Assembly: GCF_001641085.1 (NCBI RefSeq)
Contig: NZ_LXIE01000003.1
Span: forward strand, 1-57,968
Source: Aequorivita soesokkakensis
Lineage (GTDB): Bacteria; Bacteroidota; Bacteroidia; Flavobacteriales; Flavobacteriaceae
Reading direction: 5' to 3'
Length of the DNA stretch: 57,968 nucleotides
Shown here: in pieces, positions 1 through 57,968 of the stretch
Numbering within the stretch: the first letter of the stretch is position 1
How the letters are laid out: each line of letters starts with the position of its first letter
Program-made: the position numbers and the translations under genes
The notes under the pieces: model-generated
Told to the model about the DNA's origin: nothing
The model's input: the letters and a program-made list of their open reading frames with translations, nothing else
Databases searched by the model: none

Positions 1-33
1 GAGAATATCCGTTTTGATTATTTTGGAGGATAA
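1..33 (+). CDS. 3' tail of an unidentified gene (partial)
   Basis: Frame 1 reads ten codons (ENIRFDYFGG) to a TAA at 31-33 and is followed 25 bases later by a clear intrinsic terminator, which is what the end of a plus-strand gene should look like. Ten residues are too few to identify the product. A second frame also reaches a stop at the same place, so even the frame is uncertain. Confidence 0.35.
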   Translation, partial: ENIRFDYFGG

Positions 34-58
34 TTAAAGAATTAATGCAATTTTCAAG

Positions 59-93
59 AAACCGTTTCAATTTATTTTGAAACGGTTTTTTTT
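59..93 (+). terminator. Rho-independent terminator
   Basis: Arms AAACCGTTTCAA and TTGAAACGGTTT pair around a six-base AT loop and are followed by an unbroken run of T. It closes whatever gene ends at base 33 and isolates the protease gene downstream. Confidence 0.85.
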
Positions 94-115
94 ATGTTAT
101 TAAATTTCTTAAAGA

Positions 116-146
116 GTTGTTAAATATATATTATGTGTTATTTTTG
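116..146 (+). promoter_or_regulatory. Bacteroidota-type promoter of the M4 protease gene
   Basis: GTTG at 116-119, a 19-base spacer, then TATTTTTG at 139-146. This matches the TTTG-N19-21-TAnnTTTG pattern known for the primary sigma factor of Bacteroidota. Transcription would start about 25 bases before the ATG at 179. Confidence 0.6.
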
Positions 147-178
147 ATACAATAAAATAAATTATTAAGCCCCAGAAC

Positions 179-3100
179 ATGAAAAATTTTACACTTTCGC
201 TAGTATTCTTATTGACTCTAAATTTAGGATATGGCCAGTCTAATCAAAACCCTATTTTAAAAAAAGCAAATAATTCAAAAATACAAAGTACTTCTACTGG
301 TCTTTTAGTTTTTGATGATGCCAATAAATACATTTCCCAAAATCCAGAAATGCTACTTCGGGAAGTTTACGGACTGCCACCAGCAATAACATTTCAGCTA
401 ATTGGAGAAGAGAGTGATGATTTAGGTTTTTTTCATCAGAAATATCAAGAATATTTCAATGGAATTAAAGTGGAATTTGGCATAGTGGTTCTTCATAGTC
501 AACAAGGGAAAGTTGTTTCTTTAAGTCAGGAATATTATCCAGTTAAAGAAGTAAATGCTTCACCAGGTCTAACTAAAGCTTCGGCTTTTCAAAAAGCTGT
601 TTCACATATTGGTGCCCAGCAGTATTTATGGGAAAATACTGGGATGGCGAAAGTGATGGACGACTATAAAAAGCCCGAAGGAGAATTGGTAATTCTTCCG
701 GTTTTTTCAAATGAAATTACTTCTGAAAATAATGTGGAGAGCTACAGATTGGCATATAAATTTGATATTTATGCTACTCGACCAATAAGTCGTGGAAATA
801 TATATATAGATGCAAATACAGGTGAGGCACTTTTTTATGATGCAATTATAAAGCATGCTGACAATAAAGGTTTTGAAGGGATGGTTCACGCAACTGCCGA
901 AACAGAGGAAATATTTTGTCAGCGAGTTGAAAATGAAGATTTCACCATGTTAGCAATCGGAACTGCAGCTACCCGATATAGTGGCAACCAAAGCATAACA
1001 ACAAGAAGTATTTCAGGGTCATATAGGCTAAGAGACAATACCAGAGGTGATGGTATCAATACTTTCAATAGTACGAGACAGCCACTATATTACTATACAG
1101 ATTTTACAGATTCAGATAATAATTGGACCGCTGGAGAATTTAATAACACAAATAAGGACAACGCAGCTCTTGATGCCCATTGGGGAGCAGAAGAAACTTA
1201 TGATTATTGGTATAATGTCCACGGAAGAAATAGTTATGATAACGCTGGAGCATCTATAAATAGCTGGGTACATTTTGATGATGTTGCTGGAGGAGCTGGT
1301 TATAATAATGCTTTTTGGAATGGTAGTGTAATGACCTATGGTGATGGTTCTTGTGGGGCTACTGAGGGGTGTGGTGGTTTTGATGCATTAACATCCATTG
1401 ATGTTGCAGCACACGAAATAGGCCATGCAGTAACAACACATACCGCTAATTTGGCATATCAAAGAGAGTCTGGTGCATTAAATGAAGCTTTTTCGGATAT
1501 ATGGGGTGCATCTGTAGAACATTACGCTAAAGGAAATGGAAGTGATACGAACCCAGCTGCGAAAATATGGTTGATTGGTGATGAAATAGACAGAAGAACA
1601 GGTTCTGCGGCACTGCGATCTATGAGCAATCCGAACTCACAAGGCCAACCAGACACATATGGTGGAACTTATTGGATAAACCCTAATTGTGGAACACCTA
1701 CTAATGGCAATGACTATTGTGGAGTACATACAAATAGCGGAGTATTAAACTTCTGGTTTTATCTTACAGTTGTAGGTGGTAGTGGAACGAATGATAATGG
1801 GAATTCATACAATGTTACAGGCATTGGAATGAATAAAGCTCAATTAATTACTTATAGAACTATAAAAAATTATTTGTCAGCAAACTCAACTTTTGCCAAT
1901 ACTAGAACAGCTTCAATTCAAGCTGCTACAGATTTATATGGAGCTTGCTCCTTAGAGACTCAAGCAGTAACAAATGCTTGGCGTGCAGTTGGTGTGGGAG
2001 CCGCATTTGCAGGTTCTTGCACTCCATCTATTAGTTATTTAAGTGTAACTGATAGCACTTTAGAAGCAACCGATTGCGGTTATACAGATGTTTCAGTGCC
2101 ATTAATCATTGGTTTGGCACCTTCACAAAACGCAACAGTTACCTTTTCAGTTGCAGGAGGAACGGCGATGAATAATGTAGATTATGAAATATTGACTCCT
2201 ACAGTTACATTTCCTTCAGGCTCAACAACAAAGCAAAATTTAATATTAAGGATTTATAATGATGGATTTAATGAAACAAATGAAACTGCAATTATTGATT
2301 TTGCAGTAAATGCAAATGGAGGAAATGCAACAGCAAATCCTGCCGCAAATTCTTTAACTTTTACAATCATTAATGATGACAATGCTCCAGTACTTTCACA
2401 AAATATAACTTTACTTGATGAAGATTTTGAATTAGGTGGTTGGGGAGGTCTTTTAGATGGTGATGGTGATGGACATGTCTGGGTTGCTGGTATAAGTGGT
2501 CCGGTTTATACCGGTATTACTGGAAGCTATCCAGCTTCAGAAACAAATTTAACATTTTTAGGAAGTGGTAGTGGAAAAGCAAATGCAAATAATTATTTTA
2601 TTAGCCCTAAAATAAGTATTCCAGCTGGGACTACAAATACTCAGTTTTCGTTTGGGATTGGGGGTTACAATACTATAGAACATTATGCTGTTTATTGGAC
2701 AACCAATATAGATACCGCTGCAGATATTAATGCAGGAATAAATCTTGAAGACCGAAATACACTCTCTAATGCGGGACAAATTAGAACAATAAACAATACA
2801 TCGCTTGCGGGTCAAACAGGTTATTTCGTTGTGAGACACTATAACTCTTCAGCAAACAATGGTTTGTTATTTTTTGACAATGTTTCAATTACGGCAACTG
2901 TTTCTACTTCAATTCAAACATCCGTAAACACGGGAACTACAAATGACCTAATTGATTTAGGCGGAGCGGGTACAGTTTATACATCAGATGCAACCACTGG
3001 AAATGTAATGCTTAATATAACTAACAATAATTCCTTTGATTATGGTTGTACGGACACATCTGTTTCACGTGCTGGAACGGGTGCTCAATCCTATAATGGC

Positions 3101-5056
3101 AGTACTGCACCGAATCTTGTTATGGATAAAAACTTCAGAATAGGGGTTGATAATGCAACAACTTCTGGAAGTACAACCATTAAATTTTATTTTACTCTTG
3201 CTGAAATAGCAGGTTGGGAATCTGCAACAGGTTTGTCAAGAACTGAGTTAGTAGCCTATAGAACAAATGGTGATGAGACATCGGTACTTACTATTGGTGC
3301 GTTTGGCACTAATATTACATTGACAGGAAATTTCACTGGCCTTGATGGCGATTACCTCTTTGGTCCCGTCGAAGCTTTTTCAGACTGCCCAGGTTCTACA
3401 ATTTATTCATCCTCAGGATGGAGTAATGGCTTACCTTCTTCAAATATGATGGCAATTATTGATGAAGATTATAATACTTCAACAGCTAATATTGATGCTT
3501 GCAGTTTAATAGTAAATTCTGGAAAAACCCTTACCGTACCAGATGGAACATACATAAAAGTTGAAAGGGATATTACCGTTAATGGAACTCTTTTTGTAGC
3601 TAACGAAGGCAGCGTAGTTCAAGTAGATGACGCTGCGACAGTAACAAACAACGGAAGCATTACGGTACGTAAGATTACTCCATTCTTGGAACCCAAATAC
3701 TTTATGGTGATGGGAAGCCCTATGACAGCCGAAAGCCGTACTGGTGTTTATGGAAATGCCATACAGGTGCGCCACCATTTAACCAACTTGTTTAATCCAG
3801 ACCTAGACGTTGCTGCTTTTGATCCATTAGCTGAAAATTTTGCTGATGAAGAAGGGGATAATTGGGTGTTCCATACTGGAGTCGTAAATCCTGGAGAAGG
3901 TTATTTGGTACTTCCGCAGGCAACTTTAGCGGACAGCGGAAATTATACGCTTGATTATACCTTGGGAACATTGAATAATGGTGAAGTAGATTTTAATGTG
4001 CTTTACAATGGTGATCAGAACTCAAGTCCAAATATTGTTGGTAACCCATACGCTTCGGCAATTGATGCTGAGTTATTTATGGATGATGTTGATAATACTA
4101 TGATTAATGCGGTTTATTTCTGGGAGCATCTTACGGCGGCTAGTTCAAGTTATCCGGGTTATAAGACTAAGAATTATGATATGGGGGATATTTCCATGTT
4201 TAATGGTTCTGGAGGTGTGCCTGCTGCCAATGACGGTCCAGGAGGAACAACCGAGCCTAATGGTTATATTTCTTCGGGGCAGGGATTTGGTTTTAAAGCT
4301 ACAGCAGCTGGTACTGCAAAATTCAAAAACTATATGCGGGTTGTTGATAATAACAATACCTATAGAAGACCGGCAGCTCCAAAGGAACGTATGTGGCTAA
4401 ATGTTTTCAATGAAACTTATGGGCTTAACAGCACAATGTTGATTTCTTTTTCTGAAGAATCCGTAGATGGATATGACGCCAAATTTGATGCAAAAAGATT
4501 GGCTACACCAGTAAGTTTGTATTCTAAATTAATTTCTGGCGAAGAACTTGCCATTCAAGGAAGAAGTGCTTTTAATGCTGATCAGGAAATTCCATTGGGC
4601 TTCGTTAGTCAAATAGAGGAAAATCAGGAATTCAAGATTTCCATAAGCAAACAAGACGGGACTATTTGGCCGGACGTTCAGGTTTATTTAGTTGATAAAG
4701 CTGAAAATGTAATTCACAACCTTACTAATTCCGATTATATTTTCAAAAGCAAGGAAGGTGCGCAGAATGAACGTTTCGTATTACTTTTCAAAAGCACCGT
4801 TTTGGGCGTTTCAGAAACCCAATTGCAAAACATCAGTCTAATACCAAACCCAACTACTGGAAATATTACAATTATTTCACCAAAAGTAGTTGTAAATTCT
4901 GTTGAGGTTTTTGACATTCGCGGAAGAAAATTGATGAGTGTTGATTATAATAGCAACCAGTATTCCTTAGATATATCCAGCTTGCAATCGGCTACTTATT
5001 TTGTTAAGATCCATACAGAGGAAGGGATTTTAACCAAACGAATTATTAAGAATTAA
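179..5056 (+). CDS. Secreted M4 (thermolysin-like) zinc metalloprotease with T9SS sorting domain
   Basis: A 1625-residue exported protease. A signal peptide (residues 1-19, ending GYGQ) is followed by an FTP/PepSY-type propeptide (to about 230) and an M4 catalytic domain (about 260-610). The zinc ligands are visible as HEIGH at 412-416 and Glu436 in NEAFSD, exactly 20 residues after the second His as in thermolysin. After the catalytic domain come a Calx-beta-like module (about 620-735), a choice-of-anchor/cleaved-adhesin-like module (about 745-900), a long region that may bind substrate, and a C-terminal type A T9SS sorting domain (last ~80 residues, with IPNPTTGNI and ending KRIIKN). It should cross the outer membrane through the type IX system and digest extracellular protein. 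It has its own promoter and terminator, so it is monocistronic. The family call is secure; substrate is unknown. Confidence 0.93.
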   Translation: MKNFTLSLVFLLTLNLGYGQSNQNPILKKANNSKIQSTSTGLLVFDDANKYISQNPEMLLREVYGLPPAITFQLIGEESDDLGFFHQKYQEYFNGIKVEFGIVVLHSQQGKVVSLSQEYYPVKEVNASPGLTKASAFQKAVSHIGAQQYLWENTGMAKVMDDYKKPEGELVILPVFSNEITSENNVESYRLAYKFDIYATRPISRGNIYIDANTGEALFYDAIIKHADNKGFEGMVHATAETEEIFCQRVENEDFTMLAIGTAATRYSGNQSITTRSISGSYRLRDNTRGDGINTFNSTRQPLYYYTDFTDSDNNWTAGEFNNTNKDNAALDAHWGAEETYDYWYNVHGRNSYDNAGASINSWVHFDDVAGGAGYNNAFWNGSVMTYGDGSCGATEGCGGFDALTSIDVAAHEIGHAVTTHTANLAYQRESGALNEAFSDIWGASVEHYAKGNGSDTNPAAKIWLIGDEIDRRTGSAALRSMSNPNSQGQPDTYGGTYWINPNCGTPTNGNDYCGVHTNSGVLNFWFYLTVVGGSGTNDNGNSYNVTGIGMNKAQLITYRTIKNYLSANSTFANTRTASIQAATDLYGACSLETQAVTNAWRAVGVGAAFAGSCTPSISYLSVTDSTLEATDCGYTDVSVPLIIGLAPSQNATVTFSVAGGTAMNNVDYEILTPTVTFPSGSTTKQNLILRIYNDGFNETNETAIIDFAVNANGGNATANPAANSLTFTIINDDNAPVLSQNITLLDEDFELGGWGGLLDGDGDGHVWVAGISGPVYTGITGSYPASETNLTFLGSGSGKANANNYFISPKISIPAGTTNTQFSFGIGGYNTIEHYAVYWTTNIDTAADINAGINLEDRNTLSNAGQIRTINNTSLAGQTGYFVVRHYNSSANNGLLFFDNVSITATVSTSIQTSVNTGTTNDLIDLGGAGTVYTSDATTGNVMLNITNNNSFDYGCTDTSVSRAGTGAQSYNGSTAPNLVMDKNFRIGVDNATTSGSTTIKFYFTLAEIAGWESATGLSRTELVAYRTNGDETSVLTIGAFGTNITLTGNFTGLDGDYLFGPVEAFSDCPGSTIYSSSGWSNGLPSSNMMAIIDEDYNTSTANIDACSLIVNSGKTLTVPDGTYIKVERDITVNGTLFVANEGSVVQVDDAATVTNNGSITVRKITPFLEPKYFMVMGSPMTAESRTGVYGNAIQVRHHLTNLFNPDLDVAAFDPLAENFADEEGDNWVFHTGVVNPGEGYLVLPQATLADSGNYTLDYTLGTLNNGEVDFNVLYNGDQNSSPNIVGNPYASAIDAELFMDDVDNTMINAVYFWEHLTAASSSYPGYKTKNYDMGDISMFNGSGGVPAANDGPGGTTEPNGYISSGQGFGFKATAAGTAKFKNYMRVVDNNNTYRRPAAPKERMWLNVFNETYGLNSTMLISFSEESVDGYDAKFDAKRLATPVSLYSKLISGEELAIQGRSAFNADQEIPLGFVSQIEENQEFKISISKQDGTIWPDVQVYLVDKAENVIHNLTNSDYIFKSKEGAQNERFVLLFKSTVLGVSETQLQNISLIPNPTTGNITIISPKVVVNSVEVFDIRGRKLMSVDYNSNQYSLDISSLQSATYFVKIHTEEGILTKRIIKN

Positions 5057-5078
5057 TTGCTTTCAAAAGCTATTTTTA

Positions 5079-5112
5079 AAAACCGTCTTTGTTATTTCAA
5101 AGACGGTTTTTT
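5079..5112 (+). terminator. Rho-independent terminator of the M4 protease gene
   Basis: AAACCGTCTTTG and CAAAGACGGTTT form the stem, with a short loop and seven T. It lies over an upstream in-frame ATG at 5089 of the next gene, which rules that codon out as the real start. Confidence 0.85.
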
Positions 5113-5166
5113 TATGATTCTATAATTAAAAGAATAAATTCAAAAACCGTAATTTTGAAGTCAATT

Positions 5167-5529
5167 ATGGGCGAAAAACTTACCAAACAAGAACTTCACA
5201 ACCTTGCTATGAACATCGTTGGGAAACAGCTTGAAGCTGAAGGCTATGAATTTTTGGGTGTCAATTCAAAATTGAAAAGAGACCCGCAATTTGTGGCTTT
5301 GAAAGATAAAATCCTTCATTTTGTAATCGTTCGGGCAATTTCTTTTCCGCAGGATGCTAATGCTTACGATCCTCTTTTTATGCAAACCATTAAAGAGCAT
5401 GCCGCAAAATTTGATGCAAAAACCTATTACGCAGGGGTAGGTCTTGGCCACGGAAGTGATTATGGACAACCGGTTTTAAAAGATGAGGATTATACCATGG
5501 TTTATAAAGGATTACAGGAAATATTATGA
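5167..5529 (+). CDS. Conserved hypothetical protein, translationally coupled to apbE
   Basis: A 120-residue soluble protein with no signal peptide or membrane segment. The ATG at 5167 (MGEKLTKQEL) was chosen because the upstream ATG at 5089 lies inside a terminator hairpin. Its stop overlaps the apbE start as ATGA, so the two should be translated together. I do not recognise a domain. The sequence has an acidic/aromatic C-terminal half (GLGHGSDYGQ, then YTMVYKGL). ApbE enzymes attach FMN to proteins such as the NqrB/NqrC subunits of the sodium-pumping NADH dehydrogenase, so a role in flavoprotein maturation or the Nqr complex can be suspected from context only. Confidence 0.75.
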   Translation: MGEKLTKQELHNLAMNIVGKQLEAEGYEFLGVNSKLKRDPQFVALKDKILHFVIVRAISFPQDANAYDPLFMQTIKEHAAKFDAKTYYAGVGLGHGSDYGQPVLKDEDYTMVYKGLQEIL

Positions 5530-6533
5530 GGAAACTATTTTTAATACCCGTATTGCTGCTTTTCGTTTTTTGTGAAAAGAAAGAACCACGCCCCATTTTT
5601 TTACAGGGTGATGCTTTTGGAACAACCTATAACATTCAATTTTATTCCGAAAAAGATATAGATTTTAAAAAAGGGCTGGACTCTGTTATTGCTGCGGTAA
5701 ACCATTCCGTGAGCACTTATATTCCCGATAGTGATATTTCAAAAGTAAACAAGGGCGATTCCACCGTTGTGGTTGATTCTATTTTCCGTGAGGTTTTTGA
5801 AATTTCTGATGAAGTGAACAAAAAAACAAACGGCTATTTTGACCCAACAATCGGTGTATTGCGCAATGCATACGGTTTTGGTGATGTAAAACCGCTAAAA
5901 CAAATTGACAGTACAACTTTGGATTCCTTGATGGAATATGTAGGTTTTCAAAAAGTGAAAATCAAAAGTGACGGAACTATTTCCAAAGAATATCCGCAGA
6001 TTTATTTCGATTTTAACGCGGTGGCAAAAGGCTTCGGAATTGATTGCCTTGGGCGTTATTTGGAGTCAAAAGGGGTAACCGATTATTTGATTGAACTTGG
6101 TGGAGAAATTCTTACGAAAGGGGAGAATATTGAAAAAAACCAAGAGTGGGTTGTGGGTATTGAAGCTGTAGATTCAGCGTTGGAAGATCGAACTTTTGAG
6201 GCGACTGTTAGGTTAAAAAATGTTGGGATGGCTTCCTCGGGCAATTACCGAAAATTCAGAATTGATTCCCTTAGTGGAAAAAAATTCGTCCATACATTGA
6301 ATCCATTGACAGGCTCTGCAGAAATGAGCGATGTTACAAGTGCTACGGTTATTGCGCCCACCTGCGGTGTGGCAGATGCGTATGCAACTTCGTTTATGGC
6401 CTTGGGCTTGGAAAAATCAAAAGAATTGCTGAAAAATCTTCCAAATGTGGAAGCGTATCTAACCTTTAATGATTCATTGAATAACCATCAAGTTTTTATG
6501 ACGGATGGCTTTAAAAACCGTTTAGGAAATTAG
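5526..6533 (+). CDS. apbE: FAD:protein FMN transferase (ApbE), lipoprotein
   Basis: 335 residues. It transfers FMN from FAD to a Thr of target flavoproteins on the outer face of the inner membrane. A lipoprotein signal ends at Cys16 (LFVFC). Family motifs are in order: PDSDISKVN (~67-75), GYFDPTIG (103-110), FDFNAVAKGFGID (161-173), IELGGE (189-194), HTLNPLTG (256-263) and the metal-site region GVADAYATSF around Asp284. Length is normal. It overlaps the preceding hypothetical gene by 4 bases. Its 3' end overlaps the convergent methyltransferase gene by 12 bases, leaving no room for a terminator. Likely targets are the Nqr or Rnf complexes, which are not in this window. Confidence 0.95.
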   Translation: MRKLFLIPVLLLFVFCEKKEPRPIFLQGDAFGTTYNIQFYSEKDIDFKKGLDSVIAAVNHSVSTYIPDSDISKVNKGDSTVVVDSIFREVFEISDEVNKKTNGYFDPTIGVLRNAYGFGDVKPLKQIDSTTLDSLMEYVGFQKVKIKSDGTISKEYPQIYFDFNAVAKGFGIDCLGRYLESKGVTDYLIELGGEILTKGENIEKNQEWVVGIEAVDSALEDRTFEATVRLKNVGMASSGNYRKFRIDSLSGKKFVHTLNPLTGSAEMSDVTSATVIAPTCGVADAYATSFMALGLEKSKELLKNLPNVEAYLTFNDSLNNHQVFMTDGFKNRLGN

Positions 6534-7286
6534 TTTTTTGCAAACAGGAATTAATTCCCCTTTTGGCAATCTGTATTTTTCAACTTCTTCCGAAGAAAGC
6601 ACTTTTGTGTAATCTACAGCTTCCACTTTAAAACCGATACTTTCAAGTTTCGTGAAATAATCCATTCCGTAAACCCGAACGTGATCATATTGCCCAAATA
6701 TTTTTGCACGTTCTTTCTGGTCGGTAATACTATTGTCTTCAAAAGTTTTTTCTAAATCAGCTTTATACGGAACTTGAAGAATCGCCGTGCCACCCGGTGC
6801 CAAAACGCGGTAAATTTCCTGCATCGCTTTGGTATCATTTGGAATATGCTCTAAAACGTGATTACAGATTACAAAATCGAATTCATTATTTTGAAATGGT
6901 AAATCGCAGATATCTGCTTTCACATCTGCAATTGGCGAATTCAGATCGGTTGTGGTATAATCCAGATTTTTCATTTTTCTAAATTTCTTATAAAACGCCT
7001 GCTCGGGTGCGAAATGGAGCACTTTTAAATTTTCAGTGAAGAAACCTGTTTCGTTTTTCAAATAAAGCCAAAACAATCTGTGCCGTTCCAACGAAAGCGT
7101 ACCGGGCGAAAGCACATTTTCACGAACAATTTCATAGCCATAAGGAAGAAATTTTCGATACGATTTTCCATCAATCGGGTCAGTGTATTTATTTCCTTTC
7201 AGAAAAAAGGCAAGTATTGGCCGGCCTATAATACTCAGTCTAATGAGAAGCGGTCGAGGAATTGTATTTAGGATTTTTTTGAACAA
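6522..7286 (-). CDS. Class I SAM-dependent methyltransferase (type 11)
   Basis: 254 residues. A Rossmann-type methyltransferase: LKVLHFAPEQAF (~88-99) in place of the usual glycine-rich motif I, acidic TTDLNS for the ribose site, ADICDLPF, then FVICNHVLEHIPN and the RVLAPGG loop typical of the PF08241 group. The first 35 residues are hydrophobic and basic and could associate with the membrane. It is the last gene of a minus-strand unit after the HAD and map genes (12 bases after map). Substrate cannot be told from sequence; lipids, quinones or cell-surface sugars are possible. Confidence 0.85.
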   Translation of the reverse strand: MFKKILNTIPRPLLIRLSIIGRPILAFFLKGNKYTDPIDGKSYRKFLPYGYEIVRENVLSPGTLSLERHRLFWLYLKNETGFFTENLKVLHFAPEQAFYKKFRKMKNLDYTTTDLNSPIADVKADICDLPFQNNEFDFVICNHVLEHIPNDTKAMQEIYRVLAPGGTAILQVPYKADLEKTFEDNSITDQKERAKIFGQYDHVRVYGMDYFTKLESIGFKVEAVDYTKVLSSEEVEKYRLPKGELIPVCKKLIS

Positions 7287-7298
7287 ATACGGAAGATT

Positions 7299-8117
7299 TT
7301 ATAGTACGAATTCGTTTGCTCGGAATTCTTTTTCCTCATCGCTATCAATTCCCAACGCTTCATAAACATAAGCAAAGGTGGAAAGCAATTCGGGTTTTCC
7401 GTTAACCAAAGCAATGTTATGTTCAAAATGTGCGCTGGGTTGTGCGTCTTGCGTTACAATAGTCCAACCATCTTTTAACTGTTTTACTTTATGGGTTCCC
7501 ATATTTATCATCGGTTCCAAAGCAATGGTCATACCTTCAATGAATTTCTTTCCGCGACCGCGACGACCGTAATTTGGCATTTCCGGCTCTTCGTGCATTT
7601 TTCGCCCCAAACCGTGGCCAACCAGTTCGCGAACCACCCCATAGCCATGTGCTTCACAATAATTTTGAATGGCGAAACCTACATCGCCCACGCGGTTGCC
7701 AGCTTTAAACTCGCGAATCCCTACGTAAAGGGATTCTTTGGTAATATTCAACAGTTTTTTTATTTCTGGAGCAACTTCGCCCACTTCAAAAGTATAAGCG
7801 TGGTCGCCATAAAACCCGTTTTTAATGGCGCCGCAATCTATGGCCACTATATCGCCTTCCTTCAAAGGAATATTTGTGGGAAGACCGTGGACAACTGCTT
7901 CATTTACACTTGTAAGAAGTGTTGAAGGACAGTCGTACAAACCCAAAAAACCCGGAATAGCGTCTTGGCTGCGAATATAATCTTCCGCCATTTTATTGAG
8001 CTTATTGGTTGTCATCCCTGGTTTTACTTCCTTTGCAAGCATTCCCAAAGTACGGGATACCACCAAAGCGCTTTCGCGCATCAATTCAATTTCTTCTTTT
8101 GTTTTTTGAATTATCAT
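7299..8117 (-). CDS. map: Type I methionine aminopeptidase
   Basis: 272 residues. It removes the initiator Met from new proteins. The metal ligands and surrounding motifs are visible: IDCGAIKNGFYGDHAYTF (first Asp pair), GHGLGRKMHEEP (His and substrate-binding His), TIALEPMINMG (Glu) and the final Glu in SAHFEHNIAL. The C-terminus is about 15-20 residues longer than E. coli Map. It lies 4 bases after the HAD gene and 12 before the methyltransferase, so it belongs to one transcript. In many Bacteroidota map is in a ribosomal-protein operon; here it is elsewhere. Confidence 0.96.
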   Translation of the reverse strand: MIIQKTKEEIELMRESALVVSRTLGMLAKEVKPGMTTNKLNKMAEDYIRSQDAIPGFLGLYDCPSTLLTSVNEAVVHGLPTNIPLKEGDIVAIDCGAIKNGFYGDHAYTFEVGEVAPEIKKLLNITKESLYVGIREFKAGNRVGDVGFAIQNYCEAHGYGVVRELVGHGLGRKMHEEPEMPNYGRRGRGKKFIEGMTIALEPMINMGTHKVKQLKDGWTIVTQDAQPSAHFEHNIALVNGKPELLSTFAYVYEALGIDSDEEKEFRANEFVL

Positions 8118-8121
8118 AGTA

Positions 8122-8535
8122 CTATTTTAAAAAGGAAAACAATCCTTTTTTTTGTGTTTTAGGTTTTGCGGGCTTAGGTTCGCCAATAAGTTGCTGATAA
8201 ATTTCACCCCAACTTTTTAATCCGCCAATATTGCGATCGTCAATAAAAATATCTGCGTGAATTTTTCTGCTGTATGAACTGTCAAATTCTTCTTCGGGAA
8301 AGCTTCTGTTTACAGCATAGAAAACGATTCCATTTTCTTCGCAGAATTTCACCGCATCTTCTAAAGCACGGCCTTTTCTGTAAGTCCATAAAATAAGTCT
8401 ATGTCCTTCGTCCTGAAGTTTTTTAAGTGTTTCAAAAGCAAAAATAATGGGACGGCCAATGCTAGGGTATTCATCCTCAACGATGGTTCCATCAAAATCT
8501 ACTGCAATTGTTAGGGTCTCTCTGATCATTTTCAA
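8122..8535 (-). CDS. Small HAD-family hydrolase (BT0820-like)
   Basis: 137 residues, the size of a HAD phosphatase without a cap domain. Motif I is VDFDGTIVED (Asp nucleophile plus general acid at +2), motif II is probably LILWTYRKG, and the C-terminal ADIFIDDRNIGG is motif IV. SIGRPIIFAFETL fits the BT0820-like group from Bacteroides. It is the first gene of the HAD-map-methyltransferase unit and has a good promoter upstream. The last ~20 residues are basic and Pro-rich. Substrate unknown. Confidence 0.85.
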   Translation of the reverse strand: MKMIRETLTIAVDFDGTIVEDEYPSIGRPIIFAFETLKKLQDEGHRLILWTYRKGRALEDAVKFCEENGIVFYAVNRSFPEEEFDSSYSRKIHADIFIDDRNIGGLKSWGEIYQQLIGEPKPAKPKTQKKGLFSFLK

Positions 8536-8546
8536 ATTTCAAACCG

Positions 8547-8577
8547 CAAAATTACAAAGAATTATACCGATGCTAAA
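8547..8577 (-). promoter_or_regulatory. Promoter of the HAD-map-methyltransferase unit
   Basis: Read on the minus strand: TTTA, a 19-base spacer, then TAATTTTG (plus-strand CAAAATTA at 8547-8554), close to the Bacteroidota consensus. It lies 11 bases before the start codon. Confidence 0.5.
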
Positions 8578-8580
8578 GTT

Positions 8581-9171
8581 TTATTCGGCGTAAGCGTGTT
8601 TGTATTCCTTTCCGCTTAAAATGGCGAACATATCCTTTTCAAGACTTTCAATGGGGTATTCCACGATTCGGCCCAATTCCTTATCGTTTTTGTAGAAAAT
8701 TATGGTTGGAACATTCGTAATATTTTTCCCTTCCTCGAAACCTTGCGGGGTAGTTTTTTCCTCAGAAACGGTTACCAAAGTGAGTTTTGATTCGTCAAAA
8801 CCTGTTTCGTCAATAATTTTATAGAAATGCGGCGTTTCGCGTTGGCTGTCTTCACACCAAGTTCCCATAAAAACAGTGATTGTTATATCTTTTAAAAGTG
8901 GTTTTAATTTTTCAACGGTTTCAGAATCTACTTCATAATTAGCATAGCCCGTATTAAACCAATCTTTAAAAGCGTCCATTTGAAAACCGTTTCGGTTGGC
9001 TTTTCCCAAAAGCATCACGGAATCTTCATAGGGAACGGTATCATTTACTTTTTCTTTGTTGTTTTCTGAAATCATTTCCTTCGAAGTGTTTTTATCTACT
9101 TTGCTTTTTTCTTTGGAAGAATTGCAGGCAATTACAAGTGTTGCCGAAAGTATTATAAATAGTTTTTTCAT
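8581..9171 (-). CDS. Thioredoxin-fold lipoprotein with a CxxS active site
   Basis: 196 residues from the ATG at 9171; an in-frame TTG at 9180 overlaps the gpmI stop and would spoil the lipoprotein signal. The lipobox is VIAC (Cys16), followed by a charged linker. The thioredoxin-like fold starts near residue 60 and its active site reads FMGTWCEDSQRETPHF: Cys106 is kept, but the second Cys is Ser109. A later NVPTIIFYKN contains the cis-Pro. It should sit at the cell envelope. Without the second Cys it cannot be a classic disulfide reductase; a peroxiredoxin-like, isomerase or mixed-disulfide-trapping role is possible. It directly follows gpmI. Confidence 0.82.
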   Translation of the reverse strand: MKKLFIILSATLVIACNSSKEKSKVDKNTSKEMISENNKEKVNDTVPYEDSVMLLGKANRNGFQMDAFKDWFNTGYANYEVDSETVEKLKPLLKDITITVFMGTWCEDSQRETPHFYKIIDETGFDESKLTLVTVSEEKTTPQGFEEGKNITNVPTIIFYKNDKELGRIVEYPIESLEKDMFAILSGKEYKHAYAE

Positions 9172-9176
9172 AGAGT

Positions 9177-10694
9177 TCAAATTAGGGAATGTTGGGTCAT
9201 TATTTCGGGTTTTTCAATTCCCATAATATCGAGGATAGTCGGGGCTATATCACCCAAAATACCATTTTTAACTGCTTTTATGTCGTCGTCCACAATTATA
9301 ATTGGAACTGGGTTAGTAGTATGTGCCGTGTTTGGCGAACCGTCGGGGTTTCGCATGGTTTCGCTGTTGCCATGGTCCGCGATTATTATTGTTGCGTAAT
9401 GGCTTTCCAATGCTTTTTCAACAATTGCTTTTGCACATTTGTCAACCGTTTCGCAAGCTTTTACTGCAGCTTCAAATACGCCGGTGTGGCCAACCATATC
9501 TGGGTTTGCAAAATTTAAACAGATGAAATCTGCCGTTTCGTTTTCAATTTCCGGCAAAATCATATCGCGAAGATCGTAAGCGCTCATTTCGGGTTTCAGA
9601 TCATATGTTGCAACTTTTGGCGAAGGACAAAGAATACGTTTTTCGCCTTCAAAAGGAATTTCCCTTCCTCCGGAAAAGAAGAAGGTTACGTGCGGATATT
9701 TCTCGGTTTCAGCGATTCTTATTTGCTTTTTTCCGTTCAGCTCCAATACTTCGCCTAAAGTATCGTGCAGATTTTCTTTATTGTAAACCACGTGAATATT
9801 CCCAAAGGAATCGTCATAATTGGTAAGCGTCACGAAATACAATGGAAGCGTTTTCATTCCAAAAGTTTCGTGATCTTTTTGGGTTAAAACTTCGGTAAGT
9901 TGCCTGCCGCGATCAGTTCTAAAGTTGAAGAAAATAACAACGTCATCCTTTTCAATCGTTGTAACGGGTTTTCCTTCGGAAGTTGTCATCACAATCGGTT
10001 CGATGAATTCGTCGGTAATTCCTTCGGCATAACTTTTTTCTATACTTTTTACAGCATCAATTGAAGCCGTCCCTTTTCCGAAGACCAACAAATCATAGGT
10101 TTTTTTAACACGTTCCCAACGTTTGTCACGGTCCATTGCATAATAACGCCCAATAATTGAAGCCAATTTTCCGCCTGTTTTTGCCAAATGATTTTCCAGT
10201 TCTTCAATAAAACTTTTTCCCGAATGTGGATCCACATCGCGGCCGTCGGTGAAAGCGTGTACAAAAACATTTTCTAAACCATAATTGTGGGTTGCCGTAA
10301 GCAAACCTTTTAAATGGTCAATGTGGGAATGTACGCCCCCGTTGGAAACAAGACCCAAAAAATGTAATTTTTTGTTGTGATTTTTGGCGTATTCAAATGC
10401 TTTTTTAAGTTCGGGTTCTTGGCTCAGCGTACCGTTTTCAACAGCCATATTTATTTTGGCGAGATCTTGATAAACAATTCTTCCCGCGCCAAGATTCATG
10501 TGGCCTACTTCGCTGTTGCCCATTTGGCCAACCGGAAGACCAACATTCATTCCGTCTGTAAGCAATTGGGCGTGTGGATATTTTTTATAAAGCGAATCTA
10601 TAAAAGGTGTATCTGCTTGGGCGACGGCAGAAACGGAAGCGTTTTGCGTAACTCCCCAGCCATCGAGGATCATTAAAAGGACTTTTTTATTCAT
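9177..10694 (-). CDS. gpmI: 2,3-bisphosphoglycerate-independent phosphoglycerate mutase
   Basis: 505 residues, the family's usual length. It interconverts 3- and 2-phosphoglycerate in glycolysis. The alkaline-phosphatase-type metal site is visible: MILDGWG (Asp11) and the nucleophile Ser61 in MGNSEVGHMNLGAGR. Later motifs include HAFTDGRDVDP, IGRYYAMDRDKRW, FFNFRTDRGRQL and the second metal cluster NFANPDMVGHTG and IADHGNSE. First gene of a two-gene unit with the thioredoxin-like lipoprotein. Confidence 0.97.
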   Translation of the reverse strand: MNKKVLLMILDGWGVTQNASVSAVAQADTPFIDSLYKKYPHAQLLTDGMNVGLPVGQMGNSEVGHMNLGAGRIVYQDLAKINMAVENGTLSQEPELKKAFEYAKNHNKKLHFLGLVSNGGVHSHIDHLKGLLTATHNYGLENVFVHAFTDGRDVDPHSGKSFIEELENHLAKTGGKLASIIGRYYAMDRDKRWERVKKTYDLLVFGKGTASIDAVKSIEKSYAEGITDEFIEPIVMTTSEGKPVTTIEKDDVVIFFNFRTDRGRQLTEVLTQKDHETFGMKTLPLYFVTLTNYDDSFGNIHVVYNKENLHDTLGEVLELNGKKQIRIAETEKYPHVTFFFSGGREIPFEGEKRILCPSPKVATYDLKPEMSAYDLRDMILPEIENETADFICLNFANPDMVGHTGVFEAAVKACETVDKCAKAIVEKALESHYATIIIADHGNSETMRNPDGSPNTAHTTNPVPIIIVDDDIKAVKNGILGDIAPTILDIMGIEKPEIMTQHSLI

Positions 10695-10698
10695 TGTG

Positions 10699-10706
10699 CA
10701 AAGATA
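10699..10706 (-). promoter_or_regulatory. Candidate -7 promoter box for gpmI
   Basis: Minus strand TATCTTTG followed by CACA and the ATG, matching TAnnTTTG. No good -33 box is seen; the upstream positions are occupied by an 8-base tandem repeat. The ATG would be very close to the transcript start. Confidence 0.4.
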
Positions 10707-10737
10707 AGTCGATAAGTTGATGAGTCGATGTGTTTAT
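10706..10737. repeat. Degenerate tandem repeat, period 8, upstream of gpmI
   Basis: Four units on the plus strand: aagtcgat, aagttgat, gagtcgat, gtgtttat. It resembles the period-7 arrays elsewhere in the window but has a longer unit. It lies where the -33 box of the gpmI promoter would be expected. Confidence 0.65.
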
Positions 10738-10765
10738 CGGTTTAGAGCATTTTTTTATCTTTAAT

Positions 10766-11512
10766 TTAAGAAAGCAACTTCGGATTGATATCCAAAATAT
10801 TCTCTTTCACATATTTTGAAACGAAGGCTTCGGAAAAATGTTCGTTGCCCAAAATCTTTTCTTCGGAAAGCATTTTTTTTACATCAATCTTTTCTTTGTA
10901 AGCTTTCAACATTGGGATGGAAACTGGGGCATAACTGAAATGCCACGGCTCATATTTAAAACCTTTACGGATGCCATTGTCTGTGTAAACTTCATAAAAA
11001 TCAAATTTTGTAGCATTTTCATTAAGCCAAGTTTTCAATTTGCAGAATGGACCGGTTCCGTGAAAATTTTCTGGCATCAATACATTTGAAGGTCTCGGTG
11101 CGTTGGCGTCAATAATATCGATATCCGTTCCCCAATGGTGGCGCGAAGTCCCTGGAATGGTAGAATATTCTTTTATTTTTTGGATTGCTTTGTCGGGTGA
11201 AAGTCCTTCGGAAGTAAATTTTTTGTACTTCCCTTCAAAAATTTCTTTCTGCCGCTGAAAGCTTCTATAGGCAGAAACCACTTCAATATTTATGTTTTCC
11301 TTAGCGGCCGCGGCTTTCATTTTCAGGAATGCTTCCTTTGCGGTCTTGTGCATTTTGGAAGTGTAGCTATCGCCCACAATATCTGGGTTGCCTTTTCCAA
11401 TCAATTGGTTTCGTGTAAATTCTTCTGAAAAATTATTGAAAGAAAATTGTGGAAAAATAGCCAAACTTATTCCTGCAAGGCCTGAAATTTTAATAAATTC
11501 GTTGCGCTTCAT
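10766..11512 (-). CDS. D-alanyl-D-alanine carboxypeptidase family protein (VanY-like, M15)
   Basis: 248 residues from the ATG at 11512 (MKRNEFIKIS); longer readings run into the divergent GNAT gene and hide the signal sequence. The N-terminal hydrophobic segment (about 8-22) is a signal or anchor. The M15B zinc site is visible: SAYRSFQRQ (substrate Arg), SRHHWGTDIDI (His and Asp ligands) and EPWHFSY (Glu base and His ligand). It should trim D-Ala from peptidoglycan stem peptides in the periplasm. Divergent from the GNAT gene with only 36 bases between. Confidence 0.9.
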   Translation of the reverse strand: MKRNEFIKISGLAGISLAIFPQFSFNNFSEEFTRNQLIGKGNPDIVGDSYTSKMHKTAKEAFLKMKAAAAKENINIEVVSAYRSFQRQKEIFEGKYKKFTSEGLSPDKAIQKIKEYSTIPGTSRHHWGTDIDIIDANAPRPSNVLMPENFHGTGPFCKLKTWLNENATKFDFYEVYTDNGIRKGFKYEPWHFSYAPVSIPMLKAYKEKIDVKKMLSEEKILGNEHFSEAFVSKYVKENILDINPKLLS

Positions 11513-11548
11513 TGTATGAATTAGTGAAGTTTTAAAATTACCATTATT

Positions 11549-11986
11549 TTGAAAGATAACGCCATTTCCATAAGTATTATTGAAAAGAATGACATTTTCA
11601 GTATTGTTCCGCTTTTGCAAAAGCTGGGAAATTTTTCGGTTTCCGAACCATTAATAAAAGAACGTTTGCAGGAAATGGTGGAGCAGAACTATGAATGTCT
11701 CGGCGTTTTTGATGCTGGAAAATTAATTGGCGTTTGCGGACTTTGGTTCCAAACACGCCATTATGCCGGAAGAAGCATGGAGGTGGATCACGTTATTATT
11801 GACGATGCATACCGAAGCCACGGGATTGGTAAAATTTTAATGGAATACGTTTACGAATACGCCCGAAAAAAATCCTGCAACTGGGTTGAATTAAATACGT
11901 ATGTCCATAATTTTCCGTCACATAAATTTTATTACAACCAAGGGTTTGTGGCGAAAGGGTATCATTTTGTGAAAGAGCTCATTTAA
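11549..11986 (+). CDS. GNAT family N-acetyltransferase
   Basis: 145 residues. The start is a TTG at 11549; the first in-frame ATG would remove the conserved N-terminal third. The acetyl-CoA site is seen as VDHVIIDDAYRSHGIGKIL (motif A, R/Q-x-x-G-x-G/A pattern), and the C-terminal SHKFYYNQGF is motif B. Its stop overlaps that of the convergent peptidase E gene by 4 bases. Substrate unknown. Confidence 0.85.
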   Translation: MKDNAISISIIEKNDIFSIVPLLQKLGNFSVSEPLIKERLQEMVEQNYECLGVFDAGKLIGVCGLWFQTRHYAGRSMEVDHVIIDDAYRSHGIGKILMEYVYEYARKKSCNWVELNTYVHNFPSHKFYYNQGFVAKGYHFVKELI

Positions 11987-12702
11987 TTCTGAATTCTGAA
12001 TTCTGAATTTAGAATTGTGCCGCTTTCAACTTCATACGGTGCTTTTCCCTGCTCAAAAACGCGTGCTTTTAATTCGCCTTTTAAAATAATTTCTTCGTCT
12101 TTTACACGTAGCCAGCTGCCTTCACGTAAACCAATTACTGGAATATTGTTTTGCGTGTGAAATTCCGCAATACGGGTTTCGCGGGTTTCACCCATGTGTT
12201 TGCTGTTTGGTTCTGGATCCAGATAATGCGGGTTTAGGTTGAAGGGAATTACGCCCAAAGTTTTAAAAGAAGGCGGATAAACAATGGGCATGTCGTTTGT
12301 GGTCTGCATAGAAAGGCCACAAATATTGCTGCCGGCACTAGTTCCTAAATATGGCAATCCGTTAAAAATTGCCTCGCGAAGCGGTTGCATCAACTCTAAA
12401 CGGTAGAGGGCACTTACCAAAACAAAAGTATTTCCGCCGCCCGTAAATGCGCCTTTTGCGTTTTTTAAAGCTTCAATAGGATTGTCAAAAGTGTGCAATC
12501 CAATTAGCTTTTTGCCAATTTTAGTAAATGTTTTTGCGGCCTTTTCGGTATATTCATCGTGGCTGATACCACCGGGACGGGCGTAGGGGATAAAGATTAC
12601 TTCTTCAGTGTCTTTAAAAAGCTCAGTCATTTCGTCCGTAAGATAATCGAGATATTCACCGCCATAAACGGTGCTGGTGCTTGCTATGAGTAGGTTTTTC
12701 AT
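11983..12702 (-). CDS. pepE: Peptidase E (S51 dipeptidase)
   Basis: 239 residues, close to the ~229 of Salmonella PepE. It hydrolyses Asp-X dipeptides in the cytoplasm. Family motifs: GGGNTF (nucleotide-like loop), GTSAGSNI with the nucleophilic Ser, NLNPHYLDPEP carrying the catalytic His, and GLREGSWL. The last 11 residues (ILNSEFRIQN) are encoded by a period-7 DNA repeat and are not part of the family fold. Confidence 0.93.
   Translation of the reverse strand: MKNLLIASTSTVYGGEYLDYLTDEMTELFKDTEEVIFIPYARPGGISHDEYTEKAAKTFTKIGKKLIGLHTFDNPIEALKNAKGAFTGGGNTFVLVSALYRLELMQPLREAIFNGLPYLGTSAGSNICGLSMQTTNDMPIVYPPSFKTLGVIPFNLNPHYLDPEPNSKHMGETRETRIAEFHTQNNIPVIGLREGSWLRVKDEEIILKGELKARVFEQGKAPYEVESGTILNSEFRIQN
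11985..12017. repeat. Period-7 tandem repeat in the 3' end of pepE
   Basis: Three exact aattctg units, then aatttag and a partial unit. It is translated as the C-terminal tail of peptidase E on the minus strand and starts at the end of the convergent GNAT gene. Confidence 0.85.
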
Positions 12703-12790
12703 TTTAAGTGTTTTTCAGAATTGTAAATTTAACTATTGATAACGTAAACTTTAAGTTTTCACTAACAAAACAAAGCCGTATTTTTAGTGA

Positions 12791-13609
12791 ATGGCAAAAA
12801 GACTACTCTTCCTTTTATTTATTATTGCTTCCCCCACGATTTTTGCGCAGGATATTGAGCGCACCAAAGTGGCTGGAAAAATACATGTGCCAACGGGCGA
12901 TGATGCCGAGGGCATTAATGTTTACAACGTTTCCTCACAAAAAGGAACTATCACGGATGCTGATGGTTCTTTCGAAATTGAGATAGCAGAAAACGACCGC
13001 GTTCAGATAACCGCGTTACAATATCAATCCTTTACCGTAATAATTGATAAGGGAATTGTGGAACGGAAAAAGATAAATATTTTTATGAATCCGTCCATCA
13101 ATCAATTGGATGAAGTGGTGGTTCGGCCCTATGACCTTTCTGGCAACATAAATGTGGACGTAAAAAAAATTCAAACATTTACAGTTTCAAATGATTGGGA
13201 TCTTGGGTACGAAAATCTTGAATACGGCTATCATTTTGAACAGGATCTTCAAACCGCGATTTCCGGTAATGCCGCTGAAGAAGCGCTTCACGGAAATAGT
13301 TTGAAAAATGGGGCAAATATTTTGGGGCTCTTGGCGGGTGCCGTCAGTTTGCTACTTCCCAAAAAAGACAAAACCACTCCAGCCGAAAAGTTGGAATCTG
13401 GAAATGCTTTAAACAATAATCTTCAACAACGTTTCAGCAGAAATTTTATAGCCTCCACTTTTGGGATTCCCGAGGAAAAAGCAATAGATTTTCTCTATTT
13501 TGCACAAGAAAATGGATGGGATCAACGCTTGCTAAAACCCCAAAACGAAATGGAATTGATGGAGTTTCTTTTCCAAAAAAGCAAAGAATACAAAGAGCGC
13601 AGTGAGTAA
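12791..13609 (+). CDS. Exported carboxypeptidase-regulatory-like domain protein (paralogue 1)
   Basis: 272 residues. Signal peptide (1-19, IFAQ), then a CarboxypepD_reg-like beta-sandwich (about 25-105: VAGKIHVP, TDADGSFEIEI, LDEVVVRPYD) as found at the N-terminus of TonB-dependent receptors, here without a barrel. The rest is specific to this family: LSGNINVDVKKI, a central helical part, then FGIPEEKAIDFLYFA and a charged tail. Paralogous to the next gene, with which it overlaps by 8 bases. Probably periplasmic; function unknown. Confidence 0.85.
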   Translation: MAKRLLFLLFIIASPTIFAQDIERTKVAGKIHVPTGDDAEGINVYNVSSQKGTITDADGSFEIEIAENDRVQITALQYQSFTVIIDKGIVERKKINIFMNPSINQLDEVVVRPYDLSGNINVDVKKIQTFTVSNDWDLGYENLEYGYHFEQDLQTAISGNAAEEALHGNSLKNGANILGLLAGAVSLLLPKKDKTTPAEKLESGNALNNNLQQRFSRNFIASTFGIPEEKAIDFLYFAQENGWDQRLLKPQNEMELMEFLFQKSKEYKERSE

Positions 13610-14375
13610 TAAAACTTTTTATACCGTCCTGCTTTGCTTTTTTTCAACGTTGCAATTTCTGGCCCAGCAAAAATCATTGCAGGGCAAAATTACCAACAAT
13701 ACCGACATTGAAGGCATTCACGTACTGAATACTTTTTCTCGCTACAATACCATTACCAATGAAAATGGTCACTTTTCAATAGGGGTAAAACCACAGGACA
13801 CGCTTCTTTTTTCCTCCATAAAATATATGCCCGAAAAAGTAGTGGTTACTGATGCTATTTTTGAAAAAGGAGTAATTACCGTAAAGCTTACTGAAATTGT
13901 AAACGAATTGGATGAAGTATTTTTGGAACCCAACCTTTCCGGCAATATTGCGGCAGATCTTAAAAAAATAAAGACGGAAAAACCCATCAATTTTGATGAT
14001 GTAGGGATTCCAGGTTTTAAAGGCGAGCCCGAGGAAAAGATTGTGCCGCTATATTTTGTGGTCACCCCTGTAAGTGTAGATATTGAGGCACTTTATAAAT
14101 ATATTTCAGGATATTACAAAGAGCTAAAAATACGCCGCCGTTGGGAGATTGAAAACAATGCCGTTGCCCAAATGCTTAATTATTACACGCTTTCCTTTTT
14201 TACTACAACCTATGGCATTCCCGAAAATAGAGTATATGATTTTCTATTATTTTGTGCAGAAACCACCCAAATTGAAAGTGATTTCAAAAAAGAAAAATAT
14301 GGAAATGTGCTTTTGGTTTTAGATGAAAAAGCAAAAATTTATGCCGAACGACTTTCCGAAGAAAATAAAAAGTAA
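13602..14375 (+). CDS. Exported carboxypeptidase-regulatory-like domain protein (paralogue 2)
   Basis: 257 residues. Starts with GTG at 13602, eight bases inside the previous gene; this start gives a clean signal peptide (LCFFSTLQFLAQQ). It has the same plan as its neighbour: a regulatory-like domain (LQGKITNN, NENGHFSIGV, NELDEVFLEP), then LSGNIAADLKKIKT, and a C-terminal YGIPENRVYDFLLF matching FGIPEEKAIDFLYF of paralogue 1. Clearly a tandem duplication. The overlap suggests translational coupling and perhaps a heteromer. Function unknown. Confidence 0.85.
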   Translation: MSNKTFYTVLLCFFSTLQFLAQQKSLQGKITNNTDIEGIHVLNTFSRYNTITNENGHFSIGVKPQDTLLFSSIKYMPEKVVVTDAIFEKGVITVKLTEIVNELDEVFLEPNLSGNIAADLKKIKTEKPINFDDVGIPGFKGEPEEKIVPLYFVVTPVSVDIEALYKYISGYYKELKIRRRWEIENNAVAQMLNYYTLSFFTTTYGIPENRVYDFLLFCAETTQIESDFKKEKYGNVLLVLDEKAKIYAERLSEENKK

Positions 14376-14433
14376 TATTTGTAACATAATAAAACAGTAA
14401 ACGTCTAATGTTCCATTAGCCTCTTTTTTAAAA

Positions 14434-14934
14434 ATGAAGATTTTCCGAATTTTTGCTTTATTTATGGTCTTTCCTTTGATCTCGGCCACTCCTGCCCATA
14501 AATTTTATGTTAGTATCACTAAGATAGAATACGTTAAAGAAAAAAGTTCACTTCAAATTATCACCAAAATTTTTATTGACGATATTGAAGATGCGCTACA
14601 ACAGCGGTATAATCCATCAATTTCATTGGACACAAAAAAAGAAACAGCAGCGGCAGATGAAGATTTAAAAAAATACATCCTTCAAAAAATAAATATTAAA
14701 GTGAACGGCAAAGCTGTGTCCTTAAATTATATAGGCAAAGAATACGATACAGATATGGTCGTTGCTTATATGGAGGTCACGGATGTAAAGGAATTGAAAA
14801 CGATTACAATTGAAAATAAAATCTTGTTGGATGTTTTCTCTGAACAGCAAAACATAATACACCTTAAAACCCCAAATAGCCGCAAAAGTTTGATACTTGA
14901 CAAAGATGAACCCAGCGGCCAACTAAATTTCTAA
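14434..14934 (+). CDS. DUF6702-like exported protein
   Basis: 166 residues. Signal peptide to about residue 20 (LISATPAHKFY), then a soluble beta-rich domain: HKFYVSITKIEY, LQIITKIFIDDIEDAL, INIKVNGKAVSLNYIGKEY, and a C-terminal IIHLKTPNSRKSLIL. The start HKFYVS and the FIDDIE segment are what I recall of the DUF6702 family, found next to M1 peptidase genes in Bacteroidota. Here it ends 16 bases before one. A periplasmic partner or chaperone of the peptidase is a guess from context. Confidence 0.75.
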   Translation: MKIFRIFALFMVFPLISATPAHKFYVSITKIEYVKEKSSLQIITKIFIDDIEDALQQRYNPSISLDTKKETAAADEDLKKYILQKINIKVNGKAVSLNYIGKEYDTDMVVAYMEVTDVKELKTITIENKILLDVFSEQQNIIHLKTPNSRKSLILDKDEPSGQLNF

Positions 14935-14950
14935 ACCCATAAATTTTATA

Positions 14951-17257
14951 ATGAAAATAGCAAACTCCCTATTTCTTGCAGTACTTTTCCTTTTTTCCGG
15001 AATCGTTGCGGCGCAGGAAGAAACAGACGCACAAACACGCGAACCCGGCCATTATAACACCAACCGTTTTAAGCAACTTTACGAAGAATTTTCAACACCA
15101 AATATGTTTCGAACTGCTAGCGGTGCGCCAGGGCCAAATTATTATCAGCAACAAGCGGACTATGTGATGGACATAGAACTTGACGATAAAAACAAAAAAC
15201 TTACGGGGACTGAAACCATTACCTATTCAAATAATTCTCCCGATAAATTGGAATTTCTGTGGGTTCAGTTAGACCAAAATAAAAGGGCAAAAGATTCAAA
15301 ATCGCCTTTAATTGAACCTTCCGATGCACAGCCAGCAAATATGGCGGGTAGCTTTATTCAAAATTATATGGGGAATGAATTTGATGGCGGTTTCAATATT
15401 TTGGAAGTGAAAGACGCCAAAGGCAATCCGCTTAAATACACCATAAACCAAACGATGATGCGCGTGGATATGCCGAAGAATTTAATGCCCGGTGAAAAAT
15501 TCGTCTTTTCAATCAAATGGTGGTATAATATTAACGACCACGTTGTAGATCGCGCCCGAAGTGGTTACGAAACCTTTGAGGACGGAAACCGAGGTTATGT
15601 AATTGCACAGTTTTACCCACGAATGGCGGTTTATAACGATGTGGAAGGATGGCAGAACAGCCAGTTTTGGGGAAGGGATGAGTTTGCTTTGCCTTTCGGA
15701 AATTTTGAAGTGAACATTACTGTTCCAGCAGACCACATTTTAGACGGCACCGGAGAGCTTCAAAATAGAAAGGAAATTTTCACCAAAGAAATGATGAGCC
15801 GTTATGAAGCCGCGCAAAAATCATTTGACAAACCTGTTTTAATTGTAACCCAAGCCGAAGCGGAAGCCGCTTCTAAAAACTTTTCGACCGCAAAAAGAAC
15901 ATGGAAATTTAAAGCCGAAAATGTACGCGATTATGCTTTCGCAACTTCCCGAAAATATATTTGGGATATGATGGCCGTGAAAATGGGAAGCGGTCACGTT
16001 ATGGCTGTTTCATTATATCCTCCAGAATCAAATCCTCTTTGGGAAGATTGGTCCACTAAAGCAGTTGCTAGTACTTTGACTTCCTATTCGCGAATGACTT
16101 TTGATTATCCGTACTCCAAAGCGATCTCAGTAAGCGCTAAAAATCAAGGAATGGAATATCCAATGATTTGCTGGAACCACGGTCGTCCAGACAAGGATGG
16201 AACTGTTAGTGAACGCACAAAATTCGGAATGATCAGTGTGATTATTCACGAAGTGGGCCACAACTATTTCCCGATGATTGTAAACAGCGACGAACGCCAA
16301 TGGACGTGGATGGACGAGGGGCTAAACACCTTTGTGCAGTATGTGGCTGAACAGGATTTTGGCGAAACCCATCCAGATGCAATCGCGCCAAACAAGCAGT
16401 ATCCATCCCGTCGTGGGCCTGCAAGAAATATTGTGGATTATATGGCCGGTGACCAAAGTCAATTGGCGCCAATTATGACCAAAGGTTTAAATACCTATAA
16501 TTTTGGTGCCAATGCCTATTCAAAACCAGCAACAGCATTGAATATTCTTCGTGAAACCATAATGGGCCGTGAACTTTTTGATTTTTCTTTTAAAACCTAT
16601 GCAAATCGCTGGATGTTCAAACACCCAACGCCTGAGGATTTTTTCAGAACAATGGAAGATGCTTCTGCGGTTGATTTGGATTGGTATTGGAGAGAGTGGT
16701 TTTACACTACGGACTATGTTGATATTGGTGTGAAGGACGTTAAAAAATTCTATATTACTTCAAAAATGAATAATGAAGTGAAACAAATGATGGCCGCACG
16801 TGGCATTTCAGAAAGCGATTTACCGCCTATGGTCTATTTGGTGGAAGAAGACAGCGAAGATTTTGAAGAAAGTATGCGAAACTCAAAACTGGAAGATGTG
16901 ACCACCTTGAATGAATATATAATGGACAATATTCCTGTTGAAGAAAGAGCGAAGTTGAAGCATCCAAAATATTTTTACAAAGTAACTTTTGAAAAGCCGG
17001 GAGGCATTCCAATGCCGATTATTACGCAATATACTTACAGCGACGGCACGACCGAAAGAATTACATATCCTGCTGAAATATGGCGAAAAAATGATGAATC
17101 GGTGGGAAAGGTTATCGCTTCAGAAAAGGAAATTACCAAAATAGAAGTAGATCCAGATGAGGAAACCGCAGATATTGACACTTCCAACAATAGTTGGCCG
17201 AAACGAAAAAAACTTGGGGCTTTTGATAAATTCAAAAACAAAACGAACCCAGATTAA
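14951..17257 (+). CDS. Secreted M1 family metallopeptidase
   Basis: 768 residues. Signal peptide (1-21, GIVAAQ), an N-terminal beta domain with YVMDIELDDKNKKLTG, and the catalytic domain with HEVGH at 433-437 and the third zinc ligand Glu456 (HExxH-x18-E, in WTWMDEGLN). The usual GxMEN exopeptidase loop appears as NQGMEYP. The C-terminal part (about 590-700) contains acidic segments and a lysine-rich tail. It probably acts as an aminopeptidase in the periplasm or on the surface. A strong terminator follows. Confidence 0.93.
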   Translation: MKIANSLFLAVLFLFSGIVAAQEETDAQTREPGHYNTNRFKQLYEEFSTPNMFRTASGAPGPNYYQQQADYVMDIELDDKNKKLTGTETITYSNNSPDKLEFLWVQLDQNKRAKDSKSPLIEPSDAQPANMAGSFIQNYMGNEFDGGFNILEVKDAKGNPLKYTINQTMMRVDMPKNLMPGEKFVFSIKWWYNINDHVVDRARSGYETFEDGNRGYVIAQFYPRMAVYNDVEGWQNSQFWGRDEFALPFGNFEVNITVPADHILDGTGELQNRKEIFTKEMMSRYEAAQKSFDKPVLIVTQAEAEAASKNFSTAKRTWKFKAENVRDYAFATSRKYIWDMMAVKMGSGHVMAVSLYPPESNPLWEDWSTKAVASTLTSYSRMTFDYPYSKAISVSAKNQGMEYPMICWNHGRPDKDGTVSERTKFGMISVIIHEVGHNYFPMIVNSDERQWTWMDEGLNTFVQYVAEQDFGETHPDAIAPNKQYPSRRGPARNIVDYMAGDQSQLAPIMTKGLNTYNFGANAYSKPATALNILRETIMGRELFDFSFKTYANRWMFKHPTPEDFFRTMEDASAVDLDWYWREWFYTTDYVDIGVKDVKKFYITSKMNNEVKQMMAARGISESDLPPMVYLVEEDSEDFEESMRNSKLEDVTTLNEYIMDNIPVEERAKLKHPKYFYKVTFEKPGGIPMPIITQYTYSDGTTERITYPAEIWRKNDESVGKVIASEKEITKIEVDPDEETADIDTSNNSWPKRKKLGAFDKFKNKTNPD

Positions 17258-17278
17258 TTTATAATTATTTCAGAAGAG

Positions 17279-17312
17279 CCCTTCCTCAAATTTTATTGAA
17301 GAAGGGTTTTTT
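17279..17312 (+). terminator. Rho-independent terminator after the M1 peptidase gene
   Basis: CCCTTCCTCAA pairs with TTGAAGAAGGG (one mismatch) around a six-base loop and is followed by six T. Confidence 0.85.
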
Positions 17313-17334
17313 CGTTAAACCTAGATTTCAGAAA

Positions 17335-17369
17335 AACTCATAACTCATACCCCAAAACTCATAACTCGT
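17335..17369. repeat. Period-7 tandem repeat upstream of tatA
   Basis: Units in register: aactcat, aactcat, accccaa, aactcat, aactcgt. The array ends four bases before the -7 box of tatA, so it fills the place of the -33 element. Confidence 0.85.
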
Positions 17370-17372
17370 TAG

Positions 17373-17380
17373 TATATTTG
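17373..17380 (+). promoter_or_regulatory. -7 promoter box of tatA
   Basis: TATATTTG followed by CAGC and the ATG at 17385. With this spacing the transcript would begin at or next to the start codon (a leaderless or near-leaderless message). No TTTG-like -33 box is present in the repeat just upstream. Confidence 0.5.
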
Positions 17381-17384
17381 CAGC

Positions 17385-17672
17385 ATGATTTCACAGGCAA
17401 TTTTTTTATTCATCAGCGGTGCCGAAATAGGTTTTATCCTTTTTATCGTGCTTTTGGTTTTTGGCGCAGACAAAGTGCCCGAAATTGCACGCGGAATGGG
17501 GAAAGCAATGCGACAAATTAAAGATGCCACAAACGACATTAAATCTGAAATTACAAAAGGCGCCGAAAAACAAGGGATTGATATAGACATCACCAAAGAT
17601 GTTCAAAAACAAATTGACCAAGTAAAGGACGAGGTTGATGAGGTTACGGGCCCTATAAAAAGGAAATTCTAA
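17385..17672 (+). CDS. tatA: Sec-independent protein translocase TatA-like subunit
   Basis: 95 residues with the TatA/B plan: one N-terminal membrane helix (about 10-26, IGFILFIVLLVFGADKVPEIA) with the FGxxxxPEIA hinge, an amphipathic helix (GMGKAMRQIKDATNDI) and a charged tail that ends PIKRKF. It forms the pore-like part of the twin-arginine export system. TatC is not in the window. Its stop overlaps the convergent O-methyltransferase stop by 4 bases. Confidence 0.9.
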   Translation: MISQAIFLFISGAEIGFILFIVLLVFGADKVPEIARGMGKAMRQIKDATNDIKSEITKGAEKQGIDIDITKDVQKQIDQVKDEVDEVTGPIKRKF

Positions 17673-18310
17673 ATCACTCTTGAAATAGTTAACCCATCCC
17701 GAATGGGCAGCAGCACAGTTTCCAGTTTTGGGTTTTCATTCAACAATTTGTTATACTGCAGCAATGCTTTGGTATCTTCGTCATCGTCTTTCAAATCTTC
17801 AACCACTTTTCCGCTCCATAAAACGTTATCACTTAAAATTACCGAACCTTTTTTTAGCTTCGGAAGAATGATTTCGAGATAATTTGGATAGTTATTTTTA
17901 TCGGCATCAATAAAAACCAAATCGAAGGTTTTTTCCAACTTCGGAATAATTTCCAAAGCATTTCCCAAATGCTGAAAAATCTGTTTCCCGAAAGGAGATT
18001 CATCAAAATATTTTCTTTGGAAATCGAAGAGTTCTTCATTGATGTCTATTGTGTGAATTTCCCCATTTTGCTGCATTCCTTCCGCCAAACAAAGAGCAGA
18101 ATAGCCTGTATAAGTTCCGATTTCAAGAATATTTTTCGGCTGAATTAATTTTGAAAGCATACTCAAAACGCGGCCTTGCAAATGCCCACTTAACATGCGT
18201 GGCGCAATCACTTTCTGCCAGGTTTCGCGATTTAACTTTTGAAGCAATTCCGGTTCGGGTTGTGAATGTTTTTCAACGTAATCATTTAACTTTTCAGGAA
18301 GAAAATCCAT
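17669..18310 (-). CDS. SAM-dependent O-methyltransferase (PF01596 type)
   Basis: 213 residues. Motif I is EIGTYTGYSALCLAEG; the metal-binding catechol-OMT-like site is seen in VFIDADKNNYPNY and ILSDNVLWSGKV. The C-terminal LPIRDGLTISRVI is typical of bacterial members. It methylates an unknown phenol or catechol, or a tRNA 5-hydroxyuridine as in E. coli TrmR (YrrM) relatives. It lies 10 bases after the POT transporter gene and probably shares its transcript. Confidence 0.88.
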   Translation of the reverse strand: MDFLPEKLNDYVEKHSQPEPELLQKLNRETWQKVIAPRMLSGHLQGRVLSMLSKLIQPKNILEIGTYTGYSALCLAEGMQQNGEIHTIDINEELFDFQRKYFDESPFGKQIFQHLGNALEIIPKLEKTFDLVFIDADKNNYPNYLEIILPKLKKGSVILSDNVLWSGKVVEDLKDDDEDTKALLQYNKLLNENPKLETVLLPIRDGLTISRVI

Positions 18311-18320
18311 TTTGAAATTT

Positions 18321-19877
18321 TTAGTGAATGCCGCCCATCATTTTCTTAATAATTGGCGAAATGAGTATTGCAAATATACCTACAATCACGCTAATTACCC
18401 CAAAACTTGCATACACGGATACATAAGAAAACAACTGTTGAAATGAATCGCTGTTTTGCGAAGCAATCTGTGGCGTTAATCCAGTGATGTATTCTGTAAT
18501 ATTTCCGAAGAATCCTTCGGAAAAAATATTGGTGCTTCCGTCAGAAACTGTAGTTAGTTTTGCAATTTTTCCTGCAAAAAAATGTCCGTAAAAATTCGCT
18601 GAAAACCAAACGCCCATTATGAAAGCCACATATTTTAAAGGCGAAAGCTCCGTCATTTTTGAAAGTCCGATGGGAGAGAGGAACAGTTCCCCAACCGTCA
18701 AAACCATATAACCGATTACCAAATAAATCATCGAGGTTTTTGCAAAATCATCAACACTGTGTGCCGAAAGGGCAAAAACGATAAAACCGAGACCGAGAAA
18801 TAATAATCCAAGCCCGAACTTTACGGCAGAATTAGGATTTATTTTTCTTCGGCTTAAAAAAGTCCAAAGCATTGAAAATGGGATAGCAAAAAGAATTATA
18901 AAGCCCGCATTAATACTGTTGGTGCCAGCGGCGTCCATTCCCACTAAGTTCACATTTCTATCTGCAAAAAGTGTCAGCGAACTTCCGGCCTGTTCAAAAA
19001 TGGCGGCAAAAAGAGTGTATAAAATGGTGAAGTAAACCGCCACGAGCAATCGTTTTCTTTCCTTTGAAGTCACTTTTGTAAGAATATACCCAATGTAAAA
19101 AACCAAAAATGCGGAAACAATCCACACCAAATACCCTTCAAATTCATTAAAACGGACAAGCGTCGCAAAAATCCCAACCGAAGCGATGGAAGCCAAAACA
19201 ATCCATTTCCCGCGATTTAATCCGAATTTTTTCCGCTCGTAAAGCTGTTGATTTGGCACATGGCCCTTATTTCCGAAGACATTATTTTTCAACCCGCTTT
19301 TAAAAACCAGAAGTCCGGTAACCATTCCAATTCCCGCCAAAACAAAGCCGTAATGCCAACCGTATGTAATGGCAAACCAAGCACACAAAAGAGGCGCGAT
19401 TGCTGCGCCCAAATTTATTCCGAGATAAAAAATAGTAAAACCTGAATCGCGACGCGCATCGCCTTGGGCGTATAATTCTCCCACAAAGGAAGAAATATTA
19501 GGTTTAAAAAAACCATTTCCAACGATTATCAATCCCAGCGAACCATAAAAGAAAATGGGCATTTCAATGGAAAGAAAAAAGTGTCCAAAAATCATCAAGA
19601 TCCCACCGAGGATAATTGCTTTTCGGTAACCCAAAATTTTATCGGCCAAAATCCCGCCAATCATCGGTGTTACGTAAACCAAAGACATATAAGCCGCATA
19701 AACCCCGAAAGCCATATCGTCATCATACAACAAATGTTTTGTCATATAAAGAACAAGCAAAGCGCGCATTCCGTAAAAGGAAAAGCGCTCCCACAATTCT
19801 GCGAAAAATAGATAAAGAAGACCTTTTGGATGGCCGAAAAGTTGTGGTTGTTCTGTTTCGGAGATTACATTGCCCAT
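18321..19877 (-). CDS. POT/PTR2 family proton-coupled oligopeptide transporter
   Basis: 518 residues with about 14 membrane helices. The first helix carries the family's ERFSFYGMRALLVLYM (ExxERFxYYG type proton site). The PTR2 signature is visible as GNGFFKPNISSFVGELY followed by RRDSGFTIFYLGINLGA. It imports di- and tripeptides with protons across the inner membrane. This fits the secreted peptidases in the window, which would release such peptides. Divergence of the C-terminus is normal. Confidence 0.93.
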   Translation of the reverse strand: MGNVISETEQPQLFGHPKGLLYLFFAELWERFSFYGMRALLVLYMTKHLLYDDDMAFGVYAAYMSLVYVTPMIGGILADKILGYRKAIILGGILMIFGHFFLSIEMPIFFYGSLGLIIVGNGFFKPNISSFVGELYAQGDARRDSGFTIFYLGINLGAAIAPLLCAWFAITYGWHYGFVLAGIGMVTGLLVFKSGLKNNVFGNKGHVPNQQLYERKKFGLNRGKWIVLASIASVGIFATLVRFNEFEGYLVWIVSAFLVFYIGYILTKVTSKERKRLLVAVYFTILYTLFAAIFEQAGSSLTLFADRNVNLVGMDAAGTNSINAGFIILFAIPFSMLWTFLSRRKINPNSAVKFGLGLLFLGLGFIVFALSAHSVDDFAKTSMIYLVIGYMVLTVGELFLSPIGLSKMTELSPLKYVAFIMGVWFSANFYGHFFAGKIAKLTTVSDGSTNIFSEGFFGNITEYITGLTPQIASQNSDSFQQLFSYVSVYASFGVISVIVGIFAILISPIIKKMMGGIH

Positions 19878-19994
19878 AACTGAAAATTTAAGTTTGGACG
19901 AATGTAGAACGGATTGTAAATGGAAACGTTCGCGGTTTCAAATTATACCAAAAAATAGTGGAATGTGATTAATTGTGAATGCGGTTACAATGAG

Positions 19995-21131
19995 TTACAA
20001 AAACGCCTTATAGTCTTTGTTTTCGGCGCTTTCAGAGAATTCCTCTAGCAGTCTTTTGTCGATGGAAATGTTGTTCGGAACAATCCGCAAACGGTATTTG
20101 CTTTCGCCAATAAAGGTAAAAAGGTCGCGACGGTCGAGTTTTTGCGAATCGTCCAATTGAAGAATATCGTTGATATTTTCAATGATTCGGGTGAGGTAGG
20201 TTTGGTTTTTTATCTCGCCGCCCAGATTTACGGGAATGGTTTGCGAATCGCCTTCAGCAAATTTTCTTCTAATAGCAAATTTCAGAAGATTTTTATATTG
20301 AGTCGTTTTTGAACCAAAATCGATGGTTTGGTCGTAAATGTTTTTTGTTGGAATGTTCAATTTTACCAAACTCCAATCCAAAAAATGGATTGTAATTTCA
20401 TTCGGTTTTGGTGTGCTTGCAAGCCGAATTACCCAAGTTGTCGCCAACACCAAAAAGATAGAAATCAAAGAAGTTTTCGCAATTATTTTGATGAAATTAT
20501 TGCTGAAATCATTTCCGAAGGTTAGGAAAACTTCAGAAATCTGGGAAACGAAAATCAAAACTATCACCAAAATCGAAATGACGCCAATCACTTTCAAACC
20601 TCTATAAGCAAAGGTTCTATAGAACGAAACTCCCAATAAATAACACAAAAAAGCGGAGAGCAATAAATCTGGAATTCCACTAATTCTTATATTTCTGACA
20701 ACATTTCCTTCCCCTAAAACAAAAGGCAGAATGAAGGTGAGAATCGAGGTTAAAACAATAACCGCAATAATTTTTTTGATGTTTTTTTTGTTGTGATAAA
20801 TAAAACCAGGCGCATAATAAAAGTAAAAAAGCGCGAGCAACAAAAACATATTGTTTACGATGGAAAATAGGTTTACGGCAATATTGTAACCCTGGGTTTG
20901 TGTGTAGTTGAAAACGGTTCCGCCATAAATCCAGCAGCCGGAAAGCACCCAAACAAACATGGCGCAACTTAAATAAAGCAAACCTTTATCAACCCTTTTT
21001 TGGGAATCGTCTTCTTCCAAAAGTTGGCTGAATCTGTTGCGTATATTATACCAAAGCGCAAGCAACAAAACCCCGCCAAGAAAGGCGATACAAATGTGTG
21101 AAAGAATATAGAATTTAGCTACTTCCGTCAT
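19995..21131 (-). CDS. Unrecognised seven-helix membrane protein with cytoplasmic domain
   Basis: 378 residues. Seven likely membrane helices (about 7-27, 50-70, 83-107, 119-138, 152-171, 176-197, 207-230) are followed by a ~145-residue soluble C-terminal domain (PKPNEITIHFLDWSLVKLNIP through to EFSESAENKDYKAFL). Charge distribution (RNR after helix 1, KKNIKK after helix 3) suggests the C-terminus is inside the cell. No kinase, cyclase or DNA-binding motif is visible. The start codon lies 17 bases inside the end of the ACMS decarboxylase gene, so it is the last gene of the kynurenine operon and probably co-translated. A sensor or a metabolite-responsive regulator is plausible but unproven. 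Confidence 0.8.
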   Translation of the reverse strand: MTEVAKFYILSHICIAFLGGVLLLALWYNIRNRFSQLLEEDDSQKRVDKGLLYLSCAMFVWVLSGCWIYGGTVFNYTQTQGYNIAVNLFSIVNNMFLLLALFYFYYAPGFIYHNKKNIKKIIAVIVLTSILTFILPFVLGEGNVVRNIRISGIPDLLLSAFLCYLLGVSFYRTFAYRGLKVIGVISILVIVLIFVSQISEVFLTFGNDFSNNFIKIIAKTSLISIFLVLATTWVIRLASTPKPNEITIHFLDWSLVKLNIPTKNIYDQTIDFGSKTTQYKNLLKFAIRRKFAEGDSQTIPVNLGGEIKNQTYLTRIIENINDILQLDDSQKLDRRDLFTFIGESKYRLRIVPNNISIDKRLLEEFSESAENKDYKAFL

Positions 21132-22215
21132 CTTCGCCGAGAATTCTGTTCACTAATTTTTCTTTTGCTTTTTCGTCATCACCGCACAGCCATTGGATTA
21201 CGTTTTCGTCCCAAATGGCATCGCATTGTTCTGGAGTCAATATGTGACGGTCAACCGCCAAATCCAGAATTTTTCCAGGATAGGAAGATTGCACAGCGCT
21301 TTCCATTTCTCCCAATGGATATGGATCATCCAAGCCCATAAGCACTTGTTTGTAGCCTTGATTTTTTACCAATAATTCCAAACCTCCTGTATCGTGAAGT
21401 AGAGTATCGAAGAAAATATTTTTGTGCCCAACCGATTTCCGTGGATGCGTTTTTCCTTTAAAAAGATCGGGACGGCCGTCAAAACCTTGTATCCTTCGCC
21501 CCAGATTTATTTGTGCCAACTGGCCGCCGTGCGCAAAGCAGGTTCGCATTCCGGGATATTTATCTGCGTAACCGTTCAAAGTCAAGAAATGGTATGCATC
21601 TGCACATTGGGCAAGCATCCAAATAAGGTGAAAACGCCACGAAGTATTTTCAAGTTTTATGAATTTTTCACCGTCGTAAGGATGGATTTCAACTGCAAGA
21701 TTATATTTTGAAGCGAGTTCAAAAATAGGTTCGTTTTCTTCGTCAAAAATGCAACGCCAAGTTCCAATTGTATCCATATAATGCGTGGGCAAACACAAAA
21801 GCTGAAGCCCTAAAGTTTCCACACAACGTTCAATTTCCCAAAGTGCGCCACGAACAAAACCGGGATGTACCACAAAACCGCAGGTAAATTTTGAAGGATG
21901 GTTATGTTGAATTTTTGCGTTGAAATCATTCTGAAAACGCAATGCCTGCTTCATTTCTTCCACACGTAAACCGTTTCCGTAGAGTTGGGAAAGATTTAAA
22001 ACCACGGCGTGATCTATTTTGAAACGCTCCATCCATTCCAGTTTTTCATTCAGAAAAAAACTGGAATCGGTAACCGGACGGCTCCAATCTTTTTGAAGCA
22101 TAAATTTTCGGTCCTTATCTACCCAAAAAATTCCCTTATCCTGCATAAACTGTGGAATTTCCTCGGGATAAGGAAGCAAATGTGAATGGCCGTTAATGCG
22201 AAGTTTTCGTCTCAT
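21115..22215 (-). CDS. 2-amino-3-carboxymuconate-6-semialdehyde decarboxylase (ACMSD-type amidohydrolase)
   Basis: 366 residues, slightly longer than Pseudomonas ACMSD. It decarboxylates the ring-opened product of 3-hydroxyanthranilate to 2-aminomuconate semialdehyde, steering it away from quinolinate. The zinc site of the amidohydrolase fold is visible: NGHSHLLP (HxH at 10-12), AVEIHPYDGE, CFAHGGQ, and the catalytic Asp in GLDDPYPLGE, which matches the family's GxDxPFPLGE. Gene context (kmo, kynU, aldehyde dehydrogenase, RidA) supports this over other amidohydrolases. Confidence 0.9.
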   Translation of the reverse strand: MRRKLRINGHSHLLPYPEEIPQFMQDKGIFWVDKDRKFMLQKDWSRPVTDSSFFLNEKLEWMERFKIDHAVVLNLSQLYGNGLRVEEMKQALRFQNDFNAKIQHNHPSKFTCGFVVHPGFVRGALWEIERCVETLGLQLLCLPTHYMDTIGTWRCIFDEENEPIFELASKYNLAVEIHPYDGEKFIKLENTSWRFHLIWMLAQCADAYHFLTLNGYADKYPGMRTCFAHGGQLAQINLGRRIQGFDGRPDLFKGKTHPRKSVGHKNIFFDTLLHDTGGLELLVKNQGYKQVLMGLDDPYPLGEMESAVQSSYPGKILDLAVDRHILTPEQCDAIWDENVIQWLCGDDEKAKEKLVNRILGEDDGSS

Positions 22216-22239
22216 ATGAAAATTTAAGGAATGCTAAAG

Positions 22240-23025
22240 TTACAAACTTTTGGTGCGTCCGCCATCTACGGGAAGATTTATTCCGTTGATGTAGCTGGCG
22301 GCTTCACTGGCGAGGAAAGCCACGGCATTTGCAATTTCACCTGGTTGTGCAAAACGTCTTGCGGGAACAAGACTTTTCATAAACTCGCTGGCTTCTTTTT
22401 CGGTTTTATTCATGCGTTTTGCAGCATTTCCAACAATGTCATCCAATCTGTCTGTAGCTGTAAAACCTGGCAAAACATTGTTCACCGTTATCCCGAATTG
22501 GCCCAACTCATTCGCCAAAGTTTTACTCCAACTAGCAACGGCACCACGAATTGTATTACTCACGCCCAGCCCATCGATAGGTTGTTTTACCGAAGTGGAA
22601 ATTATATTGATAATCCTTCCATAATCGGCTTCTTTCATTCCGGGAACAACGGCTTGGGCCAAAATCTGGTTACAAACCACGTGCATTGAAAAGGCTTTTT
22701 CAAATTCGTCAGTTCCTGCGGAAAAGATTGGACCGCCTTTTGGACCACCCGTATTATTAACTAAAATGTGAAATATTTTGTTGGAAACAGCAACTTCCAC
22801 TTTGTCTTTCAATTGTTGCGGATTCGTAAAATCTGCTACAAAATAGTTGTGCTTTTGGCCTTTTTCAAAAGGAAGTTCTATCAATGTTTCTTTCAATTTT
22901 GCTTCATCACGTGCAACCAAAGTTACGGTCGCCCCAAGTTTTGCCAATTGAATAGCGGTTGCTTTTCCAATGCCAGCGGTGCTTCCGCACACTAGGGCGT
23001 TTTTATCTGTTAAGTCTAAATTCAT
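22240..23025 (-). CDS. SDR-family protein lacking the catalytic Tyr/Lys
   Basis: 261 residues from the ATG at 23025; a TTG six bases upstream is less likely. The N-terminal NAD(P) site is normal (CGSTAGIGKATA, VNNTGGP replacing NNAG). The active site is not: where the family has Tyr-x-x-x-Lys the sequence reads SNTIR (156-160), so Tyr is Ser and Lys is Arg. The Ser of the tetrad (IISTS) remains. Such atypical SDRs form a known subgroup near FabG. Between ACMSD and the semialdehyde dehydrogenase in the operon; role in kynurenine breakdown unknown, possibly a different chemistry or a binding role. Confidence 0.85.
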   Translation of the reverse strand: MNLDLTDKNALVCGSTAGIGKATAIQLAKLGATVTLVARDEAKLKETLIELPFEKGQKHNYFVADFTNPQQLKDKVEVAVSNKIFHILVNNTGGPKGGPIFSAGTDEFEKAFSMHVVCNQILAQAVVPGMKEADYGRIINIISTSVKQPIDGLGVSNTIRGAVASWSKTLANELGQFGITVNNVLPGFTATDRLDDIVGNAAKRMNKTEKEASEFMKSLVPARRFAQPGEIANAVAFLASEAASYINGINLPVDGGRTKSL

Positions 23026-23028
23026 AGT

Positions 23029-23098
23029 CAATATTCAATGTTCAATTCTTAATTCTCAATTCTCAATTTTTTTATTCCTCATCCCTCATACCTAATAC
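23029..23098. repeat. Period-7 tandem repeat between the SDR and dehydrogenase genes
   Basis: Ten consecutive 7-base units in register, drifting from caatatt, caatgtt, caattct, taattct through tttattc to ctcatcc, ctcatac, ctaatac. The right-hand 20 bases are translated as the last codons of the aldehyde dehydrogenase gene, including its stop codon. Confidence 0.85.
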
Positions 23099-24524
23099 AA
23101 ACATTCTTCGCCTCCGTAAAAAATCGAAGTGCTTCAAAACCGCCTTCGCGACCCACGCCACTGTCTTTCATTCCGCCGAAAGGCGTACGTAAATCACGGT
23201 TTAGCCAAGTGTTTACCCAAACAATGCCCGCTTCAATTTCTTTTGAAATGCGCATCGTGCGGTTCAAATCTGAAGTCCAAAGTGTTGATGACAAACCGTA
23301 TTTCACGGAGTTAGCCATTTGTAAAGCTTCTTCCTCAGTTTCAAAAGGCATTAATGTAACCACGGGACCGAAGATTTCTTCTTGGTTTACGCGGCATTGG
23401 TCATCAAATACCTCGATAACTGTTGGTTCTAAATAATAGCCGTTTTCAAAACCTTTTACGCTTACTCTGTTTCCACCGCAAAGAATTTTTCCACCTTCTT
23501 TTTCAGCGATTTTTATATACGATTCCACTTTTTCCAAATGTGGTTTGGAAACCAAAGCGCCCAAATTGGTTTCGGCATCAAAGGGATTCCCGATTTTGAG
23601 TTGTTTTACTTTTTCAACAAAATCCTTTTTGAATTTTTCGTAAATCGGTTTTTCAACAAAAATCCTGCTTCCGCAAAGGCAAATTTGGCCTTGGTTTGCG
23701 AAGGAGGAACGCACTGTTACTTCCAGCATTTTTTCATAATTGCAATCGGCAAAGATGAGGTTTGGGTTTTTTCCACCGAGTTCCAAAGAAAGTTTTTTGA
23801 ACATTGGCGCTGCGGTTCGGGCAATGTGTTCACCGGTTTTGGTTCCACCTGTAAACGAAATTGCTTTGATATTTTTATGCTCTACAATCGCTTGCCCTGC
23901 GGAAGGTCCCGTGCCGTGAACAATATTTAAAACTCCTTTTGGCAAACCAGCTTCTGTGCAAATTTCGCCTAAAAGAAAAGCCGTCATTGGTGTAACCTCG
24001 CTGGGTTTTGCGACTAGTGTATTTCCCGCGGCAATTGCGGGCGCAATTTTCCAAGTGAATAAGTAAAGCGGAAGGTTCCACGGCGAAATACAGCCCACAA
24101 CGCCAAGCGGCTGGCGCAAAGTAAAATTCATCGTATTTAACCCTACACTCTCGTGGGCTTCACTTGAAAATTGGGTGATTGCATTTCCAAAAAATCGAAA
24201 GTTTGCAGAGGCTCTGGGAATATCAACTGCCAAAGCCAAACTCAATGGTTTCCCGTTATCCTTTGCCTCGGCTTCCGCCAATTCAACTAGTTTTTCTTCA
24301 ATTAAATCGGCGATTTTTAGAAGAATTTTGCTGCGCTCGTCAATGGTTGTGTTGCTCCATTTTGGAAATGCTGCTTTTGCGGCTTGATATGCGTTTTCAA
24401 TATCTTCCGAATTTGAATTGGCGATTTGGGAATACACTTCGCCATTGGAAGGATTGTAATTATCCAACCATTTTTTGGAAAGCGGTTCTACGTATTCGCC
24501 GTTTATGTAGTTTAGGATTTTCAA
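23079..24524 (-). CDS. 2-aminomuconate-6-semialdehyde dehydrogenase (ALDH family)
   Basis: 481 residues, normal for the family. It oxidises 2-aminomuconate semialdehyde to 2-aminomuconate with NAD. ALDH motifs: ISPWNLPLYLFTWKIAPA, FTGGTKTGEHIA (Rossmann), LELGGKNPNLIF (Glu base), NQGQICLCGSRIFVE (catalytic Cys) and EEIFGPVV. The chain KNVCIRYEG at the end is normal in sense but partly coded by the period-7 repeat. Assignment to the aminomuconate substrate rests on the operon, since ALDH substrate range is hard to read. Confidence 0.9.
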   Translation of the reverse strand: MKILNYINGEYVEPLSKKWLDNYNPSNGEVYSQIANSNSEDIENAYQAAKAAFPKWSNTTIDERSKILLKIADLIEEKLVELAEAEAKDNGKPLSLALAVDIPRASANFRFFGNAITQFSSEAHESVGLNTMNFTLRQPLGVVGCISPWNLPLYLFTWKIAPAIAAGNTLVAKPSEVTPMTAFLLGEICTEAGLPKGVLNIVHGTGPSAGQAIVEHKNIKAISFTGGTKTGEHIARTAAPMFKKLSLELGGKNPNLIFADCNYEKMLEVTVRSSFANQGQICLCGSRIFVEKPIYEKFKKDFVEKVKQLKIGNPFDAETNLGALVSKPHLEKVESYIKIAEKEGGKILCGGNRVSVKGFENGYYLEPTVIEVFDDQCRVNQEEIFGPVVTLMPFETEEEALQMANSVKYGLSSTLWTSDLNRTMRISKEIEAGIVWVNTWLNRDLRTPFGGMKDSGVGREGGFEALRFFTEAKNVCIRYEG

Positions 24525-24528
24525 TATT

Positions 24529-24549
24529 TCTATTCTTAATTCATAATTA
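24529..24549. repeat. Short period-7 repeat at the 3' end of the SHOCT gene
   Basis: Three loosely conserved 7-base units (tctattc, ttaattc, ataatta) spanning the gap between the dehydrogenase start and the SHOCT gene stop. Weaker than the other arrays. Confidence 0.45.
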
Positions 24550-25036
24550 GAGGCGTCAATTCGGTCTTCAATTTTTCATATTCTGCTAAAGTTATTACTT
24601 CTAAATCCAATAATTCTTTAGCCTCTTTCAATTTTGCAATCGCTTGTTCTCTAGTTATCTTAATGTTCGTATTTTTAATTTCGCCAAGTTCCAGAGCAAT
24701 ATCATAATCTATTAAAACAGGCAACAAACCATATCCTTTGAAATGCGCATAGAGTTTATATCCACTACTCTTATTTCCATATGTTTTTAATTTATCCACT
24801 ATCACTTTTTTATCAGACAAAGTGTTTGATACTCTTTGGCCGCCTTGTGAAATATAAGTGAAGCCTAAATCAGAAGTTGGAATTCCAACAGTCAATGTAT
24901 CTCCAACTTTTAAAGTATCTCCTGTTCTTGTTAGATAGATTTTGTATTCGGATTTTTTAGTCAATTTTCCATATTCAGCCGTTTGGGAATAACCGAGTGA
25001 AGTGCTGAAAATTAATAAAAATGTAAGTATTCTCAT
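24536..25036 (-). CDS. Exported protein with C-terminal SHOCT-like domain
   Basis: 166 residues. Signal peptide to about residue 18 (SLGYSQ). The middle is a small beta-rich domain (KSEYKIYLTRTGDTLKVGD, KLYAHFKGYGLLPVLIDY). The last ~35 residues (AIAKLKEAKELLDLEVITLAEYEKLK) have the short helical SHOCT pattern with the typical G/L-x-I-T-x-x-E-Y-E/F-x-x-K core. It sits 2 bases after the RidA gene and 11 before the dehydrogenase gene, so it belongs to the operon although an exported protein is unexpected in this pathway. Function unknown. Confidence 0.78.
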   Translation of the reverse strand: MRILTFLLIFSTSLGYSQTAEYGKLTKKSEYKIYLTRTGDTLKVGDTLTVGIPTSDLGFTYISQGGQRVSNTLSDKKVIVDKLKTYGNKSSGYKLYAHFKGYGLLPVLIDYDIALELGEIKNTNIKITREQAIAKLKEAKELLDLEVITLAEYEKLKTELTPLIMN

Positions 25037-25038
25037 TT

Positions 25039-25461
25039 TTATAGTGGTTTATAAGCCATCGCCTTAATCTCAACAACTAAATAAGGATGCGGCAATTGAT
25101 GCACAGCAACGGTAGTACGAGTTGGTCCCGTTTCCTTATTAAAATATTCAGCGTACACTTGATTATAACCCGCAAAGTCATTCATATTTACCAAAAAGCT
25201 TGTTACATCCACAACATCTGCCATAGTTGCCCCTTCCGTGGCTAAATAATCTTTTATGTTTTCAAGTACGGCGCGGGTTTGTTCTTTTATATCAAAATGC
25301 ATCGTGCCCATTTCGTCAATTTTATGAACGCCGGCAAAGGTATTGTCCGGCAGACGCGAACTTGTTCCGCTTATAAATATAAAATCGCCCACGCGTTTTA
25401 CATGTGGATATGCGCCGCGCGGCGTTGCTTTTCCTTCTACTAATCTGCTTTTGTTACTCAT
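25039..25461 (-). CDS. RidA-family 2-aminomuconate deaminase
   Basis: 140 residues. RidA/YjgF fold: [36 protein letters not shown], and [19 protein letters not shown] with the Arg needed for imine deamination. GTSSRxPDNT and the longer N-terminus ([12 protein letters not shown]) fit the AmnD branch that converts 2-aminomuconate to 4-oxalocrotonate plus ammonia. Placed directly in the kynurenine operon, which supports that reaction over general RidA function. Confidence 0.88.
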
Positions 25462-25475
25462 TCTATTACTTTTTT

Positions 25476-25546
25476 GTCACACTGAGCGCAGTCGAAGTGT
25501 TTTTAAGTTACAATTTCAATCGGGCTTCGACTGCGCTCAGCCTGAC
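25476..25546. repeat. Dispersed GC-rich inverted repeat, copy A
   Basis: Two 22-base arms at 25476-25497 and 25525-25546, complementary at 20 of 22 positions and sharing the 16-base core CTGAGCGCAGTCGAAG. It lies between kmo and the RidA gene and could form a strong hairpin in the operon transcript. Confidence 0.9.
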
Positions 25547-25553
25547 ATTTTGT

Positions 25554-26969
25554 TTATTTTAAATTTCCGGCCACTTCATCATCGTGAAGAATGGCTTCGG
25601 TTTCTTTTTTTACCAGTTCCAGTTTTTCTTTTAGCGACATTTCGTCTTTTATTTTTCCGTCGTCCAAAAGATTTAAAATCGCTTTGTCCTGAGCTCTCCC
25701 GCGTTTTAATGCTTCGGAATAGGTAATTGATTCCTTAAAGGTAACCAAAGAATATTTGCTGTAATATTCTTCGGGGAATTCGGCTTCAAAAGCGGTTTCC
25801 AGCTTTCTTTTTCTTTGGAAAATTTCCATTGCGGTATGTTCTTTCATTTCGTGGAAATTATCCACCGCCAAATCTGCAATTGCGTCCGTGTCTTTTTTCC
25901 GAAGCGCTTCGTATTCTTTAAAAAAGTTATTCCAATTTATATTTTCTTCGAAAGTATATTTCTCAAGAATTTCATCAAAAACCACAACATCTTCAAACGA
26001 AGCGTTCATTCCCTGTCCGTAAAATGGAACGATTGCGTGTGCGGCATCGCCTAGCAAAAGTACCTTTCCAAAACTATTCCAAGGCGAACATTTTACGGTT
26101 CCCAAAGGCCCGGTTGGGTTTCCGAAAAACTCTTCGGAAAGGTTTGGAATCATTTCCACCACATCGGGAAATTCTTTGTTGAAATATTCGTGCACCATTT
26201 CTGGCGAAGTCAAATTTGCGAAACAGTAATCGCTGTTTTCATACGGCAGAAATAACGTAACGGTAAAGCTTCCATCGAGATTTGGAAGCGCAATCAGCAT
26301 ATCTTCGCCACGCGGCCAAATGTGCAAGGCGTTTTTATAGGTTCTATATCCGTTATTTTCGGCAGCTGGAATTTCAAGCTCTTTGTAGCCGTGGCTAAGC
26401 CATTGCTGCGAAAAACTGAACAGAAATTTATGACTGTCAAACATATTTTTTCTGACTGCGGAACCTGCGCCATCAGTACCGAAAATAGCATCGGCTGAAA
26501 TAGTGATTTCTTCTTTTGAATTATAATTCCTGAAAGTAGCCGAAGCATTTTCCAAATCAACATCTTCACACGCGTGGTTGAAAATGAGTTGCACATTCGG
26601 CATTTTTTCGGCTTCGTCGAGTAAAAGCATATTCAATCCGGGACGCGAAATAGAGTTGATGTATTCATCTTTTCTACCGCTATAAGGACTCAAAAAAGTG
26701 TTTCCCGCTTTATCGTGGATCATCCGCCCGTTCATTGGGATGCAGAGTTTTTTGGCTTCTTCCTCAACACCTGCAAGACGCAAACCACGTAACCCACGAT
26801 CACTCAAAGCTAAGTTTATGGAACGTCCGGCATCTTGGGTTACTTTGCGCAAATCGGGACGTTTTTCTACTAAGGTTACTTCAAAACCACGCTGAGCCAT
26901 TCGCAGTGCGAGAAGGCTTCCGCAGAGGCCGGCGCCGATGATTAATATATTTTGTTTACTCATTTTCAT
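25554..26969 (-). CDS. kmo: Kynurenine 3-monooxygenase
   Basis: 471 residues. Class A flavoprotein that hydroxylates L-kynurenine with NADPH and O2. N-terminal FAD-binding IIGAGLCGSLLALRMAQRG, then VEKRPDLRK. The second FAD motif is LLLGDAAHAIVPFYGQGMN, and SRPGLNMLLLDEAEK resembles the substrate-contacting region. C-terminal helices are present but a mitochondrial anchor is not expected in bacteria. Two in-frame ATGs (26969 and 26963) are both possible starts. Between kynU and the RidA gene, with GC-rich repeats on both sides. Confidence 0.96.
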   Translation of the reverse strand: MKMSKQNILIIGAGLCGSLLALRMAQRGFEVTLVEKRPDLRKVTQDAGRSINLALSDRGLRGLRLAGVEEEAKKLCIPMNGRMIHDKAGNTFLSPYSGRKDEYINSISRPGLNMLLLDEAEKMPNVQLIFNHACEDVDLENASATFRNYNSKEEITISADAIFGTDGAGSAVRKNMFDSHKFLFSFSQQWLSHGYKELEIPAAENNGYRTYKNALHIWPRGEDMLIALPNLDGSFTVTLFLPYENSDYCFANLTSPEMVHEYFNKEFPDVVEMIPNLSEEFFGNPTGPLGTVKCSPWNSFGKVLLLGDAAHAIVPFYGQGMNASFEDVVVFDEILEKYTFEENINWNNFFKEYEALRKKDTDAIADLAVDNFHEMKEHTAMEIFQRKRKLETAFEAEFPEEYYSKYSLVTFKESITYSEALKRGRAQDKAILNLLDDGKIKDEMSLKEKLELVKKETEAILHDDEVAGNLK

Positions 26970-26970
26970 T

Positions 26971-27070
26971 TGTCCGGTCGAGCCTTTCGTCTGCGCTCAA
27001 GGCAGGCTAAAGCCGATACTTTTTTATTAATGATTTTTTAATAGACCCCTCGACTGCGCTCGGGGGGACA
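26971..27070. repeat. Dispersed GC-rich repeat, rearranged copy B
   Basis: TGTCCGGTCGAG at the left, TCTGCGCTCAAGG next to it, and CTCGACTGCGCTCGGGGG at the right. These are related to the arms of copies A and C but rearranged, so pairing is less regular. It lies between kynU and kmo. Confidence 0.75.
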
Positions 27071-27076
27071 TAACAA

Positions 27077-28339
27077 TTACTTTAAAACTTCCTTTAATTT
27101 TTCCGAGAACTTAAAAACATCCTCAAAACTATTATAAAGTGGGGCAGGGGCAACGCGGATTACATCCGGCTCGCGCCAATCACTTATCACGCCGGCTTCG
27201 GTCAATTTTGTGTGTAAATTTTTATCTGCATTTTTCACTTGAATTGAAAGTTGGCATCCGCGTTCTTCGGGATTTCTTGGAGTGATTACATTGATGGATT
27301 CGTTTTTCATTTCATCCAATAGAAACTCTAAAAAGCCAGTAAGTTTTTCAGATTTTTTGCGAATATTTTCAAAACCTGCTTCCGCGAAAGTGTCCAAAGA
27401 CGCACGAATGGCCGCCATCGATAAAATTGGAGGATTGCTTAGTTGCCAACCTTCTGCGCCGGGCAAGGCGTCAAATTCGTGCCGCATATTGAAACGCGTT
27501 TTTTTGTTGTGACCCCACCAACCCGCAAAACGGTTTAGGTTTTCATTGTTTGCGTGGCGTTCGTGCACAAAGCAGCCCCCGAGACTTCCCGGGCCACTGT
27601 TTAAATATTTATAGGTACACCACACAGCGAAATCGGCTCCCGTTTCGTGCAAACTTGGTTGAATGTTTCCAGCGCCGTGCGCCAAATCGAAACCAACCAA
27701 GCAGTTGTATTTGTGTCCGAGTTCTGTAATTTTTTTCAAGGGAAAAGATTGCCCCGTGTAATAATTGGTGCTACCAATCATCAGCAAAGCGATTTCGTTT
27801 CCTTGATTTTTCATAATTTCCTCTAAATCCTCAAAACGGCAAAGTTCCTCGCCTTTTCTGGGTTTCCAAAGAATTAAACCATCTTTTGGATCAATTCCGT
27901 GAAACTTGAGTTGACTTTCAACCGCATATTTATCGCTTGGAAAAGCATCGCTTTCTACTACTATTTTATATTTTGTCTCGGTGGGTTGGAAAAATGAAAC
28001 CATCATCAAGTGAAGATTGGTTGTCAATGTATTCATTACAACCACTTCCGAAGGTTTTGCGCCAACGATTTTTGCCATGTTTTCGGTCAAAAATTCGTGA
28101 TAGGGCAGCCAAGGGTGTTTGCCTTCCACGTGACCTTCAACGCCAAGATTTGCCCAATCTGTCAATTCTTCTTTTATATATTCTGAAGTGATTTTTGGCT
28201 GCAAACCAAGGGAATTTCCGCAGAGATAGATCAGTTCTTCGCCATTATCATTTTTTGGAATGTGAAATTTATTTCTGAAAGAAGCCAAAGAATCTTCGGC
28301 ATCTTGCTGTTTTGCGTATTCTAATGAGTTTTGGAACAT
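27077..28339 (-). CDS. kynU: Kynureninase
   Basis: 420 residues. PLP enzyme that splits (3-hydroxy)kynurenine into (3-hydroxy)anthranilate and alanine. The PLP site is visible: FDLAHGAGNIQPSLHE (Asp and His near the ring) and WCTYKYLNSGPG with the Schiff-base Lys. The STNYYTGQSFPL segment and the C-terminal SDWREPDVIRVAPAPLYNS are diagnostic. First gene of the operon with a promoter box upstream. Confidence 0.97.
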   Translation of the reverse strand: MFQNSLEYAKQQDAEDSLASFRNKFHIPKNDNGEELIYLCGNSLGLQPKITSEYIKEELTDWANLGVEGHVEGKHPWLPYHEFLTENMAKIVGAKPSEVVVMNTLTTNLHLMMVSFFQPTETKYKIVVESDAFPSDKYAVESQLKFHGIDPKDGLILWKPRKGEELCRFEDLEEIMKNQGNEIALLMIGSTNYYTGQSFPLKKITELGHKYNCLVGFDLAHGAGNIQPSLHETGADFAVWCTYKYLNSGPGSLGGCFVHERHANNENLNRFAGWWGHNKKTRFNMRHEFDALPGAEGWQLSNPPILSMAAIRASLDTFAEAGFENIRKKSEKLTGFLEFLLDEMKNESINVITPRNPEERGCQLSIQVKNADKNLHTKLTEAGVISDWREPDVIRVAPAPLYNSFEDVFKFSEKLKEVLK

Positions 28340-28369
28340 TCGGGTGAGTTAAATTTTTTCGCCTTTTCA

Positions 28370-28377
28370 CAAAAATA
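28370..28377 (-). promoter_or_regulatory. -7 promoter box of the kynurenine operon
   Basis: Minus strand TATTTTTG, matching TAnnTTTG, 30 bases before the kynU ATG. No convincing -33 box at the right distance. Confidence 0.5.
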
Positions 28378-28424
28378 GGAATTAATATTCGTTTAATTTG
28401 TAGCATAATATCCAAACTTCTATC

Positions 28425-28445
28425 CTTCGGCAGTCTCAAAATGAC
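28425..28445. repeat. Decayed half of the GC-rich dispersed repeat, copy D
   Basis: CTTCGGCAGTCTCAAAATGA resembles one arm of copy A (CTTCGACTGCGCTCAGCCTG) with several changes. It overlaps an in-frame ATG at 28441, which speaks against that codon as a start. Confidence 0.4.
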
Positions 28446-28473
28446 AAAACCGAAGTTTATAATTTTTTTATCG

Positions 28474-30630
28474 ATGTTTCGAAAGCTACTTTTAATGTTT
28501 TTCTTATTACTGTCCGGGGCAATATTTTCGCAATCTATTGCGCGCCAATGGAATGAAGAAGTGTTGAACGGAATTAGAAACGATTATGCACGTCCAACAA
28601 TTCACGCTAGAAACCTGTTTCATTCCTCAGTAATTATTTATGATATGTGGGCGGCTTTTAATGATCAGGCTGACACTTATTTCCTCGGGAAAACAGTAGA
28701 TAGTTTTACTTGTGAATTTGATGGATTTGAAACCGAAGAATCTATTGCGGAAGCACAGCGAAAAGCAATAAGTTATGGGGTTTATAGATTGATGCAGGAA
28801 CGTTTTTCCAATTCCCCTGAAGCTCTGGAGATTATGGAATCTATTGATAATTTAATGGATAATCTGGGCTTTGATAAGAATTATACTGATACCAATTACC
28901 ATAACGGAAACCCTGCCGCTTTGGGAAATTATATGGCTCAAAAAATCATTGAATTTGGATTACAGGATGGTTCCAATGAGGCCAATAATTACGCCAACCA
29001 GTTTTACGAACCTTTGAATGAGCCACTGAATATGGATATTTCGGGAAACCCTGATTTGCAATTTCCAAATAATTGGCAGCCATTAAAAATTGAGGCCTAC
29101 GTGGATCAAAGTGGGCATAACATCCCCGGCGGGCAGCCGCCTTTTTTAAGCCCGGAGTGGGGAAGGGTTGCTCCTTTTTCTTTAAAAGAGGAAGATAGGA
29201 CTATTTTTAGTGTTCCGGGTTATGATTTTTGGGTGTACCACGACCCAGGACCACCTTGCTATATTCAAGATGGTTTGGGGGAAGAAGATGCCTATAAGTG
29301 GAATTTTTCTTTAGTTTCTGCTTGGGGTGCCCACCTTAGTCCTGCAGATAGTGTGAAAGTTGATATTTCTCCTAGAAGCAAGGGCAATTTGAGTATGGAT
29401 TTATACCCACAAACACTTCAGGAGTATAAAGATTTTTACAATTTTGAAGAGGGTGGCGATCCAAGTCAGGGCAGAGAAATGAATGCTGTTACGGGACAAC
29501 CTTACCAACCCCAGATTGTTTATAGAGGCGATTATACAAGAGCCTTGGCTGAATTTTGGGCAGATGGTCCCAACAGCGAAACTCCTCCCGGACATTGGTT
29601 TGTTCTTTTAAATTATGTTAGCGACAATCCAGCAACAGTAAAAAAGTTTAAAGGTTCTGGCCGAATTTTATCAGATTTGGAATGGGACGCTAAAAGCTAT
29701 TTTATTTTGGGTGGCACTATGCACGATGTGGCTGTGAGTGCATGGGGAATTAAGGGTTATTATGATTTTATAAGACCCGTGAGTGCCATCCGATATATGG
29801 GTGAAAAAGGGCAGTCCAGCGACCCCAATCAACCAAGTTATGATCCACATGGATTGCCAATCATTCCAGGTAGAATTGAATTGATAAAAGAAGGAGATTC
29901 ATTAGCGGGAGCTTTCAACGAAAATTTGGGCAAAATGAAACTTTACACTTGGCGAGGGCCTGAAAATATAGTGAATCCAAATATTGACGAAGCAGGAGTG
30001 GGGTGGATACTTTCTTCGGAATGGTGGCCATATCAACGACCGTCTTTTGTAACGCCGCCTTTTGCAGGCTATGTTTCTGGGCATTCTACATTTTCGCGTG
30101 CTGCGGCCGAAGTTATGACGATGCTCACCGGAAGTGAATATTTCCCCGGGGGAATGGGAACTTTTGATATTGAAAAAAATGAATTTTTAGTCTTTGAAGA
30201 AGGGCCCAGCAAAAGTTTTCAATTGCAGTGGGCTACTTATAGAGATGCTTCGGACCAATGCAGTCTTTCGCGGATTTGGGGAGGAATACACGTTCCTGTG
30301 GATGATATTCCCGGTAGAATTATTGGAAAAGAAATAGGGCTGGAAGCATTTTCTTTTGCTGAAAAATATTTCACGGGCGAAATTGCCAATAATGGAGTGG
30401 TTTTTCCAAATCCTGCAAACGAAACTATTACTGTGCTTTACAGAACCGATAAAAATTACGAAGCTGTTATTTTTGACGTTTTGGGGAGAAAAGTACTTTC
30501 TTCCTTCACAAATTTCAATTCAAATACTGAGTTTGAGATGAACGTTTCAAATTTAAAGCCTGGTTTGTATTTCTTCAGTTTGCGGGATGGAAAGAAAAAA
30601 ATCTGGACGCAAAAATTGCTGAAAAATTAG
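28474..30630 (+). CDS. Secreted vanadium-haloperoxidase/PAP2-like protein with T9SS sorting domain
   Basis: 718 residues from the ATG at 28474; an earlier ATG (28441) lies in a dispersed repeat and would bury the signal peptide (MFRKLLLMFFLLLSG, cleavage after IFSQ). The vanadate/phosphate site of the VHPO-PAP2 fold is recognisable in GYVSGHSTFSRAAAEVM and SRIWGGIHVPVDD, with HDVAVSAWGIKGYYDFIRP before them. The last ~80 residues form a T9SS type A sorting domain (VFPNPANETITV, VFDVLGRKVLS, ending QKLLKN). It is either an extracellular haloperoxidase or an acid phosphatase; the two cannot be separated without a structure model. Confidence 0.88.
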   Translation: MFRKLLLMFFLLLSGAIFSQSIARQWNEEVLNGIRNDYARPTIHARNLFHSSVIIYDMWAAFNDQADTYFLGKTVDSFTCEFDGFETEESIAEAQRKAISYGVYRLMQERFSNSPEALEIMESIDNLMDNLGFDKNYTDTNYHNGNPAALGNYMAQKIIEFGLQDGSNEANNYANQFYEPLNEPLNMDISGNPDLQFPNNWQPLKIEAYVDQSGHNIPGGQPPFLSPEWGRVAPFSLKEEDRTIFSVPGYDFWVYHDPGPPCYIQDGLGEEDAYKWNFSLVSAWGAHLSPADSVKVDISPRSKGNLSMDLYPQTLQEYKDFYNFEEGGDPSQGREMNAVTGQPYQPQIVYRGDYTRALAEFWADGPNSETPPGHWFVLLNYVSDNPATVKKFKGSGRILSDLEWDAKSYFILGGTMHDVAVSAWGIKGYYDFIRPVSAIRYMGEKGQSSDPNQPSYDPHGLPIIPGRIELIKEGDSLAGAFNENLGKMKLYTWRGPENIVNPNIDEAGVGWILSSEWWPYQRPSFVTPPFAGYVSGHSTFSRAAAEVMTMLTGSEYFPGGMGTFDIEKNEFLVFEEGPSKSFQLQWATYRDASDQCSLSRIWGGIHVPVDDIPGRIIGKEIGLEAFSFAEKYFTGEIANNGVVFPNPANETITVLYRTDKNYEAVIFDVLGRKVLSSFTNFNSNTEFEMNVSNLKPGLYFFSLRDGKKKIWTQKLLKN

Positions 30631-30638
30631 TTGCCCAA

Positions 30639-31331
30639 TTAATTTTTCACAGAAATATTCGTGAAATATAACTTGAAATTTCCTGTGCTATCCTTGTGTG
30701 TTTTTGCAATTTCAAGCCCGTTGAAATTTTCGTAATCCTCCCAAGTTGTACTCATGGAAACAGCTTCAGAATTGCCTTGTCTGAAATTCCATTCTTTGAT
30801 TTTATAATTCTTATCGTAGAAAAAATCATATGCATCGCCCGGAGTATATCCACCTACATTACCATAAACAATGGTCAATTGATTTAAAGTGTCTTTTGAA
30901 ATTGGCGCCAAAACCTTTTCCTTTTCGGAAAAAGTGGTTCCTTCATCCCACGCAATTTGGAAAGGGGCCAAAAGCCAGTATTTATCGTTAATAAATTTAG
31001 CGTCAGTTTGCATGGTTAGGCTGTCCATGGATGAGCGGTTGTGATTTATTGTGATGCCTTCTGAAGAAATTAAGGAAACGTCATCTGTTTTTGGTTTCCA
31101 AATCCACGAACGCTCAAAATGGTTTTCACCGCGATCTGCATTAAAAGTGAAGGCAATTTCACTCACGTCCTTCCAGTTTTTAAAGCCGTTTGCATCTGCT
31201 ATCTTTTCGGCGGTGCTTAAATTTTCTTCTGAAATAACCTGCTTTTCTTCGTTTTTCCCCGAGGAATTTTTAGTGTTGTTGCAGGAAATTAGGGCAAATG
31301 AAATGAAAACTAGAGAGATGGACTTTTTCAT
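30639..31331 (-). CDS. Lipoprotein, possibly DUF6503-like
   Basis: 230 residues from the ATG at 31331 (MKKSISLVF); a start 30 bases upstream would spoil the lipoprotein signal, whose Cys is in ALISC. The rest is a beta-rich soluble domain: FKNWKDVSEIAFTFNADR, WIWKPKTDDVSL, DKYWLLAPFQIAWDEG, VYGNVGGYTPGDAYDFFYD and KIKEWNFRQG. The pattern recalls exported DUF6503-type proteins and LolA-like folds, but I am not sure. Convergent with the haloperoxidase-like gene, 8 bases apart. Confidence 0.75.
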   Translation of the reverse strand: MKKSISLVFISFALISCNNTKNSSGKNEEKQVISEENLSTAEKIADANGFKNWKDVSEIAFTFNADRGENHFERSWIWKPKTDDVSLISSEGITINHNRSSMDSLTMQTDAKFINDKYWLLAPFQIAWDEGTTFSEKEKVLAPISKDTLNQLTIVYGNVGGYTPGDAYDFFYDKNYKIKEWNFRQGNSEAVSMSTTWEDYENFNGLEIAKTHKDSTGNFKLYFTNISVKN

Positions 31332-31398
31332 AATAAAATTAGTTTGTGTAAAAATAGGCAAACCCTGGTTGCTTTCATATTTTTCGTAAATTTAAAGT

Positions 31399-31827
31399 AT
31401 GGGAAAGACAAAAGAATATAGCAATGGCGAAGTCACGGTTGTTTGGAAACCGGAGCTTTGCATACATTCTGCGAAATGTGTACACAGTTTGCCAGAAGTT
31501 TTTAAACCGAAAGAAAGACCTTGGATCCAAACTGAAAATTCGCAAACCCAGAATATAATTGATGCGGTAAGCAATTGCCCCAGCGGAGCGTTAAGCTATT
31601 TTATGAACAATGCTGAAACCAAAAATAGTGATTCCGAAAAAATTTCTAAAAGTATAAAAGTAGAAGTTGTTGAAAACGGACCATTAATGGTTCACGGCTT
31701 AATAAATTTATCCCATCCAGATGGGCGAACGGAAGAAAAATCAAAGATTACTGCCTTTTGCCGTTGTGGTGAAAGCGTTAACAAGCCTTTCTGTGATGGA
31801 TCACACAAACAACATATATGGAAGTAA
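31399..31827 (+). CDS. Iron-sulfur protein with Fer4_19 and CDGSH domains
   Basis: 142 residues. The N-terminal half is a divergent ferredoxin-like domain (Fer4_19): Cys21, Cys27 and Cys60 (NCPSGAL) around LPEVFKPKERPWI. The C-terminal half is a CDGSH 2Fe-2S domain with the exact 3Cys-1His pattern CRCGESVNKPFCDGSH (Cys121, 123, 132, His136). Probably a cytoplasmic electron-transfer or redox-sensing protein. It overlaps the next gene by 10 bases. Confidence 0.92.
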   Translation: MGKTKEYSNGEVTVVWKPELCIHSAKCVHSLPEVFKPKERPWIQTENSQTQNIIDAVSNCPSGALSYFMNNAETKNSDSEKISKSIKVEVVENGPLMVHGLINLSHPDGRTEEKSKITAFCRCGESVNKPFCDGSHKQHIWK

Positions 31828-32108
31828 AAATTAAAGAAAATAAAGAAAAAAAGCGCTTTGAAGCTGAAGTTGAAAACAAATTGGCTTTAATAGAATATAT
31901 CCGCGCAGAAGATAAAATGTATTTAACACATACGGAAGTTCCTTCTGAATTGGAGGGTAAAGGAATTGCGTCATCTATGGCAAAGCAAGTTTTGCAACAA
32001 ATAAAAGACGAGAATTTAAAATTAGTTCCGCTTTGTCCGTTTATAGCCAGTTATGTAAAAAGACATCCCGAGTGGAAGGAAATTTTGGCGGAAGGTTATA
32101 AAGTATAA
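31818..32108 (+). CDS. Small GNAT-like N-acetyltransferase (YidJ/Gtn type)
   Basis: 96 residues, the short-form GNAT seen in PF14542: FEAEVENKLALIEYI, LTHTEVPSELEGKGIASSMAKQVL (acetyl-CoA loop E/GKGIAS) and the C-terminal LCPFIASYVKRHPEW. In many bacteria this small protein is next to a CDGSH/Fer4_19 protein, as here, with a 10-base overlap. Substrate unknown. Confidence 0.9.
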   Translation: MEVKIKENKEKKRFEAEVENKLALIEYIRAEDKMYLTHTEVPSELEGKGIASSMAKQVLQQIKDENLKLVPLCPFIASYVKRHPEWKEILAEGYKV

Positions 32109-32136
32109 AAGCCCTTTAAAATTTTAAAGGGCTTTT
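32107..32136. terminator. Bidirectional terminator
   Basis: AAAAGCCCTTTAAAA and TTTTAAAGGGCTTTT form a perfect stem with runs of A before and T after, so it can stop both the plus-strand GNAT gene and the minus-strand small membrane protein gene that ends at 32155. Confidence 0.85.
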
Positions 32137-32154
32137 AATTAATGGAATGAAGAA

Positions 32155-32307
32155 TCATAATCTTCGACCGGTGGCCAAACGCCAAAGTATTCCGATAATT
32201 GCGAGTACTAATAAAATATGGATAAAGGCTCCCAATGAAAAATAAAAATATCCAAAAAGCCATCCTATTATTAAGATTACTACGATTAACCAAATTAAAT
32301 CTCTCAT
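32155..32307 (-). CDS. Small hydrophobic protein, Lmo0937 family-like
   Basis: A 50-residue protein, shorter than usual gene-calling limits: starts MRDLIWLIVVILIIGW and ends LWRLATGRRL. Two membrane helices (about 4-22 and 26-43) with a basic C-terminus. Length, the two-helix plan and the WRL-x-x-GRR-like ending fit the Lmo0937 family of small membrane proteins, often stress-induced in other bacteria. It faces a shared terminator on its 3' side. A coding region rather than chance: the codons are uninterrupted and the protein pattern is well known. Confidence 0.85.
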   Translation of the reverse strand: MRDLIWLIVVILIIGWLFGYFYFSLGAFIHILLVLAIIGILWRLATGRRL

Positions 32308-32455
32308 AATTGTTTGTTTTTTGTTAGTGATTTAAAACTACAATAAAATTTACGTTGTGGTAAATATTTAACCGATGTTTAACTGAAACCATAAAAAATA
32401 TCACAAAAAATTATTTTATTATCTTTTAAAACTATATTTCATAAATATTTCTTTA

Positions 32456-33256
32456 ATGAGTATTAATAAAGCATTTGAAACAAATAGAAATACCTGGAAT
32501 CAAAAAGTTACAGTACACGCGGAAAGTGATTTTTATGGAGTAGCTGAATTTAAAAAAGGAAAATGCTCTTTAAATAAATATGAAATCACGGCGCTGAAAA
32601 ATGTTTCTGAAAAAAGTGTTCTGCATTTGCAGTGTCATTTTGGTCAAGACACATTGAGTTTGGCGAGAATGGGAGCTAAATGTACGGGAATCGATATTTC
32701 TGATGAAGGAATTAAACTTGCAGAAAAATTGAACACTGAGTTGAACCTCGATGCAAATTTTGTTTGCTGCAATGTTTTGGACACTTCAAAACATATATCA
32801 GAAAAGTTTGATATAGTCTTTACAAGCTATGGCACCATAGGTTGGCTGCCAGATTTAAAACCTTGGGCGAAAATGATTTCGGAGAGGCTGAAGCCGGGTG
32901 GGTTCTTTTATATTGTAGAATTCCATCCCATTTGCTGGATGTTTGATTATACAGTTTCACCGCCTGTGATGAAGTATGGATATCATCAAAAAGGAACAAT
33001 TTATGAGGAATATGAAGGAACCTATGCCGATAAAAATTCAAAGATGATAAGCAAGGAATACGGATGGAACCACAGTTTGGGTGAAGTGATTACTTCACTT
33101 TCAAAAGCTGGACTTCAAATAGAATATTTAAATGAACACGATGCTTCCCCTTATGATATTTTTCCGGGGTTGACTAAAAATGATGAAGGGATGTTCGAGC
33201 TTGCAACTAAAATGTATCCATTAATTTTTGAAGTAAAGGCAACAAAAAAAGCCTAA
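32456..33256 (+). CDS. Class I SAM-dependent methyltransferase
   Basis: 266 residues. Motif I is ...SVLHLQCHFGQDTLSLARMGA, followed by TGIDISDEGIKLAEK, and IVFTSYGTIGWLPDL and RLKPGGFFYIVEFHP. These fit the methyltransferase 11/25 fold; HLQCHFGQDTLS is seen in a group common in Bacteroidota and Firmicutes. Substrate unknown. Monocistronic: upstream gene is divergent and a terminator follows. Confidence 0.88.
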   Translation: MSINKAFETNRNTWNQKVTVHAESDFYGVAEFKKGKCSLNKYEITALKNVSEKSVLHLQCHFGQDTLSLARMGAKCTGIDISDEGIKLAEKLNTELNLDANFVCCNVLDTSKHISEKFDIVFTSYGTIGWLPDLKPWAKMISERLKPGGFFYIVEFHPICWMFDYTVSPPVMKYGYHQKGTIYEEYEGTYADKNSKMISKEYGWNHSLGEVITSLSKAGLQIEYLNEHDASPYDIFPGLTKNDEGMFELATKMYPLIFEVKATKKA

Positions 33257-33281
33257 CAGGTTTCGGAAACTTATTAGGCTA
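33247..33281. terminator. Terminator between the methyltransferase and msrA
   Basis: AGCCTAACAGGTTT and AAACTTATTAGGCT pair with two mismatches. The run of seven A on its left becomes a T tract on the minus strand, so it should stop msrA transcripts best; plus-strand activity is weaker because few T follow. Confidence 0.7.
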
Positions 33282-33302
33282 TTCTAAAAGAAAATCTTTT
33301 AA

Positions 33303-33974
33303 TTAATGACTTTCCGATTTTTTTAAAAGCTCAGGGAATTTCTCCTTAAACTTATTTATGCGAGGAATGGAAACATTTTGGATGTAAGGATTTTCAGGGT
33401 GATTTCTTTCATAATTTTGATGATAATTTTCTGCATCCCAAAATTTTTGAAAAGGCAAAACCTGTGCTGCAACTTTATCGCCATTCAGTTGCTTGTTCAG
33501 CGCAGCTATTTTTTCATCAATTATTTTCTTTTCTTCCTCATTTTGATAAAACACAATAGAGCGATAGGAACCGCCGTGATCTGGGCCTTGGCCATTTACT
33601 TGTGTTATGTTTTGGGAACCAAAATATACATCCACCAATTGACTGAAGCTTACAACTTCGGGGTCATAAATAACTTCAACCGCTTCTGCGTGGTTGCCGT
33701 GGTTTTCGTAAGTGGGATTTTTTAATGTTCCGCCGCTATAGCCTGAAATTGCTTCTTTCACGCCGTTTACACTTTCATAAACAGCTTCAACACACCAAAA
33801 GCATCCGCTTGCAAAATACGCCCGTTTTAAGCCATTTTCTGACTCCGTTTGAATTGGAGCCTGCTCTTTTTGGGCCAAGGTCTCAGCCTTTTTGTTATTC
33901 TCATTTGAAGGTTTGCAAGCGCCTTGCATAGTGAATAGAAAAAGGCTTGCAACTAAAACTGTGAATTTTTTCAT
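33303..33974 (-). CDS. msrA: Peptide methionine (S)-sulfoxide reductase, lipoprotein
   Basis: 223 residues. Reduces the S form of methionine sulfoxide in damaged proteins. The N-terminus is a lipoprotein signal (Cys20 in MQGAC), so this copy acts in the envelope. The catalytic motif is SGCFWCVEAVY (Cys58). The remainder is typical: GYSGGTLKNPTYENH, EVIYDPEVVSFSQLVD, GPDHGGSYRSIVFY. Resolving Cys candidates near the C-terminus are absent, so it may rely on another thiol system. Confidence 0.95.
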   Translation of the reverse strand: MKKFTVLVASLFLFTMQGACKPSNENNKKAETLAQKEQAPIQTESENGLKRAYFASGCFWCVEAVYESVNGVKEAISGYSGGTLKNPTYENHGNHAEAVEVIYDPEVVSFSQLVDVYFGSQNITQVNGQGPDHGGSYRSIVFYQNEEEKKIIDEKIAALNKQLNGDKVAAQVLPFQKFWDAENYHQNYERNHPENPYIQNVSIPRINKFKEKFPELLKKSESH

Positions 33975-34032
33975 ATTGAAATGTTTTATGCAATAGGTCT
34001 TACTTTATTTTAAAACCTTTCATTCAAAGTAC

Positions 34033-34064
34033 AAAAAAAGCCCTCACTATATGTGAAGGCTTTG
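34033..34064 (-). terminator. Terminator of the coiled-coil protein gene
   Basis: Minus strand: AAAGCCTTCACA and TGTGAGGGCTTT-like arms (one mismatch) with an A/T loop and seven T. It lies between the msrA start and the 3' end of the gene ending at 34085. Confidence 0.75.
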
Positions 34065-34084
34065 TTATAATTGACGTTGGTTGC

Positions 34085-34867
34085 TTATTTAAGTTTGGTG
34101 AACATTGCCTCCATCTTTTCTTTTTCCTCATTGGCAAGATCTGGATCTACCAGAATACGGCCACTGTGCTCATCAGTAATTATTTTTTTACGACCGGCAA
34201 TTTCCATTTGCACCTGTGGTGGAATGGTAAAGAATGATCCACCCGATGCACCACGTTCAACAGCAACAACGGCTAAACCGTTTTTTACATTACTGCGAAT
34301 TCTTTTATATGCTTTTATAAGGCGCGCTTCAATTTGACCCTCAAAATTTTCAGATTCCTTTATTAAGGTTTGCTCTTCTTTTTCAGTTTCTTTCAGAATT
34401 TCGTCAAGCTCACTTTGTTTGTGTTTCAAATGCTCTGAACGCTCATTAAAACGTGCTTTGGTTTCTTCAATAACCTGCGTTTTTTGCTCTATTTGTGCAC
34501 GGAATTCTTTAATGTTTTTTTCAGCAAGTTGGATTTCAAGTTCCTGAAATTCAACTTCCTTGCTTAAGGAGTTGTATTCACGGTTATTGCGAACATTGTC
34601 CTGTTGTGCAGAATATTTTTTTATGAGTGTTTTAGACTCTTCAATATTATTCTTTTTTTCCTTGATTTGGTCTTCAATTACTTCAAGATCGGCTTTCAGT
34701 TTTTCCAAACGGGTGTTCATTCCAGCCACTTCGTCTTCAAGATCTTCAACTTCTAGTGGAAGTTCACCACGAACACTTCTTATTTCATCAATTCTGGAAT
34801 CAATAAGCTGTAGGTCATACAAGGCTCTTAACTTCTCTTCAACAGTAACTTCGGTTTTTGTTGCCAT
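34085..34867 (-). CDS. Coiled-coil protein of the C4 zinc-ribbon family with lost Cys ligands
   Basis: 260 residues. A long coiled coil (about 8-185; heptads of E, L, I, K with EYNSLSKEV typical of CT398-like proteins) ends in a short C-terminal module. Family members carry a CxxC...CxxC zinc ribbon there. Here the first pair reads GASGGSFF (Ser208, Ser211) and the second TDEHSGRILV (Asp232, Ser235): none of the four Cys remains though the surrounding PPQ and GRILVDP residues do. It lies 3 bases after the Nif3-like gene, as in many bacteria. Exact role unknown. Confidence 0.85.
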   Translation of the reverse strand: MATKTEVTVEEKLRALYDLQLIDSRIDEIRSVRGELPLEVEDLEDEVAGMNTRLEKLKADLEVIEDQIKEKKNNIEESKTLIKKYSAQQDNVRNNREYNSLSKEVEFQELEIQLAEKNIKEFRAQIEQKTQVIEETKARFNERSEHLKHKQSELDEILKETEKEEQTLIKESENFEGQIEARLIKAYKRIRSNVKNGLAVVAVERGASGGSFFTIPPQVQMEIAGRKKIITDEHSGRILVDPDLANEEKEKMEAMFTKLK

Positions 34868-34870
34868 AAA

Positions 34871-35965
34871 TTATAAATAGCTAATAGGATTGGTATTTGT
34901 TTGTGATAAAAGGACTGCAAAATTAGTAATTTTTTTCTTAAGGAAAGAATGTAAAAGGTCTTTTGTGTACTGTTCGCTTTCATAATGACCAATATCTGCC
35001 AAAAGTATAGTGTTTTCGGCCTTAAAGAAGTCGTGATATTTAAAATCTGCTGAGATAAAAGCATCGGCGCCAGCTTTTTTTGCTGCATCAATGGCAAAAC
35101 TTCCGCTTCCGCCGAGTAAAGCAACTTTTTTAATTTGTTTTTTTAGCAATGTTGAATGGCGAACGCAATCTGTATTCATTGTTTTTTTCAGAAATTTTAA
35201 AAATTCCTTTTCATCCATCGCTTTTTCAAATTCACCAACCATTCCCATGCCCAAATGTTGATTTTGGTTTTCAAGTGTGGTTATTTCATAAGCAATTTCT
35301 TCGTACGGATGTGATTCAAAAAGTGCTTTTAAAATCCTGTTTTGAAGGTGTTTCGCAAACGTGATTCCAATTTGTATTTCCTCTTCAAAATGAATTTCTC
35401 CTTTTGTGCCAATCGTAGGATTTGAAGCTTCATTTCCTTTAAAACTTCCTTTACCTTCAATGTTGAAACTGCAATTTTCGTAATTGCCGATGTTTCCAGC
35501 GCCAACTGAGAATAAAGCATTTCTAACTATTTCAGCATCTTTTGAAGGAACAAAAGTGATCAGTTTTTTTATGCTTTCATTTTGGGGAATCAATACCGAA
35601 CGGTTTTTCAATCCAAGTTTTTCACAAATCATTGCATTTACTCCATTCCAGGAATTATCGAGTGCCGTGTGGTTTGAAAAAATAGCTATATCGTGTTTTA
35701 TTGCTTTTTGAACCACCCGTTCCACATAGGTTTTTCCGGTAATTTTTTTCAATCCCGAAAAAATTATTGGGTGAAAACTCACTATAAGGTTGCATTTTTT
35801 TTCAATTGCTTCGTCTACCACACTTTCCAAAGTATCCAGCGTAACCAAAATTCCTGAAACGTTCGTATTTGCATCACCAACAAGTAATCCCGTGTTGTCA
35901 AAATTTTCGGAATAGGAGAGTGGTGCGAGCTCTTCCAGCAATGAAATGACTTCTTTGACCTTCAT
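34871..35965 (-). CDS. Nif3-like dinuclear metal centre protein (YqfO type)
   Basis: 364 residues, the longer form with an inserted PII/CutA-like domain in the middle (about 120-235). The N-terminal half starts LEELAPLSYSENFDNTGLL and has LIVSFHPIIFSG and FSNHTALDNSWNGVN; the C-terminal half has LLGGSGSFAIDAAKKAGADAF, FKYHDFF and LLADIGHYESE. The His/Asp/Glu residues in these motifs bind two metals. Suggested roles in the literature include GTP cyclohydrolase-related or metal storage; none is certain. In operon with the coiled-coil gene. Confidence 0.93.
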   Translation of the reverse strand: MKVKEVISLLEELAPLSYSENFDNTGLLVGDANTNVSGILVTLDTLESVVDEAIEKKCNLIVSFHPIIFSGLKKITGKTYVERVVQKAIKHDIAIFSNHTALDNSWNGVNAMICEKLGLKNRSVLIPQNESIKKLITFVPSKDAEIVRNALFSVGAGNIGNYENCSFNIEGKGSFKGNEASNPTIGTKGEIHFEEEIQIGITFAKHLQNRILKALFESHPYEEIAYEITTLENQNQHLGMGMVGEFEKAMDEKEFLKFLKKTMNTDCVRHSTLLKKQIKKVALLGGSGSFAIDAAKKAGADAFISADFKYHDFFKAENTILLADIGHYESEQYTKDLLHSFLKKKITNFAVLLSQTNTNPISYL

Positions 35966-36068
35966 TTTTTACATTTTCAGTAAAGATAACAGTTTGTGGA
36001 ATTTTTACGGACTTCTATTTTTATTTTAAAGTAATCGCAGTTTTCTGCGGAATTAGTACTTTCGTTAA

Positions 36069-37070
36069 ATGAATTTTCTACGGAAGTTATTATTTCCTTT
36101 TTCACTGTTGTACGGTGGCATTACTGCACTTCGGAATTTTCTTTACAACAAAGGATTGCTTAAAAGTAAATCGTATAATTTGCCTATAATATGCGTTGGA
36201 AACCTTTCCACGGGCGGAACCGGAAAATCGCCAATGATTGAATTTTTGGTTTCTTTTTTGAAAAACAATCACAAAATTGCTGTTTTAAGTCGAGGCTATA
36301 AACGTAAAACAACGGGTTTTCGTGAAGTTTTAAAAACGAGTATGGTGGAAGAAGTGGGCGATGAGCCGCTTCAGTTTAAGCAGAAATTCCCCGAAGTTAC
36401 AGTAGCCGTTTGCGAAGACCGACAAACGGGTATTGAAAAACTTCAAAAAACGGCAGAAGTGATTTTGCTCGATGATGCTTTTCAACATAGAAAAGTAAAG
36501 GCTTCGCTGAATATTTTACTGACTTCTTTTGATAAATTGTACAGTAACGATTGCATGCTTCCCGCAGGAAATCTTCGCGAGCCAAAGTTTGGTGCAAAAC
36601 GGGCAGATATAATTGTAGTTACGAAATGCCCTGAAAATATTGAAAATTCAAAAATGCAAGCAATAAAACGAAGACTGAAGCCAAAACCGCATCAAGAAAT
36701 TTATTTTTCGAAAATTGGGTACAGTGCCAACATTAAAAATGCTTCTGAACTGAAGCCACTTGATTATTTAAAAGACAGAGAATTCCTTTTGGTTACTGGT
36801 ATTGCAAACCCACAACCGTTTGTTGATTTTTTAAAAAGTAAAGGTTTGAAATTTCAAGAAAAATCTTTTTCAGACCACCATAATTTTACAATCTCTGAAA
36901 TTGCAGAACTTAAAAAACATCCTTTGATACTTACCACGGAAAAGGATTTTATGCGATTGCAAGGGCTTGCAAAGGAAACGGAAATCTACTTTTTACCCAT
37001 CCAAACAATAATTTTGAATGATGCGGAAGTTGCCTTCAAAAAGAGGATTGAAATGGAAATGGTGAAATAA
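36069..37070 (+). CDS. lpxK: Tetraacyldisaccharide 4'-kinase
   Basis: 333 residues. It adds the 4'-phosphate to the lipid A precursor at the inner membrane. An N-terminal hydrophobic/amphipathic segment (about 5-30) is followed by the P-loop VGNLSTGGTGKSP (about 45-57), the VLSRGYKRKT motif, VILLDDAFQHRK (Asp-Asp-x-x-QH signature) and LPAGNLREP. C-terminal half: LVTGIANPQPF and LTTEKDFMRL. Confirms a Gram-negative envelope. Its stop codon touches that of the convergent histidine kinase gene (TAATTA). Confidence 0.95.
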   Translation: MNFLRKLLFPFSLLYGGITALRNFLYNKGLLKSKSYNLPIICVGNLSTGGTGKSPMIEFLVSFLKNNHKIAVLSRGYKRKTTGFREVLKTSMVEEVGDEPLQFKQKFPEVTVAVCEDRQTGIEKLQKTAEVILLDDAFQHRKVKASLNILLTSFDKLYSNDCMLPAGNLREPKFGAKRADIIVVTKCPENIENSKMQAIKRRLKPKPHQEIYFSKIGYSANIKNASELKPLDYLKDREFLLVTGIANPQPFVDFLKSKGLKFQEKSFSDHHNFTISEIAELKKHPLILTTEKDFMRLQGLAKETEIYFLPIQTIILNDAEVAFKKRIEMEMVK

Positions 37071-39317
37071 TTATTTTACCAAGTAATCGTTGCTGCGAAG
37101 AACCCTGTTTATCTTTTCGAAGAAATCTTCAGCATTGAAGGGTTTGGGTATAAATTCATTGAAGCCAGCTTTGTAAAAATCTTCTAAATTTTCCTCAATA
37201 GTTATAGCCGTTAGCGCAATAATTGGAACTGTTTTGTTGAACTCACGAATCTTTTTGGTGGCCTCAATTCCGCTTATACCGGGCATATGAATATCCATTA
37301 GCACTACATCAAATTCTCCTTCTTTCGCAAATTTTATGGCATCCATTCCATTGTCTACAACGGTACACACCATTTTCTTTTTCTCAAGAATCTTTTTGGT
37401 AATCATCTGGTTAATCTTGTTGTCCTCAACAATCATTACCGATTTGTTCTCAAAAATATCGTTTTCAAAAACTACTTCAAGGTCGTTTACAGGCGTTACA
37501 TTATTTTCCGTTTCGGAAATATCATAACCTATATTAAACCAAAATTTGGAGCCTTCACCTAGTTTACTTTCCAAAAATATTTTACTTCCCATCAATTCCA
37601 AAAGGTTTTTAACGATGGAAAGACCCAGCCCAGTACCACCGTATTTTCGGTTGATTTGAAGTGAACCTTGCGAGAAAGATTCAAAAATTGTATTTTGTTT
37701 TTTCTTTGAAATACCATCTCCAGTATCTTCAACCTCAAAATGGACAACAACCTTTTTTGCGTTTTTTTCAGCATTATGTACACGCACCCAAATATCACCG
37801 TTTTCAGTAAATTTTATTGAATTACTAATTAAGTTAATAAGAATCTGTGAAATTTTAAGGGAGTCGCCCAATACTTCATTGGGCAACGTGGGGTCATAGT
37901 CGTAATGTATATTGTTGTTCTTTGCTTCTGCGGATTTTTTTAGTGCAATCAAAACCCCATCAATTCGTTTTTTCAAATTAAACGGTGCCTTTTCAATTTC
38001 CACTTTATTGGCTTCCAATTTATTGAGATCCAATATATTGTTGATTAGTGAAAGTAAATATTCCCCAGAAAATTTAAGCGAGTTGAGATGTTCTTTTTGT
38101 TCAGGTTTTGGGTCTTCTTCCAATAGCAAATGGGTTAGCCCAGTAACCGTGTACATTGGCGTTCGAAGCTCGTGCGTAATTGTTGAAAGAAATTGGGCCT
38201 TGGCCTGCGAAGCTTTTTCAGCATTTTCCTTTGCTTCCTGCAGTTCTGTGTTTTTGTCCTGCAATAGCTCATTGGCCTTCGCTCTTAAATTATTGTTTTT
38301 ATAAAGCGAAAGTGTCAATAATGAAAGAATAAGAATTAGCGCAATGCTAAGCCATCCCGTAAGTTTTCCAAAAAAGAGCGATTTCTCCTGTTTGCTCAAA
38401 TCGTCCTGCTGGCTTGCTATAATTTCGTTTAGATCGCCAATAGCAGATTCTGCCTGGATTCCTTTCTCAATAGCTCTTAAGTGAATTTGCTTAAGCGAAT
38501 CTTTCTGACCCAAATAATATTTAAGCTCTTCTTCTGCTTGCGTTCCCTTTTTTTGTGCAATTAAAATTTGGGAATTGATTCTATGGTTTTCAACCAAAAG
38601 CTTTGAAAATCCCTGAGAATGAGCAATTCCAGACACATTGTTTAAAATTTCCGTAGCTTCTTTAAGTGGGTTTGCATACGTTGCAGGGTCAACAAGTGAA
38701 AGTGCATCTGCCAAATTGCTGTAAGCGTTAGCTTCCTGATAAATAAGCCCCTGATCCTTAAAACTTTGAGCGGCAGGTTTTAAATTTTCAATAGCTTTAG
38801 TGTAATTGCCAAGCTGAAGTTGTAATAAACCTCTTGCGTAAAGCACATTTGCTTTACTTTTTTCCTCATTAAGTTTGGTGTAAATGGAATCAGCTTTGTT
38901 CAAATAAATTTCGGCATCAGCGGATTGCCCTTTTGAAATTTGGATTATTGCATATACGTTATAGGCTTTCGCCAGTTTGTAGTCGTTTTTGTAAATCTCT
39001 CCATTTGCAATAGCCTTTTTTGCCTCTTCGGAAGCTTTTTCAAAATATTCAAGATTGTAATAAAGTTCTGCTACACTTAAGTCAACATCGGGTTTGTAGC
39101 TTCGGTATTTGGGGAGCATTGCCAGTTTGTTGGCATCGTTAAGGTTTTTAACGGCTTCCATAAAATCTTCAGTTTCCAACGCTTTTGAAGCGTTATACTG
39201 CAATTGTTTTATGGTAACAATTGTATCCTTTATTTGTATTGAGAATGATTTAACTGAAACCAGCAAACACAAAATCAGGGGCAAGAAAATCTTGTATTTT
39301 AATATAGGTAGGTGCAT
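37071..39317 (-). CDS. TPR-containing hybrid histidine kinase with receiver domain
   Basis: 748 residues. Signal-like hydrophobic start, then TPR-type helical repeats outside the cytoplasm (about 35-290), one membrane helix (320-339), a coiled-coil linker, a HisKA domain with His382 in TITHELRTPM, an HATPase with NLISNSIKF, EDTGDGISKKK and GGTGLGLSIV, and a C-terminal receiver with EDNKINQ and phospho-acceptor Asp675 (VVLMDIHMPG). No output domain follows, so signal must pass to a separate protein. It follows gap by 29 bases, so GAPDH and kinase may be on one transcript. Confidence 0.94.
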   Translation of the reverse strand: MHLPILKYKIFLPLILCLLVSVKSFSIQIKDTIVTIKQLQYNASKALETEDFMEAVKNLNDANKLAMLPKYRSYKPDVDLSVAELYYNLEYFEKASEEAKKAIANGEIYKNDYKLAKAYNVYAIIQISKGQSADAEIYLNKADSIYTKLNEEKSKANVLYARGLLQLQLGNYTKAIENLKPAAQSFKDQGLIYQEANAYSNLADALSLVDPATYANPLKEATEILNNVSGIAHSQGFSKLLVENHRINSQILIAQKKGTQAEEELKYYLGQKDSLKQIHLRAIEKGIQAESAIGDLNEIIASQQDDLSKQEKSLFFGKLTGWLSIALILILSLLTLSLYKNNNLRAKANELLQDKNTELQEAKENAEKASQAKAQFLSTITHELRTPMYTVTGLTHLLLEEDPKPEQKEHLNSLKFSGEYLLSLINNILDLNKLEANKVEIEKAPFNLKKRIDGVLIALKKSAEAKNNNIHYDYDPTLPNEVLGDSLKISQILINLISNSIKFTENGDIWVRVHNAEKNAKKVVVHFEVEDTGDGISKKKQNTIFESFSQGSLQINRKYGGTGLGLSIVKNLLELMGSKIFLESKLGEGSKFWFNIGYDISETENNVTPVNDLEVVFENDIFENKSVMIVEDNKINQMITKKILEKKKMVCTVVDNGMDAIKFAKEGEFDVVLMDIHMPGISGIEATKKIREFNKTVPIIALTAITIEENLEDFYKAGFNEFIPKPFNAEDFFEKINRVLRSNDYLVK

Positions 39318-39346
39318 CGGTTAGTTTAAAAGGGCAATAAATATAG

Positions 39347-40345
39347 TTATTTCACGGAAATTCTGTCAATTAAATCAATAATTCTGGACGAATAACCAAT
39401 TTCATTGTCATACCATCCAATAATTTTCACCATTTTTCCTATTACTGAAGTCATGCCGGCGTCAAAAATACAAGAGTGCGTATTGCCCACAATATCTATG
39501 GAAACGATGGGGTCTTCTGTATATTCCAGTATTCCTTTTAACGAATTTTCAGATGCTTTTTTGAATGCGTCATTAATTTCTTGGATTGAAACTTCCTTTG
39601 TAACATTTACTGTTATATCTGTTAGAGAGCCATCCGGCACGGGTACACGAATTCCACAACCCCCAATGGCATCAGCCAAATCTGGAAAGATCTTTGTCAA
39701 AGCTTTTGCAGCTCCAGTAGTTGTTGGTACAATAGATTGTCCAGCAGCACGCGCCCGCCGAAGGTCTCTGTGCGGCTGATCGTGCAAACTTTGGTCTGTT
39801 GTGTATGAATGTACTGTTGTGATATAAGCCTGTTCAATCCCGCAAAGCTCATTTATTATTTTCAGCATGGGCGCTGCATTATTCGTTGTGCAGGAAGCGT
39901 TGGAAATAATGTTGTCTTCAGGTTTTATAATTGAATCATTCACCCCAAGAACCACAGTTTTTATATCATCATCAAGCGGGGGAACTGAAAGAATAACTTT
40001 GCCAGCTCCATTCTTCAAATGGTTTTCGAGCTGTTTTCGACTTTTAAATTTGCCGGTACTTTCAACAACCACATCTACTTTTCCCCAACGGATGTCTTCA
40101 ATATTTTTTTCCGAAGAAAATTTCACACTTTTTCCACCAACTGTAATTTCGTTTTTGGAATGCGAAATTTCTTCCTTTAATACACCGTGAATACTGTCGT
40201 ATTTAAGAAGATGGCATAACGTTTTCGTGTCGGCCAAATCATTTACAATTACTACTTCAATGGAAGGATGGTTGAGCAATAACCTGAAAAAATTTCGGCC
40301 AATACGGCCAAAACCATTAATGCCGACAGTTATCTTTTTTCCCAT
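39347..40345 (-). CDS. gap: Type I glyceraldehyde-3-phosphate dehydrogenase
   Basis: 332 residues. N-terminal NAD site GINGFGRIGRNFFR with the Asp in VIVNDLADT that favours NAD over NADP. The catalytic Cys is Cys152 in SNASCTTNN; the phosphate-site motifs HSYTTDQSLHD and RRARAAGQSIVPTTTGAAKA, and NEIGYSSR near the end, are normal. Glycolytic or gluconeogenic direction cannot be told. Between lipA (14 bases upstream) and the histidine kinase (29 bases downstream). Confidence 0.96.
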   Translation of the reverse strand: MGKKITVGINGFGRIGRNFFRLLLNHPSIEVVIVNDLADTKTLCHLLKYDSIHGVLKEEISHSKNEITVGGKSVKFSSEKNIEDIRWGKVDVVVESTGKFKSRKQLENHLKNGAGKVILSVPPLDDDIKTVVLGVNDSIIKPEDNIISNASCTTNNAAPMLKIINELCGIEQAYITTVHSYTTDQSLHDQPHRDLRRARAAGQSIVPTTTGAAKALTKIFPDLADAIGGCGIRVPVPDGSLTDITVNVTKEVSIQEINDAFKKASENSLKGILEYTEDPIVSIDIVGNTHSCIFDAGMTSVIGKMVKIIGWYDNEIGYSSRIIDLIDRISVK

Positions 40346-40359
40346 TTCTGAAATAATTT

Positions 40360-41232
40360 TTAGGTAAGATGTTTTTGTGCTTTGTATGATGAACGCACCA
40401 AAGCGCCACTTTCCACATGACGGAAACCCATTTCCAAGCCTACGGTTTTATATTTTTTGAACTGTTCTGGAGTAATGAATTCCTTAACGGGAAGATGTTT
40501 TTTGGAGGGTTGCAGATATTGGCCAATGGTCAAAATATCCAAGCCAACGCTTCTTAAATCTTCCATCGTTTGCAAAACTTCTTCTTCTTTTTCGCCCAAA
40601 CCGAGCATTATTCCACTTTTGGTTCGTGGCATTTCTGATTGTTTCAAATAATTCAAAACCTCAAGACTGCGTTCGTATTTTGCTTGTATGCGCACTTCGC
40701 GCGTCAACCGTTTCACGGTTTCCATATTGTGCGAAATAACTTCGGGTTTTACGGCAATAATTCTATCAATATTCCGTGTGTTTCCCTGAAAATCTGGAAT
40801 TAAGGTTTCCAAAGTAGTTTCAGGATTCATCCTGCGAATTGCCTTTACGGTTTCGGCCCAAATGATGGAACCCATATCCTTTAAATCATCACGGTCCACA
40901 GAAGTTACAACCGCGTGTTTAATGTTCATTATTTTTATGGAGCGCGCTACTTTTTCGGGCTCGTCCCAATCCACGGTTTCTGGCCGACCGGTTTTTACGC
41001 CGCAAAAGCCGCAGGAACGGGTGCAGATGTTTCCCAAAATCATAAATGTTGCCGTACCTTCACCCCAACATTCGCCCATATTGGGGCAACTGCCAGAGGT
41101 ACAGATTGTGTTCAGTTTGTATTTTTCAACCAAGCCGCGCAGTTCGGTATATTTTTTCCCGGTGGGAAGTTTAACGCGAATCCATTTCGGCTTTGGTTCG
41201 GGCTTGTGGAGTTCCAAGGTTTCTGTGCTCAT
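40360..41232 (-). CDS. lipA: Lipoyl synthase
   Basis: 290 residues. Radical-SAM enzyme that inserts sulfur into octanoyl groups on E2 and GcvH proteins. Both iron-sulfur clusters are visible: Cys44, Cys49, Cys55 (auxiliary, [12 protein letters not shown]) and Cys70, Cys74, Cys77 (CTRSCGFC). The C-terminal [11 protein letters not shown] supplies the Ser ligand of the auxiliary cluster. Normal length. A promoter is visible upstream. Confidence 0.97.
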
Positions 41233-41240
41233 AAGGGAAA

Positions 41241-41274
41241 CAAAAGTACGAAAAAAAGCCCCCTAACCCCCAAA
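41241..41274 (-). promoter_or_regulatory. Promoter of lipA-gap-kinase
   Basis: Minus strand TTTG (41274-41271), a 22-base spacer, then TACTTTTG (plus CAAAAGTA at 41241-41248). Spacing is slightly long for the consensus. The -7 box ends only 8 bases before the lipA ATG. Confidence 0.5.
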
Positions 41275-41294
41275 GGGGAAACTCCATTTTTTTT

Positions 41295-41337
41295 AAAATT
41301 TGGGATTTGGAATTTGATTTTTTGGAATTTGTATTCT
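41295..41337. repeat. Period-7 tandem repeat at the 3' end of the sigma-factor gene
   Basis: Units aaaattt, gggattt, ggaattt, an 8-base gattttt+t, ggaattt, gtattct. It ends exactly at the stop codon of the sigma-factor gene on the minus strand. Next to it (41258-41285) is a C-rich/G-rich stretch with CCCC and GGGG runs that could fold into a terminator-like stem on the minus strand. Confidence 0.7.
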
Positions 41338-41904
41338 CTACTCTTTCTGCGTTATTATTTCAGCCAATAGTTTTCTGGCGCGCAACAGCCGCACTTTTAC
41401 ATTGTTCAAAGGTTCCTCTAGCGTCTCGGAAATTTCATTATAGCTCATTTCCTGAAAATAACGAAGGTTTATCACTTCCTGGTAATGAGGCTTTAACTGT
41501 TTAATATATTGTAGCAATTCTGAAAGATTTTGCTCTGTTATCAGCTTGTCCTCGGGTGTGGGCGAGTGGTCTATTATTTTTTGAACTTGTTCGTTGGTAG
41601 CATCTGTAGTATTAGAATAGATGGAAGCGTTCTTTTTTCGGGTTTTGTCTATTTGAATGTTTTTTGAAATGGCAACGAGCCAAGTGGAAAAAGTGTAGTT
41701 TTCATCAAAGGTTTCAATTTTATCAAATGCCTTTGCAAAGGCTTCAATTGTGATGTCTTCCGCTTCAAGTTCGTTTCGGACTCTTTTTAATTGAAATCCG
41801 TAAACCTCATTCCAATAATAATCCAGCAAAAACTTAAAAGCGTCCTGCTTTCCTTTTTTTGCCTTTTGAATCTGTTGCGCTATTTCTTCCGAAGTTATTT
41901 CCAT
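41338..41904 (-). CDS. ECF-type RNA polymerase sigma factor
   Basis: 188 residues with regions 2 and 4 only. Region 2 has FKFLLDYYWNEVYGFQLKR, AEDITIEAFAKAFDKI and TFSTWLVAISKNIQID. Region 4 has LKPHYQEVINLRYFQEMSY and a helix-turn-helix NEISETLEEPLNNVKVRLLRARK. No anti-sigma gene follows, which is unusual for an ECF unit; it instead overlaps the upstream glycosyltransferase gene by 10 bases. Regulon unknown. Confidence 0.92.
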   Translation of the reverse strand: MEITSEEIAQQIQKAKKGKQDAFKFLLDYYWNEVYGFQLKRVRNELEAEDITIEAFAKAFDKIETFDENYTFSTWLVAISKNIQIDKTRKKNASIYSNTTDATNEQVQKIIDHSPTPEDKLITEQNLSELLQYIKQLKPHYQEVINLRYFQEMSYNEISETLEEPLNNVKVRLLRARKLLAEIITQKE

Positions 41905-42995
41905 CGCGAGTTTTTTTCGCTGCTGTTGGAAATAAAGATACTTAATTGTGTGAAGATTAAAAACAATTCATAAAAAGGAATAAACGGCAACAAATCTGCT
42001 TCCTTCAGTTTTTTTGCGGCATTTCCAATAATTATATACTGAAATAGAATTCTTATAAAAATGATACCGAATCCGAAAATCCAGAAATCTGTAAATAAAA
42101 TTATTGGGGCGAGCAGCCAAAATAGAAAATTGAATATAAAATAAGCCCCTAAAAGTATGCGGTGTTTGGGCTTATAAAGCTTGGCGGTGGAATAATGTCT
42201 CTTTTTTTGAATGAGCCATTTTTTTTTCTTTTTCTTCGGAAGTGAATATGTAAATGCTTCCGGTTCCACACAAATGGCAACGTTTTCTGAAGTTGCGGCT
42301 TCATTCACAAAAAGATCGTCATCGCCCGAAGGAATTTTTATATGGCTCATAAAGCCATTGTTTTCATAATAAAGATTGCTGGTGTAAGCCAAATTGCGAC
42401 CTACCCCCATATAGGGATTCCCGCTTTTTGCGTATGAAAAATACTGGAGGGCCGTCATCAAAGTTTCGAAACGGATGATTTTATTTAGGAATCCCGGCTG
42501 TTTTTCATAGGCACCATACCCTAAGACCAATTGTTTTTTATCGGAAAAATTTGAGGCCATCGTGGCCAGCCAATCCTCTGAAGCTGGGTAACAATCGGCA
42601 TCTGTAAAGATTAGTCGGGTGTTTTTGGCGCGCTTAATTCCCAGTGTGAGCGCGTATTTTTTGTTTGCCCAAAAGGCTTCGTTGTTTTTTACGTTCACAA
42701 TCTGTATGCGCGGGTCGTTCGCTGCAAACGTTTCCATTACTTCCAAGGTTTCATCAACAGAAGCGTCATTAATAAGAATAATTTCAAAGTTATGATAACG
42801 CTGTTTTTGCCAAAGCGGAATGTGATTCTGAAGGTTTTCAGCTTCATTTTTTGCACAGACAATCAGGGAAACGGGATATTTTTCCGAAGTTCTTTTTTCC
42901 GAAGGTTTTAAAAAGGAAAATTTAGAAAAGAGAATGTAATAAGCACAGTTAATCAACGCGACCGCGCCGAAAACGTAAAGTAGCACCATAAGCAA
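41895..42995 (-). CDS. Membrane-associated family 2 glycosyltransferase
   Basis: 366 residues. N-terminal helix (about 3-22), GT2 domain starting VSLIVCAKNEAENL with ILINDASVDETLEV and FTDADCYPASEDWL (the D-x-D-type metal motif), then GDDDLFVNEAA. Two to three C-terminal helices (about 280-345). Adds sugar to a lipid or exopolysaccharide acceptor on the cytoplasmic face; acceptor unknown. The Lys-rich KKKKKKW segment after the catalytic region suggests a membrane-facing loop. Confidence 0.9.
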   Translation of the reverse strand: MLMVLLYVFGAVALINCAYYILFSKFSFLKPSEKRTSEKYPVSLIVCAKNEAENLQNHIPLWQKQRYHNFEIILINDASVDETLEVMETFAANDPRIQIVNVKNNEAFWANKKYALTLGIKRAKNTRLIFTDADCYPASEDWLATMASNFSDKKQLVLGYGAYEKQPGFLNKIIRFETLMTALQYFSYAKSGNPYMGVGRNLAYTSNLYYENNGFMSHIKIPSGDDDLFVNEAATSENVAICVEPEAFTYSLPKKKKKKWLIQKKRHYSTAKLYKPKHRILLGAYFIFNFLFWLLAPIILFTDFWIFGFGIIFIRILFQYIIIGNAAKKLKEADLLPFIPFYELFLIFTQLSIFISNSSEKNSRWK

Positions 42996-43021
42996 TTACG
43001 ATTGTTAAGTGAAGATTTTAG

Positions 43022-43063
43022 GTTTGCTATTTGGAATTTGGAGCTTCCGAATTGGAAATTTCA
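43022..43063. repeat. Period-7 tandem repeat at the 3' end of the small Cys-rich protein gene
   Basis: Units gtttgct, atttgga, atttgga, gcttccg, aattgga, aatttca. On the minus strand it is translated as the last residues (ISNSEAPNSK) of the 74-residue protein. Confidence 0.8.
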
Positions 43064-43251
43064 CCGCTACAGGTATCAAACTGGTCTGGAGTTTTTCCGC
43101 AGAAACCGCAAGCTTGGCCTTCTTTATTAAGAAAAGGACTTTGGCTAGCGCAGGTTCCAGCAAATTTTCCATCTTTTTTTGCCCAAAGTTTTATGGCGAT
43201 TCCAGCTACGGCAAGTAATAGTAAAGCCAGTGTTATCAGTAAAAGTTTCAT
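43027..43251 (-). CDS. Small membrane-anchored Cys-rich protein
   Basis: 74 residues. One N-terminal hydrophobic helix (about 2-22, LLLITLALLLLAVAGIAIKL) and a short soluble part with five Cys residues: GTCASQSPFL, QACGFCGKTP, DTCSG. The spacing recalls a small metal or disulfide site but no named family comes to mind. The final ~12 residues are encoded by the 7-base repeat. First gene of the glycosyltransferase-sigma factor unit, 31 bases upstream of it. Confidence 0.75.
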   Translation of the reverse strand: MKLLLITLALLLLAVAGIAIKLWAKKDGKFAGTCASQSPFLNKEGQACGFCGKTPDQFDTCSGEISNSEAPNSK

Positions 43252-43285
43252 CTGTATAATTTAAAGTGCAAAAATACAATCTTTC

Positions 43286-43317
43286 TTGCGGTTGTGCTCA
43301 GATTTTAAGTATTTTTA
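43286..43317 (+). promoter_or_regulatory. Weak candidate promoter of the fasciclin gene
   Basis: TTG, a 21-base spacer, then TATTTTTA, one mismatch from TAnnTTTG. It lies about 20 bases before the ATG at 43339. Confidence 0.3.
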
Positions 43318-43338
43318 GCCCCTATTTTAAAATTTTTT

Positions 43339-43965
43339 ATGATGCAAAAACCATTCACTTTTTTAATGATTTCAATCTTCGCAATAATGGCCGTTTCCTG
43401 TAAAAATGAAACACAGAATTCCAAAATAATGGAAACAGAAAGCGCTGTTGTTGATACTGTTCAGAAACCACCTGTGCAGCGAGCTCCGAAAAAGGAATTG
43501 ACGCCTGAGGATAAGGCAATGTTGAAAAGTGTAATGGCCCGCGTTATGAACGAGCCGAATTTGAAGAAATATGCCAGTTATTTGGTAACGGCTGAAATGG
43601 CTACAATGCTTTCAGAAGATAAAGGCCCATTTACAATTTTTGGGCCTTCAACCGCCGCTTTGGAATCTTTTTCCGCCGAGAAAAAAAAGTTTTATTCTAT
43701 GCCGGATAATAAACCGAAATTGGAGGAATTGTTGAAATCATACATAGTTGAAGGAAAGATGGATAAAGAAACTTTGCTGCAGACCATCAATAAAAATGGG
43801 AAAGCGAAATTGAAAACCCTTGCCGGGACTACTTTAACCGCAACAAAATCTGGCGAAGAAATTATCATTTCCGATGGAAAAGGAGCAAATGCAAAAGTGG
43901 TAAAAGGAAGCATTGAAAGCTCAAACGGAGCGGTTTATGTACTTGACGGCTTGCTGAAAAGCTAA
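43339..43965 (+). CDS. Fasciclin-domain lipoprotein
   Basis: 208 residues. Lipoprotein signal with Cys21 (IMAVSC), a charged linker, then one FAS1 domain: LKSVMARVMNEPNLKKYASYL, FTIFGPSTAALESF (H1 motif), LKSYIVEGKMDKETL and the C-terminal GSIESSNGAVYVLDGLL (H2 motif). Extracytoplasmic adhesion or polysaccharide-binding role is usual for the family; ligand unknown. Its stop touches that of convergent murB. Confidence 0.92.
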   Translation: MMQKPFTFLMISIFAIMAVSCKNETQNSKIMETESAVVDTVQKPPVQRAPKKELTPEDKAMLKSVMARVMNEPNLKKYASYLVTAEMATMLSEDKGPFTIFGPSTAALESFSAEKKKFYSMPDNKPKLEELLKSYIVEGKMDKETLLQTINKNGKAKLKTLAGTTLTATKSGEEIIISDGKGANAKVVKGSIESSNGAVYVLDGLLKS

Positions 43966-44982
43966 TTAAAAGACATTTACTTCCGGTTCAATATAAATTC
44001 CGGTCATTTCTTTTACTTTTTTTTGGATATCCATTGCGAGTTGCCAGATTTCCTTTCCGGTGGCGTTTCCGTAATTTACCAACACCAAGGCTTGATTTTT
44101 GTGAACGCCTGCGTCTCCAAAACGTTGGCCTTTAAAACCTGCTTTTTCAATTAGCCAGCCTGCGGGAATTTTAAATTCCGTAGGGGAAACTTCGTAGAAA
44201 GGAGCTTCGGGAAAATTTCTTCTGAATTCCTGAAAAGTTTCCGAACCCACAACAGGATTTTTAAAAAAACTGCCACTGTTTCCCAATACTTTCGGGTCGG
44301 GCAGTTTGGATTGGCGAATGGCGATCACTGCTTCGGAAATGTCTTTAATTGTTGGGATTTCAATATTTCTTTCAGATAAATTCTTTTGGATATCGCCGTA
44401 GGAAACACTTGTTTTATGATTCTTTTTTGTCAATTTAAAGGTTACACTTGTAATGATGTATTTTCCTTTCGCCTCATTTTTGAAGATGGAATTTCGGTAC
44501 TCAAAAACGCATTCTTCTTTTGTGAATTCCCGTTCTTTGAATGTTTCAATTTCAACCGTATTGCAGCTTTCAAAAGTATCTTTCAGCTCTACGCCATAAG
44601 CACCAATGTTTTGGATGGGTGCCGTACCAACGTTTCCGGGAATTAGAGAAAGGTTTTCCAAACCTCCAAAATCCTTTTCGATACAATATTTAACAAACTC
44701 GTGCCAGTTTTCGCCAGCCATTGCTTTTACAAAAACTTCGGTTTCGGTTTCTTTCAGGATTTCAATTCCCTTTAAATTTATGTGAAGTACAAAAGCGTCC
44801 AAATCGCCCGTCAACAGCATATTACTGCCTCCACCAAGAATAAAAAGTTCTTCGGAAGGTTTTTTGGAAAGAGCCTGTTTCAGTTCATCAATAGTTTCAA
44901 CCGAAACAAAAAAGCGTGCATTGCTGGCTATGCCAAAAGTATTGTAGTTTCTAAGCGATTTGTTTTCTTCAATCCGCATCAA
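43966..44982 (-). CDS. murB: UDP-N-acetylmuramate dehydrogenase
   Basis: 338 residues, type I. FAD enzyme that completes UDP-MurNAc synthesis for peptidoglycan. FAD-site motifs ILGGGSNMLLTGD and LIPGNVGTAPIQNIGAYGVE. The catalytic Ser lies in LGNSGSFFKNP and the final EPEVNVF provides the Glu. It overlaps the preceding aminotransferase gene by 4 bases, so both are on one transcript. Confidence 0.96.
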   Translation of the reverse strand: MMRIEENKSLRNYNTFGIASNARFFVSVETIDELKQALSKKPSEELFILGGGSNMLLTGDLDAFVLHINLKGIEILKETETEVFVKAMAGENWHEFVKYCIEKDFGGLENLSLIPGNVGTAPIQNIGAYGVELKDTFESCNTVEIETFKEREFTKEECVFEYRNSIFKNEAKGKYIITSVTFKLTKKNHKTSVSYGDIQKNLSERNIEIPTIKDISEAVIAIRQSKLPDPKVLGNSGSFFKNPVVGSETFQEFRRNFPEAPFYEVSPTEFKIPAGWLIEKAGFKGQRFGDAGVHKNQALVLVNYGNATGKEIWQLAMDIQKKVKEMTGIYIEPEVNVF

Positions 44983-46169
44983 TCCTTATATTTTTGAAGC
45001 GCAAGTTTCAAGATTTCTACTGCGCGAACAAGGCTGTCTTTTTTCAAAACGTAAGCAATGCGTACTTGGTTCAACCCAACGCCGGGACTTGAATAAAAAC
45101 CTGCAGCGGGAGCCACCATAATGGTTTCGCCATTGTCGTCAAATTCTTCCAAAAGCCATTGTGCAAAGGCATCACTATTTTTAACGGGAAGTTGCACGAT
45201 ACAATAAAAAGCTCCTTTTGGTTCACCCACTTGTACGCCGGGAATGGCTTTTAATGCTGTGACCAAAGTGTTTCTTCTATCCTGATATTCCGTGATTACT
45301 TCATCAAAATAACTTTGGGGGGTTTGTAGCGCAGCTTCACTCGCAATCTGAGCAAACGTTGGAGGGCTCAAACGTGCTTGGGCAAACTTTAAAGCGGTGG
45401 CGATAACCTGTTTGTTTTTTGAAACCAAACAACCAATGCGTGCACCACACATGCTGTATCTTTTTGAAACCGAATCGATAATGATTCCGTTTTCGGCCAT
45501 GCTTGGTTCCTCGAGAATTGAATAATGTTTGTAGCCGTCATAGGTAAATTCACGGTACACTTCATCAGAAACCAAAAACAAATCGTGCTTCTTTACAATT
45601 TCCGCCAACGTTTGGATTTCTTCTTTTGAATAAAGATAACCCGTTGGATTTCCGGGGTTGCAGATAAGTATTGCTTTGGTTTTTGGAGTAATTAGTTTTT
45701 CAAATTCTGAAATTGGCGGCAATGCAAAATTGTCTTCAATTTTTGAAATAACGGGAACAATCTTAACACCGGAAGCCGTTGCAAAACCATTGTAGTTTGC
45801 ATAAAATGGTTCTGGAATAATTATTTCATCATCAACATCAGCAATACTTCCCATTGCAAAAAGTAACGCCTCGCTTCCGCCGGTGGTTACTATAATATCA
45901 TTCGCCTCCGCGGGAATGTTGTTTTTTTTGTAGTAACCTGCAATTTTTTCACGGTATTCCTGTGAACCCTCAGAACGAGTGTATGCAAGTATTTCCAAGT
46001 GGTGGTGCGCCACGGCATCCATTGCAATTTCTGGAGATTTGATATCGGGCTGACCAATGTTTAAGTGATAAACGGTTTTGTTTGCTTTATAGGCTTTTTC
46101 GGCGTAGGGAACTAGTTTACGGATGGGTGATTCCGGCATGTTTTTCCCTTTGTGTGAAACTGAAGGCAT
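44979..46169 (-). CDS. PLP-dependent class I/II aminotransferase
   Basis: 396 residues. PLP-binding features of fold type I: ILICNPGNPTGYLYS, LVSDEVYREFTYDG and the Schiff-base Lys in DSVSKRYSMCGARIG, followed by the RIAYVL segment with the carboxylate-binding Arg. Close to aspartate/aromatic aminotransferases of subfamily I-gamma type. The N-terminal PSVSHKGKNMPESPIRKLVPYA and HLNIGQPDIKSPE are typical of Bacteroidota enzymes. Substrate not certain. Confidence 0.92.
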   Translation of the reverse strand: MPSVSHKGKNMPESPIRKLVPYAEKAYKANKTVYHLNIGQPDIKSPEIAMDAVAHHHLEILAYTRSEGSQEYREKIAGYYKKNNIPAEANDIIVTTGGSEALLFAMGSIADVDDEIIIPEPFYANYNGFATASGVKIVPVISKIEDNFALPPISEFEKLITPKTKAILICNPGNPTGYLYSKEEIQTLAEIVKKHDLFLVSDEVYREFTYDGYKHYSILEEPSMAENGIIIDSVSKRYSMCGARIGCLVSKNKQVIATALKFAQARLSPPTFAQIASEAALQTPQSYFDEVITEYQDRRNTLVTALKAIPGVQVGEPKGAFYCIVQLPVKNSDAFAQWLLEEFDDNGETIMVAPAAGFYSSPGVGLNQVRIAYVLKKDSLVRAVEILKLALQKYKD

Positions 46170-46283
46170 AATGAATTTGTTTGTGGCAAAGTTGCAAAAT
46201 ATATTTTATAATTCCACTTTGATGATAACAACATTCAGCTTTTTTTTATACCTTCAATTCAATTCAAAATAATTCCAAAAACT

Positions 46284-47612
46284 TTGCGAAAACAACTGTT
46301 TTTTTGTTTGCTTTTTTGTTTTTCGGTTTCCCTAATTGCTCAGTCTGGTTTTTTATTACAGAATACTAAAAAAAGGGATCGAATACCTTTTCGGTTAGTG
46401 AACAATTTACCAATAGTTGAAGTGGAAATCAACGGCACACCACTTTCTTTTATTTTGGATACTGGCGTGAAATCTACCATTCTTTTTAGCTTGGAAGAGG
46501 CAGATAGCCTTCAGCTTCGCAACACTTCGCCTGTGTTGCTTCAAGGATTGGGTTCTGGAGGTTCTGTGGAAGCCTTGAAGAGCTTGGATAATAGAATTAA
46601 AATTGGAGATGCTGTAGATAGAGATCATACAATTTTTATAATTTTTGATAGCACCCTTAACTTTTCACCAAGAATGGGCATTCCGGTCCATGGAATTTTG
46701 GGGAATGAATTTTTTCAGAATTTTATAGTCAAGATTAATTACACTTCAAAAGTTATAACCATTTACGATCCTGTAAAATATCCTTTAAAGGAATGTAAAA
46801 AATGTGAGGATTTACCTTTGAATTTTGTAGGCAGCAAGCCTTATATTTCTTTACAGGTTGCTTCAGAAAATACTCAAGACGAAGTAAAACTATTAGTAGA
46901 TTCAGGCTCCAGTGATGTAATGTGGCTTTTTGGCGACAGGGATTTTATATCAGAATCTCCAAAAAATTACTTTGAAGATTTCTTAGGTCTTGGTCTTAGT
47001 GGGAATATTTATGGAAAACGGGCAAGAATTCCGGAGCTTATTATTGGTGATTTTCATTTAAAGGAAGTGAATACCTCCTTCCCAGAAGAAGATGCAATAA
47101 TGAAGGCACGATATTATGAAGATCGGGATGGTAGCATTGGTGGTGGTTTTTTAAGCAGGTTCACCGTTACGTTTGATTATAGAAACAAAAAAATTCGGCT
47201 TAAAAAAAACCATAATTTTAATAATCCATTTAACTATAATATGAGTGGTCTGACCCTTGAGCACGAGGGGGTGGAGCTTGTAAAGGAGGAAAGACGGGCA
47301 AATGTAAATTCAAACCGTGGAAATCAGAATGAAAGCTTGACCATGAATAGCATTTCCATAACCACCGAACTTCATTTTTCATTGGTTCCAAAATTTGTGG
47401 TGGCTGATGTGCGCGAAGGTTCTCCAGCTGCATTGGCTGGAGTTGAAAAAGGGGATGAAGTAATTTCCATCAATGGGAAACCTTGTTATGAATACAAACT
47501 TTATGAATTGATTGAAATGTTTTCAACGGATGAGGGAAAAAGAATTTCAATGGAATTAAAACGTGGCCCCTATTTCAATAAGGTGAAATTTTTTCTGAAA
47601 AGTGTATTTTAA
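46284..47612 (+). CDS. Exported aspartyl protease (retropepsin-like, two lobes) with PDZ domain
   Basis: 442 residues. Start TTG at 46284; no ATG precedes the signal peptide (CLLFCFSVSLIAQ). Two retropepsin-like lobes each have a catalytic-type triad: LSFILDTGVKST (~60-70) and VKLLVDSGSSDVM (~205-217). The second has Asp-Ser-Gly in place of Asp-Thr-Gly, which is also active in some families. A PDZ domain follows (about 365-435: ADVREGSPAALAGVEKGDEVISIN), probably for substrate or partner peptides. Periplasmic or surface protease, with partner unknown. A bidirectional terminator follows. Confidence 0.9.
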   Translation: MRKQLFFCLLFCFSVSLIAQSGFLLQNTKKRDRIPFRLVNNLPIVEVEINGTPLSFILDTGVKSTILFSLEEADSLQLRNTSPVLLQGLGSGGSVEALKSLDNRIKIGDAVDRDHTIFIIFDSTLNFSPRMGIPVHGILGNEFFQNFIVKINYTSKVITIYDPVKYPLKECKKCEDLPLNFVGSKPYISLQVASENTQDEVKLLVDSGSSDVMWLFGDRDFISESPKNYFEDFLGLGLSGNIYGKRARIPELIIGDFHLKEVNTSFPEEDAIMKARYYEDRDGSIGGGFLSRFTVTFDYRNKKIRLKKNHNFNNPFNYNMSGLTLEHEGVELVKEERRANVNSNRGNQNESLTMNSISITTELHFSLVPKFVVADVREGSPAALAGVEKGDEVISINGKPCYEYKLYELIEMFSTDEGKRISMELKRGPYFNKVKFFLKSVF

Positions 47613-47651
47613 AAAAAAACGGCTGAAAGCATTTGCCTTCAGCCGTTTTTT
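47613..47651. terminator. Bidirectional terminator
   Basis: AACGGCTGAA and TTCAGCCGTT form the stem, nine A precede and six T follow. It serves the plus-strand protease gene and the minus-strand DUF1573 gene. Confidence 0.9.
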
Positions 47652-47666
47652 GTAATTGTAAAGTTG

Positions 47667-48062
47667 TTAGCTTTTTTCTAACACGCTACTAGTGTCGCTC
47701 ATCACTTCACCTTTTATTTTTAAAGCCACCATTGGTTCGCTGGCATTTGAATAAACGGTAACAGTTTTTCTGATTGGTCCAACACGGTTTGTGTCATACT
47801 TAACTTGGATAGTGCTACTTGCTCCAGGAGCAATAGGGCCATCTGGTTTTTTCGGGACAGTACAACCGCAACTGGATTTTACATCACTAATAATAAGCGG
47901 GGCATCCCCGGTATTAGTGAATTCAAATACCCTAACGCCGTCACTACCTTTTGCAATAGTGCCGTAATCAACGGTGTCTTCCTTGAAACTGATTTTTGCT
48001 TGTTGTGCCTGTGCGGCAAAACCGATAAAGGCAACAAGAGCCATAATAGCTAATTTTTTCAT
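47667..48062 (-). CDS. DUF1573 (Ig-like) exported protein
   Basis: 131 residues. Signal peptide to about residue 19 (FAAQAQQ), then one DUF1573 domain: VRVFEFTNTGDAPLIISDV, SSCGCTVPKKPDGPIAPGAS, KTVTVYSNASEP. The Cys-Gly-Cys is typical of the family. Exported, role unknown; often tens of copies in Bacteroidota genomes. Divergent from valS. Confidence 0.92.
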   Translation of the reverse strand: MKKLAIMALVAFIGFAAQAQQAKISFKEDTVDYGTIAKGSDGVRVFEFTNTGDAPLIISDVKSSCGCTVPKKPDGPIAPGASSTIQVKYDTNRVGPIRKTVTVYSNASEPMVALKIKGEVMSDTSSVLEKS

Positions 48063-48130
48063 GATTTTGTTTTTTTAATGTATGCTAAAGTATATAACTT
48101 TTAAACATTCTGCAAAATAACTTATTCACT

Positions 48131-48160
48131 TTTATTATCCTGCAGATATATTTACTTTTG
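48131..48160 (+). promoter_or_regulatory. Promoter of valS
   Basis: TTTA at 48131-48134, an 18-base spacer, then TACTTTTG at 48153-48160 followed by CA. Transcription would start about 25 bases before the ATG at 48191. Two codons (TTG at 48158 and the in-frame region up to 48190) lie in the promoter, which supports the later start. Confidence 0.55.
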
Positions 48161-48190
48161 CAACTCATTACTCAAATACCAGACCAAAGT

Positions 48191-50821
48191 ATGGCTCTAG
48201 AAGCAAAATATAATGCAAAGCAGATTGAAAATAAGTGGTATAGCTACTGGATGGAGAATAAATACTTCCATTCTGAAGTGGATGAAAGAACGCCTTATAC
48301 CATAGTTATTCCTCCGCCGAATGTTACCGGAGTACTGCACATGGGCCATATGCTCAACAATACTTTGCAGGATGTTTTGATACGCCGTGCACGTTTGCAG
48401 GGTTTTAACGCTTGTTGGGTACCTGGAACAGACCATGCCTCCATAGCAACTGAAGCAAAAGTGGTTGCAAAATTGAAAGCCGAAGGGATTGACAAAGCAA
48501 ACCTTTCCCGCGAAGAATTTTTAGAACACGCTTGGGAATGGACCCACAAACACGGTGGAATAATTCTGGAGCAGTTGAAAAAATTGGGCGCCTCCTGCGA
48601 TTGGGACCGAACCAAGTTCACCATGGATGAAGATATGTCTGCCTCCGTGATAAAAGTATTTGTGGATTTGTACAGAAAAGGAAACATTTACCGTGGCTAC
48701 AGAATGGTTAATTGGGATCCGCAGGCTAAAACCACGCTTTCGGACGAAGAAGTTATTTACGAAGAAAAACAAGGCAATCTCTATTACCTAAACTATAAAA
48801 TTGAAGGCAGTGATGAAACCTTAACCATCGCTACCACGCGCCCCGAAACAATTTTGGGTGATACTGCTATTTGCATCAACCCGAATGATGAGCGTTTTGC
48901 ACACCTTCGAGGAAAAAAGGCAATCGTTCCAGTTTGTAATCGTGTGATTCCGATTATAGAAGATGAATATGTAGATATTGAATTCGGAACAGGTTGTCTA
49001 AAGGTAACTCCCGCCCACGATGAGAATGATAAAATGTTGGGCGATAAACACAAGCTTGAAATTATAGATATTCTAAATGATGACGCGACTTTAAACAGTT
49101 TCGGCCTTCATTATCAAGGAAAGGATCGTTTTGTAGTTCGCAAGGAAATTGTAAAGGAACTTGAAGAAATGGGCGTGGTTTCAAAAATAGAAACACATAC
49201 TCACAAAGTAGGAACCAGTGAAAGAACCGGCGCAGTGATAGAACCAAAACTGAGCGATCAATGGTTCCTAAAAATGAAGGAACTTGCGCAACCTGCTTTA
49301 GATGCCGTATTGGAAAAAGATGTAAATCTAGTTCCCGAAAAATTTGTAAATACCTATCGCCATTGGATGGAAAACGTTCGGGACTGGAACATTTCCCGCC
49401 AACTTTGGTGGGGACAGCAAATTCCCGCATATTTTTATGGCGATGGGAAGGAAGATTTTGTGGTTGCAGAAAATATTGAAGAAGCGTTAAAACTCGCACA
49501 AGAAAAAACTACAAACTATAAACTACAGACTACAGACTTAACCCAAGATCCAGATGCCCTCGACACTTGGTTTTCATCTTGGCTTTGGCCCATCAGCGTT
49601 TTCAATGGAATTTTGAAGCCGGACAATAAAGAAATAAACTATTATTACCCAACCAACGACCTCGTGACAGCTCCCGAAATTCTTTTCTTTTGGGTGGCGC
49701 GAATGATTATTGCAGGTTACGAATACAGAAACGAAAAGCCTTTCACAAATGTTTATTTAACTGGAATCGTGCGAGATAAACAGCGTAGAAAGATGAGTAA
49801 ATCTTTAGGAAATTCACCAGATCCGATTGATTTGATGGATACTTACGGTGCCGACGGAGTGCGTGTCGGGATGCTTTTGAGTTCACCTGCTGGTAATGAT
49901 TTAATGTTTGATGAAGACCTTTGCAAGCAGGGGAGTGGTTTCGTAAATAAAATTTGGAATGCTTACCGTTTGATTGACGGTTGGGAAGTTGATACCGAAA
50001 AAAACCAATCTCAAAGTGATGTTATTGCATTAAAATGGTACCGTAGCAAATTTCAGAAAACGCTTGCTGAAATTGAAGACCATTACAGCAAATACCGTAT
50101 CAGTGACGCTTTAATGTCAACCTATAAATTGGTTTGGGATGATTTCTGTTCTTGGTTGCTAGAAATGGTAAAACCGCCTTTCGGCGAAAAGATTTCAGAA
50201 AAGACTTATTTGGAAGTAATTTCTGTTTTGGAAGATAATCTGAAAGTGCTTCATCCTTTTGTACCTTTTATTTCTGAAGAAATCTGGCAGCACATCACCC
50301 AGCGCGACATTTCCGAAGCCTTGATAATTTCAGAATGGCCAAAACCAGAAGTTTTTGATGAAAGAATAGTAAAAAACTTCGATTTTGCTGCTGAAGTAAT
50401 TTCTGGAATTAGAACAATTCGCAAAGAGAAAAACATTTCTTTTAAAGATACAATAGCGCTTTCCGTGCTTAATAATGAAAATGCATCAACGGAATTTGAT
50501 GCAGTAATCTCAAAACTCGGCAATGTTTCGGAATTGAATTATATTTCTGAAAAACTGGATGGAGCACTGACATTTCGTGTAAAAAGCAACGAATATTTCA
50601 TTCCAATAGCAGGTGCAATAAACGTTGAAGAAGAAATAGCAAAGCTTTCTGAAGAATTGAAATACACCGAAGGGTTCTTAAAAAGCGTCCAAGGAAAACT
50701 GAAAAATGAACGCTTCGTAAGCGGAGCACCGGAACAGGTTGTGGCTTTGGAAAAACAAAAAGAAGTAGATGCGCTGGCTAAGATTGAAACTTTGAAGGCG
50801 AGTTTGGCAGGTCTGAAATAA
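48191..50821 (+). CDS. valS: Valyl-tRNA synthetase
   Basis: 876 residues from the ATG at 48191 ([16 protein letters not shown]); an in-frame TTG at 48158 lies inside the promoter. Class Ia synthetase: HIGH-type motif [15 protein letters not shown], an editing domain ([15 protein letters not shown]), tRNA-binding insertion, KMSKS motif [11 protein letters not shown], and a C-terminal coiled coil ([19 protein letters not shown]). Residues about 438-449 ([12 protein letters not shown]) are coded by a 7-base DNA repeat and interrupt a region that in other ValRS leads straight into [11 protein letters not shown]. Confidence 0.96.
49504..49538. repeat. Period-7 tandem repeat inside valS
   Basis: Units aaaaact, acaaact, ataaact, acagact, acagact in register, 35 bases, in the reading frame of valS. 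It keeps the frame open and gives a Thr/Tyr/Leu/Gln-rich insertion before the conserved [11 protein letters not shown] motif. Confidence 0.85.
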
Positions 50822-50823
50822 TT

Positions 50824-50839
50824 TTTTAACGCGTTAAAA
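50824..50839. promoter_or_regulatory. 16-base perfect palindrome after valS
   Basis: TTTTAACGCGTTAAAA is its own reverse complement. Two bases after the valS stop. It could be an operator for a dimeric regulator or part of a weak terminator; a T tract is absent on either side. Confidence 0.5.
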
Positions 50840-50851
50840 TCTCTTAATTTG

Positions 50852-50884
50852 TTTTAAAATGAGGTTAATTGCTTCATTTTAAAA
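50852..50884. promoter_or_regulatory. Inverted repeat upstream of the coiled-coil protein gene
   Basis: TTTTAAAATGA (50852-50862) and TCATTTTAAAA (50874-50884) pair perfectly across an 11-base loop. Together with the palindrome just before, it occupies almost the whole gap. A binding site or a transcript hairpin are both possible. Confidence 0.5.
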
Positions 50885-50921
50885 TGCATTTGCCCGTAAC
50901 TTGTTCAAAAATTAAACAATT

Positions 50922-51164
50922 ATGGACCAAGCAAAGTACCAAGAAATGGAGAAGATGCTTCACAAATTGGAAGACATCAAAAACAGTCAGAAAAGTATCA
51001 TTGACAAAATTAACCACGTAATTACAGATCTTTTTCAGCATCCGGATAAAGATTTGGAGAAAGCGATGGAAGCGGCTCATGAAAAAGCTTCAGACAATGT
51101 GGAAAAAATTCGAGAAGCGATTGAGGATTACGAAATAAAATTCAACAAGGCACAGCAGTCCTAG
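50922..51164 (+). CDS. Small coiled-coil protein of unknown function
   Basis: 80 residues, all helical: MDQAKYQEMEKMLHKLEDIK, SIIDKINHVITDLF, KDLEKAMEAAHEKASDNVEKI, EDYEIKFNKAQ. No signal peptide, no membrane helix. I do not recognise a family. Two palindromic elements lie directly upstream, and its stop codon touches that of the convergent acyl-CoA-binding gene (TAGCTA). Confidence 0.7.
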   Translation: MDQAKYQEMEKMLHKLEDIKNSQKSIIDKINHVITDLFQHPDKDLEKAMEAAHEKASDNVEKIREAIEDYEIKFNKAQQS

Positions 51165-51431
51165 CTATTTTCGATACAAAAAATAATGGTTTACAGCTTC
51201 AACATAAAGTTGCTTGGCTTCATCAGAAGAAAGGTCTTTTGTTTGGAAAAGGGCGTTTGTTTTAAAAGCACTTATAAGAGGATTATTGCTGCTGGGTAAA
51301 TCCTGATCGTCAGTAGCTCTTTTGTAGTATGCATACAAACGCAACAAGAAATCTGCCGGAAACGGTTCCGTGTGCTCGTTGATACTCTCTACGGCCGCTC
51401 TAAAAGCAATATCCAGTTCTTCTGAAGTCAT
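51165..51431 (-). CDS. Acyl-CoA-binding protein
   Basis: 88 residues, the size of ACBP. Four-helix pattern: FRAAVESINE, PADFLLRLYAYYKRATDDQD (the ACBP core LYAYYKQAT) and LSSDEAKQLYVEAVNHY. The usual WDAW segment reads KTNALFQTK, a weaker match. It probably buffers acyl-CoA for lipid synthesis. Its start codon overlaps the psd stop as TAATG, so it is in the same operon as cdsA and psd. Confidence 0.88.
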   Translation of the reverse strand: MTSEELDIAFRAAVESINEHTEPFPADFLLRLYAYYKRATDDQDLPSSNNPLISAFKTNALFQTKDLSSDEAKQLYVEAVNHYFLYRK

Positions 51432-52081
51432 TATTTTTCAGCAATTATAGAGATACCTCCTTTTACCTTTTGGTTAATAGCCACTTTTATTTTTGCGTCC
51501 AGCGGAAGAAAAACATCCACACGCGACCCAAATTTAATAAATCCGCTATCACTCGCTTGTGCTACTTCATCATTTATTTCGGCATAATTCACAATTCTTT
51601 TTGCCATTGCCCCAGCAATTTGGCGGTATAGCACATCACCGAAAGCTTCATTTTTTACAACAACGGTAGTGCGTTCGTTTTCTTCGGAAGATTTTGGGTG
51701 CCACGCTACCAAATATTTTCCAGGATGGTATTTGCTATAAACCACTTTTCCGCCAACGGGATAGCGTGTTACGTGCACATTTATTGGGCTCATAAAAACG
51801 GAAACCTGCAATCTCTTATCGTTGAAATATTCCTTTTCAAAAACTTCTTCAATTACCACCACTTTTCCGTCAACGGGAGAAATAACATATTCTGGGTGCA
51901 CCAAAAAGTTACGTTTAGGGTTTCTAAAAAACTGTAATACCAATAGTAGGATTATTACCAAAGAAATTATAACGCCACCGCGAATGGTTGGGTCGCCCAC
52001 AAAAACATTTGCCAATAAACTAAGCCCGATAACGATTACCAGCGCTATAAAAATAATTTTGAAACCTTCTTTATGAAACAT
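51431..52081 (-). CDS. psd: Phosphatidylserine decarboxylase family protein
   Basis: 216 residues from the ATG at 52081; two TTG codons upstream are less likely. Two membrane helices near the N-terminus (about 8-28, 33-53). The catalytic part has YVISPVDGKVVVIEE, VFMSPINVHVTRYPVGG and VAWHPKSSEENERT. The self-cleavage Gly-Ser lies in SGFIKFGSRVDVFLP, which makes the pyruvoyl group. Short bacterial form. It makes phosphatidylethanolamine in the inner membrane. Overlaps cdsA by 11 bases. Confidence 0.93.
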   Translation of the reverse strand: MFHKEGFKIIFIALVIVIGLSLLANVFVGDPTIRGGVIISLVIILLLVLQFFRNPKRNFLVHPEYVISPVDGKVVVIEEVFEKEYFNDKRLQVSVFMSPINVHVTRYPVGGKVVYSKYHPGKYLVAWHPKSSEENERTTVVVKNEAFGDVLYRQIAGAMAKRIVNYAEINDEVAQASDSGFIKFGSRVDVFLPLDAKIKVAINQKVKGGISIIAEK

Positions 52082-52904
52082 TGTCAACAATTAATAAAAA
52101 TGCATAAACAAACGGACTAGCGTAAATAATACTGTCCAGCCTGTCATATAATCCACCGTGGCCCGGCATAATGATTCCGCTGTCTTTCACCCCGGCCTGT
52201 CTTTTAAATTTAGATTGGATCAAATCGCCAATGGTACCAAAAATTGCGACGATCATTGCCATTACCATCCAAACCCAAAGGGGATACTTTTCAGCATCCA
52301 TTGGGCTGTAGTTTTCCAACACTTTAAAGATAACAAATCCTGCCAAAAGAGCGCCCAAAATACCTCCCACAAACCCTTCAATGGTTTTTTTGGGTGAAAT
52401 ACGCTCCAAGAGTTTATGTTTGCCTAAATTTTTCCCCACGAGATAGGCGAAGGTGTCATTGCTCCAAACGAGTATAAACACCGCTACAATTATTTCTGGC
52501 ATAAACCTGCCATCAATGTTCATAACTGGAATTAGGGTTAGAAATACAAAACCGCTTATAATATAAAGTATTACGGTAACGTATTTTTTCTTTTCAAACA
52601 TAGGAATTTTGCTTGTCCAGAGTACATCCTTTAATAGAAAAAGATTGACAAAACCGCTCAAAATCAAAAGGAGATAAACTGCATTTTCGTCGAAAACGTT
52701 GTAGCTTAAAAAGTAAAAAGCTGCGGCTAGAAGGAAGTAGGCAAGATAGCTGGTTAAATGAACTAGCTTTAAATATTCGCTTAAAGTGATAACTGCAAGC
52801 ACAAAGAAAAGTCCCATAAACCATTCACGCGAAGTGAACATTGCAAAAATGATGATCGAAATGTATAATACGCCCGAGAGGGTCCGTACGAGAATTTCCT
52901 TCAT
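52071..52904 (-). CDS. cdsA: Phosphatidate cytidylyltransferase
   Basis: 277 residues from the ATG at 52904 (MKEILVRTLS); earlier codons would overlap the upstream LUD gene. About seven membrane helices. The family signature is seen as SPKKTIEGFVGGILGALL and the C-terminal IGDLIQSKFKRQAGVKDSGIIMPGHGGLYDRLDS. It makes CDP-diacylglycerol, the branch-point for PE and PG synthesis. Starts 1 base after the LUD gene; followed by psd and ACBP. Confidence 0.95.
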   Translation of the reverse strand: MKEILVRTLSGVLYISIIIFAMFTSREWFMGLFFVLAVITLSEYLKLVHLTSYLAYFLLAAAFYFLSYNVFDENAVYLLLILSGFVNLFLLKDVLWTSKIPMFEKKKYVTVILYIISGFVFLTLIPVMNIDGRFMPEIIVAVFILVWSNDTFAYLVGKNLGKHKLLERISPKKTIEGFVGGILGALLAGFVIFKVLENYSPMDAEKYPLWVWMVMAMIVAIFGTIGDLIQSKFKRQAGVKDSGIIMPGHGGLYDRLDSIIYASPFVYAFLLIVDNVS

Positions 52905-52905
52905 A

Positions 52906-53517
52906 TTATAAGTCTTCCAGTAGCAACAAATATAGGTTTTTTGTGCTACTTCCATAACTCATAAAATCCTTTTCTTTTTCGGTTTCAAAGTCTTGAATAG
53001 TAGTAATATTACTTGGAATGTAACTTGAACTTTGGTTTTTTATATTGCGCAAACCCTCGCTGATGGTATCAACAATTTGGCTTGTTGTTGCAAAAATGAT
53101 GAAGTTTGAAGGCAATTCCTTAAGCTTTTTTTCCTTGATTTGGTTTGAGGAAAGTAAGATAGAACCGTTATTTGAAACCAATGATTCACAAGCGGAAAGA
53201 AAAAATTTTGAATCGGTATTTTTTGTGAAGTTGAGGTTGAAGCCGTCAAATTTTTTGGAAAGCATTTCATTCACACAAAACACGTCCTGCTCATACCAAT
53301 CATTCTCAAGCAAAATATTATCAAAACCCTCCAGAATTTCTTCCCAGTTTTCGCAGTAAATGAATTTTCCGCCGTTATTTTTGAAATTATAGGTGAATTT
53401 TTCGTCTATAGGAAGTTTTTGCTCTGGGTAATAACTGCTATGGTCGGCTTTGTCGGCACGTTTGGCCTTCTCTTCCGACTTATAATTAGGGTTTAAAAGC
53501 CTTTTGAATAGACTCAT
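52906..53517 (-). CDS. LUD-domain protein (LutC-like)
   Basis: 203 residues. Two-part LUD fold: CENWEEILEGFDNILLEN, NEMLSKKFDGFN, ACESLVSNNGSILLSSNQ, PSNFIIFATTSQIVDTISEGL and YGSSTKNLYLLLLEDL near the end. No Cys cluster, so it is the small soluble type. In other bacteria LUD proteins belong to lactate oxidation (LutABC); no LutA or LutB is near. Here it heads the cdsA-psd unit, 1 base from cdsA, so another role is possible. Confidence 0.82.
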   Translation of the reverse strand: MSLFKRLLNPNYKSEEKAKRADKADHSSYYPEQKLPIDEKFTYNFKNNGGKFIYCENWEEILEGFDNILLENDWYEQDVFCVNEMLSKKFDGFNLNFTKNTDSKFFLSACESLVSNNGSILLSSNQIKEKKLKELPSNFIIFATTSQIVDTISEGLRNIKNQSSSYIPSNITTIQDFETEKEKDFMSYGSSTKNLYLLLLEDL

Positions 53518-53555
53518 TAATAATTCATTGAGGAGTTCATAATTACGTTCAACTT

Positions 53556-53563
53556 CAAATATA
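53556..53563 (-). promoter_or_regulatory. -7 promoter box of the LUD-cdsA-psd-ACBP unit
   Basis: Minus strand TATATTTG, an exact TAnnTTTG. It is placed after the ftsH terminator hairpin and before the LUD start, as expected for a separate unit. A -33 box is not evident. Confidence 0.5.
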
Positions 53564-53622
53564 TAAAATCTATATTGAAGTTTTGTTACCTAAAAAACAA
53601 AGTTTCAGTATAAACCACAAAA

Positions 53623-53646
53623 GTGGCAACGTTATGTAGTTGCCAC
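53623..53646 (-). terminator. Hairpin at the ftsH stop codon
   Basis: GTGGCAAC and GTTGCCAC (8 bp, perfect) flank an 8-base loop that contains the ftsH stop; on the minus strand four T follow. A plausible but short terminator. Confidence 0.55.
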
Positions 53647-55587
53647 TCTTGGTACTTCTTCAGGAATTTCAAATGGACGATCTCCAAATATTTTCTGAAG
53701 ATTATCCTTGAAAATTACTTCTTTTTCAAGAAGCACATTCGCCAATTCGGTCAATTTGTCCTTGTTCTCTTCCAAAAGTTTTACTGCACGCTGATACTGG
53801 CTTTCAATAAGTAAAGAAATTTCTTTATCTATTAATTCTGCAGTCTTCTCACTGTAAGGCTTAGAGAAGTTGTACTCAGACTGTCCGCTGCTATCGTAAT
53901 AAGTAAGGTTTCCTATTTTTTCATTGAGGCCATAAATAGTAACCATTGCGCGGGCCTGTTTTGTAACTTTTTCAAGATCGCTTAACGCGCCTGTGGAAAT
54001 ACGGTCAAACATAACTTTTTCCGCAGCACGGCCACCTAGGGCAGCACACATTTCATCAAGCATCTGTTCTGGATGAACAATCAATCTTTCTTCTGGTAAA
54101 TACCAAGCGGCACCCAAGGATTGTCCACGGGGAACGATGGTAACTTTTACCAACGGAGCAGCGTGTTCAAGCATCCAGCTTACGGTTGCATGACCAGCTT
54201 CGTGAAAAGCAATGGCGCGTTTTTCTGCCACTGTCATTATCTTGTTTTTCTTTTCAAGACCACCCACAATTCTATCAACTGCATCTAAGAAATCTTGTTT
54301 TCCAACAGATTTTTTTCCGTTTCTCGCAGCGATCAACGCAGCTTCATTACAAACGTTTGCAATGTCAGCTCCAGAAAACCCTGGGGTTTGTTTTGAAAGA
54401 AAATCTGTGTCTAAATTTTCATCCTTTTTAATAGGGCGCAAGTGAACTTCAAATATTTCTTTACGTTCGCGAACGTCCGGGAGGTCAACATATATTTGTC
54501 TGTCAAAACGGCCAGCACGCATCAAAGCCTTGTCCAGAACGTCTGCGCGGTTTGTTGCGGCCAAAACAATAACGTTAGTGTTTGTTCCGAAACCGTCCAT
54601 TTCGGTTAATAACTGGTTCAATGTATTTTCACGCTCGTCATTGCTACCAGAGAAGTTGTTTTTTCCTCGGGCACGACCAATGGCATCAATTTCATCAATA
54701 AATATAATTGCTGGCGATTTATCCTTTGCCTGTTTAAAAAGGTCGCGCACTCGGGAAGCTCCCACTCCCACAAACATTTCAACAAAATCTGAACCTGAAA
54801 GGGAGAAGAAAGGAACCTTCGCTTCGCCGGCAACAGCTTTTGCTAAAAGGGTCTTACCAGTTCCCGGAGGGCCTACAAGTAAAGCTCCTTTAGGAATTTT
54901 CCCTCCCAAAGAAGTGTATTTTTCTGGGTTTTTAAGGAAATCCACAATTTCCTGTACTTCCTCTTTCGCACCTTCCAAACCTGCAACATCTTTAAAGGAA
55001 GTTTTTACATCTGTCTTTTCATCAAAAAGTTTTGCTTTGGATTTTCCAATATTGAAAAGTTGCCCACCAGCACCTCCTCCGGCACCCGAAGACATTCTTC
55101 GCATAATAAAAATCCAGATACCGATGATGATTACAAATGGCAGTATCCCCATCAAAATATCGCCCCAAACGTTGGAATCTGTGTGCCATTCCATTTTGGT
55201 GGCAAGCTGATTTTCTGCTTTAATGGTTTTAAATGAATTCTCGAAATTTTGAAGATCTCCAAATTCAAATTGATAATCCGGATCATTTGGGCCTGGGGCC
55301 AAAAAAGCCGGTGTGTTCTCTTTTTTTGAATGTACCTCTTTTTCTTTTGCAGTAGGGGTGAGGTAAACTTTTGCAATTTTTTTATTGATTACATCAACTT
55401 TATCAACGTCACCATCTTTCAAAAACTCTTCAAATTGTGCTTGATTGGTTTTCTCGGGTTGGGACCAACTACCGCCGCCAAAAAATTGAATTCCCAGGAA
55501 CAATAATATTATGGCAACATAGATCCAATAATAATTGGGCCTCGGTTTTTTGGATTCGCTTTTCTTATTTTTATTTTCTTCAGCCAT
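53632..55587 (-). CDS. ftsH: ATP-dependent zinc metalloprotease FtsH
   Basis: 651 residues. Two N-terminal membrane helices (about 17-37, 125-150) around a periplasmic domain, then the AAA module (Walker A GPPGTGKTLL, Walker B IIFIDEIDAIG, second region of homology RADVLDKALMRAGRFDR) and the M41 peptidase (HEAGHATVSW, zinc His pair; Asp near DEMCAALGGRAAE). Quality-control protease for membrane proteins. The longer periplasmic region (PNDPDYQFEFGDL) is Bacteroidota-like. It follows rsfS by 15 bases. Confidence 0.97.
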   Translation of the reverse strand: MAEENKNKKSESKKPRPNYYWIYVAIILLFLGIQFFGGGSWSQPEKTNQAQFEEFLKDGDVDKVDVINKKIAKVYLTPTAKEKEVHSKKENTPAFLAPGPNDPDYQFEFGDLQNFENSFKTIKAENQLATKMEWHTDSNVWGDILMGILPFVIIIGIWIFIMRRMSSGAGGGAGGQLFNIGKSKAKLFDEKTDVKTSFKDVAGLEGAKEEVQEIVDFLKNPEKYTSLGGKIPKGALLVGPPGTGKTLLAKAVAGEAKVPFFSLSGSDFVEMFVGVGASRVRDLFKQAKDKSPAIIFIDEIDAIGRARGKNNFSGSNDERENTLNQLLTEMDGFGTNTNVIVLAATNRADVLDKALMRAGRFDRQIYVDLPDVRERKEIFEVHLRPIKKDENLDTDFLSKQTPGFSGADIANVCNEAALIAARNGKKSVGKQDFLDAVDRIVGGLEKKNKIMTVAEKRAIAFHEAGHATVSWMLEHAAPLVKVTIVPRGQSLGAAWYLPEERLIVHPEQMLDEMCAALGGRAAEKVMFDRISTGALSDLEKVTKQARAMVTIYGLNEKIGNLTYYDSSGQSEYNFSKPYSEKTAELIDKEISLLIESQYQRAVKLLEENKDKLTELANVLLEKEVIFKDNLQKIFGDRPFEIPEEVPRVATT

Positions 55588-55602
55588 ATGGCAAATTTCT
55601 TT

Positions 55603-55974
55603 TTAGTGTGTTGTTTCTATTTTAACCGATTTTGCATCGCCCCAAAGCCCTTCAATGTCATAAAACTCGCGAATATGCTTTTGAAAAACATGTACAACAA
55701 CGTGCACGTAGTCCATAAGTATCCATTCCGCGTTGTCGCTTCCTTCAACGTGCCACGGTTTTTCCTTAAGTGCTTTGCTTACTGATTTTTGAACGGAGTT
55801 CACAATGGCGTTCACCTGGGTATTGGACGTACCATTACAAATTATAAAATAGTCACAAACGGTATTTTCTATTTCTCTAAGGTCAAGGATTTCTATATCG
55901 TTTCCTTTTACTTCTTCAATCCCTCGTATAATTTGGGTAATAAGTTGATCTGTTCCTGCTTGTTTTTTCTGCAT
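55603..55974 (-). CDS. rsfS: Ribosomal silencing factor RsfS
   Basis: 123 residues. Blocks 30S/50S joining by binding L14 when nutrients run low. Family core: DIEILDLREIENTVCDYFIICNG, VEGSDNAEWILMDYVHVVVHVF and FYDIEGLWGDAK. In many bacteria it neighbours ftsH as here. A promoter -7 box lies upstream. Confidence 0.96.
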   Translation of the reverse strand: MQKKQAGTDQLITQIIRGIEEVKGNDIEILDLREIENTVCDYFIICNGTSNTQVNAIVNSVQKSVSKALKEKPWHVEGSDNAEWILMDYVHVVVHVFQKHIREFYDIEGLWGDAKSVKIETTH

Positions 55975-55998
55975 TAATTATTTTTCTTTTCTTTTTCG

Positions 55999-56006
55999 CA
56001 AAGTTA
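55999..56006 (-). promoter_or_regulatory. -7 promoter box of rsfS-ftsH
   Basis: Minus strand TAACTTTG followed by CG, an exact TAnnTTTG, 24 bases before the ATG. -33 box not clear. Confidence 0.45.
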
Positions 56007-56063
56007 TTACTTTTTTGTTTCTTGAAGCGCCTTAAAAGCGTAATACTAAACATAATTATCGTT

Positions 56064-56795
56064 TTGAAGATAATCAAACTTAATGCCATCGATTCCACCA
56101 ATTCCTACTTAAAGCAATTGGCAAAAGAAACATTCTTGCAGGAAGAAACGGTTGTGCTTACAAACCGTCAACTTTCCGGTCGTGGGCAAATGGGCAACAA
56201 ATGGCTTTCAAGAGAAGGGCAAAGCCTTACATTCAGTATGTTCAAGGCTTTTGAAAAGCTCCAGATAGAGCAACAATTTATGATTTCTATGGTTGTTTCC
56301 TTGGCTATCGTGAAAGCACTTAAAAGTCTGAATGTTCCCAAAGTTACTATTAAATGGCCAAACGACATATTGTCAGCTAACACGAAAATTGGCGGAATTT
56401 TGATTGAAAATGTGTTGGAAAGCAGTTTTGTAAAGTATTCAATAATAGGAATTGGGCTCAATGTGAACGAAACTGACTTCCCGAATCTGCCGCAGGCAAG
56501 CTCAATGAAACTTGAAACTGGAAAAACCTTTCAGTTGGAAGAAGTGCTTGACACAATTCTGAAAAATGTTTTCAAAAACTTAAAAAATATTTCAGAAAAG
56601 GATTTTTCAGAAATGAAACAACTTTATGAAAACAATTTATTTCGAAAAGAAAGGATTTCAGTTTTTGAAACCTCGGAAGGTTCACAAATCAACGGAATTA
56701 TAAAAGGTGTTTCTGACATTGGCGAACTTTTGGTGGAAACGGAAAATAATCCGTTGCAAAAATTCCAACTGAAAGAAGTGAAACTTATTTACTGA
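56064..56795 (+). CDS. birA: Biotin--protein ligase (single-domain BirA)
   Basis: 243 residues from a TTG at 56064, which gives the N-terminus KIIKLNAIDSTNSYLKQL expected for the family; a TTG at 56022 would add 14 residues of no family resemblance. Ligase motifs: QLSGRGQMGNKWLS (the biotinyl-AMP GRGRxGRxW loop), IKWPNDILSANTKIGGILIE (the KWPND motif) and GIGLNVN. No DNA-binding domain, so it is not a repressor. Attaches biotin to acetyl-CoA carboxylase and others. Confidence 0.93.
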   Translation: MKIIKLNAIDSTNSYLKQLAKETFLQEETVVLTNRQLSGRGQMGNKWLSREGQSLTFSMFKAFEKLQIEQQFMISMVVSLAIVKALKSLNVPKVTIKWPNDILSANTKIGGILIENVLESSFVKYSIIGIGLNVNETDFPNLPQASSMKLETGKTFQLEEVLDTILKNVFKNLKNISEKDFSEMKQLYENNLFRKERISVFETSEGSQINGIIKGVSDIGELLVETENNPLQKFQLKEVKLIY

Positions 56796-56807
56796 AATAT
56801 TTGGTTT

Positions 56808-56878
56808 GTCCGGTCAAGCGCAGTCGAGACCTCAGTGTAAATTCGAAACGTATAGTTCTCGACTGCGCTCGTACTGAC
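56808..56878. repeat. Dispersed GC-rich inverted repeat, copy C
   Basis: Arms of 22 bases at 56808-56829 and 56857-56878 sharing AGCGCAGTCGAGA, with four mismatches elsewhere. It lies between the convergent birA and SRPBCC genes and may work as a bidirectional terminator. Confidence 0.85.
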
Positions 56879-56884
56879 ATAAAT

Positions 56885-57277
56885 TTAAACCTGCTCTAAA
56901 TTTGAGGCAAGTGTATCAATAAATTTTGAAATCGGTCCTTTTACCATCATCGCCATCATCGCGTTGAATTCGCCCTCAAAAAGCAATTCCACGGTTGAAC
57001 TTTTTTCAGAAACTTCTTCAATATTTCCCGTTAGCGTGAACGGAATTTTATCGCTGATTGCGCCCAACACTACTTTGTTTGGCTTTTCAACTTCCTTTAC
57101 TTCCAGCGCTATTTCGGGCATTCCCTTTAGTGCAAACACAAAAGATTTTTCGCTTAAAACCTCAAATTTGCTGATATTTTCGGGCATCAATGTTTCAAAA
57201 TTCTTTACATCGGCCAAAAAATCACAAAGTTCGGCTGCGGATTTTTGGGTGGTTACTTTTTTGCTGTTTAGTTTCAT
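56885..57277 (-). CDS. SRPBCC-fold (START-like) protein
   Basis: 130 residues. Helix-grip fold pattern: SAAELCDFLADVKNFETLMP at the start, FALKGMPEIALEV and VELLFEGEFNAMMAMMVKGP, and a long C-terminal helix (ISKFIDTLASNLEQV). Ligand or partner unknown; many members bind lipids or polyketides or act as orphan carriers. The C-terminus has Met-rich MAMMAMMV segments. Confidence 0.85.
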   Translation of the reverse strand: MKLNSKKVTTQKSAAELCDFLADVKNFETLMPENISKFEVLSEKSFVFALKGMPEIALEVKEVEKPNKVVLGAISDKIPFTLTGNIEEVSEKSSTVELLFEGEFNAMMAMMVKGPISKFIDTLASNLEQV

Positions 57278-57331
57278 TGGAAATATTTTTTATTCTTTAT
57301 TGCTATATTTATTAAAAAAATTTTCGGGAAA

Positions 57332-57968
57332 TCAATTCTCGAAACTATTTTCTGTTTGACATACATCCTTATAATACTCAATAAAATTTGGTAAATCAAA
57401 TATATTAACTTGGTTATTTTGCAAATCTTTTAAAATAATCGGGCAGTTATTAATTATTTCTTCAGCATTTTTTATAAAACGTTTGTTTTTTTCAACTTTG
57501 TAAAGTTTAGTACTTCCTTCTTTTAAAAGGTAATAATTGAGTTTTGGTGTTATGCCATGGGCTACTCCATAATCTAAACCGTAATAATATGAATATCGCA
57601 TTGGAAGGGCTATTTTTTTTCCATTTGGTAAATTCAACGTATCAGAAAGTTTTAGCCGTTTTGTAAAATCTGACCTCCCTTCAAATTTTGCTTGTGCCAT
57701 CATTTCCCGAATATTTTGTCTGTCAAAATCGGAATAGAAAAGGTCGTCAGAATCAGTAGAATTTATATAAATACTCAAAACATCGTTATAAATCAATTCA
57801 ACGAAAATTTTAAATTTATTATGATTATGATTTAAATACTGGAAAATTCTTTCGTTTTCAGTTTCTGGATTGCTTACAATTTTATCAATTAACTCAAAGT
57901 CTATTTTTCTAGACTTTTCATTTTCTTCTTTTTTAAATTGCGGTGAAAAAGCCGAGCTGGCCAATCGT
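57332..57968 (-). CDS. Unidentified protein, N-terminus outside the window (partial)
   Basis: At least 211 residues; the frame is open through the right edge (preceding codons read Arg, Leu), so the true start lies outside. I do not recognise a family. Features visible: a helical FELIDKIVSNPETENERIFQYLNHN, LYSDFDRQ-like acidic turn, RSDFTKRLKLSDTLNLPNG, PMRYSYYYGLDYGVAHGITPKLNYYLL and a C-terminal YKDVCQTENSFEN. Composition is rich in Asn, Tyr and Lys, as in exported or phage-type proteins, but that is weak evidence. Confidence 0.6.
   Translation of the reverse strand, partial: RLASSAFSPQFKKEENEKSRKIDFELIDKIVSNPETENERIFQYLNHNHNKFKIFVELIYNDVLSIYINSTDSDDLFYSDFDRQNIREMMAQAKFEGRSDFTKRLKLSDTLNLPNGKKIALPMRYSYYYGLDYGVAHGITPKLNYYLLKEGSTKLYKVEKNKRFIKNAEEIINNCPIILKDLQNNQVNIFDLPNFIEYYKDVCQTENSFEN

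Follow-up and report, generated by a model that had tools for sequence, protein, structure and literature searches.

The short tandemly repeated heptamers (STRR) of cyanobacteria are tandem heptanucleotides built from few fixed units. Heptanucleotides of Calothrix are mentioned in PMC4692102, where the GGGNATC repeats of Xanthomonas and the GGGGAYT repeats of Nostoc are described as intergenic heptads. PMC4679880 and PMC4692102 cite Mrazek et al. (2007) for long simple sequence repeats (SSRs) with heptanucleotide units in prokaryotes. Both papers date to 2007 the observation that 7-base repeats are in excess in bacteria, and both credit the polymerase-slippage idea to Mrazek 2007; their passages on the excess offer hypotheses and not a tested cause. 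Direct repeats of TAACTGA were described in Beggiatoaceae, Cyanobacteria and five Bacteroidetes (PMC4679880). As reported there, two sets of TAACTGA occur in A. sublithincola alongside further heptamer repeats, and the corresponding gaps of A. capsosiphonis are shorter and without obvious repeats.

The stretch analyzed here (the window) is a contig of 57,968 nt from a marine bacterium of the genus Aequorivita (Flavobacteriaceae; Table 1), and the arrays listed for it were compared with 100 surrogates drawn from a third-order Markov model of its sequence. Five of the eight arrays in the preliminary description stand against these surrogates: 11985-12017, 23029-23098 and 49504-49538 (0.00 equally periodic stretches expected per window each), 17335-17369 (0.02) and the lag-8 array at 10706-10737 (0.14). 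The array at 41295-41337 is weak (1.98 expected); in the window, lag 7 yields 7 stretches as periodic and lag 9 yields 8, and Tandem Repeats Finder retains 41297-41316 of it. The remaining two, 43022-43063 (3.48 expected) and 24529-24549 (21.8 expected), are not above chance in the same comparison. Tandem Repeats Finder reports 23024..23068 as the overlapping rows 23020-23046 and 23042-23068. The AATTCTG array has no counterpart at the same place in the genomes G001 or G017, and Rfam at gathering thresholds gave zero matches in the window.

Table 1. Repeat arrays and associated features of the window
Feature	Position	Strand	Remarks
Period-8 degenerate array, GATAAGTC/GATGAGTC	10703..10744		Member of a dispersed octamer family
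Heptad array AATTCTG	11985..12017		Overlaps 3' end of peptidase S51 gene (11983-12702, minus)
Heptad array AACTCAT	17335..17369	+	Directly 5' of the TATATTTG box before tatA (17385-17672)
Presumed promoter box TATATTTG	17373..17380	+	Read from sequence, 5' of tatA
Heptad array ATTGANN (minus-strand sense)	23024..23068	-	Between aldehyde dehydrogenase and short-chain dehydrogenase genes
Heptad array GATGAGG/TATTAGG	23077..23098	-	Adjoins 23024..23068; enters aldehyde dehydrogenase 3' end
Claimed array	24529..24549		At chance level
Weak ATTTGGA heptads	41295..41337		Adjoin CCCCTAACCCCC hairpin repeat
Claimed array	43022..43063		At chance level
Heptad array AAACTAC	49504..49538	+	Within valS coding sequence

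The period is the property most shared among the arrays, as the preliminary description had proposed. A 758-kb sample of the genome (G000) contained 36 lag-7 segments versus 0.5 expected (mean of two surrogates), and lags 5, 6, 8, 9 and 10 gave 0, 3, 9, 0 and 0 segments. Intergenic autocorrelation had z values of 10.4 at lag 7, 5.2 at lag 14, 4.2 at lag 21 and 3.4 at lag 8. Genome-wide, the signal at lag 7, which had been suggested as a check, is stronger than at lags 5, 6, 8 and 9. The excess is common to four sampled congeners and hardly present in two genomes of other families; the five sampled Aequorivita genomes carry approximately 25-60 lag-7 segments per Mb. When these five were pooled (1.56 Mb), the best period was 7 in 60 arrays, 6 in 24, 8 in 14, and 5, 9 or 10 in one array each. 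As in the long SSRs, tandem head-to-tail units of 5-11 nt thus occur beyond chance with period 7 most frequent, except in the genome G002, where 6-base arrays are commoner than 7-base arrays (14 vs 6). Of 296 genomes from the phylum, 106 contain one particular heptad pattern, the distribution of which is patchy even within genera. The genome G203 (64% G+C), rich by the AATTC pattern, has arrays of period 8 (n = 9), 21 (n = 7), 9 (n = 6) and 7 (n = 2); with only 2 arrays of period 7 it was rejected as a clean heptad-rich case.

Genes were called as long open reading frames and take up 90-93% of the G000 sample, yet only 4 of 68 arrays sit well within one of them, a mainly non-coding location like that of the long SSRs. 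For comparison with the TAACTGA repeats, which characteristically sit directly before start codons, distances to gene ends were taken for the 47 arrays between co-directed genes: 24 are no more than 15 nt from the upstream stop (null 15.6, sd 2.3), 20 no more than 15 nt from the downstream start (null 15.5, sd 2.4) and 37 as near to either end (null 23.1, sd 2.5). The earlier statement that most arrays touch the 3' end of a gene holds for gene ends generally in co-directed gaps; the array at 49504 lies inside valS. The latter shows no net length change relative to most congeners, and an insertion in valS was rejected because 15 of 16 congeners are equal in length over the 45-codon stretch compared, G002 being three codons longer. 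Sense units contain ATG once (5.0 expected) and CAT once (4.7 expected; sd 2.1 each, with intergenic heptamers as null), and ATG or CAT came to 3 versus 12.8 in shuffled units and, in another count, to 6 versus 11.5 in intergenic heptamers. The depletion is weak: it looks strong against shuffled units and less so against intergenic heptamers. Stops in the 47 arrays number 147 in sense and 87 in antisense. A stop-codon or strand role was rejected, TAA, TGA and TAG occurring 14, 8 and 4 times versus 12.8, 5.9 and 4.8 in intergenic heptamers.

The same operon gap is filled in different species by several unrelated units, and orthologous gaps are frequently without heptads or have other repeats instead. 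The aldehyde dehydrogenase gap of aquimaris is 14 bases longer than that of the window, entirely through two units of the first array. The gaps of todarodis (83 bases longer; one 6-base unit when read unit-wise) and echinoideorum (18 bases longer; another linker) do not differ from it by a multiple of 7. All three species have longer versions of the 23077..23098 array. The gap before the aldehyde dehydrogenase gene measures 43 bases in lipolytica and 36 in vladivostokensis and UBA3180, a difference of one unit. The stepping by seven bases claimed earlier is thus only partly borne out between species, by +14 and +7 bases but not by +83 and +18, and the difference is 0 in one comparison. In the latter, the aldehyde dehydrogenase gaps of the window and vladivostokensis are equal in length, with a neighboring gene 94.2% identical, so the step appears to be slow and was never caught in the act. 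This equality, in one gap compared between species, speaks against a phase-variable contingency repeat, in which rapid changes in length would switch a gene.

The best explanation, with a probability of about 0.55, is that the arrays come from slippage-type duplication, mostly by seven bases at a time, and are tolerated at the edges of genes and in some cases co-opted. Degenerate simple-sequence repeats would arise and be reshaped by misaligned re-annealing during replication or repair synthesis, and would mainly gain or lose seven bases per event, as seen in some species comparisons and presumed elsewhere. Judging from their placement, arrays would survive just outside reading frames, chiefly in co-directed gaps, because a 7-base change within a gene breaks the frame and because start-codon-rich arrays would be weeded out, as the weak ATG depletion also suggests. 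Substitutions would blur the arrays, at about one per unit gained according to simulation. A few arrays may be held by selection, most clearly at the tatA promoter. A candidate for the step of seven is the published idea that DNA polymerase holds seven bases, with which the arrays are compatible. The polymerase or repair origin put forward in the preliminary description agrees with the shared period, a slippage-type process being most likely. The polymerase-slippage idea is not new (credited to Mrazek 2007). Two enzymes were rejected as necessary in a comparison of 40 hand-picked heptad-rich and heptad-poor genomes: end joining (Ku) is present in 7 and missing from the rich G000 and G012, and Y-family polymerases are present in 36 and missing from the rich G057 and G073. 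A neutral duplication-plus-substitution simulation, with its rate chosen from two values and its fit judged by eye, gave variable-column counts near those of 99 arrays, which include stretches fetched for pattern hits. A conserved core with a variable spacer is therefore unneeded, except for an excess of adjacent pairs (19 of 34 arrays with two variable columns, 11.3 expected). The simulation yields 0.2 perfect arrays, and 7 were observed. The adjacent variable columns, the period-6 majority of G002 and the +83 and +18 gap lengths count against slippage in seven-base steps.

The 68 arrays form 47 unit classes, random draws giving a mean of 62.8 and a minimum of 56 in 1000 draws, and 8 of 32 arrays from other species fall into a unit class that is also present in G000 (2.4 expected, orthologous arrays included). 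Many units were found once only, and most are A+T-rich. With five AATTC-picked stretches dropped and distinct units counted once, a common consensus is weak (2.92 vs 2.77, sd 0.09), a value as high arising in 13 of 200 shuffles within units and in 5 of the 200 intergenic sets. A shared consensus of all units, strong with those five stretches included (3.25 vs 2.63, sd 0.09), was rejected. The units, formerly called unrelated, are so in lacking a strong consensus, but they recur at different places. Under the slippage reading, they would recur in families because some heptamers amplify more easily or move between arrays. The alternative that pieces are copied between arrays by template switching or short-homology gene conversion, dispersing without flanks and inheriting the period from older arrays and not from a polymerase, is unlikely, but fits this recurrence. 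It also fits AGTCGATGAGT, with 7 occurrences spread over 5 places in the 758-kb sample and 0 in each of 10 surrogates; the period-8 array of the window has related AGTCGATGAGT stretches at 5 other places in the G000 sample and 2 in that of G001. Octamer arrays at separate sites carry identical unit variants, and a set of 36 arrays includes 5 cases in which arrays of unlike unit are adjacent (null mean 1.46; as many in 11 of 1000). Independent growth of each array, as previously supposed, is not supported by the unit families and the shared octamer variants. Against copying stand the many single-occurrence units and the lack of an identified donor-recipient pair; recurrence could also stem from mutational preference or common ancestry, and 5 of the 7 octamer occurrences overlap accepted open reading frames, which leaves their genomic setting uncertain. 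Unit recurrence, the octamer family and the CTTAACN arrays of one genome exceed what independent slippage predicts. A combined and tentative reading, itself improbable, is that in many Bacteroidota the replication or repair machinery would fix the 7-base step irrespective of sequence, arrays would seed others by templated copying, whole operon gaps would be rewritten in 7-base register and some promoters would come to use that register; it cites the AATTCTG heptads at tatA of one species versus AACTCAT in others.

The gene at 17385-17672 was assigned to TatA/E with TIGR01411 at 51.8 bits (curated cut-off 53.9). The 7-base register of the AACTCAT array before it is conserved in the genus, being preserved in 20 of 22 sequences, and on this ground the array looks functional. 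The box TATATTTG, which we take to be a Bacteroidota -7-type promoter box, is present in each of the 22 regions searched upstream of tatA, with TATCTTTG in L042. In 18 of 19 loci, 41 bases make up the stretch that runs from AAAAAC to this box; such constancy is unlike a slipping tract and counts against slippage. In G001, AATTCTG heptads occupy the position where others have AACTCAT. Heptads as a general promoter part were rejected, since only 9 of the 146 promoter-like boxes are preceded by heptads at a distance of up to 70 nt. The tatA register and the replacement in G001 favor a second alternative, in which the arrays are RNA or single-stranded DNA sites for a protein of cold-shock or S1 type, each subunit of which would read about seven bases, with spacing selected and different letters tolerated. 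A protein-site role was proposed for the TAACTGA repeats of Beggiatoaceae, and CspB is described as able to bind heptamer repeats (PMC4679880). The proximity of arrays to starts and stops points the same way, and so does the finding that CTCA, ACTG and CTGA are weakly enriched among the units. This role is nevertheless unlikely: orthologous gaps often lack heptads or have other repeats, the variety of units makes a sequence reader unlikely, a non-specific reader needs no repeats, and the small share of promoter-like boxes with heptads and the patchiness within genera also speak against it.

A third alternative, in which the arrays belong to dispersed intergenic elements (REP-like hairpins, for example) that carry heptads by chance, is highly improbable. 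In its favor, the CCCCTAACCCCC hairpin lies beside the 41295 heptads, and a similar hairpin shares a gap with heptads and hexads in lipolytica and aurantiaca. Against it, 2 of 6 CCCCTAACCCC matches have heptads in the scanned flanks (two of these six matches being one place read on both strands), and the flanks of the 14 CTTAACN arrays of G012, for these arrays alone, showed no homology (blastn, E up to 1e-3), so that these copies share no sequence outside the array. The earlier view that a copied mobile element does not explain the arrays is supported, none having been found to carry them and the flanks of these 14 arrays of one congener being without homology.

The Aequorivita arrays richly exemplify a kind of bacterial repeat that is already known. 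A genus with dense lag-7 segments and many units separates the period from the sequence. The arrays provide material to test an enzyme-set step, and show the turnover of operon gaps and how a promoter may capture a repeat. They resemble the STRR in being tandem heptanucleotides, but STRR have few fixed units. With the long SSRs of Mrazek 2007 they share a period of 7, commonest in most genomes, a patchy occurrence over phyla and a proposed slippage at the 7-base polymerase contact; they differ in being degenerate, with dozens of units per genome, and in being compared across orthologous gaps of one genus. Like the TAACTGA repeats, they are heptads between genes, and this genome has a TAACTGA array at C34:61319-61382. 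In that system, however, a single unit is the subject, a regulatory role was proposed and related heptamers are rarely repeated, whereas here TAACTGA is one unit among many, with one such array among 26 unit classes in the 758-kb sample. The GGGNATC and GGGGAYT repeats are likewise intergenic, occur mostly between the same gene pairs in two related species and are very variable in length and sequence, but they are G-rich, quadruplex-forming and essentially of one unit (PMC4692102), whereas the Aequorivita units are many and mostly A+T-rich.

Periodicity at 7 bases is real in the source genome of the window (3.19 Mb in 51 contigs, the window being contig C3 with 57,968 bases). The preliminary description had proposed it from a handful of arrays; plain autocorrelation, computed over 67.6 kb of intergenic sequence, peaks at lag 7 (z 10.4), followed by lags 14 (5.2), 21 (4.2) and 8 (3.4). 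Five of the eight arrays first listed, at 11985, 17335, 23029, 49504 and, with period 8, 10706, hold up, the one at 41295 is weak, and those at 24529 and 43022 are at chance level. A 758-kb sample (the window plus positions 1-400000, 1-200000 and 1-100000 of contigs C1, C12 and C34) contains 36 lag-7 segments versus a mean of 0.5 in two third-order Markov surrogates, and 0, 3, 9, 0, 0 and 8 segments at lags 5, 6, 8, 9, 10 and 11, respectively. When the arrays of the source genome (G000) and four congeners (G001, G002, G016 and G017) are pooled, 60 fit period 7 best, 24 period 6, 23 period 14, 15 period 21, 14 period 8, 7 period 11, and one each periods 5, 9 and 10, so seven is dominant and other periods also occur. 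In G002 the six-base period outnumbers seven (14 vs 6 arrays); many of its hexamer arrays (L191-L200) are of the GAAATC type, and an identical AAACAAAACTAAAA terminates three.

Lag-7 segments number 47.5 per Mb in G000, 60 in G001, 40 in G016, 35 in G002 and 25 in G017, and 5 and 0 in G025 and G034, which belong to other families of the order. With the aldehyde dehydrogenase gene as query, Aequorivita species came out as top matches (A. vladivostokensis with 97% protein and 94.2% DNA identity). The surroundings of this gene in 18 Aequorivita loci, 384 kb in all, contain 25 segments. In the four groups of other loci compared, the counts are 4 in 332 kb (including one from L073, an Aequorivita MAG placed in that group), 1 in 320 kb, 2 in 235 kb and 0 in 215 kb. 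The pattern AATTCNNAATTCNNAATTC is present in 23 of 23 sampled congeners versus 2 of 15 genomes from other families of the order, and among 296 genomes sampled across the phylum it was matched in 106 (the source genome included); within one genus, g38, it varies between species from 28 to 0 matches. Of two distant, rich genomes, G039 (49% G+C) has heptads with different units (four arrays of period 7, one of 14, one of 21), and in G203 (64% G+C) arrays of periods 8, 21 and 9 each outnumber those of period 7.

With genes taken as long, uncurated open reading frames, the 68 arrays of the five genomes comprise 47 in gaps between co-directed genes, 9 in converging and 6 in diverging gaps, 4 well within a called gene and 2 at the ends of stretches; the available gaps of at least 20 bases number 604, 138 and 188, respectively. 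The arrays were said mostly to touch the 3' end of a gene and to have unrelated units. Proximity to gene ends is confirmed (37 of the 47 co-directed-gap arrays end within 15 nt, versus 23.1, sd 2.5, for random placing within the same gaps), but the upstream stop and the downstream start both count. The consensus across distinct units is weak, but units recur: the 68 arrays fall into 47 unit classes, whereas heptamers drawn at random from intergenic DNA gave a mean of 62.8 and never fewer than 56 in 1000 draws. A class in common with G000 was seen in 8 of the 32 arrays from other species (2.4 expected). CTCA, ACTG and CTGA occur 9, 7 and 8 times within units versus 2.1, 2.1 and 2.5 (54 classes, orthologous arrays included). 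This recurrence points to an amplification preference or to copying between arrays. Five pairs among 36 arrays lie within 60 nt of each other, with differing units in all; random intergenic placing gave a mean of 1.46 pairs, and 11 of 1000 draws reached five.

The congener G012 (L241-L252), probably A. todarodis, has 142 matches to CTTAACN (zero in most congeners); some of the 14 CTTAACN arrays examined exceed 100 bases, and one alternates CTTAACT and CTTAACC. Between 20 and 500 bases from these 14 arrays, the flanks showed no detectable homology. The array of period 8 at 10706 is a member of an octamer family. In the 758-kb sample AGTCGATGAGT was counted 7 times at 5 places (5 of the 7 overlapping open reading frames accepted by the gene caller), against 0 times in every one of ten surrogates. 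The degenerate octamer arrays are dispersed, with the common units GAGTCGAT and AGTTTAGA at separate sites.

The gap separating the aldehyde dehydrogenase gene from the short-chain dehydrogenase gene carries heptads in 8 of 18 Aequorivita loci, in addition to the window and G001; the length limit excluded one further locus, the nineteenth, whose gap is 1.6 kb. Sorted by eye, the units fall into at least three groups, GATGAGG with ATTGANN (window, vladivostokensis, aquimaris, todarodis, echinoideorum), AATACTC (lipolytica, antarctica, aurantiaca) and TACTGAA (capsosiphonis, G001), one unit being replaced by another in the same gap. Some lengths differ by whole units. Counted from a conserved codon as far as the following start, lengths in the first group are 79 bases in the window and vladivostokensis, 93 in aquimaris (two units more), 162 in todarodis and 97 in echinoideorum; the last two differences (+83 and +18) are not multiples of 7, and read unit by unit these gaps consist of heptads except for one 6-base unit in todarodis and a different linker in echinoideorum. 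The gap 5' of aldehyde dehydrogenase is 43 bases in lipolytica, one unit longer than in vladivostokensis and UBA3180 (36). Six of 11 compared junctions are free of heptads in every locus, so certain gaps are favoured or tolerant. In G017 a palindromic repeat occupies the dehydrogenase gap in place of heptads. Palindromic repeats of the CTTCGACTGCGCTCAG type or similar were also seen there in other heptad-free species (L046, L049, L052, L053, L054, L073, L105), and the hairpin repeat CCCCTAACCCCC...GGGG of the window recurs in this gap in several species.

The array at 17335, directly 5' of TATATTTG and then tatA, behaves like a kept site rather than a slipping tract. Of 22 Aequorivita sequences, 20 have ACTC-type cores 10, 17, 24, 31 and 38 bases 5' of the TATATTTG box, a count in which some slots are empty and G017 and locus L050 are identical in this region. 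Of 19 loci, 18 have a stretch of 41 bases from AAAAAC to the box; in L107 this stretch is 40 bases and there is a single core, off register. G001 has AATTC heptads in a different register. By eye the array was absent from 22 loci of other genera, L062 having two AATTC cores. The array at 49504 lies within the coding sequence of valyl-tRNA synthetase (valS). The 45-codon stretch concerned is equal in length in 15 of 16 congeners (three codons longer in G002), so the heptads came about with no net change in length; by eye, comparable heptads are present in G001 and G013 and weaker or none in other relatives.

The arrays would arise by slippage-type duplication, chiefly in 7-base steps, and may be retained where reading frame and translation starts stay unharmed. 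Neutral simulation, at a rate of one substitution for each duplication, yielded 0.2, 13.9, 39.1, 22.1, 12.8, 5.8, 3.8 and 1.5 arrays for 0 to 7 variable columns, versus 7, 13, 34, 21, 13, 8, 2 and 1 observed (n=99), and thus underproduces perfect arrays. Neither Ku nor Y-family polymerases track the heptad trait across 40 chosen genomes. Among the other features of the window, the 166-aa open reading frame had no match in Pfam, PADLOC or NCBIfam, was seen in a single one of the 19 Aequorivita loci (antarctica, 84%), and is variable cargo flanked by conserved genes; the Rid-family protein is probably an ordinary Rid.

Coordinates of octamer arrays and other features
Feature	Position	Strand	Remark
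Octamer array	window 10703-10744		octamer arrays also in the G001 sample
Octamer arrays	G000 C1 ~21776, ~259716		
Octamer arrays	G000 C12 ~19649, ~28138, ~164757		
166-aa open reading frame	24536-25036	minus	
Rid-family protein	25039-25461	minus	partial match to PADLOC model PD-T4-2_B
Hairpin repeat	41250-41290		

The titles and abstracts searched, with subscription literature mostly outside the search, contained no description of degenerate heptad arrays of many units in Aequorivita or across Bacteroidota. Sequence patterns have been surveyed across phyla (PMC4060949). G-rich heptads are described for Xanthomonas and Nostoc in PMC4692102, which restates the hypothesis of polymerase contact length. 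PMC4679880 cites Mrazek 2007 for the finding that in most genomes no class was more abundant than heptanucleotides, with polymerase contact length as a possible explanation; it describes TAACTGA heptads and names A. sublithincola as having arrays next to other heptamers.
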